Part shown: piece by piece, positions 1 to 64,000 of the stretch
Position numbering within the stretch: position 1 is the first letter of the stretch
Layout: each line of letters starts with the position of its first letter
Assembly (NCBI RefSeq): GCF_030269645.1
Contig: NZ_BSTR01000018.1
Location: 1-64,000, forward strand
Length of the DNA stretch: 64,000 nucleotides
Direction: 5' to 3'
Source of the DNA: Actinokineospora sp. NBRC 105648
GTDB taxonomy: Bacteria > Actinomycetota > Actinomycetes > Mycobacteriales > Pseudonocardiaceae
Translations under genes and position numbers: made by a program
The notes under the pieces: generated by a model
What the model was told of the DNA's origin: nothing
The model's database searches: none
Seen by the model: only the letters and a program-made list of their open reading frames with translations

Positions 1-136
1 CTCGATCTAGTGAACTCGCTTCGTGTGGGGCCCCTAGAGCACCGCGGTGGAGAGAAAAGGGCAGGTAAGGGCATCCCCACCCACGGCAAGTTTAGCGGCA
101 CTCTCCCCCCACACGAAGCGAGTCCACCAGATCGAG
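1..136. repeat. Structured repeat element, copy A (candidate ncRNA or hairpin mobile element)
   Basis: Arms 1-30 and 107-136 form an almost continuous ~30-bp helix; 17 consecutive pairs close the inner part (14-30 with 107-123). An inner helix pairs 36-45 with 95-104, with two mismatches. An apical hairpin GGTGG/CCACC encloses a purine-rich loop. Conserved motifs are GGGGCCCCTAG (27-37) and GCAAGTTTA (86-94). The window starts exactly at the left arm, so the left flank is unseen. Copy B shares another 49 identical bases to the right (137-185). No credible ORF is present. Transcription and strand are unknown. Confidence 0.8.
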
Positions 137-158
137 CATCCGTAGCGGGACTTGCGTT

Positions 159-410
159 CCAGCGGGGTCGGCCTCACCGCTGCGGTTTACTGGGGGGGTA
201 CGGGCTTCACTTAGGTGTCAGCGGGGTCGGCCTCACCGCTGCGGTTTGCCGGGGGACGGGACTTGCTTGGGTGCCAGCAGAGTCGGCCTCACCGCTGCGG
301 TCTGCTGGGGGGGCAGGATCCTGTTGCGTACCAGCGGGGTCGGCCTCACCGCTGCGGTCTGCTGGGGACGGGACCCTGGTCGCGTGCGGGTGGGGTCGGT
401 CTTTCCGTGC
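159..410. repeat. Tandem array of ~57-bp units, four clear copies
   Basis: A 25-base core (AGCGGGGTCGGCCTCACC followed by GCTGCGG) recurs at 161-185, 220-244, 276-300 and 333-357, with periods of 59, 56 and 57 bp. A degraded unit follows near 380-410. Most units contain the dyad CAGCGG/CCGCTG, and unit 3 also pairs CCAGCAGA with TCTGCTGG. Linkers are variable but share GGGAC/CTTG words. The core also follows copy B at 28616-28640. Units are too long and too diverged for a CRISPR, and no cas genes are nearby. Confidence 0.8.
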
Positions 411-478
411 GGGTGGGCGGATTGACGGGTGGCGCTTTGCATTCTTTAGTAGACATTGTTTCGATTCGGTTCAAAAGG

Positions 479-519
479 CAATCCCCGACTACCTTGGTGC
501 GGGCGGTAGTCGGGGATTG
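479..519 (-). terminator. Intrinsic terminator of eccC
   Basis: A perfect 15-bp stem (479-493 with 505-519) with an 11-base loop starts 15 bases past the eccC stop. Read leftward it is followed by CCTTTTG, a short U-rich run. It separates the ESX operon from the repeat array. Confidence 0.85.
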
Positions 520-533
520 TTCGTGCCGAGTTG

Positions 534-3500
534 CTATTCCGGTTGGATCCAAGCGATGTGCATGAGGGATTGGCCCACCTTTCGGCTGACCAGGGTGCCT
601 CGGCCCGGGGGGAGGGCGGACGGTTTGACCGTGCCCAGGAGGGCGCCTTCGTCCTTGCTGCCGCTCATGACGATGCCCGGGCTGGCGATCTCGCGGAGTT
701 TGCCGAGGACCGGGTCGAACATCGCGCGGCTGGCGCCGCCGGTGCGGCGGGCGGTGATGACGTGCAGGCCGACGTCCTTGGCCTGGGGGAGGAACTCTGC
801 GATGGGTTGCAGGGGGTTGTTGCCCTGGGTGGCCACCAGGTCGTAGTCGTCGACGATGACGAAGAGTTCTGGGCCCTTCCACCACGAGCGGTTGCGGAGT
901 TGGTCCTGGGTGACGTCGGGGCCGGGGAGGCGTTTGAGCATGGAGCCCCGGACGTCCTTGATCATGTCGCCCAACTGGTTCGAGGACACCGCGTAGCCGA
1001 GGAGGTGGTCGGTGTTGACGAAGCCGAGCATGGTTCGGCGGTAGTCGACCAGGATGATGACCGCTTCCTTGGGGGTGTAGCGGTCCATGATGCCGCGCAC
1101 GATGGTGCGGAGCAGGTTCGTCTTGCCCGACTCGCCGTCGGCGAAGGCGATGAAGTGGGGTTCGGCGTCGAGGTCGAGGTAGACCGGGGCGAGGTCGTTC
1201 TCGTCGACGCCGATCGGGACCAGTCTCGAGTCGCGGCGCGGGTCTTGGGCCAGGAGGTCCTCATAGCCGAGCAGTTCCGGCAGGAGTCGGACCTTCGGGG
1301 CGCCTCGGCCGCGCCAGCCTGCCTTGATCTTGGCCACGGCGTCCTGGACGCCGCCTGCGACGTCCTCGGGATTGCTCGAGCCGTCGACGCGGGGGAGGCC
1401 GGTGAGGAAGTGCAGCTTGTCGCGGGACAGGCCGCGGCCGGGGCGGCCCGCTGGGACGTTGACCGCGACTCGACGGTCCACATCGGACTCGCTGGGGTCG
1501 CCGAGGCGGAGTTCGAAGCGGGTGCCGAGCAGGTCCTTGAGCGCGGGGCGGATCTCGGCCCAGCGGTTGGCGGCCACGATGACGTGGATGCCGTAGGACA
1601 GGCCCTGCGCCGCCAGGTTGACGACCTGCATCTCCAGCGCCTCGAACTCCTGGCGGAAGTTCAGCCAGCCGTCGACGATCAGGAAGACGTCGCCGAAGAG
1701 GTCGTCCTTGATCTCGCCGCGGCGCTTGCGGTTGCGGAAGTCGGTCATCGAGTCGATGCCCAGGTCGCGGAAGCGCTGCTCCCGCTCGGTGACCAGGCCG
1801 GTCACCTCGGCGACCATCCGGCGCGCCTTGTCCGGGTCGATGCGGCCCGCGACGCCGCCGACGTGCGGCAGTCCGTCCAGTGTGCCGAGGGTGCCGCCGC
1901 CGAGGTCGAGGAGGTAGAACTGGACCTCCTCGGCGGTGTGCGTGAGCGCCATCGACATCACCAGCGTGCGCAGCAGCATCGACTTGCCCGACTGCGGGCC
2001 GCCCGCGATCGCCGCGTGGCCCGCGGCGCCGGAGAAGTCGGCCCACAGCAGGTCGCGGCGCTGCTCGAACGGCTTGTCGATGATGCCGAGCGGGATCTGC
2101 AGCCTGCCGTTGCCGTAGAACCCGACCGGCGAGAGGCCGCGGTCCTCGGTGGGCTGCAACGGCGGGAACAGCGTGTCGAGCGAGTTCGGCTCGTTGAGCG
2201 GCGGCAGCCACACCTCGTGCGCGGGCGGGCCCTGGCCGACGAGCCGGGTGACGACCACGTCGAGCTCGCTGGCCTCCTGGCCGCCCTCGGGCTTCTTCTC
2301 CTCGCGCGGCGCCTCGGCGGGCTGCTCGGGCTCCTTCGGGATCTCCACGTAGTCCGGCACGAACAGCTTCGCCCGCCGGTCGCCGCTGACCGCGGCCGCC
2401 GGTCCGGCCGCCTGCATGCCCGCGGGCCGGTACGGGCCGGACACGTAGGACGCCTTGAACCGCACCATGGTGCTGGTGTCGAACTTCAGGTAGCCCGAGC
2501 CCGGGATCGAGGGCAGCTCGAACGCGTCCGGAACACCGATGGCCGCGCGGGACTCGGCCGCGGAGAAGGTCTTGAGGCCGATCCGGTAGGACAGGTGCGA
2601 GTCGAGACCGCGCAGCTTGCCCTCCTCGAGGCGCTGCGAGGCGAGCAGCATGTGCATCTGCAGCGAGCGGCCCAGCCGCCCGATCGCGACGAACAGGTCG
2701 ATGAAGTCCGGCTTGGCCGAGAGCAGCTCGGAGAACTCGTCGACGACGATGAACAGCGCGGGCAGCGGGTCGAGGTCGGCGCCGTTCTCGCGGGCCTTCT
2801 CGTACTCCCACACGTTCTTGAAGTTGCCACCGTTCTTCAGCGCCTCCTGGCGCCGGTTCATCTCCCCGGCGAGCGCGTCCTTCATGCGGTCGACCAGGGT
2901 GAGGTCGCCCTGCAGGTTGGTGATCGTCGCGGCGACGTGCGGGGCGCTGTCCAGCCCGAGGAACGTCGCGCCACCCTTGAAGTCGACCAGGATGAAGTTG
3001 AGCGTGGTCGAGGAGTGCGTGGCCAGCATGCCCAGCACCAGGGTGCGCAGGAACTCGGACTTGCCCGAGCCGGTCGCGCCGATGCACAGGCCGTGCGGGC
3101 CCATGCCCTCCATGGCCGCTTCCTTGATGTCGAGCTCGACGGCCTGGCCGAACTCGCCGACGCCGAAGGGCACCCGGTAGCGGTCGCGCACCGGGCGCGG
3201 GCGCCAGGCCTGCTGCACGTCGAAGGTCATCGGGTCGCCCGGGATGCCGAGCAGCTCCAGCAGCGTCGGGTTGGACAGCAGCGGCTCCTCGTCGCCGGAG
3301 TCGGCGGCCGCGGCGCTGAGCCGGTACGGGGAGAGCTTGCGCGCCAACGCCTCCGCCTCGGCCACGCTCAGCGTGTCCGGCTTGGCGAACCACTCCACCC
3401 CGCTGGCGCTGCGCGCGCCCAGCCGGTCCTCCTCGACGACCAGGCGCAGGCCGCGCCGGGCGGTCAGGTTGCCCAGGCTCTCCGACAGGTCCATCAGCGT

Positions 3501-4526
3501 GACGCCGACCAGGCCCTCCTCGAGGATGATCTGCTCCTCGCGGGTGACCTCGCCGTCGTCGATGACGATCACCACGTGCGGCTGGTCGGGCTGCGGCGGG
3601 GCGTTGCGGGTGAACCGCTGCCGGTCGCGCAGCTCCTCGTCGAGCCACTGCTCGATCTGGGCCAGCGACCCGGAGATCATCCGCAGCTGGCCGATGCCGT
3701 CGACCAGGGCGGGGTGCTGGGTGTGCGGCAGCCACTTCGCCCACTCCCAGTCCGCCTTGGCCTTGCCCGCCGTGACCACGGCGACCAGTACGTCATCCGG
3801 GGTGTGGAAGGTGACCAGCTGGGCCAGCAGGGCGCGGGCCAGGCCGCGGGTGAGCTCCTTGTCGCCGGTGAGCCCGACCGCGGCGAACCCGCGCACGGCC
3901 ACCTGGATCGGCAGGTCGGGCACGATCGAGTGGGCCCGGACGAACCGGCGCAGGGCCAGCGTGGCGATCGGCTCCAGCTCGTCGACCGGACCGGTCTGCG
4001 GCGGCACCAGCCGGGTGGCCAGCCGCTGCGAGCCGCGACCGACGCGCAGGTGGCAGAAGTCGGAATCGGCCTGGCGGCGCTCCCACATCCGCCTGCTGGT
4101 GGCGATCGACCACAGGGCCTGCGGGTCCGGGTGGGTCCACTCCAGGGAGGCGCGCTGGTCGAGCGAGGCCTCGCGGGCGCGGTCGCGCATCTGGCCGAGG
4201 TAGCGCAGGTAGTCCTTGCGGTCCTCGTTCATCTCGGCCTTCTTCTGGCCGCCGCCGCGCCCGCCCATGCCGCCGGCCATCATGCCCACGGTGGACATCA
4301 GGAACATGCCGCCGAAGAGCAGGGACGTGGGGTTGCGCCCGCCCACGACGAACATGAACGCCATCATGCCCACCGAGGCCACGATCATGACCCCGGGCAG
4401 CACCTTCATCAGGATGTTGCCCGGGATGACCCTGGGCACCTCGGGCGGTGGCTCGAGGTGGACCTCACCGCCGGGCTGGCGCGGGGCGGCTAGGCGGGGC
4501 GAACGCTTGAACTGCAGCGTGCTCAC
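534..4526 (-). CDS. eccC: ESX type VII secretion ATPase EccC
   Basis: Central motor of an ESX secretion system: a membrane-anchored FtsK/SpoIIIE-family ATPase that recognises WXG100-type substrates. The 1330-residue protein is a fused EccCa-EccCb form. Two transmembrane segments lie at about residues 40-85, followed by three FtsK domains. Their Walker A lysines are K489 (GATGSGKS), K848 (GGPQSGKS) and K1135 (DGESGKT); the third loop is shortened. A DEFSELL-type Walker B follows the first. The GTG start fits because the family's N-terminal region begins there and GAGGTG lies upstream. It is followed on the right by a small membrane-protein gene on the same strand, and eccD is divergent from that pair. 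Length matches fused EccC proteins. Confidence 0.96.
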   Translation of the reverse strand: MSTLQFKRSPRLAAPRQPGGEVHLEPPPEVPRVIPGNILMKVLPGVMIVASVGMMAFMFVVGGRNPTSLLFGGMFLMSTVGMMAGGMGGRGGGQKKAEMNEDRKDYLRYLGQMRDRAREASLDQRASLEWTHPDPQALWSIATSRRMWERRQADSDFCHLRVGRGSQRLATRLVPPQTGPVDELEPIATLALRRFVRAHSIVPDLPIQVAVRGFAAVGLTGDKELTRGLARALLAQLVTFHTPDDVLVAVVTAGKAKADWEWAKWLPHTQHPALVDGIGQLRMISGSLAQIEQWLDEELRDRQRFTRNAPPQPDQPHVVIVIDDGEVTREEQIILEEGLVGVTLMDLSESLGNLTARRGLRLVVEEDRLGARSASGVEWFAKPDTLSVAEAEALARKLSPYRLSAAAADSGDEEPLLSNPTLLELLGIPGDPMTFDVQQAWRPRPVRDRYRVPFGVGEFGQAVELDIKEAAMEGMGPHGLCIGATGSGKSEFLRTLVLGMLATHSSTTLNFILVDFKGGATFLGLDSAPHVAATITNLQGDLTLVDRMKDALAGEMNRRQEALKNGGNFKNVWEYEKARENGADLDPLPALFIVVDEFSELLSAKPDFIDLFVAIGRLGRSLQMHMLLASQRLEEGKLRGLDSHLSYRIGLKTFSAAESRAAIGVPDAFELPSIPGSGYLKFDTSTMVRFKASYVSGPYRPAGMQAAGPAAAVSGDRRAKLFVPDYVEIPKEPEQPAEAPREEKKPEGGQEASELDVVVTRLVGQGPPAHEVWLPPLNEPNSLDTLFPPLQPTEDRGLSPVGFYGNGRLQIPLGIIDKPFEQRRDLLWADFSGAAGHAAIAGGPQSGKSMLLRTLVMSMALTHTAEEVQFYLLDLGGGTLGTLDGLPHVGGVAGRIDPDKARRMVAEVTGLVTEREQRFRDLGIDSMTDFRNRKRRGEIKDDLFGDVFLIVDGWLNFRQEFEALEMQVVNLAAQGLSYGIHVIVAANRWAEIRPALKDLLGTRFELRLGDPSESDVDRRVAVNVPAGRPGRGLSRDKLHFLTGLPRVDGSSNPEDVAGGVQDAVAKIKAGWRGRGAPKVRLLPELLGYEDLLAQDPRRDSRLVPIGVDENDLAPVYLDLDAEPHFIAFADGESGKTNLLRTIVRGIMDRYTPKEAVIILVDYRRTMLGFVNTDHLLGYAVSSNQLGDMIKDVRGSMLKRLPGPDVTQDQLRNRSWWKGPELFVIVDDYDLVATQGNNPLQPIAEFLPQAKDVGLHVITARRTGGASRAMFDPVLGKLREIASPGIVMSGSKDEGALLGTVKPSALPPGRGTLVSRKVGQSLMHIAWIQPE

Positions 4527-4568
4527 CGGGTGGACACCTCTTCGACTCGACGTGCGCTTGGGAGGAAA

Positions 4569-5294
4569 CTACCGAACAGCGGACCCACCGCCCGGCCGTT
4601 CGGCCGAACCGCCGCGCCCGGTGAGCACGAGCGCGGCGAGCAGCGCCACCAGGAACAGCACGCCCAGCACCAGCGGGACCGCGCCCCGGCCGGACACGGC
4701 CAGGAAGTAGACGAGCGCCGCGGACACCGCGCACACCAGGGCACCCGCGGCGAAGCGGCCCGGTCCCGCGGCCTGCCCGCTGACCAGGAACACCACGGCG
4801 GCGAGGAGGAACAGGCCACCGAACACCAAAGCCGACGGATCGTCCGGGGTGCTGAACACCTGGTGCAGGGCCAACCCGGCCGCGGCGGCCACGGCGACCA
4901 GCGGCAGCACCGAGGCGGGCCCCGATGCCCGGCGCACCAGGCTGTCGACCAGCGCGCCCGCCACGCCGACCGCGGCGAAGAACCCGGAGAAGAGCGACTG
5001 CGCGTTGTGGCCGCCCTGGTAGTACAGCAGGACCGAGATCTCGACCGAGGCGACCAGGGCCACGACACCGAGGGCGATCCGGCCCGGCAAGTCGGCGCCC
5101 GCGGCCGACCACACCAGCGCGGAGAACGCGGCGAGGTAGACCAAGCCGGGCAGCACGGCGGCGGGATGCCTGCCGGACACCACGAACATCAGCGCGCTGA
5201 CGCCGATGGTGACCAGCACGACCAGGATGGGCGCCACTTTCCGCAGCATCGACGAGTCTCGACCCGAACCGCGCGCCGGCCCACGTCCGGACAC
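4569..5294 (-). CDS. ESX-linked polytopic membrane protein with EccC-like N-terminal hairpin
   Basis: About 241 residues with roughly seven hydrophobic segments and no soluble domain. I do not recognise a named family. The first two segments resemble EccC's membrane hairpin: MFVVSGRHP here against MFVVGGRNP in EccC, with matching spacing on both sides. It lies 42 bases upstream of eccC on the same strand, so co-transcription is likely. It may be an accessory subunit packing near EccC; this is inference. The start is uncertain: TTG 5297, GTG 5294 (GGGGG upstream) and ATG 5249 are in frame. Hydrophobic, low-complexity sequence makes database assignment difficult. Confidence 0.75.
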   Translation of the reverse strand: MSGRGPARGSGRDSSMLRKVAPILVVLVTIGVSALMFVVSGRHPAAVLPGLVYLAAFSALVWSAAGADLPGRIALGVVALVASVEISVLLYYQGGHNAQSLFSGFFAAVGVAGALVDSLVRRASGPASVLPLVAVAAAAGLALHQVFSTPDDPSALVFGGLFLLAAVVFLVSGQAAGPGRFAAGALVCAVSAALVYFLAVSGRGAVPLVLGVLFLVALLAALVLTGRGGSAERPGGGSAVR

Positions 5295-5363
5295 CAACTA
5301 GCACCCCCGCTGGTCGACTTCTGGCGAACCGCCGCATCCGGCGATACCGGTGCGGCCATACTA

Positions 5364-5394
5364 GGACCGATCCCGGTCAGCCAGGGGTCGGTCC
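5364..5394. promoter_or_regulatory. Inverted repeat in the eccC-side/eccD divergent promoter region
   Basis: GGACCGATCCC (5364-5374) and GGGGTCGGTCC (5384-5394) pair at 10 of 11 positions across a 9-base spacer. It sits between the divergent starts of the membrane protein and eccD, and could be an operator or a leader hairpin. Confidence 0.45.
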
Positions 5395-5403
5395 GAGCAG
5401 ACC

Positions 5404-5412
5404 TGTGGACAA
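5404..5412 (-). promoter_or_regulatory. DnaA-box-like site upstream of eccD
   Basis: TTGTCCACA on the minus strand is identical to the high-GC actinobacterial DnaA box consensus. The surrounding 13-mer CTGTGGACAACTC recurs at 14307-14319 upstream of eccE. Function as a DnaA site or as a shared ESX regulatory site is unproven. Confidence 0.4.
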
Positions 5413-5428
5413 CTCGAGGGAGCAGGCG

Positions 5429-6820
5429 GTGGCAACGGGTACGACCGTGTTCAGCCGAGTGACAGTGGTCGCGCCGAGGACACGCATCGACGTCGCGCTC
5501 CCGGCCGACGTCTCGGTGGCCGACCTGCTGCCGATGCTGCTGGAGATGGCCAAGGAGACCACCCCGGACGGCGGCGCCCGGCACGGCGGCTGGTGCCTGG
5601 CCAAGCTCGGCGACAACCCGCTCGACCCGAGTCGCACGCTGGGTTCGCTGGGCATCGTCGACGGCGACATGCTGCAGCTGCGCAAGCGCGCGGAGAACCC
5701 CCCGCCCCCGCTCTACGACGACGTCGTCGACGCCATCGCCGAGTCGACGCCGGACAGCTACCGGCCGTGGACCAAGGAGACGGCCAACCGCATCGGCCAC
5801 ATCGCGGGCGCGCTCGCCCTGCTGACCGCCGCCTTCGCGGTGCTCATGGCGGGACCGCTGTTCGGCGGCGGCAACGTCGGCCCGGCCGTCACCGCCGGTG
5901 CCGGGGCGGTGATCGCGGTCGCGCTCGGCGCGGTGATCGCGCGCGCCTACCAGGCCCGCACCACCGGCGTGCTGATCGCGGCGGCGGGCGGGCTGCCGCT
6001 GGCGTTCGTCAGCGGCCTCTCGATCGTGCCCGGTGAGCCCGGCCGGGCCAGCCTGCTGCTGGCCTCGGCGCTGGTGCTCATCGTGTCCTCGGCGTCGATC
6101 ATGCTGATCGGCGCGGGCATCACCACCTTCGTCGCCGCCGGGACCGCCGCCACGCTGGGCGTCATCGCGTTCGCGGTGGCCACGCTGATCGCGCACCCGG
6201 CCGAGGGCATCGCGGCGGGGACGGTCGCGTTCGCGCTCGGCGCGCTGTCGGTGCTGCCGAGGCTGACCATCCAGCTGGCCAGGCTGCCGCTGCCCAACGT
6301 GCCCGGCAGCGCCGAGGACCTCAAGGAGGACACCGGTTTCCCGGACTACCGCTCGATCGAGCGGCGCGCGGGCCTGGCGCACGAGTACATGACCGGCATG
6401 ATCATCGGCTGCGGGGTGGCCGCGGCGATCGGCGCGGTCGTCTCGGCGGGCTCGCCGAAGGTGTGGGGCGTCATCCTGGGCGTCGTGGCCACCGTGGTGC
6501 TGCTGCTGCGCGCGCGGACCTACGCCAACGGCAGCCAGGCGATCGCCCTGCTGGGCACCGGGATGCTGGCCGCGGCGGGCATCGTGCTCGGCTGGCTGTT
6601 CAGCGCCGACAACCTGCAGCGGCTGCTGTGGGTGTTCGGCGCGCTGGTGCTGCTGGCCGCCGGGGCGCTGGTGCTCGGCGTGATCTTCCCCGAGCAGCGC
6701 TTCTCACCGCCGTTGCGGCGCACGGTGGAGATCATCGAGGCCATCTGCATCGCCGTGGTGCTGCCGCTCGCGCTCGCGGTGATGGACCTGTACTCGACGC
6801 TGCGCCACGTGACCTTCTAG
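5429..6820 (+). CDS. eccD: ESX integral membrane channel subunit EccD
   Basis: Forms the membrane pore region of the ESX complex. Residues 1 to about 85 make a ubiquitin-like (YukD) domain, including TVVAPRTRIDVALPADVSV and a GDMLQLRK end. About eleven transmembrane segments follow, ending near LYSTLRHVTF. GTG 5429 is chosen over GTG 5405 because AGGGAG lies seven bases upstream and the family's N-terminus begins with a short MATGTTVFSRV-like stretch. This gives 463 residues, normal for EccD. The stop touches the mycP ribosome-binding site (AGAGGG), so the two genes form one operon. Confidence 0.94.
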   Translation: MATGTTVFSRVTVVAPRTRIDVALPADVSVADLLPMLLEMAKETTPDGGARHGGWCLAKLGDNPLDPSRTLGSLGIVDGDMLQLRKRAENPPPPLYDDVVDAIAESTPDSYRPWTKETANRIGHIAGALALLTAAFAVLMAGPLFGGGNVGPAVTAGAGAVIAVALGAVIARAYQARTTGVLIAAAGGLPLAFVSGLSIVPGEPGRASLLLASALVLIVSSASIMLIGAGITTFVAAGTAATLGVIAFAVATLIAHPAEGIAAGTVAFALGALSVLPRLTIQLARLPLPNVPGSAEDLKEDTGFPDYRSIERRAGLAHEYMTGMIIGCGVAAAIGAVVSAGSPKVWGVILGVVATVVLLLRARTYANGSQAIALLGTGMLAAAGIVLGWLFSADNLQRLLWVFGALVLLAAGALVLGVIFPEQRFSPPLRRTVEIIEAICIAVVLPLALAVMDLYSTLRHVTF

Positions 6821-6830
6821 AGGGTTGGAC

Positions 6831-8258
6831 ATGCCGAGGACCAGTACACGGATCATCGCCGCGCTGATGGCCGCCGGACTCGCCGTGGCGGTGCCGCTGC
6901 CCGCGTCGGCCCAGCAGACCCCGGAGACCGCGGGTCCCACACCGCCGCCGCTGCCGCCCAACGCCGAGGTGCCCGGCGGCACGGAGCCGGACGCGAAGTA
7001 CAACCTGGTCAACCGCTGCATCGGCTCGCTCAACCAGGGCGTCGACCTGAAGAACAAGCCGTGGGGCCAACTCCAGCTGCGCTTCGACGAGCTGCACCGG
7101 TTCGCCACCGGCCGGGACCAGCTGGTCGCGGTGATCGACACCGGGGTCAAGGGCGACCACCCGTACTTCGGCGGTCGGGTCGCCCCGGGCGGCGACTTCG
7201 TCCTGCCGGAGAAGCGCGGCCTGGAGGACTGCGACGGGCACGGCACGGAGGTCGCGGGCATCATCGCGGCCAACCCGCCCGCGGGCAGCGACATTGGCTT
7301 CCGCGGCATCGCGCCGGACGCGCGCATCCTGTCGATCCGCCAGTCCAGCGCGAACTACAAGGGCAAGCGCCCGACCACCGCGCGCCCCGAGGGCGAGGAC
7401 CTGACCGCGGGAACCCTGGAGACGCTGGCCAAGGCCGTCGTCTCGGCGGCGAACCAGGGTGCCCGCGTGATCAACATGTCGGTGGACAACTGCCGCGCGG
7501 TCTCCGAGGGCCCGATCAGCCCCGCCGAGCGGCAGCTCCAGGCGGCGCTGCGGTACGCCTTCGAGCAGAAGGACGTCGTGCTGGTCGCCTCGGCGGGCAA
7601 CACCGGCGAGCACGGCTGCCCCGACCAGCGCAACGGGATCGACCCGAACAAGCCGACGCACATCGTGACCCCGCCGTGGTTCGCCGACTACGTGATCTCG
7701 GTGGCGGCCATGCAGCGCAACGGCGACCCGGCGGAGTTCTCCGTGCAGGGCCCGTGGGTCACCGTCGCCGCGCCGGGCACCGACATCATCTCGCTCGACC
7801 CGGCGACCAACGGCCTGGCCAACCTGCAGGTGCTGCCGAACGGGCAGCCCGCGAGCATCCAGGGGACCAGCTTCGCGGCCCCGTACGTGGCCGGCCTGGC
7901 GGCGCTGATCCGCGACCGGTTCCGCAACCTGACGGCGAAGCAGGTGATGGAGCGGATCAAGTTGTCCGCCTCGCACCCGGCCGCACCCGGCGGGCGGGAC
8001 AACCTGGTCGGCTACGGGATGATCAACCCCATCGGGGCGCTGACCACGTTGATCCCGTCGGAACAGGGTGTGCAGCCGGACAAGGCGCTCGACATCAAGG
8101 CGACCATGCCCGCGCCGGAGGTCAAGAACTGGGCCCCGATGCAGGTGGCGCTGGTCGGCGCGGGGGGCGGCGTGCTGTTGCTGCTGCTGACGTTGTTCGT
8201 CGTGCACACGGTGCGGCGCAACAAGCCCGGCAAGAAAGAAGTACGCGGGATGGCGTGA
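6831..8258 (+). CDS. mycP: Mycosin, ESX-associated subtilisin-like serine protease
   Basis: Membrane-anchored S8-family protease required for ESX function and complex stability. A Sec signal peptide (MPRTSTRIIAALMAAGLAV) is followed by a subtilase domain with the triad D103 (AVIDTG), H137 (DGHGTE) and S347 (GTSFAAP). A C-terminal transmembrane segment near 440-462 is followed by a basic cytosolic tail. ATG 6831 is preferred over TTG 6825 because AGAGGG is correctly spaced and the signal peptide starts there. The gene follows eccD by 10 bases. A substrate is not visible from sequence. Confidence 0.95.
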   Translation: MPRTSTRIIAALMAAGLAVAVPLPASAQQTPETAGPTPPPLPPNAEVPGGTEPDAKYNLVNRCIGSLNQGVDLKNKPWGQLQLRFDELHRFATGRDQLVAVIDTGVKGDHPYFGGRVAPGGDFVLPEKRGLEDCDGHGTEVAGIIAANPPAGSDIGFRGIAPDARILSIRQSSANYKGKRPTTARPEGEDLTAGTLETLAKAVVSAANQGARVINMSVDNCRAVSEGPISPAERQLQAALRYAFEQKDVVLVASAGNTGEHGCPDQRNGIDPNKPTHIVTPPWFADYVISVAAMQRNGDPAEFSVQGPWVTVAAPGTDIISLDPATNGLANLQVLPNGQPASIQGTSFAAPYVAGLAALIRDRFRNLTAKQVMERIKLSASHPAAPGGRDNLVGYGMINPIGALTTLIPSEQGVQPDKALDIKATMPAPEVKNWAPMQVALVGAGGGVLLLLLTLFVVHTVRRNKPGKKEVRGMA

Positions 8259-8267
8259 GGCCCGCCG

Positions 8268-8299
8268 CGCCGGTGTGGCCGATCGCGACCACACCGGCG
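8268..8299. terminator. Bidirectional terminator between mycP and hisS
   Basis: CGCCGGTGTGG (8268-8278) pairs perfectly with CCACACCGGCG (8289-8299) across a 10-base loop, midway between two convergent stop codons. There is no U run in either direction, so efficiency is uncertain. Confidence 0.7.
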
Positions 8300-8309
8300 G
8301 ACGACCGGT

Positions 8310-9590
8310 CTACTTCGCCGAGCCCAGGGCGCGCTCGGTCTCGACGGTCCCGTCGGTCAGCACCTCGCGCAGGTGGACGAAACCGCTGTGCCCCTGGGCT
8401 TCCAGCCGGTTCAGCTGGGTCGGGAGCTTGCCGCTGCGGCGGATCACCGTGGTCTCGCGGCCCTGCGCGCGCACCTGGCGGGCGCGCTCGAGCGCGTAGG
8501 CGATCGGGACGTCCGGTTCGAACAGCACGGCCAGGGCCGAGCGGGCCGGGGTCTGCGGGATGAGGTCGACGATGCGCTCAAAGCCCAGCGAGAAGCCGCA
8601 GGCCGGGATGTCCTTGCCCAGTGAACGGCCGACGAGCCGGTCGTAGCGGCCGCCGCCCGCGACCGAGGAGGACGACCCCGGGTGCGAGATCTCGAAGATC
8701 TGGCCGGTGTAGTAGCCCATGCCGCGCACCAGGGTGGGGTCGAACTCCCAGCGGACCGGCCTGCTCCGACCGAGGTCGGCGAGGCAGCCGACGGTGGTGG
8801 CCAGGTCGGTGACGACCTCGTCGGCCAACGTGGGCACGGCGTCGGCGAGGCGGTCGGCGACCTGGTCGGCGGGCAGGCCGACCAGGCCCTCGATGATCGA
8901 CTGCGCCTCGTCCACGGACTTCTCCGCCAGCCCGCGCTTGTCGACCAGCTCGGCGCGGACGCCCGCCCAGCCGATCTTGTCCAGCTTGTCCAGGCCGATG
9001 AAGAACCCCGCCCACTCGGACTCGGCGAGCCCGACGTGGCCCGCCAGCGCCGAGAGGAAGCGCCGGTCGGACAGCCGGACGGTGGTGTCGGTGATCCCCA
9101 CCGCGTCCAGCGCCTCGGTGGTCGCCTCGATCAGCTCCACCTCGGCCAGCACCGACGCGTCGCCGATGAGGTCGATGTCGCACTGGTAGAACTGCCGGTA
9201 GCGGCCCTTCTGCGGCCGCTCGGCGCGCCACACGGGGGCGAACTGGAACGCCCGGAAGGGCGAGGGCAGCGCGGCGTGGTTGTTGGCGTAGAAGCGCACC
9301 AGCGGCACCGTCAGGTCGAACCGCAGGCCCAGGTCGACCAGGTCGCCGAGCTTGCCGCCCGCGGCCACGTCGTCCAGGCCGCGCTTGAGGATCTGGAAGA
9401 TCAGTTTCTCATTCTCGCCGCCCTCGCCGCCCTGCAGCCGCCGGATGTCCTCCACCGCGGGCGTCTCGATGCGCTGGTAGCCGAACCGGTGGTAGACCTC
9501 GCTGATCCTGGCGAGCACGTGGTCGCGCACGGCGACGCTGTCCGGCAGCAGATCACGGGTACCACGCGGCGGACTGTTGTCGATCTTCAC
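8310..9590 (-). CDS. hisS: Histidyl-tRNA synthetase (atypical, archaeal/eukaryote-like N-terminal signature)
   Basis: Class II synthetase charging tRNA-His. Motif 2 (RAERPQKGRYRQFYQCD), the HisA signature (LVRGMGYYTGQIFEI) and motif 3 (GFSLGFERI) are present, with a C-terminal anticodon-binding domain from about residue 335. At 426 residues it is normal length. Its N-terminal third (RGTRDLLP, then NEKLIFQILKRG) differs from the usual actinobacterial HisRS, which has a GVPDY start and a DxVSKEMYTF-type segment, and recalls the archaeal/eukaryotic-like group. It lies inside the ESX locus, convergent with mycP. It may be the only HisRS or a second paralogue; the window cannot tell. Confidence 0.92.
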   Translation of the reverse strand: MKIDNSPPRGTRDLLPDSVAVRDHVLARISEVYHRFGYQRIETPAVEDIRRLQGGEGGENEKLIFQILKRGLDDVAAGGKLGDLVDLGLRFDLTVPLVRFYANNHAALPSPFRAFQFAPVWRAERPQKGRYRQFYQCDIDLIGDASVLAEVELIEATTEALDAVGITDTTVRLSDRRFLSALAGHVGLAESEWAGFFIGLDKLDKIGWAGVRAELVDKRGLAEKSVDEAQSIIEGLVGLPADQVADRLADAVPTLADEVVTDLATTVGCLADLGRSRPVRWEFDPTLVRGMGYYTGQIFEISHPGSSSSVAGGGRYDRLVGRSLGKDIPACGFSLGFERIVDLIPQTPARSALAVLFEPDVPIAYALERARQVRAQGRETTVIRRSGKLPTQLNRLEAQGHSGFVHLREVLTDGTVETERALGSAK

Positions 9591-9716
9591 CTATCGGCCC
9601 TCTACGGCTCACAGCTCACGGTTGCGGACCGTTGAAAGGTACCCCTCCGGCCCAGCGAGTTCTCGGCACGAGCCCGGGCTGCCGGTCGAGGTGGGGCACC
9701 TGGCAGCCTGCCGCGG

Positions 9717-10664
9717 GTGAGCGAATACCAGTACTACGAGTTCCGCGCGGTGGACGAACCGCTCTCCGAACAACAGCTGGGCGAAGTCCGAGCGCTGTCC
9801 ACCCGCGCCGAGATCACGCCCACCAGCTTCGTCAACGAGTACCACCGGGGCGACTTCCGCGGCGATCCCCGGGATCTGGTCGAGCGGTACTACGACGCCT
9901 TCCTCTACTACGCGAACTGGGGAACCCGGACCCTCGTCCTGCGCCTGCCCAAGAAGCTGCTGGAACCGAGCACGGCAACCCGCTACGGCGTGGACACCTG
10001 GACGCACAAGGGCGACGTCCTGGTGTCGTTGGGCTCCGACGACGAGAACGCGGACTTCGTCGACCAGGAGTTCACGCTGGACGCCTTGATCGAGGTCCGG
10101 GACGAGATAGCCGCAGGAGATACCCGTCCGTTCTACCTGGACTGGCTTGGCCGCGCGCGAATCAGGCTCGACGAGGACACAGCGCTGCCCCCGCCGCCTG
10201 CGGGCCTTGACGCGCTTTCGGATGCGCAGCAGACCCTTGCTGAGTTCCTGCGCGTGGACGACGAGCTGCTGGCCGCCGTCTACGGCGACCCGCGCCCACG
10301 TCGAGTGGACGACCTCCTCCAGGCCGCCCAGCAGCAGCGGGACGAGCGCGACCACCGGGCGCGGCTAGCACAGGCGCGGCAGGTGGAACTCGAGCGGGTG
10401 CAGGTGGCCGAGGCCGCGGCGAGGCGCGCGGAAAGGTTGCGGGGCAAGGAAGGGGAATCATGGGCGAAGGTGATGCGGCTGGTGGCGACCTACAGCCCGA
10501 AGGACTACGACTCCGCTGTCGCGCTCTTGGGCGACCTGCACGAGCTGAGCAGGCGAAGCGGCGACCAAGAGGAGTTCTTCCGCCGATGCGCCCACTTGCG
10601 CGCCGAGTTCGCCCGCAGACCCGCGTTCATCCGCAGGCTCGATGAGGCAGGTCTGCCCGGCTGA
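9717..10664 (+). CDS. Conserved hypothetical protein with C-terminal coiled coil
   Basis: 315 residues starting at GTG. I do not recognise a named domain. The first ~165 residues form a mixed alpha/beta domain rich in aromatic residues (EYQYYEFRAVDEPLSEQQ; YYDAFLYYANWGTR). A charged heptad-like helix follows (about 205-245, rich in Arg, Glu, Ala and Gln), then a short helical C-terminal domain. There is no signal peptide or membrane segment, so it is probably cytosolic. It sits between hisS and the ESX substrate genes and converges with the EspB-like gene, only two bases separating the stops. A link to secretion is possible but not shown. Confidence 0.75.
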   Translation: MSEYQYYEFRAVDEPLSEQQLGEVRALSTRAEITPTSFVNEYHRGDFRGDPRDLVERYYDAFLYYANWGTRTLVLRLPKKLLEPSTATRYGVDTWTHKGDVLVSLGSDDENADFVDQEFTLDALIEVRDEIAAGDTRPFYLDWLGRARIRLDEDTALPPPPAGLDALSDAQQTLAEFLRVDDELLAAVYGDPRPRRVDDLLQAAQQQRDERDHRARLAQARQVELERVQVAEAAARRAERLRGKEGESWAKVMRLVATYSPKDYDSAVALLGDLHELSRRSGDQEEFFRRCAHLRAEFARRPAFIRRLDEAGLPG

Positions 10665-10666
10665 GG

Positions 10667-12082
10667 TCAGTCGTTGCCGATGACGGGTGGGGAGGACTTG
10701 GTGGGGTCGCCGAAGATGTCCTTGGGGTCACCGGTGACCTGGACGCGGCGCTTGTGCTCGCCGCCCGCGCCGCCCTGGCCCATTCCGCCCATGCCCATGG
10801 GCATGCCGCCCATCATGCCGCCCGCACCGCCCGCCTTCCCGCCCTCGGCGGCCGGTGTGGCGACGGGGAGGCCCGCGGGCTTGCCGGGGGCGGCTTCGCC
10901 GACCGCGACGTAACCGCCGGGTTGGGGTGGGGTCGCGCTCGCCGCGCTGCCCATGCCCGCGCCGCCGCCACCGATGCCGCCGCCGAGTCCGCCGCCGCCC
11001 AGGCCGCCACTCTTGAGGCCCGCCAAGGGATCCGCGCCTGCGGCGGCCGGGATCGAGGAGGTGTCGGAAGGCACGGTGACGGTGGGGACGTCGGTCTTGA
11101 GGGCCCAGTTCTCCTCGGGGAAGGTGTGCGCCATGGCGACCGACTCGAAGACGCGGGAGCCGTCCATGCTCTCGCACAGGCGGACCAGCGCCTCAAGGAT
11201 TTGGCGGACCGCCTCGAACAGCTCGCGGGTCGGGCGGCGCATGCTGTCGAGGTACTGGCGGGTGCGGTCGTCGTTGCGGGCGGGCAGGCTCATCGCCCGC
11301 GAACCGTTGTCGGCGACCTCGGCGAGCAGGCCCGCCATGTCGGTGACGATCTCGCGCAGGCCGTCCGCGGTGAGGTCGAGGATCTCGCCCATCGCGGCCA
11401 TCGCGTCGGACATGTCGTTGCCCGCCAAGCCGACCCGGGTCATGTACTCGATGAACGAGTCGGCGTCGGCGCCCTTCCAGGCGGCGTCGAGACCGCCGAG
11501 GGGTTTGGTCAGCTCGTTGGCCACGTGCTCGGCCTTGCCACCGACCGCGCGCCAGCGCTCGGCCTCGGCGTGCAGCTCGCTCCAGCGGCCGACGACCGGG
11601 GCGAAGTACTCCTCGACCGGGTCGGGCATGCCCAGCTGGCGGCACAGGGCGCTGAGGAAGTCGAGGTAGCCGGCGATGTTGGCCTGCAGCTCAGGGCCGT
11701 CGAGACCGCCCTTGGGGTCCAGCGCGGGCAGCGTGGTGGCCTCGACCTCGGGCTGCGCGGGTCGTGCCGGGTCCGGGGACTCGTCTTGGTCCATGTCGTC
11801 GAAGCGGATCGGGTCGGCCTCGTACCGGTCCGCGGGCACCGGTTCGGGGCGGGCGACCTCATCGCGGGCAGGTTCACCGCGGGCGACTTCGCTGCGGTCG
11901 ACTTCACCGCGGGGAACGGGCTCGTGGTCCATGTCGTCGAACCGCATCGCGTCGCCGTCGGGCTCCGGGCGCGGCTCGCTGCCGCCGAGCGGGGCACCGG
12001 TCAGCGCGGTGCCGATGTCATCGCCGCCGATGGCATCGGCACCGCCGAGGAGATCCGCGTGCTCGTCCCGTCGCGTCCGCAT
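10667..12082 (-). CDS. EspB/PPE-like ESX-associated protein
   Basis: 471 residues in three parts. The N-terminus (1-130) is acidic and disordered, with the hexapeptide RFDDMD repeated at two sites about 45 residues apart. The middle (~135-330) is an all-helical WXG100-like fold with a WKGADAD (W-x-G) turn. The C-terminus is Gly/Pro/Met-rich and ends in KDIFGDPTKSSPPVIG, a tail I associate with actinobacterial ESX-linked helical proteins. It lacks a Sec signal, as expected of a type VII substrate. The gene follows the EspC-like gene by 8 bases, resembling EspC-EspB pairing. Export and assembly are inferred from fold and context. Confidence 0.75.
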   Translation of the reverse strand: MRTRRDEHADLLGGADAIGGDDIGTALTGAPLGGSEPRPEPDGDAMRFDDMDHEPVPRGEVDRSEVARGEPARDEVARPEPVPADRYEADPIRFDDMDQDESPDPARPAQPEVEATTLPALDPKGGLDGPELQANIAGYLDFLSALCRQLGMPDPVEEYFAPVVGRWSELHAEAERWRAVGGKAEHVANELTKPLGGLDAAWKGADADSFIEYMTRVGLAGNDMSDAMAAMGEILDLTADGLREIVTDMAGLLAEVADNGSRAMSLPARNDDRTRQYLDSMRRPTRELFEAVRQILEALVRLCESMDGSRVFESVAMAHTFPEENWALKTDVPTVTVPSDTSSIPAAAGADPLAGLKSGGLGGGGLGGGIGGGGAGMGSAASATPPQPGGYVAVGEAAPGKPAGLPVATPAAEGGKAGGAGGMMGGMPMGMGGMGQGGAGGEHKRRVQVTGDPKDIFGDPTKSSPPVIGND

Positions 12083-12090
12083 CGCTCCCC

Positions 12091-12405
12091 CTACGCCTGG
12101 CCGCTGCGCTTGATCGACTGGGCGCCGTCGTCATCGGAGCCCTGGTACTTGTCGGCGACCTGGCCGAGCGCGGTGGCGGCCGACTCCAGGGCCTCGACAC
12201 CACGGGTGAGCTGGGTGCGCAGCGCGTCGGCCGCGCGGGTGTAGGAGTCGGAGACCCTGGCGGTGCGGCCCAGGGAACCGAACGCCTCCGGGGTGAGCGG
12301 GGCGGTGCGCAGGATCTCGGCGCCCTTGGACAGCTCGTCGGCGGCGGCGGAGACCTTCTGGGCGTACGCGCTCACCCAGGCCGGGTCGACCTCGATGGCA
12401 GCCAC
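12091..12405 (-). CDS. EspC-like (WXG100-superfamily) small ESX protein
   Basis: 104 residues from GTG 12405, where GAGGAGG lies 8 bases upstream. Longer in-frame starts up to 12573 would add proline/arginine-rich residues that look non-coding. It is helical, with VDPAWV at the front, an AFGSLGR turn in the middle and a DKYQGSD end, a pattern of DUF2580/EspC-type ESX secretion-associated proteins. It probably pairs with the EspB-like protein encoded 8 bases downstream as a co-secreted complex. Family assignment rests on motif pattern only. Confidence 0.75.
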   Translation of the reverse strand: MAAIEVDPAWVSAYAQKVSAAADELSKGAEILRTAPLTPEAFGSLGRTARVSDSYTRAADALRTQLTRGVEALESAATALGQVADKYQGSDDDGAQSIKRSGQA

Positions 12406-12590
12406 GATCGACCTCCTCGGCGCGGGGATGGTGACCCTTTGACGGTAGGCGATCTGGGCTGGTTCCGGTGAGTTTCTTCGCTTGCTGCCCGTTGGGGCTT
12501 GCCGGGTGCCGCTCTGCTGGATGTTGGCCCCGGTGCTCGCGTTGTGGGCTCGATGGGGTGCGGCGTGCAACAACCACCGGACTAGCGGGG

Positions 12591-14222
12591 TCAGCCGCCC
12601 CCGGTGGGGGTTTGGGGTTGGGGGGCGGCGGCCTGGGTGGTGGAGGGGAACTGGCCGGGGGCCACCGGGACGACGTCGTAGGTCTGCAGGACATCCCGGG
12701 TGTTCAGGGACGCGCCGTTGGGAAGCAGGCGGACGATGGCGTCGGGTGCGGGCAGCTGCTCGGTGAGGCCAAGGGCCACCGCGGTGCGCTGGTCGGGGAC
12801 GCCGAACTTCACGCCGCGGTCGGAGATCAGGTAGATCGGACCGGTGCGGAAGTCCTGCTGCGAGGTCGCGCCGCGGACCACCGCCGCGCGGCCAGGGGGC
12901 ATGTAGAAGTGGTGCAGCCGCTGGCCGTCGGCGCTGGGGCTGCTGACGTCGATCGACGCGGGCTTGCCGGTGGCGTTGCGCGGGAGCGGGAGCTGTTTGC
13001 CGACGTGGACCTCGGTGTGCTGGTCGGCGTTGGGGCCCTCGCCGACGACGTTCCAGCCCAGGCAGGCGACCGGGTAGTTCGCGGGCGCCAGCGCCTCCGG
13101 GATGACCTGCGGGAACGTGGTGTCGTCGATGGTGCCCTGGCTGGGCGCGGCCGGGATCTGGTCGGGGCGGACCTTGGTGATCTCGGCGCCGCCCGCGGTG
13201 GCGGTGAAGCGGATCAGGTCGGCGGTGGTCTTCTTGATCTGCTGCACGCCGTTCTGCAGCAGCACGTAGTAGTCGGTCTGGCCCGCGCGCTCGACCTGCA
13301 CGACCGAGCCGACCGGCAGGTTGTTGATGTTGACCTGGCTGCCCGAACCCTGGCCGGGGATGGTCGGCGGGGCCAGCGCGGGGGCCTCGGGGATCGCGTT
13401 GAGCAGGCCGGTGCTGATGCCGCGGATCGCGCTCTCCTTGAGGTTGAGCGCGGAGCGGACGTTGCCCTTGGTCATGTCGACCTCGGCGCGCACGGTGTTG
13501 GCGTTCTTGATGTTGGCCGTGGCGGGCGTGCGGTAGACCAGGTACGCCTTGCCGGTCGGCGACTTGACCAGCAGCGCCTCGTTCTCGGCCAGCTCGGGGC
13601 CGAGTTCGGTGACGCCCGCGGCCACGGTGGTCTCGATCTTGTTCTCGCTGGCCGGGTTGATCAGCGTCGGGTCGAGCTGGTAGTCGTCGCAGACCGCCCA
13701 GTCGCTGCCGATGCGCTGGCCCTTCTCGGGCAGCAGCTGCGGGCCGTCCTGGATACCGGTGAGCCGGTCGCGCGGGATGTCGACGAGCTTGGCGTCCGGG
13801 ATGACCTCGGCGGGGGCCGGACCCGCGTCACCACCGCCCTCGGTCTGGCTGCCGGGCTGCTGCTGGGCGCCGGGGTTGGAGCGCGCGAGCAGCAGCAGCC
13901 GGGCCGAGGCGAGGTTGAAGGTGGGGACGAGGACCTTGCCCTTCTCGGTGTTGGTGAGCAGCACGTACACCGCCCCGGAGGGCTCGGCGATGATGATCCC
14001 GGGCTTGTCCGGGACCTTCGGCGCCGGGCTGAGCAGGCCGTAGACCAGGAAGCCGACCACGCCCACCGCGGCCAGGCAGACCCCGACGACGGTGGCGCGG
14101 GTGTGCGTGCGCATCGGGTCGTGCAGCATCACCGCGTCCTTGCGCACCAAGGCGGACTGCATCCTGCGCAGGACGAAGCGGTAGGCCTGGACCTGTGACT
14201 TCGTGGTGGGTGTTGATGGCAT
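12591..14222 (-). CDS. eccB: ESX core membrane protein EccB
   Basis: Core ESX subunit with a large extracytoplasmic domain. From ATG 14222 the protein is 543 residues: a cytosolic N-terminal segment ([20 protein letters not shown]), one transmembrane helix (about 46-68), then repeat-type periplasmic domains and a Pro/Gln-rich tail. Frame-open sequence further upstream runs antisense to eccE's Gly-Pro tract and is not coding. GGGGAG lies upstream of ATG. It is transcribed divergently from eccE and is followed by the EspC-like gene 185 bases downstream. Length is at the upper end of the family because of the proline-rich C-terminus. Confidence 0.93.
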
Positions 14223-14307
14223 TCGTGGCCTGCTGCTCTCCCCGTCGCGGTACCGTTTCGCAGGATAGCCGTACCGTGTCGGCCACATGTGGGTTCTCCA
14301 CCAAAGC

Positions 14308-14316
14308 TGTGGACAA
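14308..14316 (-). promoter_or_regulatory. DnaA-box-like site upstream of eccE
   Basis: Second exact TTGTCCACA on the minus strand, in the 133-bp divergent eccB/eccE spacer. It shares the 13-mer CTGTGGACAACTC with the site upstream of eccD. Both sites lie in divergent ESX spacers. Confidence 0.4.
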
Positions 14317-14355
14317 CTCCGCGCGCACCGAGCTTGAGGGGAAGAGAACGAGCGG

Positions 14356-15975
14356 ATGTCGGTGACCACTCCTCCACGACAGGGCCGCACGCCTCCCCCC
14401 GGCCAGCCACCGCGACGCGGTCCGGGCGGTCCAGGTGGACCGGCTGGTCCCGGTGGTCCTAACGGTCCCGGTGGCCCCGCGAACCCCGGCGCCCCTAACG
14501 GACCCGGTGGTGCAGGCGGCCCCACCGGGCCCGGTAATTCCGGTAGGCACAACGCCCCGAACGGACCGGGTGCACAAGGCAGCGCTGGCGGTCCGGGAGG
14601 ACCAGGCAGCCCTGGCGGACCGGGTGGCCCAAGTGGTCCTGGTGGACCCGGTGGTCCTAACGGTCCTGGTGGTCCTGGTGCACCCCCGCCCGGTAGACCG
14701 CCAGCGGCCGAGCCGCCGCAGCCGAGCGGACCGCGCACCAAGGTCGCGGCCCGCAGGCGCAACCGCGGCGCGAGCCTCGGCGCGCTCCCGGTGGCGAACC
14801 TGATCGTCCTCGAGCTCGGCGTGGCGATCGGCCTGATCTTGCTGGCCGTCAACCTGAACCTGCGCTACATCGCCATCGGTATCGCCGCCGTTGCCCTGAT
14901 CGTGGCATTCCTGCGCTGGCGCGGCCGTTGGTTCACCCAGTGGGTCGGTCTGACGGTCCGCTACACCTTCCGTTCGCACTCCCGGGTGAGCAAGCCGCCG
15001 AGCCCGGTGACCATCGAGAACCTGGCCGCCGAGGACGGCGCCGCGGTCACCGGCCCGGACGACGCGCGGGTCAGCCTGCTGCGGCTGGCCGTCCCCGACC
15101 TGGTGGTGGCGCACGGCGTCGACCACGAGCGCAGGCCGCTGGGCCTGGCCTGGCACGAGGGCACCTGGACCGCGGTGCTGCTGGTCGACCCGGCGCCCGC
15201 GCTGGTCAGCCAGGTCGGTTCGACGCCGAGCCTGCCGCTGGGCGCGCTGGCGCCGTGCCTGGAGGACCGCGGCGTGGTCCTCGACGCGATCCAGGTGATC
15301 TGGCACTGCTACCCGGGCAGCGCGGCGCTCCCGCCGAACTCCCCCGCGCTGGCGTCCTACCTGGAGGTTCTCGGCCCGCTGTCCGCGGTGGCCCGACGCA
15401 CCACGTGGGTGGCGGTCCGGCTGGACCCGCGCCGCTGCCCGGCCGCGGTGCGCGAGCGCGGCGGCGGCGTCGTGGGCGCCCACCGCGCGCTGATCGGCGC
15501 GCTGTCGCGGGTGCGCAACGCCCTGGAGTCACGCGGCGTGCCGACCCGGCCGCTGGACCCGGACGAGCTGCTCAAGGCGGGCATCGCCTCGGCCGAGCTC
15601 ACCGGGGTGGCGGGCTCGAACGACAAGGTCAACCTGCGCGAGCGCTGGACCGGCGTCACCGCGGCGGGCATCGGGCACGCCAGCTACGCGATCACCGGCT
15701 GGCCCCAGGGCAAGGTCGCGACCAGCCTCAACGCGCTCACCGGGGTACGCGCGCTGTCGGCCACCGTGGCAATGTCGATCTCGCCGGGCGCCGACGAGGG
15801 CCAGGTCGGCCTGCGCGGTCTGGTCCGGGTCAGCGCCCGGACGCCGGAGGAGCTGGCGCACGCCGACGACCGGCTGACCGCGATCTCCGACCGGCTCGGC
15901 ATCACGCTCACGCCGCTGCGCGGGCTGCAGGTGGCCGGGCTGGCGGCGACGCTGCCGCTGGGAGGACGGGCATGA
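14356..15975 (+). CDS. eccE: ESX membrane protein EccE with collagen-like Gly-Pro N-terminus
   Basis: Peripheral ESX membrane subunit, usually attached to mycosin/EccC assemblies. Residues ~20-115 are a low-complexity stretch of repeated G-x-y/GGPGGP units. Two transmembrane helices follow (about 145-165 and 170-186), then a soluble EccE domain of ~330 residues. The tract is in frame on the gene's own strand; the complementary proline-rich frame is a shadow. The start ATG 14356 has a GAGGGGAAGAG-type site upstream. Its stop overlaps the next gene's ATG (ATGA), so they are co-translated. Confidence 0.88.
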
Positions 15976-16703
15976 GCGGGTCGAGCAGGCTGCTGGACAC
16001 CCAGGGCGGCGCGGGCGGCATCGCGCCGGAGTTCCTGGTCTCGCCGGAGATGCTGGACGCGGTCAGCCCGTCCGGCGACCGCGGCGGCATGGTGCTGGGC
16101 TCCGGCCTCGCGGGCGAGCCGCTGACGATCTCGGCGCTGCGGCCCGCACCGACCAGGATCGTGCTGGTCGGCGGGCTCTACCTGGCCCGACAGGTCGCTT
16201 TGCGGGCGATGGCGGTGGGCGCGTGGGTGGTCGTGGCCACCGGTCGCCCGGCGGCCTGGCAGGTGCTGCAGAAGGCCGCCGGGACCACTCCGGACGGTCG
16301 GCCCGCGCCGCTGGTGCAGATCCGCCGGTTGAGCCCGGTGGAGCTGCCGCGCCCGTCCGAGGACGGCCCCCTGCTGGTCGTGCACGACGGCGGTCCGACA
16401 CCGCAGGAGCTGTTCCCGCCGCGTTCCCCTTGGCAGACCACGGTTTACGTCCTGCCGTACATGCACCCGCAGGCAGGCGCGACGGCCAACGCGGCGGATC
16501 TCGTCCTGCTGCAACGGCTCCCGGTCGGCCAGGCCCAGCTGGCGGCCCGCATCTGGCGGCTGCCCCCGCCGATGGTGCAGCAGCTGACCACCCTCGCCGA
16601 CGACCAGGTGGTGGCCCTCGGCCGCAACCTCTGGCGCCCGCTGCGGCTGGTCACCACGGCGAAGGAGCAGCAGATCCTCGGCCCGGTCCGCCGGGGCGAC
16701 TGA
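15972..16703 (+). CDS. EccE-coupled protein of unknown function
   Basis: 243 residues, start overlapping the eccE stop (ATGA). I do not recognise a domain family. It shows alternating beta strands and helices (PTRIVLVGGLYLARQVALRA; GAWVVVATGRPAAWQ; DGPLLVVHDGGP), suggesting a Rossmann-like or ATPase-like fold without a P-loop. The QTTVYVLPYM and DLVLLQRLP segments resemble the strand pattern of nucleotide-binding folds. There is no signal peptide or membrane helix. Translational coupling to eccE points to a cytosolic ESX accessory role, which is inference. Confidence 0.75.
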   Translation: MSGSSRLLDTQGGAGGIAPEFLVSPEMLDAVSPSGDRGGMVLGSGLAGEPLTISALRPAPTRIVLVGGLYLARQVALRAMAVGAWVVVATGRPAAWQVLQKAAGTTPDGRPAPLVQIRRLSPVELPRPSEDGPLLVVHDGGPTPQELFPPRSPWQTTVYVLPYMHPQAGATANAADLVLLQRLPVGQAQLAARIWRLPPPMVQQLTTLADDQVVALGRNLWRPLRLVTTAKEQQILGPVRRGD

Positions 16704-16757
16704 ACGGGTCAGGCTCGGCCGAATTGCGCTTCGCCCGCGAGGTTGCGAGCATCGCGC

Positions 16758-17906
16758 GTGCGCATCCAACCGCTGGACTGGGTCCGAATCGGCCTGCTGG
16801 CCCTCGGAGTCCTGTTCGTCCTCACCGGACTCCTCCCCGCCACGGACGCGGCGGCCAGTATGCGCCGGATCGCGCCGCTGCTGCTGTTCCTGGCCAGTGT
16901 GATCGTCTTGGCGACCCTGGCCAGGTACGCCCAGGTCTTCGACGTCATCGCGACCCGACTGGCCATCCTGGGCCGGGGCAACCGGGTGGCGCTCTTCCTG
17001 CTGTGCGCCGGTTTCGCCGCGCTCACCACCACGATCCTCAACCTCGACACCACCGCGGTGCTGCTGACACCGGTGTTCCTGGCACTGGCGGCACGCTGCG
17101 GACTGGCACCGCTACCACTGGCCATGACCACGATCTGGCTGGCGAACACCGCGAGCCTGCTACTCCCGGTGTCCAACCTGACCAACCTGCTCGCCGCCGA
17201 CCGCGTGGCCATGTCCGCGACGGAGTTCGCCGCGCGGATGTGGCTACCCCAACTGGTTTCCATCATGGTCACGCTGGTGTTCCTGTGGTTCTGCTACTGG
17301 CGCAAGACCACGAAGTACGTGCCGCCCGAACCGCTGCGCCCCGACCACCCGGTCCTGTGCGCGATCTCAGCGGTGGCGTGCGTGCTGTTCGTGGCAGCCA
17401 TCCCGATCTTCGGCGACGCGATCGGATTCGCGGCACTGGGCGCGGCCCTGGTCGTGGTGGCGGCATTCGCGGTACTGGACCGACCACGACTCCGCCCCAC
17501 ACTGGTCCCGTGGCGACTGCTGGTGTTGGTGACCGGCCTGTTCCTCGTGGTGCCAACACTGGGCAGATTGGGGTTGACCGACCTGGTGACCGCGGTGGTC
17601 GGGACGAACCCGGACGCCCTGCGAGTGGCCCTGAGCGGAGCCGGACTGTCCAATGTGGTCAACAACCTACCCGCCTACGCGGCGGTGGAACCCGCCGTAC
17701 CAACGGATCGCTTGCTGGCACTGTTGGTGGGAGCGAACGTCGGCCCGATCGTGACCCCGTGGGCCTCACTGGCCACGCTGCTGTGCCTGGAAATCTGCCG
17801 CACACACGGACTGCGCGTCAGCCTCCGCAGATTCACCCTCACCGGACTGGGACTGGCCGCAATAGCACTACCGGCCTGCGTCGGAGCCCTACTCCTGACC
17901 GCGTGA
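16758..17906 (+). CDS. ArsB/SLC13-like permease
   Basis: About 382 residues with roughly ten to eleven transmembrane segments, resembling the ion transporter superfamily (ArsB/NhaD/CitMHS/SLC13). Diagnostic segments are LNLDTTAVLLTPV, NTASLLLPVSNLTNL and SNVVNNLPAYAAVEP, where the paired helix-break motifs place the substrate site. The ligand (arsenite, citrate or another anion) cannot be read from sequence, and no arsR or arsC is adjacent. TTG 16743 is an alternative start. GTG 16758 is preferred because the family's N-terminus begins close to it. Gene is 54 bases after the EccE-linked gene and may be a separate unit. Confidence 0.8.
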   Translation: MRIQPLDWVRIGLLALGVLFVLTGLLPATDAAASMRRIAPLLLFLASVIVLATLARYAQVFDVIATRLAILGRGNRVALFLLCAGFAALTTTILNLDTTAVLLTPVFLALAARCGLAPLPLAMTTIWLANTASLLLPVSNLTNLLAADRVAMSATEFAARMWLPQLVSIMVTLVFLWFCYWRKTTKYVPPEPLRPDHPVLCAISAVACVLFVAAIPIFGDAIGFAALGAALVVVAAFAVLDRPRLRPTLVPWRLLVLVTGLFLVVPTLGRLGLTDLVTAVVGTNPDALRVALSGAGLSNVVNNLPAYAAVEPAVPTDRLLALLVGANVGPIVTPWASLATLLCLEICRTHGLRVSLRRFTLTGLGLAAIALPACVGALLLTA

Positions 17907-17994
17907 GCAACACGATCAGGTCCAACTGGCGGGCCGCCCGCACGATAGACATCCGACTCGACCGACTTCAGAACGGCTGATCGAGAACGCGGCG

Positions 17995-18681
17995 TCACCA
18001 GCAGTGCAGCGCCTTGGGTTCGTCCATCGGGTGTCCACCAGCGGGTGGGAGCACCGTGTAACCCAGTCGACTCAGGGCGGTGGCCGCGGTCTCGGGCATG
18101 TCCCTGACCACGGTCATCGCCTGGTAGCGCCGCCACCGTGCCCGACCACCTCGAACGAGGTGCTCCCAACCGGGTTCGGCGTCCATGCCGCAGTCGCGCA
18201 CCAAGAACTCGATGACGTCCTCGACGCACGGCCGGAATCGAGCACCGCCAACCGGGAGGTGCAGGGATTCCATGCTGTGCGGGGTCGAGTGACCTGCACG
18301 GGCAAGGAGGTGGGAGAGGGCGCCACGGTGGCCATGGACCTGGATGTGGGCGGTGGGCTTGCTGTGCGCGTCACGTTCGTAGTCCCAGCGGACTATGGGC
18401 GCCCGGTCGACGTCAGCACTGAGCTTCATCGTCGACTTCTCGACCGCGAGGAACGACCGGGAGGAGTCGACGCGGCAGCGCACACTGATGTCGAGCCTGC
18501 CCAGCCGCAGGCCTTGGGCGCGCAACGAGATCGGCGTCTCCGGCCGGACGACCCGCCGATCATCGAGGCGTTCGACAACCACGTTGGGGGCGTCGGCGAA
18601 GACGCCGCCCAGCAGTGTGCCGAGCTCGTCGGCGAAAACCGCGACCCCGTCGTCCAGGAGATCGTCAAGCGGCTGGGTCAT
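17995..18681 (-). CDS. Uncharacterised protein of a two-gene cassette
   Basis: 228 residues from ATG 18681. I do not recognise the family. The sequence is mixed alpha/beta: an acidic N-terminus (QPLDDLLDDGVAVFADELG), a beta-rich centre with VRWDYERDAHSKPTAHIQVHGH, and a C-terminal RFRPCVEDVIEFLVRDCG segment. Several histidines cluster around HIQVHGHRGALSHLL and STPHSMESLH, which might bind metal or nucleic acid. Its start lies inside the 3' end of the upstream small gene, a 17-base overlap typical of toxin-antitoxin-like or partner cassettes. The role is unknown. Confidence 0.7.
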   Translation of the reverse strand: MTQPLDDLLDDGVAVFADELGTLLGGVFADAPNVVVERLDDRRVVRPETPISLRAQGLRLGRLDISVRCRVDSSRSFLAVEKSTMKLSADVDRAPIVRWDYERDAHSKPTAHIQVHGHRGALSHLLARAGHSTPHSMESLHLPVGGARFRPCVEDVIEFLVRDCGMDAEPGWEHLVRGGRARWRRYQAMTVVRDMPETAATALSRLGYTVLPPAGGHPMDEPKALHCW

Positions 18682-18859
18682 GTTCACCGAGGAGGAAACC
18701 GATCTCCTGCAGGTCGTCCCAGTCCGCCCACTCTTCACCTGTCAACTCGAAGGAGGCAGCCCGCCGGTGCATCTCGGCCAGCGTGGTGCGGCGCGTCTCG
18801 AGGATCCGACGGCGGCGCTCAAGGAGTTGCGTGTGGGTCACATCCACGATCCGGGTCAT
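18665..18859 (-). CDS. Small uncharacterised protein, partner of the downstream gene
   Basis: 64 residues, highly charged and helical (TRIVDVTHTQLLERRRRIL, then EMHRRAASFELTGEEW, then acidic DDLQEIGFLLGEHD). GGAGG lies just before the ATG, with GTG 18862 as an alternative. It overlaps the downstream 228-residue gene by 17 bases, implying translational coupling. Size, charge and position resemble an antitoxin or chaperone partner, but no family match is claimed. Confidence 0.6.
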   Translation of the reverse strand: MTRIVDVTHTQLLERRRRILETRRTTLAEMHRRAASFELTGEEWADWDDLQEIGFLLGEHDPAA

Positions 18860-18957
18860 CACACCTCCGCAGCCGAAGTCCAGGGTCTCTTTGTACCACC
18901 GGGGACCGACGAAAGCCGAGGCCGAGTCCGCACCCGGACCTCACCCCATCAGGTGAT

Positions 18958-19803
18958 TCACCGGGTGCGTACGTTGCGGGTGACCTGGGCTCTCGCGGCC
19001 AGGTCCTCGTCCGCCGGGTAGTCGACGCCGATCAGGGCGAGGCCGTGGGCCGGGGCGACGGAGATCGCGCTGGGGCGTTCGGTGGCGCTCAGCATGGATG
19101 CGGGCCAGTCGACCGGTTTGCGCCCTTCTCCCACCGCCAGCAGTGCGCCCACGAGGCTGCGGACCATCGAGTGGCAGAAGGCGTCCGCTGACACCCAGGC
19201 CTCCAGCAGAGACCCCGTGCGGGTCCACTTGAGACGTTGGAGTTCGCGGATCGTGCTGGCGCCGTCGCGGCGTTTGCAGAAGGCGACGAAGTTGTGTTCG
19301 CCGGTCAGCAGGGTTGAGGCGGCGTTCAGGGACGGTAGGTCCAGGGGGCGCGGCCACGGCACGATGTGCCCCCGGGTGAGCGGGTCGGCCTGCCAAGCGG
19401 CGTCGCACACGCGGTAGACGTAGTGCCTGCGGAGTGCGGTGAAGCGGGCGTCGAAGTCCAGCGGGACTTGGCGCATGGCGGAGACGCGCACATCTACGGG
19501 CAGGGCGCGCGAAAGGCGTGGCACCAAGGCATCCACGTCGACGTCACTGGGGATGTCCATGTGCGCCACCTGGCCCGTCGCGTGGACCCCGGCGTCGGTG
19601 CGGCCCGCGACGGTCAGCCGGACGCGGCGGCGCAGGATCTGGGTCAGGGCCTCCTCCAGCACCCCGCACACCGTGCGGCGGGCCGGTTGTACCGCCCAAC
19701 CCGAGAAATCCGTGCCGTCGTAGGCGATGTCGAGCCGGACGCGGACGAGCCCGCCGTCCCCGGGGGGAGTGGCGGGCTCGTCTGCTGGGTCGTGCTGGGT
19801 CAG
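18958..19803 (-). CDS. truA: tRNA pseudouridine(38-40) synthase TruA, apparent CTG start
   Basis: Converts uridines 38-40 in tRNA anticodon stems to pseudouridine. The catalytic aspartate is D70 ([10 protein letters not shown]), counted from CTG 19803. The usual N-terminus ([19 protein letters not shown]) lies upstream of every in-frame ATG, GTG and TTG; the first canonical codon, GTG 19671, would delete this strand. CTG 19803 overlaps the rplQ stop as CTGA and has GAGGA six bases before it, giving 281 residues, typical for TruA. A frame-opening TGA lies just upstream. It is the last gene of the infA-to-rplQ run, translationally coupled to rplQ. Confidence 0.9.
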
Positions 19804-20498
19804 GACTTGTCCTCAGTGGACTCTTCGGCCGCGTCGGTCTGCTGCGACTTGGGCAGCGAGAAACCGGCCGCCTCGGCCGCCTCGGCGGTGGCGAACCACA
19901 CCTCGGCCACGGTCCGGTCGTAGAACTGGCTGTCCGGCACGTGGTAGAGCATCGAGTCGGCGTTGCCCTTGATCGAGAAGCCCTCGGGGGCCGAGCCGTC
20001 CGCCAGCGGGGCGTGCGAGCCCTCGCCGTAGGGGGCCTCGTCCGCCGGGTCGGCGGCCTCGGTCTTCGGGGTCTCGTCGACCTTCTTGGTGTCCTTGGCG
20101 AACTTGGTCTTGCGCGCGGCCTCGGCCTCGGCGGTGACCGTCTTCTCCTGGATCAGCTCGATGACCGCCATGGGGGCGTTGTCGCCCTTGCGCGGCATGG
20201 TCTTCACGATCCGGGTGTAGCCACCCTTGCGGTCGCTGAAGAACGGGCCGATCTCGACGCACAGGCGCTGCACGACGTCCTTGTCGCGGATCACCTTCAT
20301 GATCTCGCGGCGGTTGTGCAGGTCGCCGACCTTGGCCTTGGTGATCAGGCGCTCGGCGTACGGGCGCAGCCGCTTCGCCTTGGCCTCGGTGGTGGTGATC
20401 CGGCCGTGCTGGAACAGCGCGGTGGCCAGGTTCGCCAGGATCAGCCGCTCGTGGGCCGGACCGCCGCCGAGACGGGCGCCCTTGGTTGGGGTGGGCAT
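19800..20498 (-). CDS. rplQ: 50S ribosomal protein L17 with C-terminal extension
   Basis: L17 lines the exit-tunnel side of the large subunit. The core is residues 1 to ~120 ([37 protein letters not shown]). The protein is 232 residues, about 100 longer than the compact bacterial form. A charged linker leads to a small domain with [13 protein letters not shown] and [15 protein letters not shown], the signature of the 'sunset' type domain I associate with actinobacterial L17. Its stop overlaps the truA CTG start. It follows rpoA by 47 bases. Confidence 0.97.
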
Positions 20499-20545
20499 TT
20501 CTTGCTCCTTGGGGAAATCCGCTGCTCAAGCAGTCCGGTATGGAC

Positions 20546-21595
20546 TTAGAGCTGCTCGGTCTCTGCGTAGTCCTGGCCGTCGTCGGTGCCGGTGTCCGGG
20601 GTGTCCGACCAGCTGTCGGTCGCGTAGTCCGCGGCGGCCGCGGTCGGGTCGAACCCGGGCGGGCTGTCCTTGAGCGCGAGGCCGAGGCCGACGAGCTTCA
20701 TCTTGACCTCGTCGATCGACTTCGCCCCGAAGTTGCGGATGTCGAGCAGGTCCGCCTCGCTGCGCGAGACGAGCTCGCCCACCGTGTGGATGCCCTCGCG
20801 CTTGAGGCAGTTGTAGGAGCGCACGGTGAGGTCGAGGTCCTCGATCGGCATCGCGTAGGCGGCGATGGTGTCCGCCTCCTGCGGCGAGGGGCCGATCTCG
20901 ATGCCCTCGGCGTCGACGTTGAGCTCGCGCGCCAGCCCGAACAGCTCGACCAGCGTCTTGCCCGCGGACGCCACGGCGTCGCGCGGGGTGATCGACGGCT
21001 TGGTCTCGACGTCGAGGATGAGCTTGTCGAAGTCGGTGCGCTGCTCGACGCGGGTGGCCTCGACCTTGTAGGTCACCTTCAGCACCGGCGAGTAGATCGA
21101 GTCGACCGGGATCCGGCCGATCTCGGCGCCCGCCTGCTTGTTCTGCACGGCCGGGACGTAGCCGCGACCGCGCTCGACGACGAGCTCGATCTCCAGCTTG
21201 CCCTTGCCGTTCAGGGTGGCGATGTGCAGGTCGGGGTTGTGCACCGTGACACCGGCGGGCGGCACGATGTCACCCGCGGTGACCTCACCGGGGCCCTGCT
21301 TGCGCAGGTACATCGTCACCGGCTCGTCCTCCTCCGAGGAGACGACGAGCTCCTTGAGGTTGAGGATGATGTCGGTGACGTCCTCCTTGACCCCCGGCAC
21401 GGTGGTGAACTCGTGCAGCACACCGTCGATGCGGATGCTGGTGACCGAGGCACCGGGGATCGAGGACAGCAGGGTGCGCCGCAGCGAGTTGCCCAGGGTG
21501 TAGCCGAATCCGGGCTCGAGCGGCTCGATGACGAAGCGGGAGCGGGTCTCGACGACCGGCTCCTCGGCAAGGCCGGGACGCTGTGAGATGAGCAC
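20546..21595 (-). CDS. rpoA: RNA polymerase alpha subunit
   Basis: Assembles the polymerase core and contacts activators and UP elements. The N-terminal dimerisation domain ([21 protein letters not shown]) and C-terminal DNA-binding domain with helix-hairpin-helix ([18 protein letters not shown]) are complete. At 349 residues, it has a ~35-residue acidic tail after the CTD. The GTG start at 21595 fits the family N-terminus ([12 protein letters not shown]). It follows rpsD across two strong hairpins in the intergenic gap, so a stoichiometry control is possible. Confidence 0.98.
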
Positions 21596-21650
21596 TTCTT
21601 GGTTCTTCCTTCCCGATGGCGCCCGCTATTTGACGCCGGTGGTGATGGGA

Positions 21651-21704
21651 CGGCCGCTCTCCGGGGAGAGCGGCCGGGGCGGCGGCTCCCGCGCCGCCGC
21701 CCCG
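21651..21704 (-). promoter_or_regulatory. Two abutting stem-loops between rpsD and rpoA
   Basis: The first, read leftward, is a perfect 12-bp stem (21675-21686 with 21693-21704), eight bases after the rpsD stop. The second is an 11-bp stem (21651-21661 with 21666-21676) with a CGGG/CCCG loop. They share two bases, so only one can be fully formed at a time. Neither is followed by a U run. They may be an attenuator, processing site or 3' stabiliser. Confidence 0.6.
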
Positions 21705-21711
21705 TTCTCGC

Positions 21712-22317
21712 TTACTTCGAGTAGAACTCGACGATGAGCTGCTCCTGCACGGGCACGTCGATCTGCGCGCGCTCGGGCAGCTGGTGCACCAGGATCCGCA
21801 GGTTGGACTGCACGACCTGCAGCCAGCCCGGGATCGGGCGGTCGCCGAAGGACTCCTTGGCGGCCACGAAGGGCAGCGTCGGCAGCGACTTGGGCTTCAC
21901 GTCGATGATGTCGAACTTCGACACCTGGAAGCTCGGGATGTTGACCTTCTTGCCGTTCACGATGAAGTGACCGTGGCTGACCAGCTGGCGGGCCTGACGG
22001 CGCGTGCGGGCGAGCCCGGCGCGGTAGACCACGTTGTCCAAACGGGACTCCAGCAGCTGGAGCAGGACCTCACCGGTCTTGCCCTTGCGGCGCACGGACT
22101 CCTCGTAGTACTTGCGGAACTGCCGCTCGAGGATGCCGTAGGTGTAGCGCGCCTTCTGCTTCTCCTGCAGCTGGAGCAGGTACTCGCTCTCCTTGACCCG
22201 ACCGCGGCCGTGCTGGCCGGGCGGGTAGGGACGACGCTCGAACGCCTGGTCGCCGCCGACGAGGTCGACCTTGAGCCTGCGCGAGATGCGGGTCGCGGGG
22301 CCGGTGTAACGTGCCAT
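21712..22317 (-). CDS. rpsD: 30S ribosomal protein S4
   Basis: Primary 16S rRNA-binding protein of the 30S body and, in many bacteria, a translational repressor of its operon. The 201 residues include the S4 RNA-binding fold (RLDNVVYRAGLARTRRQARQ, VSHGHFIVNGKKVNIPS) and the Arg-rich N-terminus (ARYTGPATRISRRLKVDLVG). There is no zinc-cysteine knuckle, so it is the zinc-free form. It lies 23 bases downstream of rpsK. Confidence 0.98.
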   Translation of the reverse strand: MARYTGPATRISRRLKVDLVGGDQAFERRPYPPGQHGRGRVKESEYLLQLQEKQKARYTYGILERQFRKYYEESVRRKGKTGEVLLQLLESRLDNVVYRAGLARTRRQARQLVSHGHFIVNGKKVNIPSFQVSKFDIIDVKPKSLPTLPFVAAKESFGDRPIPGWLQVVQSNLRILVHQLPERAQIDVPVQEQLIVEFYSK

Positions 22318-22340
22318 GACTTGCTATTCCTCCCCGTTCC

Positions 22341-22748
22341 TCAGACCCGGCGCCGCTTGGGCGGGCGGCAACCGTTGTGCGGCTGCGGGGTCACGTCCTG
22401 GATGGTGCCGACCTCGAGGCCCGCCGCCTGCAGCGAGCGGATCGCGGTCTCCCGGCCGGAGCCGGGACCCTTGACGAACACGTCGACCTTCTTCATGCCG
22501 TGCTCGGCCGCCTTGCGGGCCGCGCTCTCCGCGGCCATCTGGGCGGCGAACGGGGTCGACTTGCGGGAGCCCTTGAAGCCGACGTGGCCGGAGGACGCCC
22601 AGGCGATCACCGCGCCGGTCGGGTCGGTGATCGAGACGATCGTGTTGTTGAACGTGCTCTTGATGTGGGCGTGCCCATGCGAGACGTTCTTCTTTTCCTT
22701 GCGCCGGACCTTCTTGACTCCGGTGCCGGTACGGGACTTCGGTGGCAT
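22341..22748 (-). CDS. rpsK: 30S ribosomal protein S11
   Basis: Platform protein of the 30S subunit near the mRNA exit and E site. 135 residues, with the conserved core [39 protein letters not shown] and C-terminal [16 protein letters not shown]. Its basic N-terminus ([16 protein letters not shown]) is the actinobacterial form. It is separated from rpsM by an unusually long 194-base gap that contains a hairpin (22900-22917). Confidence 0.98.
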
Positions 22749-22899
22749 GTCTGTGGGGTTCTCCTAGCTGGTGCGCGAGGTGGTGATCTCAGGAGCTGCG
22801 TTGCGGATGATTGATCCGGCGTCCGTGTAGAGCTCGCGCAAAGCGGCCGGGCGGGCACACTTGGGCGCGACGGTGAGGGCCATGAAGGCCCGGTTCCGG

Positions 22900-22917
22900 C
22901 GTCGTTGGGGAACGACG
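22900..22917 (-). promoter_or_regulatory. Stem-loop after rpsM
   Basis: CGTCGTT and AACGACG pair perfectly around a four-base G/C loop, 25 bases downstream of the rpsM stop and within the 194-base rpsM-rpsK gap. The rest of the gap holds no ORF with coding character. An attenuator or processing site is possible. Confidence 0.4.
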
Positions 22918-22942
22918 GCGACCACGGTCTCGCAGCTCTTGG

Positions 22943-23323
22943 TCACTTCTTTCCGGCCTTCTTCTTGCCTGCGACCGTCTTCTTCGGGCCCTTGCGGGTA
23001 CGGGCGTTGGTCTTGGTCCGCTGACCGCGGACGGGCAGACCGCGGCGCCACCGCAGGCCCTCGTAGCAGCCGATCTCGATCTTGCGGCGAATGTCGGCCT
23101 GCACCTCGCGGCGGAGGTCACCCTCGACCTTGAAGTTGGTCTCGATGTATTCCCGGAGCCGGACGACGTCCTCGTCGGACAGGTCCTTGGCCCGCAGGTC
23201 CGGACTGATTCCGGTGGCGGTCAGCAGCTCCTTGGAGCGGGTCCGACCGATACCGAAGATGTAGGTCAGCGCGATCTCCATCCGCTTTTCGCGGGGGAGG
23301 TCCACGCCGGCGACGCGTGCCAT
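22943..23323 (-). CDS. rpsM: 30S ribosomal protein S13
   Basis: Head protein of the 30S subunit that contacts the P-site tRNA and intersubunit bridges. 126 residues. Signature sequences are [20 protein letters not shown], the [11 protein letters not shown] helix-hairpin-helix, and [20 protein letters not shown], followed by a Lys-rich tail ([15 protein letters not shown]). The rpmJ-rpsM gap is 170 bases and holds two short GC stem-loops, so the infA/rpmJ and rpsM segments may be differently expressed. Confidence 0.98.
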
Positions 23324-23493
23324 TGCGGCGATGTCTCCTCTTGAGTTCGCTCCAGGTCTGCTCCCGCACCACCCCGGGCGGTTGCCCGGGCCCCGGCCTG
23401 AAGTCCGGGGGTGAGCCGGATCCGTGTGATCCGACAGGTAGCGGGAGGTCGTCTTCGTGCTGTCGCGTCGTTCCGCGACCGGCTAGGCGGCGA

Positions 23494-23607
23494 TCAGCCC
23501 TGGCGCTGCTTGTGGCGCAGGTTCTCGCAGATCACCATGACCCGCCCGTGACGGCGGATCACCTTGCACTTGTCGCAGATCTTCTTGACGCTCGGGTTGA
23601 CCTTCAC
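23494..23607 (-). CDS. rpmJ: 50S ribosomal protein L36 (zinc form)
   Basis: Smallest large-subunit protein, 37 residues, too short for routine ORF calls. Translation from GTG 23607 gives [20 protein letters not shown] followed by [17 protein letters not shown]. The CxxC pair plus the later Cys and His make the zinc-ribbon (C+) form. It lies between infA and rpsM in the conserved order. The window shows no zinc-free paralogue. Confidence 0.96.
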
Positions 23608-23689
23608 GTCTGCTTTCTCCTGCTTCGGCCGCGTGTCCCCGCACGAGCGGGGACACCAGTAGTGGCTTCCCGGCTGGTTCGCCGGGGGG

Positions 23690-23911
23690 TCACTTGTAGC
23701 GGTAGACGATGCGGCCGCGGGACAGGTCGTAGGGCGAAAGCTCTACGACGACCCGGTCCTCGGGCAGGATGCGGATGTAGTGCTGCCGCATCTTGCCGCT
23801 GATGTGTGCCAGGACCTTGTGGCCGTTCTCCAACTCGACGCGGAACATCGCGTTGGGGAGTGGCTCGACCACGCGGCCTTCGACCTCGATGGCCCCGTCC
23901 TTCTTGCCCAT
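23690..23911 (-). CDS. infA: Translation initiation factor IF-1
   Basis: Binds the ribosomal A site during initiation. 73 residues, an OB fold: [20 protein letters not shown], then [20 protein letters not shown], then [18 protein letters not shown] 23911 is the family start; the longer open frame to 24511 crosses the divergent promoter region and is not coding. It is the first gene of the leftward run that ends at truA. In related actinobacteria infA usually follows map directly; here a rightward gene intervenes. Confidence 0.97.
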
Positions 23912-24022
23912 GTCCTCCGCGTTTCGTGACAGTTGTGGGTGTAGCTTCGGCTTGTTCGAGCTGGCCGCCAAGCACGCAGCACGGCAACAACCAGCACACC
24001 GGGCGACACGCACGACGGAATC

Positions 24023-24066
24023 GGCGCTTTGACAGCGCCAGCGGTCAAGTGTACGCGCGTGTACAC
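24023..24066. promoter_or_regulatory. Dyad-rich region upstream of infA
   Basis: Within the 300-base infA/24212 divergent spacer are two dyads: GGCGCT/AGCGCC (24023-24028, 24034-24039) around TTGAC, and GTGTAC/GTACAC (24049-24054, 24061-24066). On the minus strand TTGACC (24042-24047) could be an infA -35 element, though no good -10 follows. The rest of the spacer shows no ORF. Confidence 0.35.
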
Positions 24067-24151
24067 CAGGCACCCAAATCGGGTCCCGCGCGGGGCCGTG
24101 TCGAACACCCATCCCCGCTCCCCACCTCTCCGAGATGTCTCTCAGGGGGTA

Positions 24152-24181
24152 TTGGATATCTCCGCCGCCATCCAGTAGGCT
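24152..24181 (+). promoter_or_regulatory. Candidate promoter of the 24212 gene
   Basis: TTGGAT (24152-24157), an 18-base spacer and TAGGCT (24176-24181) fit a sigma-A-type promoter. GGGAGG at 24202-24207 then precedes ATG 24212, giving a short leader of about 24 bases. Confidence 0.45.
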
Positions 24182-24211
24182 TTGAGGTATCCAAGAGCCC
24201 TGGGAGGTTCC

Positions 24212-24673
24212 ATGCACACCCACACGACCGATGTAACCGTCGCGGTCCCGACCGACCGACTGCCCGAGTTCTACAGCTGGTACGGGGCCTGGCTCGGCGG
24301 GCGGGTCGCCGACGCCGAACAAGGCGTCGCAGAGACCGAGCCCGCGGTCGCCACCGCGTGGACGGCTGAAGACGACGAGCTCGCGGCCGCTCTCTGGGCG
24401 AAGCTCAGCCGAACCGCGCGCGCCCTCTTCTCGACCTGGATCGACGCGCCTGAGCACCGGTTCAGCGGAGACGAGCTGGCCGAACTGCTCGGCCAGAGCA
24501 AGGGCAAACACGCCATCGCGGGCATCCTCGCGTGGCCGGGCAAGTACTGCACCGCGCTGGGGCGCACGTGGCCGTGGTCTTGGGAGTACCCGGAGAACAG
24601 CACCGCCCGGTACTGGATGAGCACGACCATGGCGACGCTGTTCGCCGCTGCCCGCGCTCAGGTCGACGGGTGA
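24212..24673 (+). CDS. Uncharacterised protein with winged-helix-like C-terminal region
   Basis: 153 residues from ATG 24212, with GGGAGG at ideal spacing. The N-terminus reads [20 protein letters not shown], a strand-helix like ribbon-helix-helix or effector-binding small domains. The centre is a helical segment ([20 protein letters not shown]) followed by [20 protein letters not shown], reminiscent of a winged helix, then an aromatic end ([16 protein letters not shown]). It recalls DUF6416-type actinobacterial proteins, but that is tentative. It stands alone on the plus strand between map and infA and probably arose by insertion into the ribosomal cluster. Confidence 0.75.
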
Positions 24674-24706
24674 TCAACAGTGAGGGGCGGTTTCCGGCGC
24701 TGAGCG

Positions 24707-25534
24707 CTACTCCGGGGCGGTGAGGACCCAGGGGCCGTCTTCGGTGACGGCGACCGTGTGCTCCCAGTGCGCCGCGCGGGAGCCGTCGGCGGTGACGACG
24801 GTCCAGCCGTCCTCCAGCTCGACGGTCTCCTCGGTGCCCAGGGTCAGCATCGGCTCGATGGCGATGGCCATGCCGACCCGCAGGCGGGGGCCCTTGCCGG
24901 GCTTGCCGTAGTTGGGCAGGAACGGGTCCATGTGCATCGCACTGCCGATGCCGTGGCCGCCGTACTCGCGGACGATGCCGTACGACCGGCCGTGTGCCCG
25001 CTCGGAGGCGTGCACCGAGGTCTCGATCGCGTGCGAGATGTCGGTGAGCCGGGCACCGGGGGTGACCGCCTTGATGCCCGCCTCCATCGACGCCCTGGTC
25101 GCGTCCGAGAGCGCCTGCTCGGTGTCGGCGATCGAGCCGACGAACAGGGTGACCGCCGAGTCGCCGTGCCAGTCGTCGAGGATGGCGCCGCAGTCGACCG
25201 AGATCAGGTCGCCGTCGGCGAGGACCTGGGTCTTGGCCGGGATGCCGTGCACGATCTGCTCGTTCACCGAGGCGCAGATGCTCGCCGGGAAGCCGTGGTA
25301 GCCCTTGAAGGACGGCACGGCCCCGGCGTCGCGGATGGTCTGCTCGGCGATCTCGTCGAGCTCGGCGGTGCTCACGCCCGCGCGGGCCTGGGCGGCGACG
25401 TTGGCCAGGGCCTTCGCCACCACCAAGCCCGCGGCGCGCATCGCCTCGAGCTGGGTCGGGGTCTTGATCTCGATCATCCGCGCGCGCCAGGACGCGAGCG
25501 CCAGGCGGAACCCGCCGAGAACGCCACCGGTCAC
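24707..25534 (-). CDS. map: Methionine aminopeptidase type I
   Basis: Removes N-terminal methionine from nascent proteins. The metal site is complete: two aspartates in [16 protein letters not shown], His in [13 protein letters not shown], and glutamates in AIEPMLTLG and [11 protein letters not shown]. The start is ambiguous. GTG 25534 overlaps the adk stop (GTGA) and adds 19 residues to the catalytic domain; ATG 25477 ([14 protein letters not shown]) gives the compact form but has no good ribosome-binding site. It lies last in secY-adk-map. Confidence 0.95.
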
Positions 25535-26085
25535 GTCCGGTCGCGCAGCGCGGTGAGCACCCGCGCGGTGATCTCGTCGACCTCGCCGACGGCGTCCACC
25601 GTGATGAGCGCGTCGCCGTAGTAGTCGAGCAGCGGCGCGGTCTCCGACCGGTAGACCTCCTGCCGGTGCCGGATGACCGACTCGCTGTCGTCGTCCCGGC
25701 CGCGGGCGAGCAGGCGCTCGACCACCAGTTCCTCGTCGATCTTGAACTCGACCACCGCGTCCAGCTTGGCGTCCGCGGCGCTGAGGATCTTGCCCAGCAC
25801 CTCGGCCTGCCCCACGTTGCGCGGGAAGCCGTCGAGCAGGAAGCCGTCGCGGGCGTCCGGTTCGTCGAGCCGCACGCGCACCATCTCGTTGGTCACCTCG
25901 TCCGGGACCAGCTGTCCCGAGTCGAGGTAGCGCTTGACGTCCTGGCCGAGCTCGGTGTTGTTCGCGATGTGCGCCCGGAAGAGGTCACCCGTGGAGATGT
26001 GCGGTACGCCGAGCTCGTGGCTCAACGCGGTCGCCTGGGTGCCCTTTCCCGCTCCGGGCGGGCCAACGAGAACAACACGCGTCAC
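25531..26085 (-). CDS. adk: Adenylate kinase, short form
   Basis: Catalyses ATP + AMP to 2 ADP. 184 residues. The P-loop ([10 protein letters not shown]), NMP-binding segment ([17 protein letters not shown]) and DGFPRN are present. [16 protein letters not shown] passes directly through the LID position, so the insert and zinc cysteines of long bacterial Adk are absent, as in many actinobacteria. Its GTG start overlaps the secY stop (GTGA) and its own stop overlaps map, so secY, adk and map are translationally coupled. Confidence 0.97.
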
Positions 26086-27383
26086 TTGAGGAACCCTTCG
26101 TAGTTGCGCTGCATCAGCTGGCTCTCGATCTGCTTCACCGTGTCCAGGCCGACGCCGACCATGATCAGCACCGCGGTGCCGCCGAACGGGAAGTTCTGGT
26201 TCTGGCCGGAACCGGTGACGTCGAGGAAGAAGTTCGGCAGCACAGCGATGATGCCGAGGTAGATGGAGCCGGGCAGGGTGATCCGGCTCAGCACGAAGCT
26301 CAGGTACTCGGACGTGGGCCGACCCGGTCGGATGCCCGGGATGAACCCGCCGAACTTGCGCATCTCGTCAGCGCGCTCGTTCACGTTGAACGTGATCGTG
26401 ATGTAGAAGTACGTGAAGAAGATGATCAGTGCGAAGTAGACCGTGATGTGCACCCAGTCGGACTGGCTCACGATGTGGTTGGCGATGAACTGCTGCCACC
26501 ACGAGTTGTCCTGGCCGACCAGGCGCGAGATCAGGTCCGGCAGGTAGAGCAGCGACGAGGCGAAGATGACCGGGATGACGCCCGCCTGGTTCACCTTGAG
26601 CGGCAGGTAGGTCGAGGTGCCGCCGTACATCCGGCGCCCGATCATGCGCTTGGCGTACTGCACCGGGATCCGGCGCTGGCCCTGCTCGACGAACACGACG
26701 CTGGCGATGATGACCAGGCCGAAGACGCAGACCACGGTGAACACCAGGCCGCCCTGGCCGGAGAGGATGTTGGCGCCCTCGGCCGGGATCCGGGCGGCGA
26801 TGTTGACGAACATCAGCAGCGACATGCCGTTGCCGATACCGCGCTCGGTGATCAGCTCGCCGAACCACATGATCATCGCGGTACCCGCGGTCATCGTGAT
26901 CACCACGACGGCCAGGGTGAACACGGTGCTGTTCGGGATGATGTCGTCCGGGCAGTTGGCGAAGAGCTGCTTGCGGTCGGCCATCGCCACGATGCCGGTC
27001 GCCTGCAGGATCGCCAGGGCGATGGTCAGGTAGCGGGTGTACTGCGTGAGCTTGCCCTGACCGGCCTGACCCTCCTTCTTGAGCTGCTCGAAGCGCGGGA
27101 TGACCACCGTCAGGAGCTGGATGATGATGCTCGCGGTGATGTAGGGCATGATCCCCAGCGCGAAAACGGACAGCTGCAGCAGGGCACCGCCGCTGAACAG
27201 GTTCAGCAGGCCGTAGATGCCCGAGCTGTCAACGCTCTCGATGCACTTCTGCACGTTGGGGTAGGAGACACCCGGTGACGGAAGCGTTGCACCCACGCGA
27301 TAGATCGCGATGATCCCGAGTGTGAACAGGATCTTGCGGCGCAGGTCCGGCGTCGCGAGAGCCGAGCGGAAGGCGCTGAGCAC
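26082..27383 (-). CDS. secY: Protein translocase subunit SecY
   Basis: Channel subunit of the Sec translocon. From GTG 27383, preceded by GAGGAGG at eight bases, the protein is 433 residues with about ten transmembrane segments. Conserved features include [20 protein letters not shown], the plug-proximal SSGIYGLLN region and [13 protein letters not shown]. Frame-open sequence upstream of 27383 is proline/arginine-rich leader and not coding. It is detached from rplO by a LysE gene and repeats, unlike the usual spc operon, and its leader holds two strong hairpins. Confidence 0.97.
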
Positions 27384-27402
27384 CGCAGGAACCTCCTCGG
27401 CG

Positions 27403-27425
27403 TCACCGGCACTCTGTGCCGGTGA
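27403..27425 (-). promoter_or_regulatory. Hairpin in the secY leader next to its ribosome-binding site
   Basis: TCACCGGCAC (27403-27412) pairs perfectly with GTGCCGGTGA (27416-27425) across a three-base loop. In the leftward transcript it ends about five bases before the secY GAGGAGG site, so folding could modulate ribosome access. Confidence 0.55.
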
Positions 27426-27489
27426 ACGGCTTAACCGGCTGGTCGCCGGCGGGTACAGGGCCCGGCCACCAGGTACTGGCAAGCCAGGA

Positions 27490-27518
27490 ACGCTTCGGGG
27501 GCCTATACCCCGAAGCGT
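27490..27518 (-). terminator. Hairpin between the LysE gene and secY
   Basis: An 11-bp perfect stem (27490-27500 with 27508-27518) and a 7-base loop. Read leftward it lies 72 bases past the LysE stop and 107 bases before the secY start. TTCC follows, but there is no strong U run. It is probably the LysE terminator, or an attenuator for secY. Confidence 0.55.
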
Positions 27519-27590
27519 GCTCTCGACTCTAACAGCACCACCAGCGCGTCCAGCACCCCGTGGGTCCTACAACCTGGTCACCGAACCGCC

Positions 27591-28217
27591 TCAGCGGGGT
27601 GACGTGGCCAACAGGGCCGCCAGGCCCAACAGGACGACGCCGGTACCGCGGTCGATCCGGCGGTGCGCCCGCCCGCTCATCCGCACCACCCGCACCACGG
27701 CGCCGATCCCGACGTAGATGCTGCCCGCGGCCAACTCCGCGACCAGGTACACCGCGCCGAGCAGGAGCACCTGCCCGGCGACCGCGCCGCGACCGGGGTC
27801 GACGAACTGCGGGACGAACGCGGTGAAGATCAGCACGGCCTTGGGGTTGGTGACCGCGACCAGGAACTCCTTGCGCGCCAGGGCGAGCAGCGTCGGCGCC
27901 GGGGTCAGGTCCAGGTCGGCCTCGGGGGCGGGGCCCGCGCGGAAGCTGGTGTAGAGGATGCGGCCGCCGAGCCAGAGCAGGTAGGCGACACCGACCCACT
28001 TGATCACGGTGAGCGCGGTCTCGGAGGCGGCCAAGAGGCTGCCGAGACCGGCGGCCACGGCCGCGATGAGCAGGGCGAACCCGGTGAGCCTGCCGAAGAG
28101 GGCGGCGACACCGCGGGCGGTCCCGTAGCGCATGCCGTGGTGCATGCCGAGCAGGTTGTTGGCGCCCGGGGTCATAGCGACCAGGAACGCGGCACCGAGG
28201 AAGACGAGCAGCCACAT
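27591..28217 (-). CDS. LysE/RhtB-family amino-acid exporter
   Basis: 208 residues, about six transmembrane segments. The family signature is at the start (FLGAAFLVAMTPGANNLLG) and in the middle (VAYLLWLGGRILYTSF; FLVAVTNPKAVLIFTAFVPQF). Substrate cannot be predicted: lysine, threonine, homoserine or others are possible. ATG 28217 is preferred over 28235 because AGGA lies nine bases upstream and most family members begin at this helix. It occupies the position between rplO and secY where the spc operon is normally continuous, so it looks like an insertion. Confidence 0.9.
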   Translation of the reverse strand: MWLLVFLGAAFLVAMTPGANNLLGMHHGMRYGTARGVAALFGRLTGFALLIAAVAAGLGSLLAASETALTVIKWVGVAYLLWLGGRILYTSFRAGPAPEADLDLTPAPTLLALARKEFLVAVTNPKAVLIFTAFVPQFVDPGRGAVAGQVLLLGAVYLVAELAAGSIYVGIGAVVRVVRMSGRAHRRIDRGTGVVLLGLAALLATSPR

Positions 28218-28373
28218 GGCCGCTAGTCCTATCATCCGATGGGTGCTGGTTCTAAGGGGTTAACCGGGAAATCACCAGTTGTGCTTGTGGCTTGGGCGGC
28301 GTTTGGCGCTGCGGCCCTGGGGCGTGGTCGGGCTGTGGCGCTGTGTTGCCCTGGTTGGGTCTAGCGGCCCTGG

Positions 28374-28465
28374 GTTGCCCGGGTTAGAAGCGGGGGCTCG
28401 ATCTAGGAGTCGCCTTGGTGTTGCCGTCTTCGTTGCCCGGGTTAGAAGCGGGGCTCGATCTAGTG
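28374..28465. repeat. Direct repeat containing the left end of element B
   Basis: GTTGCCCGGGTTAGAAGCGG plus CTCGATCTAG occurs from 28374 and again from 28432, a 58-bp period. The second copy continues into element B; the first is a truncated left arm. This looks like a partial tandem duplication of the element's left boundary. Confidence 0.7.
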
Positions 28466-28591
28466 AACTCACTTCGTGTGGGGCCCCTAGAGCACCGCGG
28501 TGGTGAAAAAAGGGCGGGTGAAGGGCATCCCCACCACACGGCAAGTTTAGCGGTGCTCTCCCCCCACACGAAGCGAGTCCACTAGATCGAG
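28454..28591. repeat. Structured repeat element, copy B (candidate ncRNA or hairpin mobile element)
   Basis: Same architecture as copy A. Outer arms 28454-28483 and 28562-28591 pair at about 28 of 30 positions. The inner helix AGAGCACCGC/GCGGTGCTCT (28489-28498 with 28550-28559) is perfect here, whereas A has two mismatches. The apical hairpin is GTGGTG/CACCAC (28500-28505 with 28532-28537). GGGGCCCCTAG and GCAAGTTTA (28541-28549) are conserved. It lies between rplO and the LysE gene, 237 bases upstream of the LysE start. The 49 bases to its right match copy A exactly. Confidence 0.85.
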
Positions 28592-28615
28592 CATCCGTAG
28601 CGGGACTTGCGTTCC

Positions 28616-28700
28616 AGCGGGGTCGGCCTCACCGCTGCGGAACCAGCGTGGTCCGCCTTCGGCAGCGGTACCAGCGGGGGTCGGCCTTCACTCGCCTTCC
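28616..28700. repeat. Short repeat run following element B
   Basis: One intact 25-base core (28616-28640), identical to the unit in the 159-357 array, followed by two degraded units beginning CCAGCGTGG and CCAGCGGGG. It shows that the core repeat accompanies the structured element at two loci. Confidence 0.7.
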
Positions 28701-28706
28701 AGGGGG

Positions 28707-28870
28707 GGAAACGTTTTCGTTCGTCTCTTCCTCTTTCTGACTCTTCTCTGTCTTCCTCCCCTCGCCCTCTCCCTCTGGTCCTCTCCCTCTGGCTCTCTCC
28801 CTCTGGCCCTCTTTCTCCCCCTCTCCTCCTTCCTCTCCCCTCTTCCTCCCTTCCTCCTCACTTCTCCCGC
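28707..28870. repeat. Polypyrimidine (polypurine) tract
   Basis: About 165 bases of the plus strand are almost entirely C and T, with a 14-base unit based on CTCTCCCTCTGG repeated three times around 28765-28806. No gene has coding signal here: the Glu/Arg/Lys-rich frame on the minus strand is a composition artefact. The tract could adopt H-DNA, and any leftward read-through from rplO would give a purine-rich RNA. Confidence 0.8.
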
Positions 28871-28896
28871 TCGCCGCCTGGGCTTCCTGGAACGCG

Positions 28897-28931
28897 CCGA
28901 GGCCGGGCACGCTGTGCGTGCCCGGCCTCGG
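28897..28931 (-). terminator. Terminator after rplO
   Basis: A perfect 15-bp stem (28897-28911 with 28917-28931), five-base loop, 18 bases past the rplO stop. There is no U tract in the leftward direction. It appears to end the S10-spc transcript before the polypyrimidine tract. Confidence 0.75.
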
Positions 28932-28949
28932 TTTGTAGCTGTGCTGGGT

Positions 28950-29393
28950 CTAGACCTTCGTGGCGGTGCCGCCCGCCGCGGTGAGCTTTTCGGCCGCGCT
29001 GGCCGAGAACTTGTCCGCGGTGATGTCGAGCTTGACGCCGTTGAGGTCGCCGTTGCCCAGGACCTTGACCAGGGAGCCCTTGCGGACCAGCCCGGCGTGG
29101 ACCAGGTCGGCGATGCCCACGGTGCCGCCGTCGGGGAAGGCCGTGGCCACGTCGCCGACGTTGACGACCTGGTACTCGACCCGGAAGCGGTTCTTGAAGC
29201 CCTTGAGCTTCGGGAGCCGCATCTGGATCGGCATCTGGCCACCCTCGAAGCGCGCGGGGACGTTCTTGCGCGCCTTGGTGCCCTTGGTACCGCGACCGGC
29301 GGTCTTGCCCTTGGAGCCCTCACCGCGACCGACGCGGATCTTGTCGGTCTTGGCGCCGGGAGCCGGACGCAGGTGGTGGATCTTGATAGCCAT
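28950..29393 (-). CDS. rplO: 50S ribosomal protein L15
   Basis: Large-subunit assembly protein near the central region of 23S rRNA. 147 residues: [20 protein letters not shown] and the Gly-rich [15 protein letters not shown] segment, then [23 protein letters not shown] 29393 overlaps the rpmD stop by one base (TGATG), so the two are coupled. It is the last gene of the S10-spc run here; a strong hairpin follows instead of secY. Confidence 0.98.
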
Positions 29394-29575
29394 CAGTCGA
29401 CCTCCTCGACGGTGACGAGGTGGCGGACGGTGTGGATCAGGCCGCGCACCTGGGGAGTGTCCTCGCGGACCGTGGTCTGCCGGATCTTGCGCAGGCCCAG
29501 GGTGCGGAGGGACTCACGGTGGTTGCGCTTGGTGCCGATGGAGCTCTTGACCTGGGTCACCTTGAGCTGAGCCAT
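29393..29575 (-). CDS. rpmD: 50S ribosomal protein L30
   Basis: 60 residues from ATG 29575: [20 protein letters not shown], then [20 protein letters not shown], then [16 protein letters not shown]. Complete single-domain L30 with the ferredoxin-like fold sequence pattern. It starts two bases after the rpsE stop and overlaps rplO, so rpsE, rpmD and rplO form a coupled triplet. Confidence 0.97.
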
Positions 29576-29577
29576 GG

Positions 29578-30246
29578 TCACGCCCCCGATCCGGCCGTCT
29601 GCGCCGCCGCACGGGCGCGCAGCATGCCCGCGGGAGCGACATCCTCCAGCGGCAGGCCGCGGCGGGCCGCGACCTCCTCCGGGCGCTGCAGGCCGCGCAG
29701 GGCGGCCATGGTCGCGTGCACGATGTTGATCGCGTTGTCGGAGCCGAGCGACTTCGACAGCACGTCGTGCACGCCCGCGCACTCCAGCACCGCGCGGACC
29801 GGACCACCGGCGATGACGCCGGTACCGGCGCTTGCCGGGCGGAGCAGCACGACGCCCGCGGCCTTCTCACCCTGGATCGGGTGCGGGATGGTGCCGCCGA
29901 TGCGCGGGACGCGGAAGAAGTTCTTCTTCGCCTCCTCGACGCCCTTGGCGATCGCGGCGGGCACCTCCTTGGCCTTGCCGTAGCCGACACCGACCATGCC
30001 GTCGCCGTCGCCGACGACCACCAGGGCGGTGAAGCTGAAGCGACGACCGCCCTTCACGACCTTGGCGACGCGGTTGATCGCCACGACGCGCTCGAGGTGC
30101 GGGGTCTTCTCGGCGGGGGCGCCACGGCCACCGCCGTCCCGGCGATCCCTGCGGTCACGACGCTCACCGCGGTCGTTGCCGCCACTGCCACCCTGACCGC
30201 CGCCCGGGCCGCCCTGGCCGCCGAACTGCCGCGTACGTCCCGGCAT
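29578..30246 (-). CDS. rpsE: 30S ribosomal protein S5
   Basis: 30S body protein involved in decoding accuracy. 222 residues from ATG 30246; the longer open frame to 30438 is antisense-like leader. It begins with a ~50-residue disordered Gly/Arg/Asp-rich extension ([24 protein letters not shown]), then the S5 domain ([19 protein letters not shown]) and C-terminal domain ([20 protein letters not shown]). The extension is typical of actinobacteria, though glycine-rich here. Confidence 0.97.
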
Positions 30247-30274
30247 CAGGCGTTCCTTCCCTTGTTGCTCTTCA

Positions 30275-30676
30275 TCAGAACTCCAGCCCCGCTTCGCGGG
30301 CCGAGTCGGCCAGCGAGGCGATCCGGCCGGTGTACTTGTTGCCGCCCCGGTCGAAGACGACCTTGGCGATCCCGGCGTCCTTGGCCCGACCAGCGAGCAG
30401 GGCACCGACCTTGGCCGCGCGGGCCTTCTTGTCGCCATCGACCGCGCGCACGTCCGCCTCGAGGCTGGACGCGCTCGCGAGGGTGTGGCCCGCCAGGTCG
30501 TCGATGATCTGCGCGGTGATGTGCCGCGCGGACCTGTGCACGACCAGGCGCGGGCGCTCCGTGGTTCCGCTGACCTTCTTGCGGAGCCGGAAGTGCCTGC
30601 GGGTCTTGGAGACGCGCCGGGCGGTGGAGATGTCCTTGCCCACCGGCTTGCGCTTGGTGACAGTCGCTTCGCTCAT
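30275..30676 (-). CDS. rplR: 50S ribosomal protein L18
   Basis: Binds 5S rRNA with L5 and L25. 133 residues from ATG 30676; GTG 30682, which overlaps the rplF stop (GTGA), is an alternative start two codons earlier. Conserved segments are [24 protein letters not shown]-like [17 protein letters not shown] and AREAGLEF at the C-terminus. It lies between rplF and rpsE. Confidence 0.97.
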
Positions 30677-30678
30677 GA

Positions 30679-31218
30679 TCACTTACCCGTCTTTCCGACC
30701 TTGCGGCGGATCTTCTCGCCCGCGTACCGCACGCCCTTGCCCTTGTACGGGTCGGGCTTGCGCAGCTTGCGGATGTTGGCCGCGACCTCGCCGACCCGCT
30801 GCTTGTCGATGCCCGAGACGGAGAACTTGGTGGGGCTCTCCACCGCGAAGGTGATGCCTTCGGGAGCGGGAACCTTCACCGGGTGGCTGTAACCGAGCGC
30901 GAACTCCAGGTCCGAACCCTTGGCCACGACGCGGTAACCGACGCCGTGGATCTCCATCTTCTTCTCGTACCCGGCGGTGACGCCGACCACGACGTTGTTG
31001 ACCAGCGAGCGGGTCAGGCCGTGCAGGGCACGGTTCTGGCGCTCGTCGTTGGGCCGGGTGACCTCGAGCGTGCCGTCCTCGGCACGCGCGACGACGATCG
31101 GCTCGGCCACGGTGAGCGCGAGGGTGCCCTTGGGACCCTTCACGCTGACCTGCTGGCCCTCGATGGTGACGTCAACCCCGGCCGGGACGGGGATCGGAAG
31201 CCTTCCGATGCGAGACAT
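30679..31218 (-). CDS. rplF: 50S ribosomal protein L6
   Basis: Sits beside the factor-binding centre of the large subunit. 179 residues in two related domains: [20 protein letters not shown] then [14 protein letters not shown] at the front, and [39 protein letters not shown] in the second. Length is usual. It follows rpsH by 12 bases. Confidence 0.98.
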
Positions 31219-31230
31219 TCGTTTTCCCCC

Positions 31231-31629
31231 TTACCAGACGTACGCGAGGACTTCGCCGCCCACGCCCTGCTTGCCCGCCTGGCGGTCGGTCAGCAGGCCA
31301 CCGGACGTGGAGATGATCGCCACGCCCAGGCCGCCGAGGACCTTCGGCAGGTTGGTCGACTTCGCGTAAACCCGCAGACCGGGCTTGGACACCCGGCGCA
31401 GACCCGCGATGCTGCGCTCGCGGTTCGGGCCGTACTTCAGCTCGACGACGAGGTTCTTGCCCTTCTCGCCGTCCTCATCGCGGTACCCCGCGATGTAGCC
31501 CTCACGCTGCAAGATCTCGGCGATGTTCGCCTTGAGCTTGCTGTGCGGCAGCACGACCTGGTCGTGGTATGCCGAGTTGGCATTGCGCAGACGGGTCAAG
31601 AAGTCTGCGATCGGGTCGGTCATCGTCAT
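31231..31629 (-). CDS. rpsH: 30S ribosomal protein S8
   Basis: Central-domain 16S rRNA binder and, in E. coli, the spc translational repressor. 132 residues: [20 protein letters not shown] at the start, [20 protein letters not shown] at the end. ATG 31629 and the next ATG two codons in are both possible starts. The 118-base gap to rpsN carries a tandem duplication of the rpsN end. Confidence 0.98.
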
Positions 31630-31729
31630 GGTGACCTGGCAACCTTTCTCACCGTGGTTCCCTCTCGGGCCTGCGGTGTTGCGATCCTCGCGGGCGGCGA
31701 GCGGACTCGCGCCGCGAGAGGGGGGTCTC

Positions 31730-31764
31730 GCTACCAGCCGGACTTGGCTACCAGCTGGACTTGG
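31730..31764. repeat. Tandem duplication of the rpsN 3' end
   Basis: The last codons and stop of rpsN (K-S-S-W-stop, minus strand ending at 31748) are followed two bases later by a second copy reading K-S-G-W-stop. The two 17-base repeats differ at one base. Confidence 0.75.
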
Positions 31765-31933
31765 TCACACCGGGCAGCTCGCCGCGGTGCGCCATCTGCC
31801 GCAGGCAGATCCGGCACAGGCCGAACTTGCGGAACACCGAGTGCGGACGACCGCAGCGGCTGCAGCGGGTGTAGGCACGCACGCCGAACTTGGGCTTGCG
31901 AGCGGCCTTGGCAACCAGCGCCTTCTTCGCCAT
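31748..31933 (-). CDS. rpsN: 30S ribosomal protein S14, type Z (zinc form)
   Basis: Short zinc-dependent S14 of the 30S head. 61 residues: [20 protein letters not shown], then two CxxC motifs, TRCSRCGRP and GLCRICLRQ, closing with [13 protein letters not shown]. The four cysteines make a zinc ribbon. It is three bases after rplE. A tandem duplicate of its last codons follows the stop. Confidence 0.97.
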
Positions 31934-31936
31934 GGA

Positions 31937-32500
31937 TCAGTTCTCCTTGAACGGGAAGCCGAGGTGCTTGAGCAGCGCCCGACCTTCCACGTCGTTGATC
32001 GCGGTGGTCACGATGGTGATGTCCATGCCGCGCTGGCGGTCGATCGAGTCGGGGTCGATCTCGTGGAACATCGACTGCTCGTTGAGACCGAAGGTGTAGT
32101 TGCCGTTGCCGTCGAACTGCTTGCCCGACAGGCCGCGGAAGTCGCGGATACGCGGCAGCGCGATCGTCAGCAGGCGGTCGAGGAACTCCCACATGCGGTC
32201 GCCGCGCAGGGTGACCCGGGCGCCGATCGGCATGCCCTCGCGCAGCTTGAACTGCGCGATGGACTTGCGGGCCTTGCGGACCTCGGGCTTCTGACCGGTG
32301 ATGGTGGCCAGGTCGCGGACCGCGCCCTCGATCAGCTTGCCGTCGCGGGCGGCGTCGCCGACGCCCATGTTGACGACGACCTTCACCACGCCGGGGATCT
32401 GCATGATGTTGCTGTAGTCGAACTCGCCGCGCAGGGCGGTGACGATCTCGTCGCGGTACCGGGTCTTCAACCGCGGGACGATCTTCTCAGTGGTGGTCAT
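31937..32500 (-). CDS. rplE: 50S ribosomal protein L5
   Basis: Binds 5S rRNA and contacts the P-site tRNA. 187 residues, with [40 protein letters not shown] and [20 protein letters not shown] as family landmarks. It lies two bases after rplX and just before rpsN, the conserved order. Confidence 0.98.
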
Positions 32501-32502
32501 GA

Positions 32503-32820
32503 TCAGATCTCCTTCCCGTTACCGGCACCGCGAGCGATGCGGACCTTGCGGCCGTCCTCGTTGAACTTGTAGCCGACCCGGACCGCCTTGCCCTCCGACA
32601 CCAGCATCACGTTGCTGACGTGGATGGGGGCTTCCTGGGTCACGATGCCGCCGGACTGCGCGCCGCGCTGGGTCTGGGTGACCCGGGTGTGCTTCTTGAT
32701 CCGGTTGACGCCCTCGACCAGGACCTTGCTGGTGGTCGGGTAGGCCTGGATGACCTTGCCCTTCGCGCCCTTGTCCTTGCCGGAGATGACAACGACGGTG
32801 TCGCCCTTTTTGATCTTCAT
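32503..32820 (-). CDS. rplX: 50S ribosomal protein L24
   Basis: Early-assembly protein at the exit-tunnel end. 105 residues with the KOW motif ([20 protein letters not shown]) and [20 protein letters not shown]. The stop of rplN precedes its start by one base, so the pair is coupled. Confidence 0.98.
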
Positions 32821-32821
32821 G

Positions 32822-33190
32822 TCAGAGCACCTCCGGCGCCAGCGAGATGATCTTCATGAACTTCTTGTCGCGCAGCTCGCGGCCCACCGGGCCGAAGATG
32901 CGGGTCCCGCGCGGCTCGCCCTCGTTCTTGATGAGGACGGCGGCGTTCTCGTCGAACCGGATGTACGAGCCGTCCGGGCGGCGACGCTCCTTGACGGTGC
33001 GGACGATGACGGCCTTGACCACGTCACCCTTCTTCACACCGGCACCTGGCATCGCGTCCTTGACGGTGGCGACGATGATGTCGCCGATACCCGCGTAGCG
33101 GCGACCGGAACCACCGAGAACACGGATGCAAAGGATTTCCTTCGCACCGGTGTTGTCGGCGACCCGGAGCCGCGACTCCTGCTGGATCAC
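32822..33190 (-). CDS. rplN: 50S ribosomal protein L14
   Basis: Forms intersubunit bridges at the 30S interface. 122 residues starting at [41 protein letters not shown] and [20 protein letters not shown]. It is separated from rpsQ by 76 bases that include an imperfect hairpin. Confidence 0.98.
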
Positions 33191-33266
33191 TGCTTACTCC
33201 CTGACCATTCTTGGCCTGCCAGATTTCCGACCTGACAGGCTCGGCCTTGCTCGTGGAACTACGGGT

Positions 33267-33563
33267 TTACTTGGCCTTCTCGAGGATCTCGACCAGGCGC
33301 CACCGCTTGGTGGCCGACAGCGGTCGGGTCTCCATGATCAGCACGCGGTCGCCGACACCGGCGGTGTTCGCCTCGTCGTGCGCCTTCACCTTGGTGGTGG
33401 AGCGCAGGACCTTCGCGTACCGCGGGTGCTTCTTGCGGTCCTCGAGGGCCACGACGATGGTCTTGTCCATCTTCTCGGACACGACCAGGCCCTCGCGGAC
33501 CTTGCGGTTGTTGCGGACCTCGGCGGCCGAGGCCTCGGTGGTCACGGTCTCGTTCTCACTCAT
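33267..33563 (-). CDS. rpsQ: 30S ribosomal protein S17
   Basis: Primary 16S rRNA binder with an OB fold. 98 residues. An acidic leader ([18 protein letters not shown]) precedes the core ([40 protein letters not shown]). The ATG overlaps the rpmC stop (ATGA). The leader makes it about 15 residues longer than the compact form. Confidence 0.97.
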
Positions 33564-33811
33564 GCGGCACCTTCATTGCTCGTCCCGTCAGGGGACGCCG
33601 AGAGGCCGAGCTCGCGCTCGCGCATCACGGTGTAGATCCGGGCGATGTCGTGCCGCACGGTGCGCAGCCGACGGTTGTTGTCCAGCTGCCCGGTCGCCAT
33701 CTGGAAACGAAGGTTGAACAGCTCTTCCTTCGACTCCCGCAGACGCAGCACGAGCTCCTCTTCAGTGAGCTCACGCAGGTCGGAAGCGGTCCCCGCCCCT
33801 GTGCTGGCCAT
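33560..33811 (-). CDS. rpmC: 50S ribosomal protein L29
   Basis: Two-helix protein at the exit tunnel that contributes to the docking site for nascent-chain factors. 83 residues from ATG 33811: [40 protein letters not shown] and [18 protein letters not shown]. The start is one base after the rplP stop; its stop overlaps rpsQ. The C-terminal tail ([15 protein letters not shown]) is an extension. Confidence 0.97.
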
Positions 33812-33812
33812 C

Positions 33813-34232
33813 CTAGAAGTCACCACCCTCACGCGTGACGATCCGGCACTTCATCGGGAGCTTGTGGATCGCGCGGCGCAGTGCCTCGCGCGCGATCTGC
33901 TCGTTCGGGAAGCTCATCTCGAACATGACGCGACCCGGCTTGATGTTGGCCACCCAGTACTCCGGCGAGCCCTTGCCGGAACCCATGCGGGTCTCGGCGG
34001 GCTTCTTGGTGAGCGGGCGGTCCGGGAAGATGTTGATCCAGACCTTGCCGCCACGGCGGATGTGCCGGTTGATGGCGATACGGGCGGACTCGATCTGGCG
34101 GTTCGTCACGTAAGCGGGCTCGAGAGCCTGGATGCCGAACTCGCCGAAGGTGACCTTCGTGCCGCCCTTGGCAGCACCGGACCGCTTCGGGTGGTGCTGC
34201 TTGCGGTGCTTGACCCTGCGCGGGATGAGCAC
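33813..34232 (-). CDS. rplP: 50S ribosomal protein L16
   Basis: Supports the A-site tRNA elbow and 25S-state assembly. 139 residues from GTG 34232: [40 protein letters not shown] and [18 protein letters not shown]-type core. It sits in the conserved rpsC-rplP-rpmC order, three bases after the rpsC stop. Confidence 0.98.
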
Positions 34233-34235
34233 TAC

Positions 34236-35066
34236 TCAGCCCTCCCCATTACCCGTGGTGGGCGCGTCCGCTGCCGGAGCGTCCACCTTCGTCTGAGCCT
34301 CGGCGGCCGCACGGCCCGCCTCGGTGCTGGTGGCGGTGGTGCCCGAGGCGCCCGAGCGGCGGGCGCGGTTCGGGCGCTCACGCCGCGGCTCGCGCCGGGC
34401 GTCCGGGGCGGCCGAGCGGGCGTCGGACTCGCGCCGACCGCCGACGACCTCACCCTTGTAGATCCACACCTTCACGCCGATGCGGCCGAAGGTGGTGCGC
34501 GCCTCGAAGAAGCCGTAGTCGATGTCCGCGCGCAGCGTGTGCAGCGGGACGCGACCCTCGCGGTAGTGCTCCGAGCGGGACATCTCGGCGCCGCCGAGAC
34601 GGCCACCGCACTGCACCCGGATGCCCTTGACCTGCGGCGAGCGCATGGCCGACTGGATGGCCTTGCGCATCGCGCGCCGGAAGGACACGCGGTTGGACAG
34701 CTGCTCGGCGGTCACCTGGGCGACCAGCTGGGCGTCCGACTCGGGGTTCTTGACCTCGAGGATGTTGAGCTGGACCTGCTTCTTGGTGAGCTTCTCCAGC
34801 TCACCGCGGATGCGGTCCGCCTCGGCGCCGCGGCGGCCGATGACGATGCCCGGGCGGGCGGTGTGGATGTCCACCCGCACGCGGTCACGGGTGCGCTCGA
34901 TCTCCACGCGGGAGATACCGGCGCGCTCCATGCCCTTGGACAGCAGGCGGCGGATCTTGACGTCCTCCGCCACGTACTCCGCGTACTGCTTGTCGGCGTA
35001 CCAGCGGGACCGCCAGTCGGTGGTGATCCCGAGCCGGAAGCCGTGCGGGTTGATCTTCTGCCCCAT
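34236..35066 (-). CDS. rpsC: 30S ribosomal protein S3 with long C-terminal extension
   Basis: Lines the mRNA entry tunnel and has helicase activity. 276 residues. N-terminal KH domain ([40 protein letters not shown]) and C-terminal domain ([20 protein letters not shown]) end near residue 215. The last ~60 residues are Arg/Ala/Thr-rich and disordered, typical of actinobacteria. ATG immediately follows the rplV TAG. Confidence 0.98.
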
Positions 35067-35498
35067 CTAGCGGGCACCACCCTTCGTGCTCGTCTTGCGA
35101 GCCTTGGCGGCCTGCGGCTTCTGCACCGGCCGGGACTCGACCTCGACCGTGATGTGGCTCGTGCGCTTGCGGATCCGGTACGCCCGACCCTGCGCCCGCG
35201 GCCGGAACCGCTTCAGCGTGGGGCCCTCGTCCACGTACGCCACGGACACCCAAAGGGTGTCGGGGTCGAGGTTGAGGTTGTTCTCGGCGTTGGCGACGGC
35301 GCTGGCGAGCACCTTCGCGACCGGCTCACTGGCTGCCTGCGGCGCGAACCGGAGCACGGCCAGGGCCTCGCTTGCGCTACGTCCCCTGATGAGCTCGACG
35401 ACGCGGCGCACCTTCATCGGCGTGGCGCGAACGTAGCGAGCCCGAGCCACGGCGCGCGGAAACTCTTCCTGCGCCTCGGCATCGTTACGGGCGTTCAT
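35067..35498 (-). CDS. rplV: 50S ribosomal protein L22
   Basis: Its extended loop lines the nascent-peptide tunnel, where macrolides act. 143 residues. Core: [20 protein letters not shown], and [20 protein letters not shown], then [20 protein letters not shown] with an ordinary beta-hairpin, so no deletion of the macrolide-resistance type is seen. A Lys-rich tail ([11 protein letters not shown]) follows. It lies 51 bases after rpsS. Confidence 0.98.
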
Positions 35499-35549
35499 CG
35501 CTGCTTCCCTTGCTCTCTTTACAGCTTGCTCTGGTGATCGAGCCGCCTG

Positions 35550-35831
35550 CTAGCGGCGACGGGCCTTGCGGTCGTCCTTGATGTGGCCCTTGAACGTGCG
35601 GGTCGGGGCGAACTCGCCCAGCTTGTGACCCACCATGGCCTCGGAGACGAACACCGGGACGTGCTTGCGGCCGTCGTGCACCGCGATGGTGTGGCCCAGC
35701 ATGTCCGGGATGATCGTGGACCGGCGGGACCAGGTCTTGATGACGGTCTTCTTGCCCGACTCGTTGAGCACGTCCACCTTCTTGAGCAGGTGGTCGTCCA
35801 CGAACGGGCCCTTCTTCAGGCTGCGTGGCAT
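35550..35831 (-). CDS. rpsS: 30S ribosomal protein S19
   Basis: 30S head protein pairing with S13. 93 residues: [40 protein letters not shown] and [20 protein letters not shown]. Standard length and sequence. It lies between rplB and rplV in the S10 order. Confidence 0.98.
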
Positions 35832-35849
35832 ATTCTTCTACCTCCCTGC

Positions 35850-36686
35850 TCAGCGCTTGTTCTTGCCGGTACGGCGACGGCGGACGATCAACTTGTCGCT
35901 CGGCTTGTTGCGACGGGTGCGGCCCTCGGGCTTACCGGCCGGGTTCACCGGGTGGCGACCACCGGAGGTCTTGCCCTCACCACCACCGTGCGGGTGGTCG
36001 ACCGGGTTCATGGCGACACCGCGGACGGTCGGGCGCTTGCCCTTCCAGCGCATCCGGCCCGCCTTGCCCCAGTTGATGTTGGAGTGCTCGGCGTTGCCGA
36101 CCTCACCAACGGTGGCGCGGCAGCGCACGTCCACGTTGCGGATCTCGCCCGAGGGCATCCGCAGCTGGGCGTACGGGCCGTCCTTGGCCACCAGCTGCAC
36201 GCTCGCGCCCGCGGACCGCGCGATCTTGGCGCCGCCACCGGGGCGGAGCTCGATCGCGTGGATCACGGTGCCGACCGGGATGTTGCGCAGCGGCAGGTTG
36301 TTGCCCGGCTTGATGTCGGCACGGGGGCCGTTCTCAATCGGGTCGCCCTGCGACAGCTTGTTCGGCGCGATGATGTAGCGCTTCTCGCCGTCGGCGTAGT
36401 GCAGCAGCGCGATGCGCGCGGTGCGGTTGGGGTCGTACTCGATGTGCGCGACCTTGGCGGGCACACCGTCCTTGTCGTTGCGCCGGAAGTCGATCAGGCG
36501 ATACGCGCGCTTGTGACCGCCACCCTTGTGCCGGGTGGTGATCCTGCCGTGCGCGTTGCGCCCGCCCTTGCCGTGCAGGGGGCGGATCAGCGACTTCTCC
36601 GGCGTCGACCGCGTGATCTCGGCGAAGTCCGAGACACTGGCGCCGCGACGACCGGGGGTCGTCGGCTTGTACTTGCGGATACCCAT
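35850..36686 (-). CDS. rplB: 50S ribosomal protein L2
   Basis: Primary 23S rRNA binder close to the peptidyl-transferase centre. 278 residues. The conserved C-terminal segment with the key histidine is intact ([15 protein letters not shown]). Other landmarks are [20 protein letters not shown] and [20 protein letters not shown]. It starts 14 bases after rplW. Confidence 0.98.
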
Positions 36687-36700
36687 GTCTGCTCAGTCCC

Positions 36701-37000
36701 TTACGCGGCCGGGCCGCCGAAGATCTCGATCGGCTTGCTCTCGGCGGACAGCGTCACGATCGCCCGCTTGGTGTCCTTGCGCTTGCCGTACCCGGAGCGG
36801 GTGCGCTTGCGCTTGCCGTTGCGGTTCAGCGTGTTCACGCTGACCACCTGGACGCCGAAAACCTTCTCGACCGCGATCTTGATGGCGGTCTTGTTGGCGC
36901 TCGGGTGCACCACGAAGGTGTACTTGTTCTCCTCGAGGAGCCCGTAGGACTTCTCGGAGATCACCGGCGCGAGAAGGATGTCTCGGGGGTCGGGGATCAC
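36701..37000 (-). CDS. rplW: 50S ribosomal protein L23
   Basis: Exit-tunnel protein and the docking site for trigger factor and SRP. 99 residues from GTG 37000: [40 protein letters not shown] and [20 protein letters not shown]. The start overlaps the rplD stop (GTGA). Confidence 0.98.
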
Positions 37001-37695
37001 TTGTCCTCCTTGGAAGTCGCAGTCTCGTCGACCTCGGCTTCGGTGGACGTGGCCCGACCCTTGGCGGCCTTGACCGGCCGGGACAGGAACGCGTCGAGGG
37101 CAGCCTTGGTGAACACCACGTCGTCGTTGACGAGCACGTCGTAGGTGTTGAGCTGGTCGGGCGCGATCACGTGCACGTGCGGCAGGTTGCGCACCGACAC
37201 CCAGGCGACGTCCTCGTCCCTGGTCAGCACGACCAGCAGGCGCTTGGCCTCGCTGATCGTGGCCAGCAGGTCGCGGGCGGTCTTGGTGGAGGGCTTGTCG
37301 CCGTCGACCAGACCGGTCACCACGTGCACCTGGCCCGCGCGGGCCCGGTCGGAGAGGGCACCGCGCAGGGCGGCGGCCTTCATCTTCTTGGGGGTCCGCT
37401 GCGCGTAGTCGCGCGGCTGCGGGCCGTGCACCACGCCACCGCCGACGAACTGCGGCGCGCGGGTCGAGCCCTGGCGGGCGCGGCCGGTGCCCTTCTGGCG
37501 GTAGGGCTTGCGGCCACCGCCGGACACCTCCCCGCGGGTCTTGGTCGAGTGCGTGCCCTGGCGGGCGGCCGCCATCTGGGCCACCACGACCTGGTGCATC
37601 AGCGGCACGTTGGCCTGCACGTCGAAGACCTCGGCAGGCAGGTCGACACTGCCCTCGGTCTTACCGCCGGGAGCCTTGATGTCCACGCTGCTCAT
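36997..37695 (-). CDS. rplD: 50S ribosomal protein L4
   Basis: Its loop lines the peptide tunnel; in E. coli it is the S10-operon regulator. 232 residues: the tunnel loop [20 protein letters not shown] is intact, followed by [22 protein letters not shown]-terminal tail ([20 protein letters not shown]) is an actinobacterial-type extension. Its start overlaps the rplC stop (TGATG), coupling the two. Confidence 0.98.
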
Positions 37696-38345
37696 CAGGC
37701 ACCGCCCTTCGCGGCCGTCTTGAGGAACACCAGGCCACCCTTGGGGCCGGGAACGGCACCCTTGATCAGGATGAGGCCGGACTCGGCGTCGACCTGGTGG
37801 ACCTTGAGGTTCTGGGTGGTCACCCGCACGTGGCCCATCCGACCGGCCATGCGCAGGCCCTTGAAGACCCGGCCGGGGGTGGCGCAGCCACCGATGGAAC
37901 CGGGCGAGCGGTGCTTGCGCTGGGTGCCGTGCGAGGCGCCGAGGCCCTTGAAGCCGTGTCGCTTCATGACGCCCGCGGTGCCCTTGCCCTTGGTGGTGCC
38001 GGTCGCGTCGACGACCTGGCCCGCCTCGAACACCTCAGCGGTGATCTCCTGGCCGATCTCGTAGGAGTCGGCGTCGGTGGTGCGCAGTTCCGCCACGAAG
38101 CGGCGCGGGGTGACACCGGCCTTGGTGAAGTGCCCGGACTCGGGCTTGTTCACCTTGCGCGGGTCGATCGCGCCGAAGGCGAGCTGGACCGCGGCGTAGC
38201 CGTCGTTGTCCTGGCTGCGCACCTGGGTGACCACGTTGGGTCCGGCCTTCACAACGGTCACCGGCACGATCCGGTTGTTCTCGTCGAAGACCTGGGTCAT
38301 CCCGAGCTTGGTGCCCAGGATTCCCTTCATCTGCCTGTCAGACAT
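37695..38345 (-). CDS. rplC: 50S ribosomal protein L3
   Basis: Early-assembly protein reaching the peptidyl-transferase centre. 216 residues. The PTC-proximal loop is [20 protein letters not shown]. The N-terminus reads [20 protein letters not shown] after a five-residue leader (MSDRQ); ATG 38330 is therefore an alternative start. It lies 33 bases after rpsJ. Confidence 0.98.
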
Positions 38346-38378
38346 GACTGTGTTTCTCTCCGCCGCTCAGCGCCGCAC

Positions 38379-38684
38379 TTACTGGATGTTGACGTCGACA
38401 CTCGCCGGCAGGTCGATGCGCATGAGCGCGTCGACCGTCTTCGGCGTCGGGTCGAGGATGTCGATCAGACGCTTGTGCGTACGCATCTCGAAGTGCTCGC
38501 GCGAGTCCTTGTACTTGTGCGGCGAGCGGATGACGCAGTAGACGTTCTTCTCCGTGGGCAGCGGCACAGGCCCCACGACCCGCGCGCCAGTGCGCGTCAC
38601 GGTCTCCACGATCTTGCGCGCGGACGCGTCGATCGCCTCGTGGTCGTAGGCCTTGAGCCGGATGCGGATCTTCTGTCCCGCCAT
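38379..38684 (-). CDS. rpsJ: 30S ribosomal protein S10
   Basis: 30S head protein and, with NusB, a transcription antitermination factor. From ATG 38684 it is 101 residues: [40 protein letters not shown] and the C-terminal [11 protein letters not shown]. It begins the S10-spc operon. Upstream, 335 bases separate it from tuf and contain a large hairpin, but no clear -35/-10 pair. Confidence 0.97.
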
Positions 38685-38931
38685 GGTGGCTTGCCGTTCC
38701 TCTTCATCGTTGCGATCTTCGGCAGACCTGTCAGGCCGAACCGCGCCGCTTCCCTGTTCACAAGTTTCGATCCACCGCTCCCGGTCCACGCGGTCGGGCG
38801 TGTCGCGCCCGCTTCGCATACCGGTCCCTTGGACGAGATCCTTGGGCTAGCCGTGCATCTTCTTTTCTCAGGACCATGGATCCTGACTCCCGTGCGAGGG
38901 CGGCCGGTAGTGGAACTCGAACCGGCCGCCC
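38685..38931 (-). promoter_or_regulatory. rpsJ leader/upstream region with a stem-loop
   Basis: The tuf-rpsJ gap has no gene. An 11-bp stem GGGCGGCCGGT/ACCGGCCGCCC (38898-38908 with 38921-38931) with a 12-base loop lies 214 bases upstream of rpsJ. It may end read-through from tuf or form part of the S10 leader. I could not place a convincing promoter. Confidence 0.5.
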
Positions 38932-38984
38932 TGCGACGAGCAACCCATAAAGGATGCCACACCGGGGTGCGGCGATCCAAATCG

Positions 38985-39012
38985 GGGTGGCCGAGCACAC
39001 TCGGCCACCCCG
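38985..39012 (-). terminator. tuf terminator
   Basis: A perfect 12-bp stem (38985-38996 with 39001-39012) with a four-base loop, starting eight bases past the tuf stop. ATTTGG follows in the leftward direction, a weak U run. Confidence 0.8.
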
Positions 39013-39019
39013 ACGGGGA

Positions 39020-40213
39020 CTACTTGATGATCTTGACGACCCGGCCGGCGCCGACGGTGCGGCCACCCTCGCGGATCGCGAACCGGAGACCCTCGTCCAT
39101 CGCGATGGGCTGGATCAGGTTCACCGTCATGCCCGTGCTGTCGCCCGGCATGACCATCTCGGTGCCCTCGGGGAGGGTCACCACGCCGGTCACGTCGGTG
39201 GTGCGGAAGTAGAACTGCGGGCGGTAGTTGTTGAAGAACGGGGTGTGCCGTCCGCCCTCGTCCTTGCTCAGGATGACGACCTGGGCCTCGAACTCGGTGT
39301 GCGGGGTGGTGGTGCCCGGCTTCACGATGACCTGGCCGCGCTCGATGTCCTCGCGCTTGATGCCGCGGAGCAGGAGGCCGACGTTGTCGCCCGCCTGGCC
39401 CTGGTCGAGCAGCTTGCGGAACATCTCGACACCGGTGACGGTGGTCTTCTGCGCCTTCTCGCGGATGCCGACGATCTCGACCTCCTCGTTGACGTTGACG
39501 ATGCCCCGCTCGATGCGACCGGTCGCGACGGTGCCGCGGCCGGTGATCGTGAAGACATCCTCGACGGGCATGAGGAAGGGCTTGACGACGTCCCGCTCGG
39601 GCTCCGGGATGCTCTCGTCGACGGCGTCCATGAGCTCGATCAGACGAGCGCCCCACTCGGCGTCGCCCTCGAGCGCCTTGAGCGCCGAGACGCGCACGAC
39701 CGGCAGGTCGTCGCCGGGGAAGTCCTGCGCCGAGAGCAGCTCACGGACCTCGAGCTCGACGAGCTCGAGGATCTCCTCGTCGTCCACCATGTCGGCCTTG
39801 TTCAGGGCCACCACGATGTAGGGCACACCGACCTGGCGGGCGAGCAGCACGTGCTCACGCGTCTGCGGCATCGGGCCATCGGTCGCCGCGACCACCAGGA
39901 TGGCGCCGTCCATCTGCGCCGCACCGGTGATCATGTTCTTGACGTAGTCCGCGTGGCCCGGGCAGTCGACGTGCGCGTAGTGGCGCTTCTCCGTCTGGTA
40001 CTCGATGTGCGCGATGGAGATCGTGATACCGCGCTGCTTCTCCTCCGGCGCCTTGTCGATCTCGTCGAACGGCGTGAAGGGGTTCAGGTCGGGGTACTTG
40101 TCGTGCAGGACCTTCGAGATCGCCGCGGTCAGCGTCGTCTTGCCGTGGTCGATGTGACCGATGGTCCCGATGTTGACGTGCGGCTTGGTCCGCTGGAACT
40201 TCGCCTTCGCCAC
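39020..40213 (-). CDS. tuf: Translation elongation factor EF-Tu
   Basis: GTPase that delivers aminoacyl-tRNA to the ribosome. 397 residues. G1 GHIDHGKT, G2 RGITIS, G3 DCPGHADY and G4 NKAD are intact, with domains II and III complete ([32 protein letters not shown]). No known elfamycin-resistance substitution stands out by eye. It lies 160 bases after fusA, with a hairpin in the gap. Confidence 0.99.
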
Positions 40214-40340
40214 TTGATTGTCCTCCTGGACTTGTACTTTCCGCCTGACCGAGTGTTTTCGGATGGCGGCTGCTGGGTCAATTGTGCGGACCCGGGGAGT
40301 TCCCGGAGAGCCCGCACCTACTGTGCGGAGCTCCGGGGCT

Positions 40341-40362
40341 CAGTCCCGCGCACGCGGGACTG
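40341..40362 (-). promoter_or_regulatory. Stem-loop between fusA and tuf
   Basis: A 9-bp stem CAGTCCCGC/GCGGGACTG (40341-40349 with 40354-40362) with a GCAC loop, 11 bases past the fusA stop. There is no U run. It may be a partial terminator or processing site giving tuf its own expression level. Confidence 0.55.
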
Positions 40363-40373
40363 GGAGTGCTTGG

Positions 40374-42473
40374 TCACTCCCCCGTAGCCTTTGCGATGAT
40401 CTCCTTGGCGACGTTCGCGGGAACCTCGCTGTAGGAGTCGAACACCATCGAGTAGTTGGCGCGGCCCTGGGTCTTCGACCGCAAGTCACCCACATACCCG
40501 AACATCTCCGAGAGCGGCACCAGCGCCTTGACGATGCGGGCCCCGCTGCGCTCCTCCATGGCCTGGATCTGGCCGCGGCGGGAGTTCAGGTCGCCGATGA
40601 CCTCACCCATATAGTCCTCGGGCGTGGTCACCTCGACCGCCATCAGCGGCTCCAGGATCACCGGACCGGCCTTGCGGGCGGCCTCCTTGAGCGCCATGGA
40701 GCCTGCGACCTTGAACGCCATCTCGGAGGAGTCGACCTCGTGGTAGGCACCGTCGAGCAGCGTCAGCTTCAACCCGACCAGCGGGTATCCGGCGAGCACA
40801 CCGTACTGCATGGCGTCCTGGGCACCGGCGTCGACCGACGGGATGTACTCCCGCGGCACGCGGCCGCCGGAAACGGCGTTGTCGAACTCGTAGAGCACGC
40901 CGTCGGTGGTGGCCAGCGGCTCGAGCTTGATGACGACCTTCGCGAACTGGCCCGACCCACCGGTCTGCTTCTTGTGGGTGTAGTCCAGCTTCTCGACCGT
41001 CTTGCGGATGGTCTCGCGGTAGGCCACCTGCGGCTTGCCGATGTTCGCCTCGACCTTGAACTCGCGGCGCATCCGGTCCACCAGGATGTCCAGGTGCAGC
41101 TCGCCCATGCCCGCGATGATCGTCTGGCCGGTCTCGTCGTCGAGGTGCACCTTGAAGGTGGGGTCCTCTTCGGCGAGCTTCTGGATCGCGGTGCCCAGCT
41201 TCTCCTGGTCGGCCTTGGTCTTGGGCTCGATGGCGACCTGGATGACCGGGTCCGGGAAGGTCATCGACTCGAGCACGATCGGGTTGGCCGGGTCGCTCAG
41301 GGTCTCACCGGTGGTGGTGTCCTTGAGCCCGATCACCGCGTAGATGTGACCGGCGATGGCCTCGTCGACCGGGTTCTCCTTGTTGGCGTGCATCTGGAAG
41401 ATCTTCCCGATGCGCTCCTTGCGGTCCTTGGTCGAGTTGATGACCGGGCTGCCGCTGGGAACCCGGCCCGAGTACACCCGGACGTAGGTGAGCTTGCCGA
41501 AGAACGGGTGCGTGGCGATCTTGAAGGCCAGCGCGGAGAACGGCTCGGTCATCTCGGGCTTGCGGAAGGCGGGGGTCTCCCCGTCCTGCAGCGTGCCCTC
41601 GACCGGCGGGAGGTCGAGCGGGGAGGGCAGGTAGTCGATCACGGCGTCGAGCATGGGCTGCACGCCCTTGTTCTTGAACGCCGAACCGCACAGGATCGGG
41701 TACGCCGAACCGGCGGTCACGATCTTGCGGATACCGCCCTTGATCTGCTCGACGCTGAGCTCCTCGCCGCCGAGGTAGAGCTCCATGAGCTCGTCATCGG
41801 TCTCGGCGACGGCCTCGATGAGCGCCTCGCGGAACTCCTGGGCCTTCTCCAGCAGGTCGGCCGGGATCTCCTCGACGGAGTAGTCCTCGCCCTTCTTGAC
41901 CTCGCCGCGCCAGGTCAGCGCGCGCATCTCGACCAGGTCGACGACACCGATGAAGTCGCTCTCGGAGCCGATCGGGATCTGGATCGGGAGCGGCTTGGCA
42001 CCCAGGCGCTCGGAGATGGTGCGGATGGTGAAGTAGAAGTCCGCGCCCAGCTTGTCCATCTTGTTGACGAAGCAGATCCGGGGGACGTCGTACTTGGTGG
42101 CCTGCCGCCAGACCTGCTCGGACTGGGGCTCGACACCTTCCTTGCCGTCGAACACCGCGACCGCGCCGTCGAGCACCCGCAGGTTGCGCTCCACCTCGAC
42201 GGTGAAGTCGACGTGCCCGGGGGTGTCGATGATGTTGATCTGGTGGTCTTTCCAGTAGCAGGTGGTGGCGGCCGAGGTGATCGTGATGCCCCGCTCCTGC
42301 TCCTGCTCCATCCAGTCCATGACCGCGGCGCCGTCGTGCACCTCGCCGATCTTGTAGCTGATCCCCGTGTAGAAGAGGATCCGCTCGGTCGTCGTGGTCT
42401 TGCCCGCGTCGATGTGGGCCATGATCCCGATGTTGCGGACCTTGGCCAGGTCGGTCAGCACGTCGAGTGCCAC
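40374..42473 (-). CDS. fusA: Translation elongation factor EF-G
   Basis: GTPase driving ribosomal translocation and, with RRF, recycling. 699 residues, all five domains. G1 [10 protein letters not shown]2 RGITITSA, G3 DTPGHVDF and G4 NKMDKLGA are intact; domain IV carries the SGRGQFA-type [15 protein letters not shown] segment. Fusidic-acid sites could not be fully assessed by eye. It follows rpsG by 72 bases, with a stem-loop between. Confidence 0.99.
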
Positions 42474-42519
42474 GGGTGTTTCCCCTGTCCTTGATGCAGA
42501 GCTACGGCGCCGCTGCAGC

Positions 42520-42541
42520 CCCGACCGGGCGGTCGGGGCCG
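42520..42541 (-). promoter_or_regulatory. Stem-loop between rpsG and fusA
   Basis: A 9-bp stem GCCCCGACC/GGTCGGGGC (42520-42528 with 42533-42541), four-base loop, four bases past the rpsG stop and 46 bases before the fusA start. No U run follows. Confidence 0.55.
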
Positions 42542-42545
42542 GTTG

Positions 42546-43016
42546 TCACCAGCGGTAGTGGGCGAAGGCCTTGTTGGACTCGGCCATCTTGTGCGTGTCC
42601 TCGCGGCGCTTGACGCTGGCGCCAAGGCCGTTCGAGGCGTCGAGCAGCTCGTTCATCAGCCGCTCGATCATGGTCTTCTCGCGGCGGGCCTGGGAGAAGG
42701 AGACGAGCCAGCGCAGCGCGAGCGTGGTGGAGCGGCCCGGCTTGACCTCGATCGGCACCTGGTAGGTGGCGCCACCGACGCGGCGGCTCTTCACCTCGAT
42801 GGTGGGCTTCACGTTGTCGAGCGCGCGCTTGAGCGTGACCACGGGGTCGGTGCCGCTCTTGTCCCGGGCACCCTCGAGGGCGCCGTAGACGATGCGCTCG
42901 GCGACGGAGCGCTTGCCGTCCTTGAGCACCTTGTTGATCAGCTGGGTGACCAGCGGCGAGCTGTACACCGGGTCGGAGATCAGCGGCCGCTTCGGGGCCG
43001 GTCCCTTACGGGGCAT
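42546..43016 (-). CDS. rpsG: 30S ribosomal protein S7
   Basis: Nucleates assembly of the 30S head; in E. coli it represses the str operon. 156 residues: [40 protein letters not shown] and [20 protein letters not shown]. It starts one base after the rpsL stop, so the two are coupled. Confidence 0.98.
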
Positions 43017-43017
43017 G

Positions 43018-43392
43018 TCAGCTCTTCTCCTTCTTCGCGCCGTAGTGGCTGCGGGCCTGCTTGCGGTTCTTCACGCCCTGCGTGTCCAGCGAGCCGCGGA
43101 TGATCTTGTAGCGGACACCCGGGAGGTCCTTCACGCGGCCACCGCGGACGAGCACCATGGAGTGCTCCTGCAGGTTGTGACCCTCGCCAGGGATATACGC
43201 CGTGACCTCGATGCCGCTGGTCAGCTTCACGCGCGCGACCTTGCGCAGCGCGGAGTTCGGCTTCTTCGGGGTGGTGGTGTACACGCGAGTGCACACGCCA
43301 CGCCGCTGCGGGCTCCCCTTGAGAGCCGCAGTCTTCTGCTTGGCGACCTTGTCCTGGCGGCCCTTGCGGACCAGCTGCTGGATCGTGGGCAT
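43018..43392 (-). CDS. rpsL: 30S ribosomal protein S12
   Basis: Decoding-centre protein. 124 residues from ATG 43392; the open frame further upstream belongs to the leader. The streptomycin-relevant lysines in [13 protein letters not shown] and [11 protein letters not shown] are wild-type, so no classical rpsL resistance mutation is present. It heads the str operon (rpsL-rpsG-fusA-tuf) behind a leader of about 270 bases and a strong promoter. Confidence 0.98.
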
Positions 43393-43574
43393 AGACCGGC
43401 TTTCTCCTGTTAACGCTCGACACCCGAACCGGGGGCCGAAGGCACTGTGTACTTGCGGTTCCTGCTGCTCCGCCCGTCCCCCGAGGTCGGGCGTGTCGCC
43501 CGAACTCGCGGCGCCCGTGCGGGATCGAATCATCCCAACGGGGTTCGAGAGGAACTCCGGCGTGTCTGGCAGGA

Positions 43575-43657
43575 GGCCGGTAGCCGGCCATCGTCTGAAC
43601 GATCACCGAAACCAGACCGCGCGGCACAGGCACACGGACCGACCCGACATGGGTCGG
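43575..43657 (-). promoter_or_regulatory. Structured leader of the str operon
   Basis: Between the promoter and rpsL the leader contains CCGACCC/GGGTCGG (43639-43645 with 43651-43657) close to the predicted 5' end, then GGCCGG/CCGGCC (43575-43580 with 43584-43589). No ORF of coding quality lies in the 395-base rpsL-43788 gap. Confidence 0.45.
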
Positions 43658-43669
43658 GCACGAGTAGCA

Positions 43670-43699
43670 AAGATACCTCGGGCGTGGGTCGGAGGTCAA
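43670..43699 (-). promoter_or_regulatory. Promoter of the str operon
   Basis: On the minus strand TTGACC (43694-43699) is followed by an 18-base spacer and TATCTT (43670-43675), a good sigma-A-type match. Transcription would begin near 43663, giving a leader of about 270 bases before rpsL. Confidence 0.65.
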
Positions 43700-43723
43700 A
43701 ACGGGGTACCCCTGGAACGCGCC

Positions 43724-43752
43724 GAGGCGGCCCCCACTCAGGGGACCGCCTC
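43724..43752 (-). terminator. Terminator of the DUF4082-type gene
   Basis: A 12-bp stem with one mismatch (43724-43735 with 43741-43752) and a five-base loop, 35 bases past the stop of the 43788 gene. It lies just upstream of the str promoter and would insulate it. Confidence 0.7.
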
Positions 43753-43787
43753 GCCCAACGCGTCACCGACCGTGGTGGTTCCCCGGG

Positions 43788-44684
43788 TCAGGGGGTCAGC
43801 TGGAAGTGCGGGATGACCCAGTAGTAGCTGCCGCCCCAGGTCTGGTCCGGGAAGCCGCCGAGCTCGGGGACGGGTCCCTCGTCGGCGTAGTGGTAGACGC
43901 CCGCGTCCGGGGGTGAGGAGAAGGGGGCCTCCACGGTCCCGGCACCGGTGAAGTGCCCGTTCGTCACCGCGTAGTGGCCGTACGGGGTGAAGTAGGAGAC
44001 CACGTAGGTCTCCCCCGGCACGACCGGGACGGGCTCGGGGAAGTAGAAGAACCGCGACCAGGGCGACTCGTGGGCCTCGGCCAGCAGCACGCCGTCGGCC
44101 GACCAGACGCGCGCGAGGAGGTCGTCACCCGGGTAGTAGTTGCCCAGCGTGACACCGGTGATGTAGCCGGCGCGGTCGACCTGGACCTTCTGGCCGACCT
44201 CCACCGGCCGGGCGTCGGAGTCCACCGCGACGTAGTCCCGGTCGCCGCGCAGCGGCTGCCAGAACTCGCACCGGGTGCACGGCAGCGGCTTGAGCGGACC
44301 GCTGCCCGCCGCGTAGCGGGTGTGCCTCCAGGGCGACTCGACCTCGGTCGCGCTGCGCGCCCGGGAGACGACGTCCACCTGACCGGTCGTGGTGGCGGTG
44401 TGGATGTAGCTCCACTCGCCGGTGCCCTGGGCGAGTTGCCAGGTGTGGCCGCCGTCGACGGAGACGTCCACCGCGGTGACCGCGGCCGGGCCGTCGTCGG
44501 AGGTGCTGTAACCGGCGATCATGATCGGGACGTTGAGCGGCAGCACGTTGCCGTCGGTCGGGAAGACGACGAACGAGCTCGGGTGCACCTCGGCGCTCGC
44601 GGCGCTCGCGGCGCTCGCGGCGCTCGCGCTGAGGACGGGGACGAGGAGCACGGCGGCGGCGGCCGCGGCGAGTCTGTGGAACAC
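43788..44684 (-). CDS. Secreted protein with Ig-like and DUF4082-type domains
   Basis: 298 residues from GTG 44684, with GGAGG five bases upstream. A signal peptide (FHRLAAAAAAVLLVPVLSAS) ends in a run of Ala-Ser residues encoded by four 9-bp repeats. A first beta domain (AVDVSVDGGHTWQLAQGTGE) resembles the Ig-like region of molybdopterin oxidoreductase dimerisation or bacterial Ig modules. The second (VDRAGYITGVTLGNYY, PVPVVPGETYVVSYFTPYGH) fits DUF4082, a sugar/cell-wall-associated module. No enzyme domain is visible. It is probably an extracellular binding protein. Confidence 0.82.
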   Translation of the reverse strand: MFHRLAAAAAAVLLVPVLSASAASAASAASAEVHPSSFVVFPTDGNVLPLNVPIMIAGYSTSDDGPAAVTAVDVSVDGGHTWQLAQGTGEWSYIHTATTTGQVDVVSRARSATEVESPWRHTRYAAGSGPLKPLPCTRCEFWQPLRGDRDYVAVDSDARPVEVGQKVQVDRAGYITGVTLGNYYPGDDLLARVWSADGVLLAEAHESPWSRFFYFPEPVPVVPGETYVVSYFTPYGHYAVTNGHFTGAGTVEAPFSSPPDAGVYHYADEGPVPELGGFPDQTWGGSYYWVIPHFQLTP

Positions 44685-44977
44685 GGTTCCTCCGGTCAGG
44701 CCGGGATGGCGGGTGGGTCACCGCGGTCTCACCGCACTGCGGCCACGAGCGGGCCAAGAGCAGGATCGCGAGCCCGCGCGACACAGGTCCTCCGGGGAGA
44801 GGGTGGCCCCGACGTCGACCGCACGGTATCGGTCAGGGCACCGGGCCCGAATGTTCCAGACGGGTGACAACCGCGCGGGCGGACCAGGCTGGGTGACCTG
44901 CAACACTTGGCGGCCAACGAATTTCGTCTGTCCATTTGGGATTAACGAAGTCGTCCCGGGAGGGCTACCATTCCAAG

Positions 44978-44989
44978 ACGACCGGTCGT
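44978..44989. promoter_or_regulatory. TetR operator upstream of the TetR gene
   Basis: Perfect 12-bp palindrome ACGACCGGTCGT in the shared 17-mer AAGACGACCGGTCGTAT. It abuts TATACT (44989-44994), a likely -10 placed seven bases before GTG 45001, so the regulator probably represses itself from a leaderless transcript. Confidence 0.75.
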
Positions 44990-45000
44990 ATACTTCCGGC

Positions 45001-45591
45001 GTGGCGCGACCGAGACTGAGCGAGGACACCCGGCGACGGCTGCTCGAGGTGAGCGCGGCGCAGTTCCTCCGGCAGGGCTACCACGGCACCGGGATCAAGG
45101 ACCTGCTCGACCGGGTGGAGATCCCCAAGGGCTCGTTCTACAACTACTTCCCGAGCAAGGAGGCCCTCGGCGTGGCGACCATCGAGTACACCGCCCGCTG
45201 CACCGCCGCCGCGCTGACCAGTGCGTTCGACGGGGCGCCGGACCCGCTCTCGGGGGTGCGCGCGTTCTTCGAGTCGCTGCTGGCCCACTTCGAGGACAAC
45301 GACTTCACCGGCGGCTGCCTGCTCGCCAACCTGGCGTGCGAGCTCGACGACAGCGAGACCTGCCGGGTGGCGATCTCGGTCGCGTACCGGCAGTGGCGCG
45401 ACGGCCTGGCGGGACCGCTGGCCGCGGCGCAGGCGGCGGGCACCGTGCGCGACGACGTGCCCGCCGAGGAGTTGGCGGACACGCTGATCGAGGCGTGGGA
45501 GGGCGCGGTGATCCGGATGAAGGTCGACCGGTCCGCGGCCCCGCTGCGGCGGTGCATGCGCCTGCTGCTCGACGGCTACCTGCGGCCGTGA
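45001..45591 (+). CDS. TetR/AcrR-family transcriptional repressor
   Basis: 196 residues from GTG 45001. The N-terminal HTH is RRRLLEVSAAQFLRQGYHGT then GIKDLLDRVEIPKGSFYNYF, followed by a helical ligand-binding domain of the TetR_C_6 type (FEDNDFTGGCLLANLACELD). There is no ribosome-binding site; TATACT seven bases upstream suggests a leaderless mRNA. A palindromic operator precedes both this gene and the downstream SDR gene. The inducer is unknown, but a small electrophilic or aromatic compound is plausible for this group. Confidence 0.92.
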   Translation: MARPRLSEDTRRRLLEVSAAQFLRQGYHGTGIKDLLDRVEIPKGSFYNYFPSKEALGVATIEYTARCTAAALTSAFDGAPDPLSGVRAFFESLLAHFEDNDFTGGCLLANLACELDDSETCRVAISVAYRQWRDGLAGPLAAAQAAGTVRDDVPAEELADTLIEAWEGAVIRMKVDRSAAPLRRCMRLLLDGYLRP

Positions 45592-45621
45592 GCGGCTCTC
45601 TTTTTTTGTGGCCGTTCGAAG

Positions 45622-45633
45622 ACGACCGGTCGT
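45622..45633. promoter_or_regulatory. TetR operator upstream of the SDR gene
   Basis: Second exact ACGACCGGTCGT, within the same 17-mer as upstream of the TetR gene. TATCAC follows it immediately, as TATACT does at the first operator, so both promoters share operator/-10 geometry. It lies 19 bases before ATG 45652. Confidence 0.75.
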
Positions 45634-45651
45634 ATCACCCTGGGGGTAGTC

Positions 45652-46380
45652 ATGGTTCGGACAGTGGTCATCACAGGCGCGAGCAGCGGCATCGGCCTCG
45701 ACGCCGCCCGCGGGTTCGCCGAGCGGGGGGACAACGTAGTGCTCAACGGCCGCGACCCGGACCGGCTCGCTGCGGCCGCCGCGGGGCTCCCGGCTGAGCG
45801 GGTGGCGGCGGTGGTGGGCGACATCGGCGACCCGGGGACCGGGGAAGCGCTGGTCAGCGCGGCCCTTGCGGCGTTCGGCGGGGTCGACGTGCTGGTGAAC
45901 AACGCCGGGGTGTTCGAGACCAAGCCGTTCCTGGAGGTGACCGAGGAGGAGCTGGACCGGTACCTGTCGACGAACCTGCGCGGCACCTACCTGGTCACCC
46001 AGGCCGTTGTGCGGCAGATGGTCGCGCAGGGGCGTGGGGGGTGCGTGATCAACGTGGGGACGGTCTTCGTCACGCAGGCGAAGACGGGGGTGCCCGCGTC
46101 GGCGCCGTTGGCGAGCAAGGGCGGGGTGCACGCGCTGACGGTGAGCCTGGCGGCTGAGCTGGCGCCGATGGGGATCCGGGTGAACACGTTGGCGCCGGGG
46201 GTGATCCGGACGCCGTTGTTCGCCGGGGCGGACATGGGGGAGCTTGGCGGGTGGGCGCCGATGGGGCGGGTCGGGTCGGTTGGGGAGACGACCCATTCAC
46301 TGCTCTATCTGGCTGATTCGGCTTTTACTACTGGGCATGTGTTGGCGCTTGATGGTGGGTATTCGGTGGGGCGGGGCTAG
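45652..46380 (+). CDS. SDR-family protein lacking the catalytic tyrosine
   Basis: 242 residues with a Rossmann fold: TGASSGIG for nucleotide binding, NNAG at 83-86 and a C-terminal GGYS end. K156 of the YxxxK motif is present (ASKGG), but position 152 is proline instead of tyrosine, and T137 stands at the usual catalytic serine (NVGT). NAD(P) binding may be kept while classical proton relay is lost. It is controlled by the adjacent TetR through a shared operator. Some TetR-linked SDRs may form a subfamily with such changes; I cannot confirm this here. Confidence 0.9.
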   Translation: MVRTVVITGASSGIGLDAARGFAERGDNVVLNGRDPDRLAAAAAGLPAERVAAVVGDIGDPGTGEALVSAALAAFGGVDVLVNNAGVFETKPFLEVTEEELDRYLSTNLRGTYLVTQAVVRQMVAQGRGGCVINVGTVFVTQAKTGVPASAPLASKGGVHALTVSLAAELAPMGIRVNTLAPGVIRTPLFAGADMGELGGWAPMGRVGSVGETTHSLLYLADSAFTTGHVLALDGGYSVGRG

Positions 46381-46450
46381 CTGCTTTTGGTGCTGGGTGT
46401 GCCTTGGGGCTTGTTTGGGGTTTGCTGCGTCGGGGTTTGCTCGGGCGGGG

Positions 46451-46593
46451 TGCTGGATTGGGTGGAGTGGCTTTGCCCGGGGCCCCTAGGGGCGATCGTC
46501 GTGGGAAAAGCGGGTGGGAAAGGGAGCCCCACGACCACAGCAAGTTTACGATCGCCCCTCCCCCCAGACAAAGCCACTCCACCCAATCCAGCA
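46451..46593. repeat. Structured repeat element, copy C (candidate ncRNA or hairpin mobile element)
   Basis: Outer arms pair over about 30 bp from 46451 inward, the first 25 bp without mismatch, but with a sequence different from copies A and B. The inner helix (46488-46499 with 46548-46559) is a perfect 12 bp and also has new sequence. The apical hairpin CGTGGG/CCCACG (46500-46505 with 46528-46533) encloses AAAAGCGGGTGGGAAAGGGA. GGGGCCCCTAG (46479-46489) and GCAAGTTTA (46540-46548) are retained 61 bases apart, as in copy B. It lies between the SDR gene and rpoC. Confidence 0.85.
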
Positions 46594-46681
46594 GGCGCGT
46601 TGTCCAGGTGCGGATGCGTGGGAAGTGGGTCTACGACCAGGGAGTCTGCGACCAGCGCGGCTGCTGCCGATTCATCAGGTG

Positions 46682-46773
46682 GGGCGTGCGGGTGCGGGTG
46701 CGTTGGAGGCGGGGTTTGGATTGGCGTGTCTCCTGCGATCCAGCACGTGGGCGTGCGGGTGCGGTTGCGTTGG
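46682..46773. repeat. 25-bp direct repeat, two copies
   Basis: GGGCGTGCGGGTGCGG plus TGCGTTGG (one base differs) occurs at 46682-46706 and 46749-46773, 67 bp apart, to the right of element C. The remainder of 46594-46930 is GT-rich with no ORF of coding character. Confidence 0.6.
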
Positions 46774-46931
46774 GGGACAAGGGTTTTTGGAGTGTTTATC
46801 GTCCTGGGTGGGCTTGGCTTGGGGGGCGGGGGCTTGGGTAGAGCTGCCTGAGGCTTTGTCTGGCGCCGGAGCAGGTGCGGTGCGGCTCGGGTTGGCGCTG
46901 GGGGTGTCAATCCGGGAGGGACAAAGAAAAG

Positions 46932-46970
46932 GGAACGGCCCCCGGAGCGAGGTGCTCCGGGGGCCGTTCC
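46932..46970 (-). terminator. rpoBC terminator
   Basis: Perfect 17-bp stem (46932-46948 with 46954-46970), five-base loop, 48 bases past the rpoC stop, followed leftward by CTTTTCTTTGT. A classic intrinsic terminator, the strongest in the window. Confidence 0.95.
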
Positions 46971-47018
46971 GTGTGGTGCTGACTTTTTGTTCTACTGCTA
47001 CTACTGCTTCGCCATTGG

Positions 47019-50918
<3,900 letters not shown>

Positions 50919-50975
50919 GTCGGTTCTTCTCCCCTTCTTGGTTACAGCACGTAAATGGGGGGATCAGCGCCTGCC

Positions 50976-51006
50976 CGCCGGGAACGGTTTCCGGCCGTTC
51001 CCGGCG
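50976..51006 (-). promoter_or_regulatory. Stem-loop between rpoB and rpoC
   Basis: A perfect 12-bp stem (50976-50987 with 50995-51006), seven-base loop, 15 bases past the rpoB stop and 57 bases before the rpoC start. There is no U run, so it is more likely an attenuator or processing site than a full terminator. Confidence 0.65.
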
Positions 51007-51021
51007 GCGGCAGCGAGGTTG

Positions 51022-54000
51022 CTAATTGACGACGTCGTCCACCGACGGCGACTCATTGCGGGACAGGTTGATGCCCAGGTTCGCGGCGGCGCGCTCCAGG
51101 TCCTCGTCGTCGCCGTCGCGCATCTCGATGGCGGCGCCGTCGCTGGACAGCACCTCCACGTTGAGGCAGAGCGACTGCAGCTCCTTGAGGAGCACCTTGA
51201 ACGACTCGGGGATGCCCGGCTCGGGGATGTTCTCCCCCTTGACGATCGCCTCGTAGACCTTGACGCGACCGAGCACGTCGTCGGACTTGATCGTCAGCAG
51301 CTCCTGCAGCGTGTAGGCCGCGCCGTAGGCCTGCATCGCCCAGCACTCCATCTCACCGAAGCGCTGGCCACCGAACTGGGCCTTACCGCCGAGCGGCTGC
51401 TGGGTGATCATCGAGTACGGGCCGGTGGACCGGGCGTGGATCTTGTCGTCGACCAGGTGCAGCAGCTTGAGGATGTACATGTAGCCGACCGAGACCGGGT
51501 ACGGGTACGGGTCGCCGCTGCGGCCGTCGAACAGGATCGCCTTGCCGTCCTCCTTGACCATCCGCTCGCCGTCGCGGTTGGGCCGGGTGGAGGCGAGCAG
51601 GCCGGACAGCTCGTTCTCGCGGACACCGTCGAACACCGGGGTGGCGGTGTTGGTGTCCGGCTCGACGTCGTAGAGGTCCTCGGTGAGCTTGCTGGCCCAC
51701 TCCGGGGTGCCCTCGATCTGCCAGCCCTGTTTGGCGATCCACCCGAGGTGGGACTCCAGGATCTGACCGATATTCATACGACGGGGGACGCCGTGGGTGT
51801 TCAGCACGACGTCGACCGGCGTGCCGTCCTCCATGAACGGCATGTCCTCCACCGGGAGGATCTTGCCGATGACGCCCTTGTTGCCGTGCCGGCCCGCGAG
51901 CTTGTCGCCGTCCTGGATCTTGCGCTTCTGCGCGACGTAGACCCGGACCAGCTCGTTCACGCCGGGGGGCAGCTCGTCCTCGTCCTCGCGGCTGAAGACC
52001 CGGATGCCGATGACCTTGCCGGTCTCGCCGTGCGGGACCTTGAGCGAGGTGTCGCGGACCTCGCGCGCCTTCTCACCGAAGATCGCGCGGAGCAGCCGCT
52101 CCTCCGGGGTCAGCTCGGTCTCGCCCTTGGGCGTGACCTTGCCGACCAGGATGTCGCCCGCGCCGACCTCGGCGCCGATCCGGATGATGCCGCGCTCGTC
52201 AAGGTCGGCGAGCACCTCCTCGGAGACGTTCGGGATGTCCCGGGTGATCTCCTCGGCGCCGAGCTTGGTGTCCCGGGCGTCGATCTCGTGCTCGTCGATG
52301 TGGATCGAGGTGAGCACGTCGTCCTGCACGAGGCGCTGCGACAGGATGATCGCGTCCTCGTAGTTGTGGCCCTCCCACGGCATGATCGCCACGAGCAGGT
52401 TCTTGCCCAGCGCCATCTCGCCGTCTTCGGTGCACGGCCCGTCGGCGATGACCTGGCCCGCCTCGACCCGGTCGCCCTCGCCGATGATCGGCTTCTGGTT
52501 GATGCAGGTGCCCTGGTTGGACCGGCGGAACTTGTGCATCCCGTAGGTCTGGCGGGTGCCGTCGTCGGCCATCACGGTGATGAAGTCCGCGGACAGCTCC
52601 TCGATCACCCCGGCCTTGGCGGCGACCACCAGGTCACCACCGTCGACCGCGGCGCGCAGCTCCATGCCGGTGCCGACCAGCGGGGACTCGCTGCGCAGCA
52701 GCGGCACCGCCTGGCGCTGCATGTTGGCGCCCATCAGCGCGCGGTTGGCCGCGTCGTGCTCGAGGAACGGGATCATCGCGGTCGCGACCGAGACCATCTG
52801 GCGCGGCGAGACGTCCATGTAGTCCACGTCGAACGGCTCGATGAACTCGACCTCGCCGCCCTTCTTGCGGACCAGGACGCGCTCCTCGGCGAAGTGGCCG
52901 AGCTCGTCGAGCGGGGCGTTGGCCTGCGCGATGACGTGCCGGTCCTCCTCGTCCGCGGTCAGGTAGTCGATCTGGTCGGTGACCTGGCCCTCGACGACCT
53001 TGCGGTACGGGGTCTCGATGAACCCGAACGGGTTGACCCGCGCGTAGCTCGACAGCGAGCCGATCAGGCCGATGTTCGGGCCCTCCGGGGTCTCGATCGG
53101 GCACATGCGGCCGTAGTGCGAGTGGTGGACGTCGCGGACCTCCATGCCCGCGCGCTCCCGGGACAGACCGCCCGGGCCCAGCGCCGAGAGGCGGCGCTTG
53201 TGCGTCAGCCCGGCGACCGGGTTGGTCTGGTCCATGAACTGGGAGAGCTGCGAGGTGCCGAAGAACTCCTTGATCGCCGCCACCACCGGGCGGATGTTGA
53301 TCAGGGTCTGCGGGGTGATCGCCTCGACGTCCTGGGTGGTCATCCGCTCGCGGACGACGCGCTCCATCCGGGACAGGCCGACCCGGATCTGGTTCTGGAT
53401 CAGCTCGCCCACGGTGCGCAGGCGGCGGTTGCCGAAGTGGTCGATGTCGTCGACCTCGACCGGCACCTCGCGCTGGTCCTCGCCCTGGCCGACGACCATG
53501 TTGGTGTCGCCCGCGTGCAGCCGGACCAGGTACTCGATCGTGGTGACGATGTCGTCCTCGGTGAGCACACCGCGGTTGGTCGGCATCACCAGGCCGAGCT
53601 TCTTGTTGACCTTGTACCGGCCGACCTTGGCCAGGTCGTAGCGCTTGTCCTTGAAGAACAGGTTCTCCAGCAGGGTCTGCGCGGACTCCTTGGTCGGCGG
53701 CTCACCCGGGCGCAGCTTGCGGTAGATGTCGAGCAGCGCCTCGTCGGTGCCCGCGGTGTGGTCCTTGTCGAGGGTCGCGATCAGGGTCTCGGAGAAGGAG
53801 AACCGCTCGCGGATGGCCTCGGTGGTCCAGCCAAGGGCCTTGAGCAGCACGGTGACCGGCTGGCGGCGCTTGCGGTCGATCCGCACGCCGACGGTGTCGC
53901 GCTTGTCGACGTCGAACTCCAGCCACGCGCCGCGGCTGGGGATGACCTTGACGCTGAAGACGTCCTTGTCCGTGGTCTTGTCGATGTTGGTGTCGAAGTA

Positions 54001-54525
54001 GACACCGGGCGAGCGGACCAGCTGCGAGACCACGACACGCTCGGTGCCGTTGATGATGAACGTGCCCTTGTTGGTCATGACCGGGAAGTCGCCCATGAAC
54101 ACCGTCTGGCTCTTGATCTCGCCGGTGGTGTTGTTGGTGAACTCGGCCGTGACGAACAGGGGCGCCGCGTAGGTCATGTCCTTGTCCTTGCACTCCTCGA
54201 CCGAGGCCTTGACCTCGTCGAAGCGCGGGTCGGAGAAGGACAGGGACATGGAGCCCGAGAAGTCCTCGATCGGAGAGATCTCGTTGAGGACCTCCTCAAG
54301 ACCGCCGACGGGATTCTCGTCACCGGCGTCGACGCGGCGCTGGAACCACGCCTCCGCGCCGGTGAACCACTCGAACGACTGGATCTGCAGGTCCAGCAGG
54401 TTGGGCGTGCTCAGGGGCTCGCGGATCTTGGCGAACGAGACCCGACGGGGGGCGCCCGGGATACCCGAGTTCGAAGCAGTGGAGTTGGTCGCAGCAGTGG
54501 CCTTGGTCGCGCGGGAGACTGCCAA
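51022..54525 (-). CDS. rpoB: RNA polymerase beta subunit
   Basis: Catalytic core subunit and the rifamycin target. 1167 residues from TTG 54525, where GGAAGGA lies six bases upstream. The rifamycin cluster reads [18 protein letters not shown] then [12 protein letters not shown]516, H526 and S531 (E. coli numbering) are wild-type, while N518 is T, L521 is V and S522 is A. The first is unusual to my knowledge; S522A may be a natural variant. It begins after a ~330-base promoter region and precedes rpoC in one operon. Confidence 0.99.
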
Positions 54526-54561
54526 GATGCGTCCTTCCAGGACTATGAGCGGTTGACAGCC

Positions 54562-54590
54562 GCGCTAGCAACAGATAACGCGCCTGTCAA
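54562..54590 (-). promoter_or_regulatory. Candidate rpoB promoter with an opposing promoter-like pair
   Basis: On the minus strand TTGACA (54585-54590), 17 bases and TAGCGC (54562-54567) lie 37 bases upstream of rpoB. On the plus strand TTGACA (54553-54558), 17 bases and TAACGC (54576-54581) overlap it in the opposite direction. The -10 elements are weak. The region 54526-54857 holds no gene. Confidence 0.4.
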
Positions 54591-54738
54591 GGGTGCCGTG
54601 GTGCCCAACATCCTAGCTCTTGGCAAAGGGCGTGCGGAAAGTGGGCAGCGCAAAGGGGCAGTCTAGCCACTAGAAGGGCGACTGTCGAGGCCCGCTGCTC
54701 AATCGGTCCTCCCGCTCAGTGCGTGCTGGGTAACAGCC

Positions 54739-54762
54739 TGACTCGGCGGGGTCGCCGAGTCA
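54739..54762 (-). terminator. Terminator of the Mce operon
   Basis: TGACTCGGCG/CGCCGAGTCA (54739-54748 with 54753-54762) is perfect with a four-base loop, 96 bases past the stop of the 54858 gene. A weaker CAGGGG/CCCCTG hairpin (54827-54832 with 54838-54843) lies just after that stop. Confidence 0.7.
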
Positions 54763-54857
54763 AGATGCCACGCCAACCCGACCACTTTTGCAGCAGTGTG
54801 CTCGCGCTCACCGATCAACGCTTGACCAGGGGAAACACCCCTGCTAGACGGGCGGGC

Positions 54858-56042
54858 TCAGCACTGGGCGGGGGCGTCGCCGCTGGGCAGCGGCTGGTTG
54901 AACATGTCGAAGTCAGTGATCTTCCAGACACCGCCGGAGCGCTCGGCCCGGATGCCGAACTGGGCCCCGCTGGCCGAGGTCTGGTCCTGGTCGGCGCGGG
55001 TGGTCGACTGGTCGACGAAGACCAGCAGGTCGGCCTTGTCCGCCTCCAGCCGCTGGACGCCGATCTGGCGGACCTTGGTGGTCAGCACCAGCTTCTGCGC
55101 CGGGGCGAGCTGCTTGAGCTGGCCGAAGAGCTTGTCGTACTCGCAGACCGCGGTGCCCGCGAGCGTCTCCTTGACGGCCTTGGCGTTGGCGTCGAGGTCG
55201 GTGTAGCTGTAGGAGAGCGTCCGCTCCACGGCCACGGTCAGCTTCCCGATCACCTCGCTGGTCGCGGCCGGGTCGGTGATCGCCCGGTTGGTGCTGTCGG
55301 CGGCCGCGGTGAGCGAGTCGGCCTCGCCCTTGAACCACAGGCCCGCGCCGGTGAGCACCACGATCAGGGCGACCGGGACGGCGATGCCGACCCAGCTCGG
55401 CCAGCGCTGCTTGGCGGGGCGGCCTGCGGCCGGTTGGTACCGGGGCGGACGGTCGTCGGAGACCATGGTCGCGGCCGTGGTGGGCACAGCGGCGCCGGTC
55501 GACCGGCGCTTGCCCGCGGGGCGGCGGACGGCGGACGCGGGCTCTTGGTCGCTGTCGAGCTCGTAGTCCTCGTCGAGTTCCCGGTCGTCGTCGAGCTCCG
55601 GGTCCTCGTCGAGCTCCGGGTCCCTGTCGGCCGGGGCGGCGGGAGCCGGGGCGGGGCGGCGGGTGCCGGTGTCGTCACTGTCCGCAGTGGACAGAGCGCC
55701 GATCACCCCCGACGCGGTGATCCCGGTGTCCGCGGGGGTGGACTCGTCCGGGGACTCCGGTGCGGGAGCCGGGGCGGGCTTGGCGCGCGGCGAGACCGGG
55801 GTTTTCGGGGTGCCCGGCACCTGAGCGGCGGGCACGGGGGTGCTCGGCGCGGGCGGCTCGGGGGCAGGCGCGGCGGGTCCCGGGGACTGGGCGTCCACCG
55901 TGTCCTGGGCGTCCTGGGCGTCCAGGGTGTCCTGGTCCGCCTCGGGCGGCTGCGGGGCGCCGGTGGGCTTGCGCAGGCCGGCGACCTTGGGGCGGCGGCC
56001 GGTGGGGCCCGCCGGACGGCGGCGAGAGGGGGGCGTCGGCAC
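54858..56042 (-). CDS. Mce-associated membrane protein with long proline/acid-rich N-terminus
   Basis: 394 residues. The first ~210 are disordered, rich in Pro, Ala, Glu and Asp, with DPELDEDPELDDDRELDEDY repeats. One transmembrane helix (about 220-242) is followed by a cystatin/NTF2-like domain (ADSTNRAITDPAATSEVIGK; GGVWKITDFDMFNQPLP) typical of Mce-associated (Mas) proteins. In mycobacteria such proteins stabilise Mce complexes. It follows the second Mas-type gene by 16 bases and ends the operon. Confidence 0.82.
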   Translation of the reverse strand: MPTPPSRRRPAGPTGRRPKVAGLRKPTGAPQPPEADQDTLDAQDAQDTVDAQSPGPAAPAPEPPAPSTPVPAAQVPGTPKTPVSPRAKPAPAPAPESPDESTPADTGITASGVIGALSTADSDDTGTRRPAPAPAAPADRDPELDEDPELDDDRELDEDYELDSDQEPASAVRRPAGKRRSTGAAVPTTAATMVSDDRPPRYQPAAGRPAKQRWPSWVGIAVPVALIVVLTGAGLWFKGEADSLTAAADSTNRAITDPAATSEVIGKLTVAVERTLSYSYTDLDANAKAVKETLAGTAVCEYDKLFGQLKQLAPAQKLVLTTKVRQIGVQRLEADKADLLVFVDQSTTRADQDQTSASGAQFGIRAERSGGVWKITDFDMFNQPLPSGDAPAQC

Positions 56043-56058
56043 TGCGGGGTCCTCTCGG

Positions 56059-56640
56059 CTATCCGGCTGGGGTGAACGGCACGTAGCCGATACCGCTGAG
56101 CTTCCACCCGTCCGCGGTGCGGTCGAGGGTGGCCTGGATGCGCAGGTACTTCGGGGTGGCGGCCTTGCCCTCCGGGGTGACCTCGACCCGGACCGCGGCG
56201 ATGACCTCGGCCTTGCCCTCGCGGTCCGCCAGGCTGGTGACCGCGATCTTGAGCACGGTGGCGGTGGTGACCGTCTTGGCCTGCTCGATGGTGCTCTTGC
56301 TCGACGCCCGCCTGCTGGTGACCTCGTCGCGCAGCTGGCCGGTTGAGGTGCTGACCCAGCGGTCGAGGTCCTGGTCGACCTGGCGGTAGTCGAGCGTGTT
56401 CAGGGTGACGATGGCGGCGCTGCCGACCCGGGCGACCTCGTCGCGCATCCGGGCGATGTCGAGGTCGTCGTCGTTGCCCGCGGTGACCCAGGCGACCGCG
56501 AACCACACCGCGAACCCCGCGGCGACCAGCGCCAGCGCGGACAGGACGATCACCAGGTAGCTCGGTCCGCGACGTCGCACCGGGGCCTGCCGAGGAGCGT
56601 CGACCTGCTCCGTCGGCTCTCCGGTGTCCGTGGTGGTCAT
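56059..56640 (-). CDS. Mce-associated membrane protein
   Basis: 193 residues: a short basic N-terminus, one transmembrane helix (about 28-52) and an NTF2-like extracytoplasmic domain (VGSAAIVTLNTLDYRQVDQD; DRTADGWKLSGIGYVPFTPA). Fits the Mas family that accompanies mce operons. It lies 86 bases downstream of mceF, the largest gap in this operon. Confidence 0.85.
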   Translation of the reverse strand: MTTTDTGEPTEQVDAPRQAPVRRRGPSYLVIVLSALALVAAGFAVWFAVAWVTAGNDDDLDIARMRDEVARVGSAAIVTLNTLDYRQVDQDLDRWVSTSTGQLRDEVTSRRASSKSTIEQAKTVTTATVLKIAVTSLADREGKAEVIAAVRVEVTPEGKAATPKYLRIQATLDRTADGWKLSGIGYVPFTPAG

Positions 56641-56726
56641 GGCGCTCCAGCGGATAGGCGGGGGTGGGCGGTTCTGGAGTTGTGGCGGCGGTCGGGTGGC
56701 GGGATCAGCGTGTACCGGAGGGTAGG

Positions 56727-57992
56727 TTAGCGCCCCAGGCCCAGCAGGCCCGCGAGGTCGGCGAGTCCGCCGATTCCCGGTTGGGTAACGGTGCCGGGCA
56801 CGCTGTTCTGCGCCATCGCGGCCAACTGCTCCTGGGAGCGGTTCTGGCTCGCCGCGAGCTCCTCGGCGGTCGGCTCGACCGGCTTCCCGCCGAACGGCGC
56901 GTTCTGCGATCCGCGCACGTTGATCGGGCTGCCGACCGGCTCGGCGCAGTAGGCCTGCCCGTTGGCCGGGGTCGCCGCCGTGTCGTCGCCGTCGCGGCGC
57001 TTGGTGGTCTCGTAGCCGCGGGTGCAGCTGGGCGGGTCGAACAGGTTGAGCGCCAGGCCCAGGTGCGCGGTGCCGTCGCCGGGCACCACGGTCTTGGGGC
57101 CGACGGCGACCACCGGGTAGGCCACCAGCGCCAGCTCCAGGCCGTCGACCCGGCTGAGCAGGATGTTCGACGTGGTCAGCAGGTTGGCCATGACCACGCC
57201 CAGGCCCTGCCCGGACTCGCGCAGCAGCCCGGTGATCGCCGCCGCGGTGCCCGGGGTGGCCGCGATCAGGGTGCGCAGCTGGGGGTCCGACTCGCGCAGC
57301 TGGGCGGAGAGCGCACGCAGGTCGCCCGCGAAGGACTTGATGTTGCCCGACTGCGCGGCCTGGGTGCCCAGCACGATCGCGCCGTCGTCGATCAGCTTGA
57401 TCGTCTGCGGCAGGTTGTCCCTGGCCACCTGGGTGAACTCCCCCGCGGTGTCGATGAGCACCTGCAGGTCCTGGCCGGTGCCGGAGAACGCCTTGTCCAG
57501 CTCGTCGACCACGGTGCGCAGCGACTCGGTGGGCACCGAGGTGGCCAGGCCGTTGAGGTCGCGGATGACGGTGTCGGTGCTGACCGGGGTGGTCGTCCGG
57601 CCGGACGGGATCACCGACCCGTCGGCAAGCAGGGTGCCGCCCTCGGCGCGCGGGCGCAGGTCGACGAACTGCTCCCCGACGGCCGACCGGTTGGCCACCA
57701 CGGCGTCGAGGTCCGCTGGGATGTCCGGGGCGGACGGATCGATGTTGAGCTGGACGTCCATGCCCCCGTGGGTAAGCCGGATCTCGCCGACCCGGCCGAC
57801 GTTCACGCCCCGGTAGGTGACCTCGGCGTTGGTGAAGATGCCGCCGGAGTCGACCAGTTCCATCCTGACCTGGTAGCCGTTCGCGCCGAAGACGCGGCCG
57901 ACGTCGGTGAACCGGAACGCGGCGTAGACCACCGAGACCACGGCGATCACGAAGAACGCGAGCAGCTGCAGGCGAACCCTCTTGGTCAGCAT
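56727..57992 (-). CDS. Mce family protein MceF
   Basis: 421 residues. An N-terminal transmembrane helix (about 5-25) precedes the MlaD/Mce domain (VRMELVDSGGIFTNAEVTYR; VGRVGEIRLTHGGM), then a long helical region and a C-terminal tail. With MceA-E it forms the periplasm-spanning tube of the importer. The ATG overlaps the mceE stop (TGATG). As the sixth mce gene it is called MceF by position. Confidence 0.9.
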   Translation of the reverse strand: MLTKRVRLQLLAFFVIAVVSVVYAAFRFTDVGRVFGANGYQVRMELVDSGGIFTNAEVTYRGVNVGRVGEIRLTHGGMDVQLNIDPSAPDIPADLDAVVANRSAVGEQFVDLRPRAEGGTLLADGSVIPSGRTTTPVSTDTVIRDLNGLATSVPTESLRTVVDELDKAFSGTGQDLQVLIDTAGEFTQVARDNLPQTIKLIDDGAIVLGTQAAQSGNIKSFAGDLRALSAQLRESDPQLRTLIAATPGTAAAITGLLRESGQGLGVVMANLLTTSNILLSRVDGLELALVAYPVVAVGPKTVVPGDGTAHLGLALNLFDPPSCTRGYETTKRRDGDDTAATPANGQAYCAEPVGSPINVRGSQNAPFGGKPVEPTAEELAASQNRSQEQLAAMAQNSVPGTVTQPGIGGLADLAGLLGLGR

Positions 57993-59197
57993 CAGCGACC
58001 GCCTCCCAGCAGGATGTCGAAGATGCTGCTCACGCCTGTCTGCGGCGTCTGCGGCACCCCCGGGACCGGCACCGGCAGGGTGGGGACGCTCAGCGCGGGC
58101 AGCGGGAGCGGGGCGGGCGCGGTGGCCGCGGGCACGCCGGTGCTGCCGTTGGTGGCGCCGCCGATGATCGGGACGTCCTGCAGCGGGTTCTGCCGGGTGC
58201 GGCTGAGGTTGTCCAGCACGCTCTGCAGGTTGAGGTCGATCTTGGCGTAGAGGTTGAAGTAGTCGCCCTTGACGCCCTTCACCGCCTGGTCGGTGAACGG
58301 GAAGGTCAGCAGCAGCTCCAGCGCCTTGGGCAGGTTGTTGCCCGCCTCGCCGAGCTTCTGCAGGGTCGGGGTGAGCGCCTTGAGGTCGGCGACCAGGTCG
58401 GCCTGGCTCTTGTTGACCGTGTCGACCGCGACCCCGGAGAGCGAGTCGAGGCTCTGCAGCATGGTCACCAGCTGGCGGCGCTGGTCGGTGAGCACCTTGA
58501 GGCCGGGGCCGATGTCGTCGATCACGCCGGTGATCTGGTCCTTCTGCCCGTTGAGCGTGCTGGCCAGCCGGTTGATCCCGTCGAGGGCGCGGGTGATGTC
58601 GGACTTGCCCGCGTCCAGCGTGGTCACCATGGTGTTCACGTTGTCCAGCAGGGCGCGGATGTTGGACTCGTTGCCCTCGGTGGCCGCGTTCAGCTCCCGG
58701 GTGATGGCGCGCAGCTGCTCGACACCGCCACCGTTGAGCAGCAGCGACAGCGCGCCGAGGACCTCTTCGACCTCGGTGTTGCGGTTCGTGCGCTCCAGCG
58801 GGATGCGGGCGCCGTCGGCGAGCCTGCCCGCGGCCTGGCCGCTGGGCGGCGCCGACAGCTCGACGTACTTCTCGCCGAGCAGGCTGGACTGGCGCAGCTT
58901 GGCGAAGGCGTTGGCGGGCAGCTCGACACCGCCGTTGACCAGCACGGTGACCTCGGCGGTCCAGCCGTCCGCGGCGAAGCCGATCGAGTCGACCCGGCCG
59001 ACGGTGACCTCGTTGACCTTGACCCCGGACTGCGGGACCAGGTCGAGCACGTCGCGGAACTCGACCTCGACCCGGTACGGCTGGTCGCCCAGGTCGGCGC
59101 CGCCGGGCAGCGGCAGGTCGTAGATGCCGCTGAAGCCGCAGCCGGAGAGGGTGAGCGCCGCCGCGGCCAGCAGCGCCGCGGCCTTGATCCGGGTCAT
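57992..59197 (-). CDS. Mce family lipoprotein MceE (LprK-like)
   Basis: 401 residues from ATG 59197. A signal peptide with lipobox LTLSGC puts the lipidated cysteine at residue 20. The Mce domain (YRVEVEFRDVLDLVPQSGVK; TVGRVDSIGFAADGWTAEV) and long coiled region follow. The lipoprotein is the family member fixed in the membrane by lipid rather than a helix. Start ATGA overlaps the mceD stop. The longer open frame to 59395 runs over mceD and is not coding. Confidence 0.92.
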   Translation of the reverse strand: MTRIKAAALLAAAALTLSGCGFSGIYDLPLPGGADLGDQPYRVEVEFRDVLDLVPQSGVKVNEVTVGRVDSIGFAADGWTAEVTVLVNGGVELPANAFAKLRQSSLLGEKYVELSAPPSGQAAGRLADGARIPLERTNRNTEVEEVLGALSLLLNGGGVEQLRAITRELNAATEGNESNIRALLDNVNTMVTTLDAGKSDITRALDGINRLASTLNGQKDQITGVIDDIGPGLKVLTDQRRQLVTMLQSLDSLSGVAVDTVNKSQADLVADLKALTPTLQKLGEAGNNLPKALELLLTFPFTDQAVKGVKGDYFNLYAKIDLNLQSVLDNLSRTRQNPLQDVPIIGGATNGSTGVPAATAPAPLPLPALSVPTLPVPVPGVPQTPQTGVSSIFDILLGGGR

Positions 59198-60390
59198 CGG
59201 GTGCCCCCGGTGCCGTAAAGGTCGCCGACCAGCGGCAGCGGCAGGGTGGGCAGCTTGCCGGTGCGCAGCCCGTCGATGATCTGGGCGGGCGACTGGAGCG
59301 GCACGAGGCCCTGGACGACCGGTGCGAGCTGGTCGCACAGGTCGGCCAGCGTGGTCGGCAGCGGCTTGGCGGTGCCCTGGCGGACCAGCTTGCACACGGT
59401 CACGATCGGCGGCTGGGCCAGCTCGTTGAGGTTGGCCCTGGCGTCGAGGGTGCCCGAGGAGGCGTTGTAGGTGTTGATCACGTTGCTCAGCGCCAGCGGG
59501 GCGATGTCCAGGGTCTCGGCGAGCGCCGCGCGCTGGTCGACCAGGACCTGGGTGACCGTGGCCAGCTTGTCCACATTGGACTTGATCCGGCCGCGGTTGT
59601 CGTTGATGAACTGCTGCACGGTGCCCAGCGCGACGCCGAGCTGGTCGACCGCGGCGGCGAGGTTGCCGCGTTCACCGGCCAGGAACTTCGACGCCTCGGC
59701 GAGCTGGTCGCCGAACTGGCGCACCTGGCCGTCGCTGCCCGCCAGGGTGGTCGTGAACTTCTGCAGCTGGGTGATGGTGGCGAACAGGTCGTCGGAGTTG
59801 CCCGACAGGGTGCTGCTGAGCTGGGAGAGCTGGGTGACGGTGTCGTGCACCGCCTGGCCGTTGCCGTCGAGGTTCTTGGCCAGGGTGTTGAGCAGGTCCG
59901 AGAGCGCGCCGTTCTTGTTGGCGCCGTTCGGGCCCAGGGCCTCGCTGACCCGGGTGAGGCTGGCGTAGAGGTCGTCGACCTCCAGCGGCGTGGAGGTCCG
60001 CGCGCGGGGGATCACCGCGCCGGTGGCCAGCACCGCGCCGCCGGTGAAGGCCGGGGCGAGCTGGACGTAGCGGTCGGAGACCAGCGACGGCGCCACGATC
60101 ACGGCGCTCGCGTCGGCGGGCACGTCGACCGTGCGGTCGACCAGCATCTCCACCACCACGTGGTCGCCGCGCGGGGTGACCTTGTCGACGACGCCGACCT
60201 TGACGCCGAGCACCCGCACGTCGTTGGCCTCGTAGAGGCCGACCACGCCGGTGAACTCGGCGGTGTAGCGCTTCTGGTTCGGCTCCCGCAGCAGCCACCA
60301 CAGCGCAGCGGCGAGGACCAGCCCGAGCACGCAGGCGATGGCGACCAGGCGCGCGGTGTCGCGGCCCGCCTTGCTGGCGAAGGTGCTCAT
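59194..60390 (-). CDS. Mce family protein MceD
   Basis: 398 residues. One N-terminal transmembrane helix (about 13-32), then the Mce domain (YTAEFTGVVGLYEANDVRVL; GVKVGVVDKVTPRGDHVVVE) and a helical tail with repeated heptad-like Leu/Val/Thr positions. Its ATG overlaps the mceC stop (ATGA), and its stop overlaps mceE. Confidence 0.92.
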   Translation of the reverse strand: MSTFASKAGRDTARLVAIACVLGLVLAAALWWLLREPNQKRYTAEFTGVVGLYEANDVRVLGVKVGVVDKVTPRGDHVVVEMLVDRTVDVPADASAVIVAPSLVSDRYVQLAPAFTGGAVLATGAVIPRARTSTPLEVDDLYASLTRVSEALGPNGANKNGALSDLLNTLAKNLDGNGQAVHDTVTQLSQLSSTLSGNSDDLFATITQLQKFTTTLAGSDGQVRQFGDQLAEASKFLAGERGNLAAAVDQLGVALGTVQQFINDNRGRIKSNVDKLATVTQVLVDQRAALAETLDIAPLALSNVINTYNASSGTLDARANLNELAQPPIVTVCKLVRQGTAKPLPTTLADLCDQLAPVVQGLVPLQSPAQIIDGLRTGKLPTLPLPLVGDLYGTGGTR

Positions 60391-61379
60391 GCGGGGTCCC
60401 CCAAGCAGCCCGGCTGGTTGATCGGGCCCAGCGACGGCGGCAGCAGCCCGCAGATGTAGTTGTCGAACCAGCGGCCGTTGCCGATCGCGTTGTTGAACTG
60501 GCGGGCGAACGGGGCGAAGTTCTTGATCCCCGCGGCGAGCGAGTCCTGGTTGCGCTGGAGCATCGCGGTGAGCTGGTCGAGGCTCTGCAGCACCGGCCCG
60601 AGCTGGGCGCTGTTGTCGCTGACCAGGCCCTGCAGCTCCGTCGAGAGGGCCTGCGTGCCGGTCAGCAGCGCCGTGATGGCCTTCTTGCGGTTGTTGATCT
60701 CGCCGAGCAGCAGGTTGCCGTCGGTGAGCAGCTTGACCACCTCGGCGTCGCGGTCGGCCAGGGTCTTGCTGATCTGCTTGGTGTTGTCCAGCAGGGTGGC
60801 CAGTTCCTTGTCCCGCGAGGAGATGGTGCGGGACAGGGACTGCAGGCCGTTGAGCGCGCCGCGCACGTCGTCGGGGGTGTCGGCGAAGGTCTGCGAGATC
60901 ACCTCGAAGCTCTTGGCGAGCTGGGTGGTGTCGACGTCGTTGACCGTCTCGGCCAGGCCGCGGAAGGCCTCGAGCACGTCGTAGGGCGCCGTGGTCCGCT
61001 CGCGCGGGATCCGCGTGCCCGGGTCGAGCACCGCGCCGCCGTCGGGCTCCAGGGCCAGGAACTTCTGGCCCAGCAACGTCTTGATCTTGATGGCGGCCCG
61101 GGTGCGGTCGCCGATCCAGGCGTCCTTGACCTTGAAGCTGACCACCACCCGGTCCCGGTCGAGCTCCACATCGGACACCTTGCCGACCTTGATGCCCGCG
61201 ACCCGGACCTCGTCGTCGGCCTGCAGGCCCGCCGCCTCGCTGAACTCGGCGCTGTAGGTGGTACCGCCACCGATCACCGGCAGGTCGTCGGAGTAGACCG
61301 CGGCGAGCAGGACCAGGCCGATGGTCAGCAGGCTGACCAGGCCGATCGGGATCGGGTTGCGCGAGCGGAACGGCTTCAT
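60387..61379 (-). CDS. Mce family protein MceC
   Basis: 330 residues from ATG 61379. N-terminal helix (IPIGLVSLLTIGLVLLAAVY), Mce domain (YSAEFSEAAGLQADDEVRVA; GIKVGKVSDVELDRDRVVVS) and helical tail. The ATG overlaps the mceB stop (ATGA). Longer frame-open sequence upstream lies over mceB and is not coding. It is one of the shorter members. Confidence 0.92.
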   Translation of the reverse strand: MKPFRSRNPIPIGLVSLLTIGLVLLAAVYSDDLPVIGGGTTYSAEFSEAAGLQADDEVRVAGIKVGKVSDVELDRDRVVVSFKVKDAWIGDRTRAAIKIKTLLGQKFLALEPDGGAVLDPGTRIPRERTTAPYDVLEAFRGLAETVNDVDTTQLAKSFEVISQTFADTPDDVRGALNGLQSLSRTISSRDKELATLLDNTKQISKTLADRDAEVVKLLTDGNLLLGEINNRKKAITALLTGTQALSTELQGLVSDNSAQLGPVLQSLDQLTAMLQRNQDSLAAGIKNFAPFARQFNNAIGNGRWFDNYICGLLPPSLGPINQPGCLGDPA

Positions 61380-62410
61380 CCGGAACACCTCGCCTGGCTG
61401 GCCGGGAGCAGCGGCAGGTTGATCGGCGTGGTGATCAGGCCGGGCACGCTGATCTCCCCGCTGGCCTCGCACAGGTAGAAGTTGAACCACGAGCCGTAGC
61501 TGACGGTGTGGGTGAGCGCGGCGGTCTTCTGCGGCAGGAACTGGATGAAGTGCTCGACGACCTGCTCGTTGTCGTTGAGGTTGTTCGTCAGCGAGCCCAG
61601 CGCGGCGATGTCCTGCTTGAGCGGCTCGCGGGCCTGCTCCAGCAGCCCGGAGGTGGTGGTGGCCAGGCCGCCGAGCGCGTCGATGGCGTCACCGATCGGC
61701 TTGCGGTCCTCGGCCAGGCCGCTGACCAGCTGCTGCACCTGGACCACGAGCTGGGAGAGCTCCTCGCCGCGGGAGTTGACCGCGGTGAGCACGCCGTTGA
61801 GGTTGCCGATCACCTCGCCGATCACCTTGTCCTTGTCGGCGAGCGTGGTGGTCAGCGACGCCGTGTGGGTCAGCAGGTTCTCCACCGTGCCGCCCTCGCC
61901 CTGCAGGACCTGGATGATCTCGTAGGACAGCTTGTTCACGTCGTCGGGCGAGAGCGCCTGGAACAACGGCTTGAACCCGTTGAACAGCTCGGTCAGGTCC
62001 AGCGCCGGCCTGGTGCGGGCCATCGGGATCGTGTCGCCGGGGTTGAGCACGGCGTTCGGGTCGTAGCCCGGGCCCTGGCTGAGCGCGACGTAGCGCTGGC
62101 CCACCAGGTTGCGGAACTTGATCTGCGCGGTGACCGAGGCGGGCAGCTTGCGGCCCGCGTCGACGGAGAAGGTGACCTGGGCCTGCGTGCGGTCGGCGAC
62201 CGCGACCTCCTCGACCTGGCCCACCCGGACACCCGCGATGCGCACGTCGTCGCCGGGCAGCAGCAGCGTGGCGTCGGAGAAGCGCGCCGCGTAGCTGTTG
62301 GTGGCGCTGAGGTTGGTGTTGGCGATGCTGATCGCGAGCACGCCGGTGGCCGCGATGGTGACCACCATGAACACGGCCAGCTTGATCAGCGGCGGGACGA
62401 GGCTCCTCAC
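61376..62410 (-). CDS. Mce family protein MceB
   Basis: 344 residues from GTG 62410, which overlaps the mceA stop (GTGA). N-terminal helix (LAVFMVVTIAATGVLAISIA), Mce domain (YAARFSDATLLLPGDDVRIA; GVRVGQVEEVAVADRTQAQ) and helical tail. It ends in RCSG. The open frame to 62899 upstream is in mceA and not coding. Confidence 0.92.
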   Translation of the reverse strand: MRSLVPPLIKLAVFMVVTIAATGVLAISIANTNLSATNSYAARFSDATLLLPGDDVRIAGVRVGQVEEVAVADRTQAQVTFSVDAGRKLPASVTAQIKFRNLVGQRYVALSQGPGYDPNAVLNPGDTIPMARTRPALDLTELFNGFKPLFQALSPDDVNKLSYEIIQVLQGEGGTVENLLTHTASLTTTLADKDKVIGEVIGNLNGVLTAVNSRGEELSQLVVQVQQLVSGLAEDRKPIGDAIDALGGLATTTSGLLEQAREPLKQDIAALGSLTNNLNDNEQVVEHFIQFLPQKTAALTHTVSYGSWFNFYLCEASGEISVPGLITTPINLPLLPASQARCSG

Positions 62411-63768
62411 CGGATGCTCACCTCCGCGCCGCGGAAGGCCGGGCCGAGCAGCAGCGTGCTCCAGCCGGGCACCTGCCGCGGGTCGTCGACCCCCAGGCCC
62501 GGCGCGAGCAGCTGCTGCATGAAGGCGGCCTCCTGCGGGGAGTTGGCGATGCCCAGGCCGTCGGTGTCGGCCGCCGAGCTCGGCGAGGTCTGCCCGAGGT
62601 TGGCGGTGTTCGCGCCGGGCAGCAGACCGTCCTGTGTGGAGCGGGCGGCCGCGGGGCTGGACGCGCCGTCCTTGAGCGGGCCGTCGGGCGGGGACTGCGG
62701 GAACGGCGAGGGGAACTTGGTGAAGTCGTAGCAGCGCGGGCCGCGGTCCTCGTCGTAGCGCGGGGTGTCGACACCGGGCTTGTACGGGCCGCGGTTGACG
62801 GTGATCTCGATCGTGGCGTGCAGACCGGGCTGGTTGGTGCCCTTGCCCAGCGCGGTGTCGAGGGCGTCGACGTCCTCGGAGAGCAGCTGCAGCAGGCACG
62901 GGTACTCGGGCGAGTAGCGCGCCAGTGTCTCCAGCGTGGGCCGCGAGGAGTCGGTGAGCTGGATCAGGTTGTTCTTGTTGACCCGCAGGAACGACTCCAG
63001 GTCGCGCGCGGCGGTGGTCGTGGTGGCGAACAGCGAGTCGAGGTTCGCGCGCTGGTCGGCGACGGTCTTGGACGTCACAGTGAGGTCGGTGAGTGCCTGC
63101 ACGAGGTCGGGCGCGGCGTCGCTGTAGGTGTCGGTGACCGTGGCCAGCGTGCGCAGGTCCTGCTGCAGCTTGGGCAGGTGCGGGTTGAGGTCGCCGACGA
63201 GTTCGCCCAGGTCGGACAGGGTGTCACCGAGCGATTTGCCACGGCCCTCGAGGGCGGTGGAGATCGCGGTGAGCGTGCTGGACAGCTTCTGCGGCTGGAC
63301 CGCCTGGAGCACCGGCAGCAGGCTCTCCAACGCCTGCTCCAGCTCGACCGCCTTGACCGAGGTGTCCTGGGTGATCCGGTCGCCCGCGGCCAGCGTGGTC
63401 GGCGCCGCGTTCTCCGGGATCTGCAGCGCGACGTAGCGCTCGCCGAACAGCGTCTTGGGCAGGAAGCGGGCCGAGACGTTGCTCGGGATGACGTCGATCT
63501 TCTCCGGGTCGATCGCCAGGTCGAGCTCGGCGCCGGTCGCGGTCGGGGTGATCTTGCGGACCTCGCCGACGATCAGCCCGCGCACCTTCACATCGGAGTG
63601 CACGGCCAACTGGTTGCCGACCTTGTCGGTGGTCAGGGTGACCGAGTCGACCGCAGTGAACGCCTTGTTGTACATCGCGATGCTCAGGCTCACCAGGCCC
63701 GCGACCAGCGCGAGGAACGCCAGCCCGTAGAGCCTGCGCTTGATCACCTGCCCGAGGCCGCCGCTCAT
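62407..63768 (-). CDS. Mce family protein MceA
   Basis: 453 residues. N-terminal helix (about 12-30), Mce domain (SVTLTTDKVGNQLAVHSDVK; RGLIVGEVRKITPTATGAEL), helical region, and a Pro/Ala/Ser-rich C-terminal extension after residue ~370. First mce gene of the operon after the permease; its ATG overlaps the yrbEB stop (ATGA). Length is at the upper end because of the extension. Confidence 0.93.
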   Translation of the reverse strand: MSGGLGQVIKRRLYGLAFLALVAGLVSLSIAMYNKAFTAVDSVTLTTDKVGNQLAVHSDVKVRGLIVGEVRKITPTATGAELDLAIDPEKIDVIPSNVSARFLPKTLFGERYVALQIPENAAPTTLAAGDRITQDTSVKAVELEQALESLLPVLQAVQPQKLSSTLTAISTALEGRGKSLGDTLSDLGELVGDLNPHLPKLQQDLRTLATVTDTYSDAAPDLVQALTDLTVTSKTVADQRANLDSLFATTTTAARDLESFLRVNKNNLIQLTDSSRPTLETLARYSPEYPCLLQLLSEDVDALDTALGKGTNQPGLHATIEITVNRGPYKPGVDTPRYDEDRGPRCYDFTKFPSPFPQSPPDGPLKDGASSPAAARSTQDGLLPGANTANLGQTSPSSAADTDGLGIANSPQEAAFMQQLLAPGLGVDDPRQVPGWSTLLLGPAFRGAEVSIR

Positions 63769-64000
63769 CCCGCGATCCGCACCGTCGTGGTGGTGCCCCA
63801 GATCGCGAAGCCGATGAAGAAGTTGACCAGCGCGACGGTGACGATGGTGGTGCGCACCGCCCGGCCCACCGCGATGCCGACCCCGGCCGGGCCGCCGCTG
63901 GCGGTGTAGCCGTAGTAGCAGTGCGACAGGATGATGATCACCGCGAAGATCAGCACCTTGCCGAAGGACCAGAACACGTCCTCCGGGGGTAAGAAGAGGT
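63765..64000 (-). CDS. YrbEB-type permease of the Mce system, 3' fragment
   Basis: C-terminal part of an MlaE/YrbE-family integral membrane permease, running off the right edge. Visible residues include DVFWSFGKVLIFAVIIILSH, YGYTASGGPAGVGIAVGRAV and TTIVTVALVNFFIGFAIWG, matching the family's final helices and cytosolic loop that binds the MlaF/MceG ATPase. The remaining N-terminal part and yrbEA, if present, lie outside. Confidence 0.9.
   Translation of the reverse strand, partial: LFLPPEDVFWSFGKVLIFAVIIILSHCYYGYTASGGPAGVGIAVGRAVRTTIVTVALVNFFIGFAIWGTTTTVRIAG

Follow-up and report, generated by a model that had tools for sequence, protein, structure and literature searches.

High-copy palindromic repeats are best known from proteobacteria, many of them probably being mobilised there by RAYT transposases. 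ERIC, BOX and RUP-type repeats are imperfect intergenic palindromes of about 100-150 bp that probably spread non-autonomously. Ms1 / 6S-type RNA, a long hairpin RNA of actinobacteria, comes from a single gene at a conserved place. In a study of REP and BIME elements (PMC3733652), the REP measures 20-40 bp and carries a tag, GTAG or CGTC, at one of its ends. REPs and BIMEs are there high-copy, palindromic and intergenic, lie downstream of genes and mainly in convergent and unidirectional gaps, form pairs of opposite orientation, and are proposed to act as RNA. According to the same study, the REPs of two species lie mostly within 20 bp of the stop codon, and CGTC REPs are without a dedicated transposase. 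The preference for convergent and unidirectional gaps and the inverted dimers are found in both PMC3733652 and PMC6006769.

We compare with these systems an element present in three copies in the window, that is, the whole stretch of 64,000 bases analysed (bases 1-64000 of contig C18; copy A is therefore at a contig end). In the list below, "minus" gives the RNA strand of each copy, and the bit scores are those of model R2, which, being built from other species' copies only, recovers the copies of this genome independently of their sequence.

1-137, minus: copy A, truncated at the contig end (sequence, fold, R2 at 117 bits, this match being cut at its 3' end)
107-136 and 1-30, minus: outer stem arms of copy A, with the AGGGG bulge at 31-35
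95-104 and 36-45, minus: inner stem arms of copy A, with the loop motif (GCAAGTTTA on the plus strand) at 86-94
534-4526, minus: FtsK/SpoIIIE-family gene, behind which copy A lies (Pfam)
28375-28406, no strand: partial repeat made of the left flank of copy B (plus) and its first outer-stem bases (ggctcgatctag), the rest absent (boundaries by eye)
28453-28592, minus: copy B (sequence, fold, R2 at 139 bits)
28562-28591 and 28454-28483, minus: outer stem arms of copy B, with the AGGGG bulge at 28484-28488
28550-28559 and 28489-28498, minus: inner stem arms of copy B, with the loop motif at 28541-28549
28950-29393, minus, and 27591-28217, minus: rplO and a LysE-family gene, between which copy B lies, sense to both (gene calls, Pfam)
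46450-46594, minus: copy C, with different stem sequences (sequence, fold, R2 at 124 bits)
46562-46593 and 46451-46482, minus: outer stem arms of copy C, with the AGGGG bulge at 46483-46487
about 46548-46559 and 46488-46499, minus: inner stem arms of copy C, with the loop motif at 46540-46548
45664-46380, plus, and 47019-50918, minus: short-chain dehydrogenase gene and rpoC, the convergent genes between which copy C lies (gene calls, Pfam)

The original prediction described three copies with a shared outer helix, inner helix and apical hairpin, and these are borne out by the sequence, by shuffled folds and by R2, which makes no further match in the window at E<=0.01. Folded as single strands, copies A, B and C reach -88.4, -91.2 and -106.2 kcal/mol on the minus strand (z -9.9 to -11.4) and -67.9, -80.2 and -93.2 kcal/mol on the plus strand (z -6.3 to -9.0); in each of these six cases (three copies, two strands) none of 200 dinucleotide shuffles folds as stably. 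The two motifs it took as nearly invariant, GGGGCCCCTAG and GCAAGTTTA, are exact in all three copies, with match lengths of 68, 70 and 70 bases. The truncation of copy A at the contig end and the minus strand as the selected strand had been missed. Pfam confirms six window proteins (FtsK/SpoIIIE, LysE, L15, SecY, short-chain dehydrogenase and RpoC), and copy B is within a ribosomal-protein gene series, with secY further on.

Several minor features lie close to these copies. A long CT-rich tract fills 28720-28860, between copy B and rplO. Copy A is adjoined by a 57-base tandem repeat (152-367; 3.8 copies of a unit with CCAGCGGGGTCGGCCTCACCGCTGCGG). This tandem repeat may accompany the element: of 317 loci, 46 have its 16-base core without mismatch, and the ones listed among them are from this genome. 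The tRNA-Ala that ARAGORN places at 798-887 on the plus strand, inside the FtsK/SpoIIIE-family gene, is probably a false call.

Read on the RNA strand, the element is about 145 bases long and has an outer stem of 30-32 bp, an inner stem of 10-14 bp and an apical hairpin. The AGGGG bulge occupies the 3' side of the junction, directly before the CCCC of the outer stem, and the loop motif (UAAACUUGC in this genome) lies between the inner stem and the apical hairpin. By inspection, the outer stem is present in all 38 folded copies. Across 39 copies from 15 species the mean column identity is 64%, and the columns that vary little or not at all include the bulge Gs and the next Cs. Within the genus the loop motif drifts; it is exact in the copies of Umezawaea endophytica, which were retrieved with a pattern requiring it, while the stem arms vary among the copies of one genome yet stay complementary. 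The element is similar to ERIC, BOX and RUP in size, in being palindromic and in being intergenic, but the hosts differ. With its two long stems, bulge and loop motif in about 145 bp, it departs from the tagged REP of 20-40 bp of PMC3733652, and no constant GTAG or CGTC stands at the stem foot in the flanks inspected by eye.

Outside the hairpin, several species (L072, L081, L088, L183-L199, L223-L240) show by eye a loose, recurring ACGCAAC-rich box, located about 15-40 bases upstream of the stem as read along the RNA strand, and the repeated unit may therefore exceed the hairpin. In the Umezawaea copy of L152, near 5896-5966, other sequence interrupts right after the loop motif; we take it to resemble an insertion-sequence end.

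The element is not limited to the three copies first described. Exact matches to GGGGCCCCTAG-N(40-70)-GCAAGTTTA number 177 in the 8.43 Mb draft genome (82 forward, 95 reverse), and the reversed-pattern control gives none in this genome. The repeat breaks the draft assembly: at least nine contig ends (the starts of C13, C18, C30, C31 and C77; the ends of C14, C16, C26 and C28) have a copy within 60 bases. The exact core occurs in this genome only, none of the 60 relatives searched having it, and model R1 matches all 16 genomes of the genus at E<=0.01. Twelve congeners have 21-150 R1 matches each (150 being the maximum of candidates scored), and G003 and G010 have 4 each. Because the single match of G012 is a plain 62-nt hairpin, 15 of the 16 genomes carry the element, and G012 is a genus member apparently without it. 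Wrong-strand matches of a congener search were removed by E-value.

Beyond the genus, R1 matches 8 of 150 family genomes in 2 of 46 genera and R2 matches 14 of 397 order genomes in 6 of 85 genera, with one weak match in another family; both are lower bounds, because these searches score few candidates per genome. Folds were inspected at ten loci of the R2 order search, at one G098 locus and for one G014 variant. The second genus matched by R1 is probably Umezawaea, because all four G126 loci examined carry the arm of U. endophytica. Among named organisms at least 29 stretches match the pattern, and all those listed belong to Umezawaea endophytica. Plasmids and phages give no blastn match to copy B, and viral contigs no match to the exact motif. 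In six genomes (up to 18 copies each) the likeness of copies is 0.80-0.96 within a genome versus 0.48-0.70 between genomes, a difference that reflects lineage-specific amplification or concerted evolution.

Double changes occur in 16 of 40 predicted pairs among 47 copies of this genome and in 32 of 38 pairs among 36 copies from 14 other species. In the latter set 98.3% of the cells are standard pairs, the double-change cells number 303 where shuffles give 74.7 (sd 9.2), and covariation scores 0.675 versus at most 0.106 when the partners are slid. These counts are made on an alignment (A4) that is fitted by R1 and hence leans towards structure, because the MAFFT alignment (A3) misplaces the inner stems. 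That stem sequences turn over between species with compensation, under selection on structure, is strongly supported. The original prediction had read its compensatory differences in this way, a reading now backed by the 303 double-change cells as well as by the G.U excess and the sense bias given below.

The two strands are not equivalent. Non-Watson-Crick pairs that are A.C on the plus strand are G.U on the minus strand, so the minus strand of the window is the selected one. The RNA strand has 219 G.U versus 4 A.C pairs (114 versus 4 in 44 distinct stems) in a set of 92 copies that were selected by the motif, without those within 60 bases of a locus end, and aligned on Watson-Crick pairs alone. 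In a larger set of 252 copies from 15 genomes the numbers are 524 versus 22 (301 versus 20 in 143 distinct stems); the test was repeated on the 92 copies because the detector of the larger set scores G.U above A.C. The larger set also requires GGGGCCC and misses variants such as GGGGTCCC. Where both transition alleles stand opposite a fixed stem partner, 19 position-cases keep G.U and 5 would give A.C. Among the copies of this genome, transition-variable columns of C/T and of A/G type number 14 and 17, respectively, for the 5' flank, 11 and 4 for the 3' flank, and 10 and 4 for the core; there may be a C/T mutational skew, and it is smaller than the asymmetry in the stem.

This wobble asymmetry speaks against double-stranded DNA as the selected form and against palindrome correction alone, and it fits RNA or one DNA strand. 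Template-switch correction of quasi-palindromes is a known process, and long, near-perfect arms with a fast sequence turnover would be expected of a DNA palindrome that is kept perfect by template switching between its arms, with no selection on structure. Such correction, however, gives Watson-Crick pairs and is strand-blind, so that it cannot yield 219 G.U versus 4 A.C, and the bulge and the loop are conserved though unpaired. The strand asymmetry largely refutes this explanation, which we consider extremely improbable.

The main rival to an RNA places the same constraint on a single-stranded DNA hairpin, with G.T tolerated, that is recognised by an HUH (Y1) transposase of the REP/REPIN-RAYT or IS200/IS605 type. 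It would accommodate the strand specificity of the hairpin and its constant unpaired motifs, the fixed spacing of the inverted pairs, and the high copy number, intergenic location and convergent excess that PMC3733652 reports for REPs. The Y1/RAYT transposase (PF01797) is absent from this genome, however, in a search that is positive in 5 of 14 control genomes, and this separates the element from the REP/RAYT system. A replication-strand bias is likewise absent in two complete genomes, where 15 of 35 (p=0.50) and 17 of 40 (p=0.43) copies are co-oriented with the fork, with the origin taken from dnaA and the terminus assumed opposite. The sense bias of single copies, to which we now turn, is not predicted by a transposase-recognised DNA hairpin, and we regard this explanation as possible but doubtful.

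Gene calls were made with a codon-usage finder trained on this genome and applied to the other species too. With these calls, 151 of the 252 copies lie between convergent genes, and 85 in tandem gaps (53 sense, 32 antisense; p=0.03); divergent gaps and locus ends account for 8 copies each, and 4 of the 252 overlap a called gene. As background, these loci contain 526 tandem gaps, 159 convergent ones and 138 divergent ones (45, 36 and 19% by length), a background that is biased because the loci were chosen for containing copies. Single copies in tandem gaps are 35 sense versus 11 antisense (p=5e-4). Further loci give 11 to 5 in Umezawaea, 2 to 1 in G006 and 1 to 3 in G014, and all single-copy sets pooled give 49 sense to 20 antisense (p=6e-4). 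Being intergenic, in convergent and tandem gaps, in inverted pairs, at high copy and palindromic, the element resembles REP, BIME and REPIN as the cited sources describe them. The distance behind the stop codon of the same-sense upstream gene, however, has a median of 198 nt in this genome, in contrast to the REPs that lie mostly within 20 bp (PMC3733652); for the other genomes the median is 256 nt.

A very stable hairpin, located behind genes and between convergent genes, is also what one would expect of a plain bidirectional terminator, or of a barrier to 3' exonucleases, that had spread through the genome by copying and had no specific partner for its bulge or loop. But a terminator stem does not need a constant bulge and loop, the copies inspected have no U-run after the stem, and the distance to the stop codon is long. 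Copy B, moreover, is inside a ribosomal-protein gene series that continues to secY. We judge a plain terminator or barrier to be quite unlikely.

We compare next the places of the element between species. Behind rpoC, the place of copy C, none of 15 congeners has the element in the 1.5 kb examined. Behind rplO, the place of copy B, 2 of 15 congeners have an element in the same gap and a third has one a gene further on. Gain of places was compared in two close relatives that are separate species, G014 (40 R1 matches) and G010, the closest relative of G014 by the rpoC stretch (98.3%). Ten places of G014 queried in G010 give 7 usable matches, 5 of them orthologous on both sides; L306 and L307 are orthologous on one side only, which weakens the count of gains. 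R2 finds the element at none of the 7 matched places in G010, with one weak match of 26 bits elsewhere in L308. The original prediction had proposed looking for empty sites in relatives and for flanking target-site duplications. Candidate empty sites are present: at L305, L309 and L304 the neighbour genes abut or overlap in G010, and in G014 they are parted by 518, 457 and 270 bp, made up of the element and other, partly minisatellite-like sequence. At these three junctions a gain in G014 would be the simpler direction. Duplications of a fixed length, on the other hand, are not seen at three G014 insertions, where the bordering repeats found by eye are about 3, 8-9 and 28 bp. At L308 the flanks meet in G010 with a net difference of about 137 bp, near the element size, and a loss by palindrome deletion is possible there. 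At two gene junctions of G014 (L276 and L278), the extra DNA includes GC-rich minisatellite-like sequence beside the hairpin.

RNA-like constraint on one strand together with mobility, and the sense orientation behind genes, would also be expected of a bacterial SINE, that is, of a folded RNA that is reverse transcribed and inserted. We consider such retro-mobility very unlikely, however: RVT_1 reverse transcriptase is found in 3 of the 16 genus genomes, 12 of the 15 carriers being without it, and neither a fixed duplication nor an A-tail is seen at the G014 insertions. RVT_1 is rejected as a shared mobiliser for its presence in 3 of 16 genus genomes only. A recurrent neighbour gene was sought by clustering 580 proteins near copies; the largest cluster (11 proteins) consists of ABC-transporter ATPases, and no candidate partner appears among the clusters with at least three members. 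Near copies in L002, L003 and L152 there are three transposase-like proteins; L002 and L003 overlap, which leaves two places.

Among catalogued families, the Rfam search of the window gives no family at the gathering score, in keeping with the original prediction, which had matched the element to none. Lax Rfam searches of six loci and one window stretch give only sub-threshold matches, the best being to a microRNA-precursor model at 34.9 bits versus a gathering score of 168, and we reject them all as chance. The element shares covarying stems and constant internal motifs with the structured RNAs of Rfam, and differs from them in that none matches at threshold and that its copies change place between species. 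Ms1 / 6S-type RNA differs in the same respect, the element being in many copies at changing places. With MITEs it shares a short, non-coding sequence, high copy number and place polymorphism, but its copies within one genome do not share terminal repeats, and at the three G014 insertions a target duplication of fixed length is not seen. A structured RNA, a hairpin element of MITE or REP type and a protein-binding DNA structure had been offered as options at the outset. Two of these that had been set against each other both find support, one in the strand-specific, RNA-like selection and the other in the mobile-repeat behaviour (likeness within genomes, differences of place), and a simple MITE with terminal inverted repeats is disfavoured because the arms differ among the copies of one genome yet stay complementary. 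We file the element as a variant of interspersed palindromic repeats outside any named family. Searches of open-access literature, a scope that most subscription journals fall outside, show no description of it, and it is probably a giant-hairpin family of Pseudonocardiaceae not previously described.

Combining this information, we tentatively favour, at a little short of an even chance, a family of non-autonomous mobile repeats with a REP/BIME-like distribution that is selected as a folded RNA at gene 3' ends, where the hairpin would be either tolerated or put to use. The place differences and the within-genome amplification suggest mobility in trans, and the wobble bias with the sense bias of single copies suggests selection as a transcribed RNA. 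The repeat would be gained at new intergenic places, mostly behind genes, by a putative trans-acting machinery, and would amplify separately in each species. Transcripts off the upstream gene would then include, from one strand only, a hairpin RNA about 145 nt long, and its constant bulge and loop would be bound by a putative protein or cut by a double-strand RNase. The hairpin may in this way mark 3' ends, protect them, and keep both read-through and antisense RNA low where genes converge. The mobiliser, the transcription, the binding protein or nuclease, the RNA function and any benefit are parts that we infer.

Several results weigh against this mobile, RNA-selected repeat family. A single-stranded DNA that tolerates G.T wobbles could show an equal strand asymmetry, and the excess of C/T over A/G variation in the 3' flank and core of this genome's copies may reflect some mutational skew. 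No mobiliser is found by PF01797 in this genome, by RVT_1 in the genus or among the neighbour clusters, nor is a fixed target duplication seen at the G014 insertions. The copies are far behind the stop codon, the small single-copy set of G014 is reversed, and paired copies are without sense bias.

A bolder version, which we think unlikely, is a new class of mobile element that is selected, and perhaps also spreads, as a one-strand folded RNA. It would be a bacterial SINE-like giant hairpin colonising gene 3' ends, its stems rewritten freely and its bound bulge and loop kept fixed, adopted as a genome-wide 3'-end and antisense control in an actinobacterial clade. The element differs from the proteobacterial repeats in the much greater size of its hairpin, in its actinobacterial hosts and in the absence of a Y1 transposase from the one genome searched for it. 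Its covariation and one-strand wobble tolerance are like those of a functional structured RNA, yet it occupies different places in related species. If confirmed, the mobile repeat family would provide more than 100 natural replicates in one genome for the role of a hairpin behind genes, and a lead to a mobiliser or an RNA-binding partner.

The paired copies have an arrangement of their own. In tandem gaps they are 18 sense and 21 antisense, without a sense bias, because inverted pairs cannot show one. Among the close pairs of this genome, 79-149 bp apart, 48 of 51 have their RNA forms pointing towards each other and 3 have them pointing apart; the corresponding counts for the other genomes are 7 and 3, with 2 further pairs in the same direction. 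In the congener G005, two loci (L079, 682-1652, and L094, 692-1652) hold arrays of four hairpins spaced about 110-180 bp apart, three in one orientation and the last in the opposite one.
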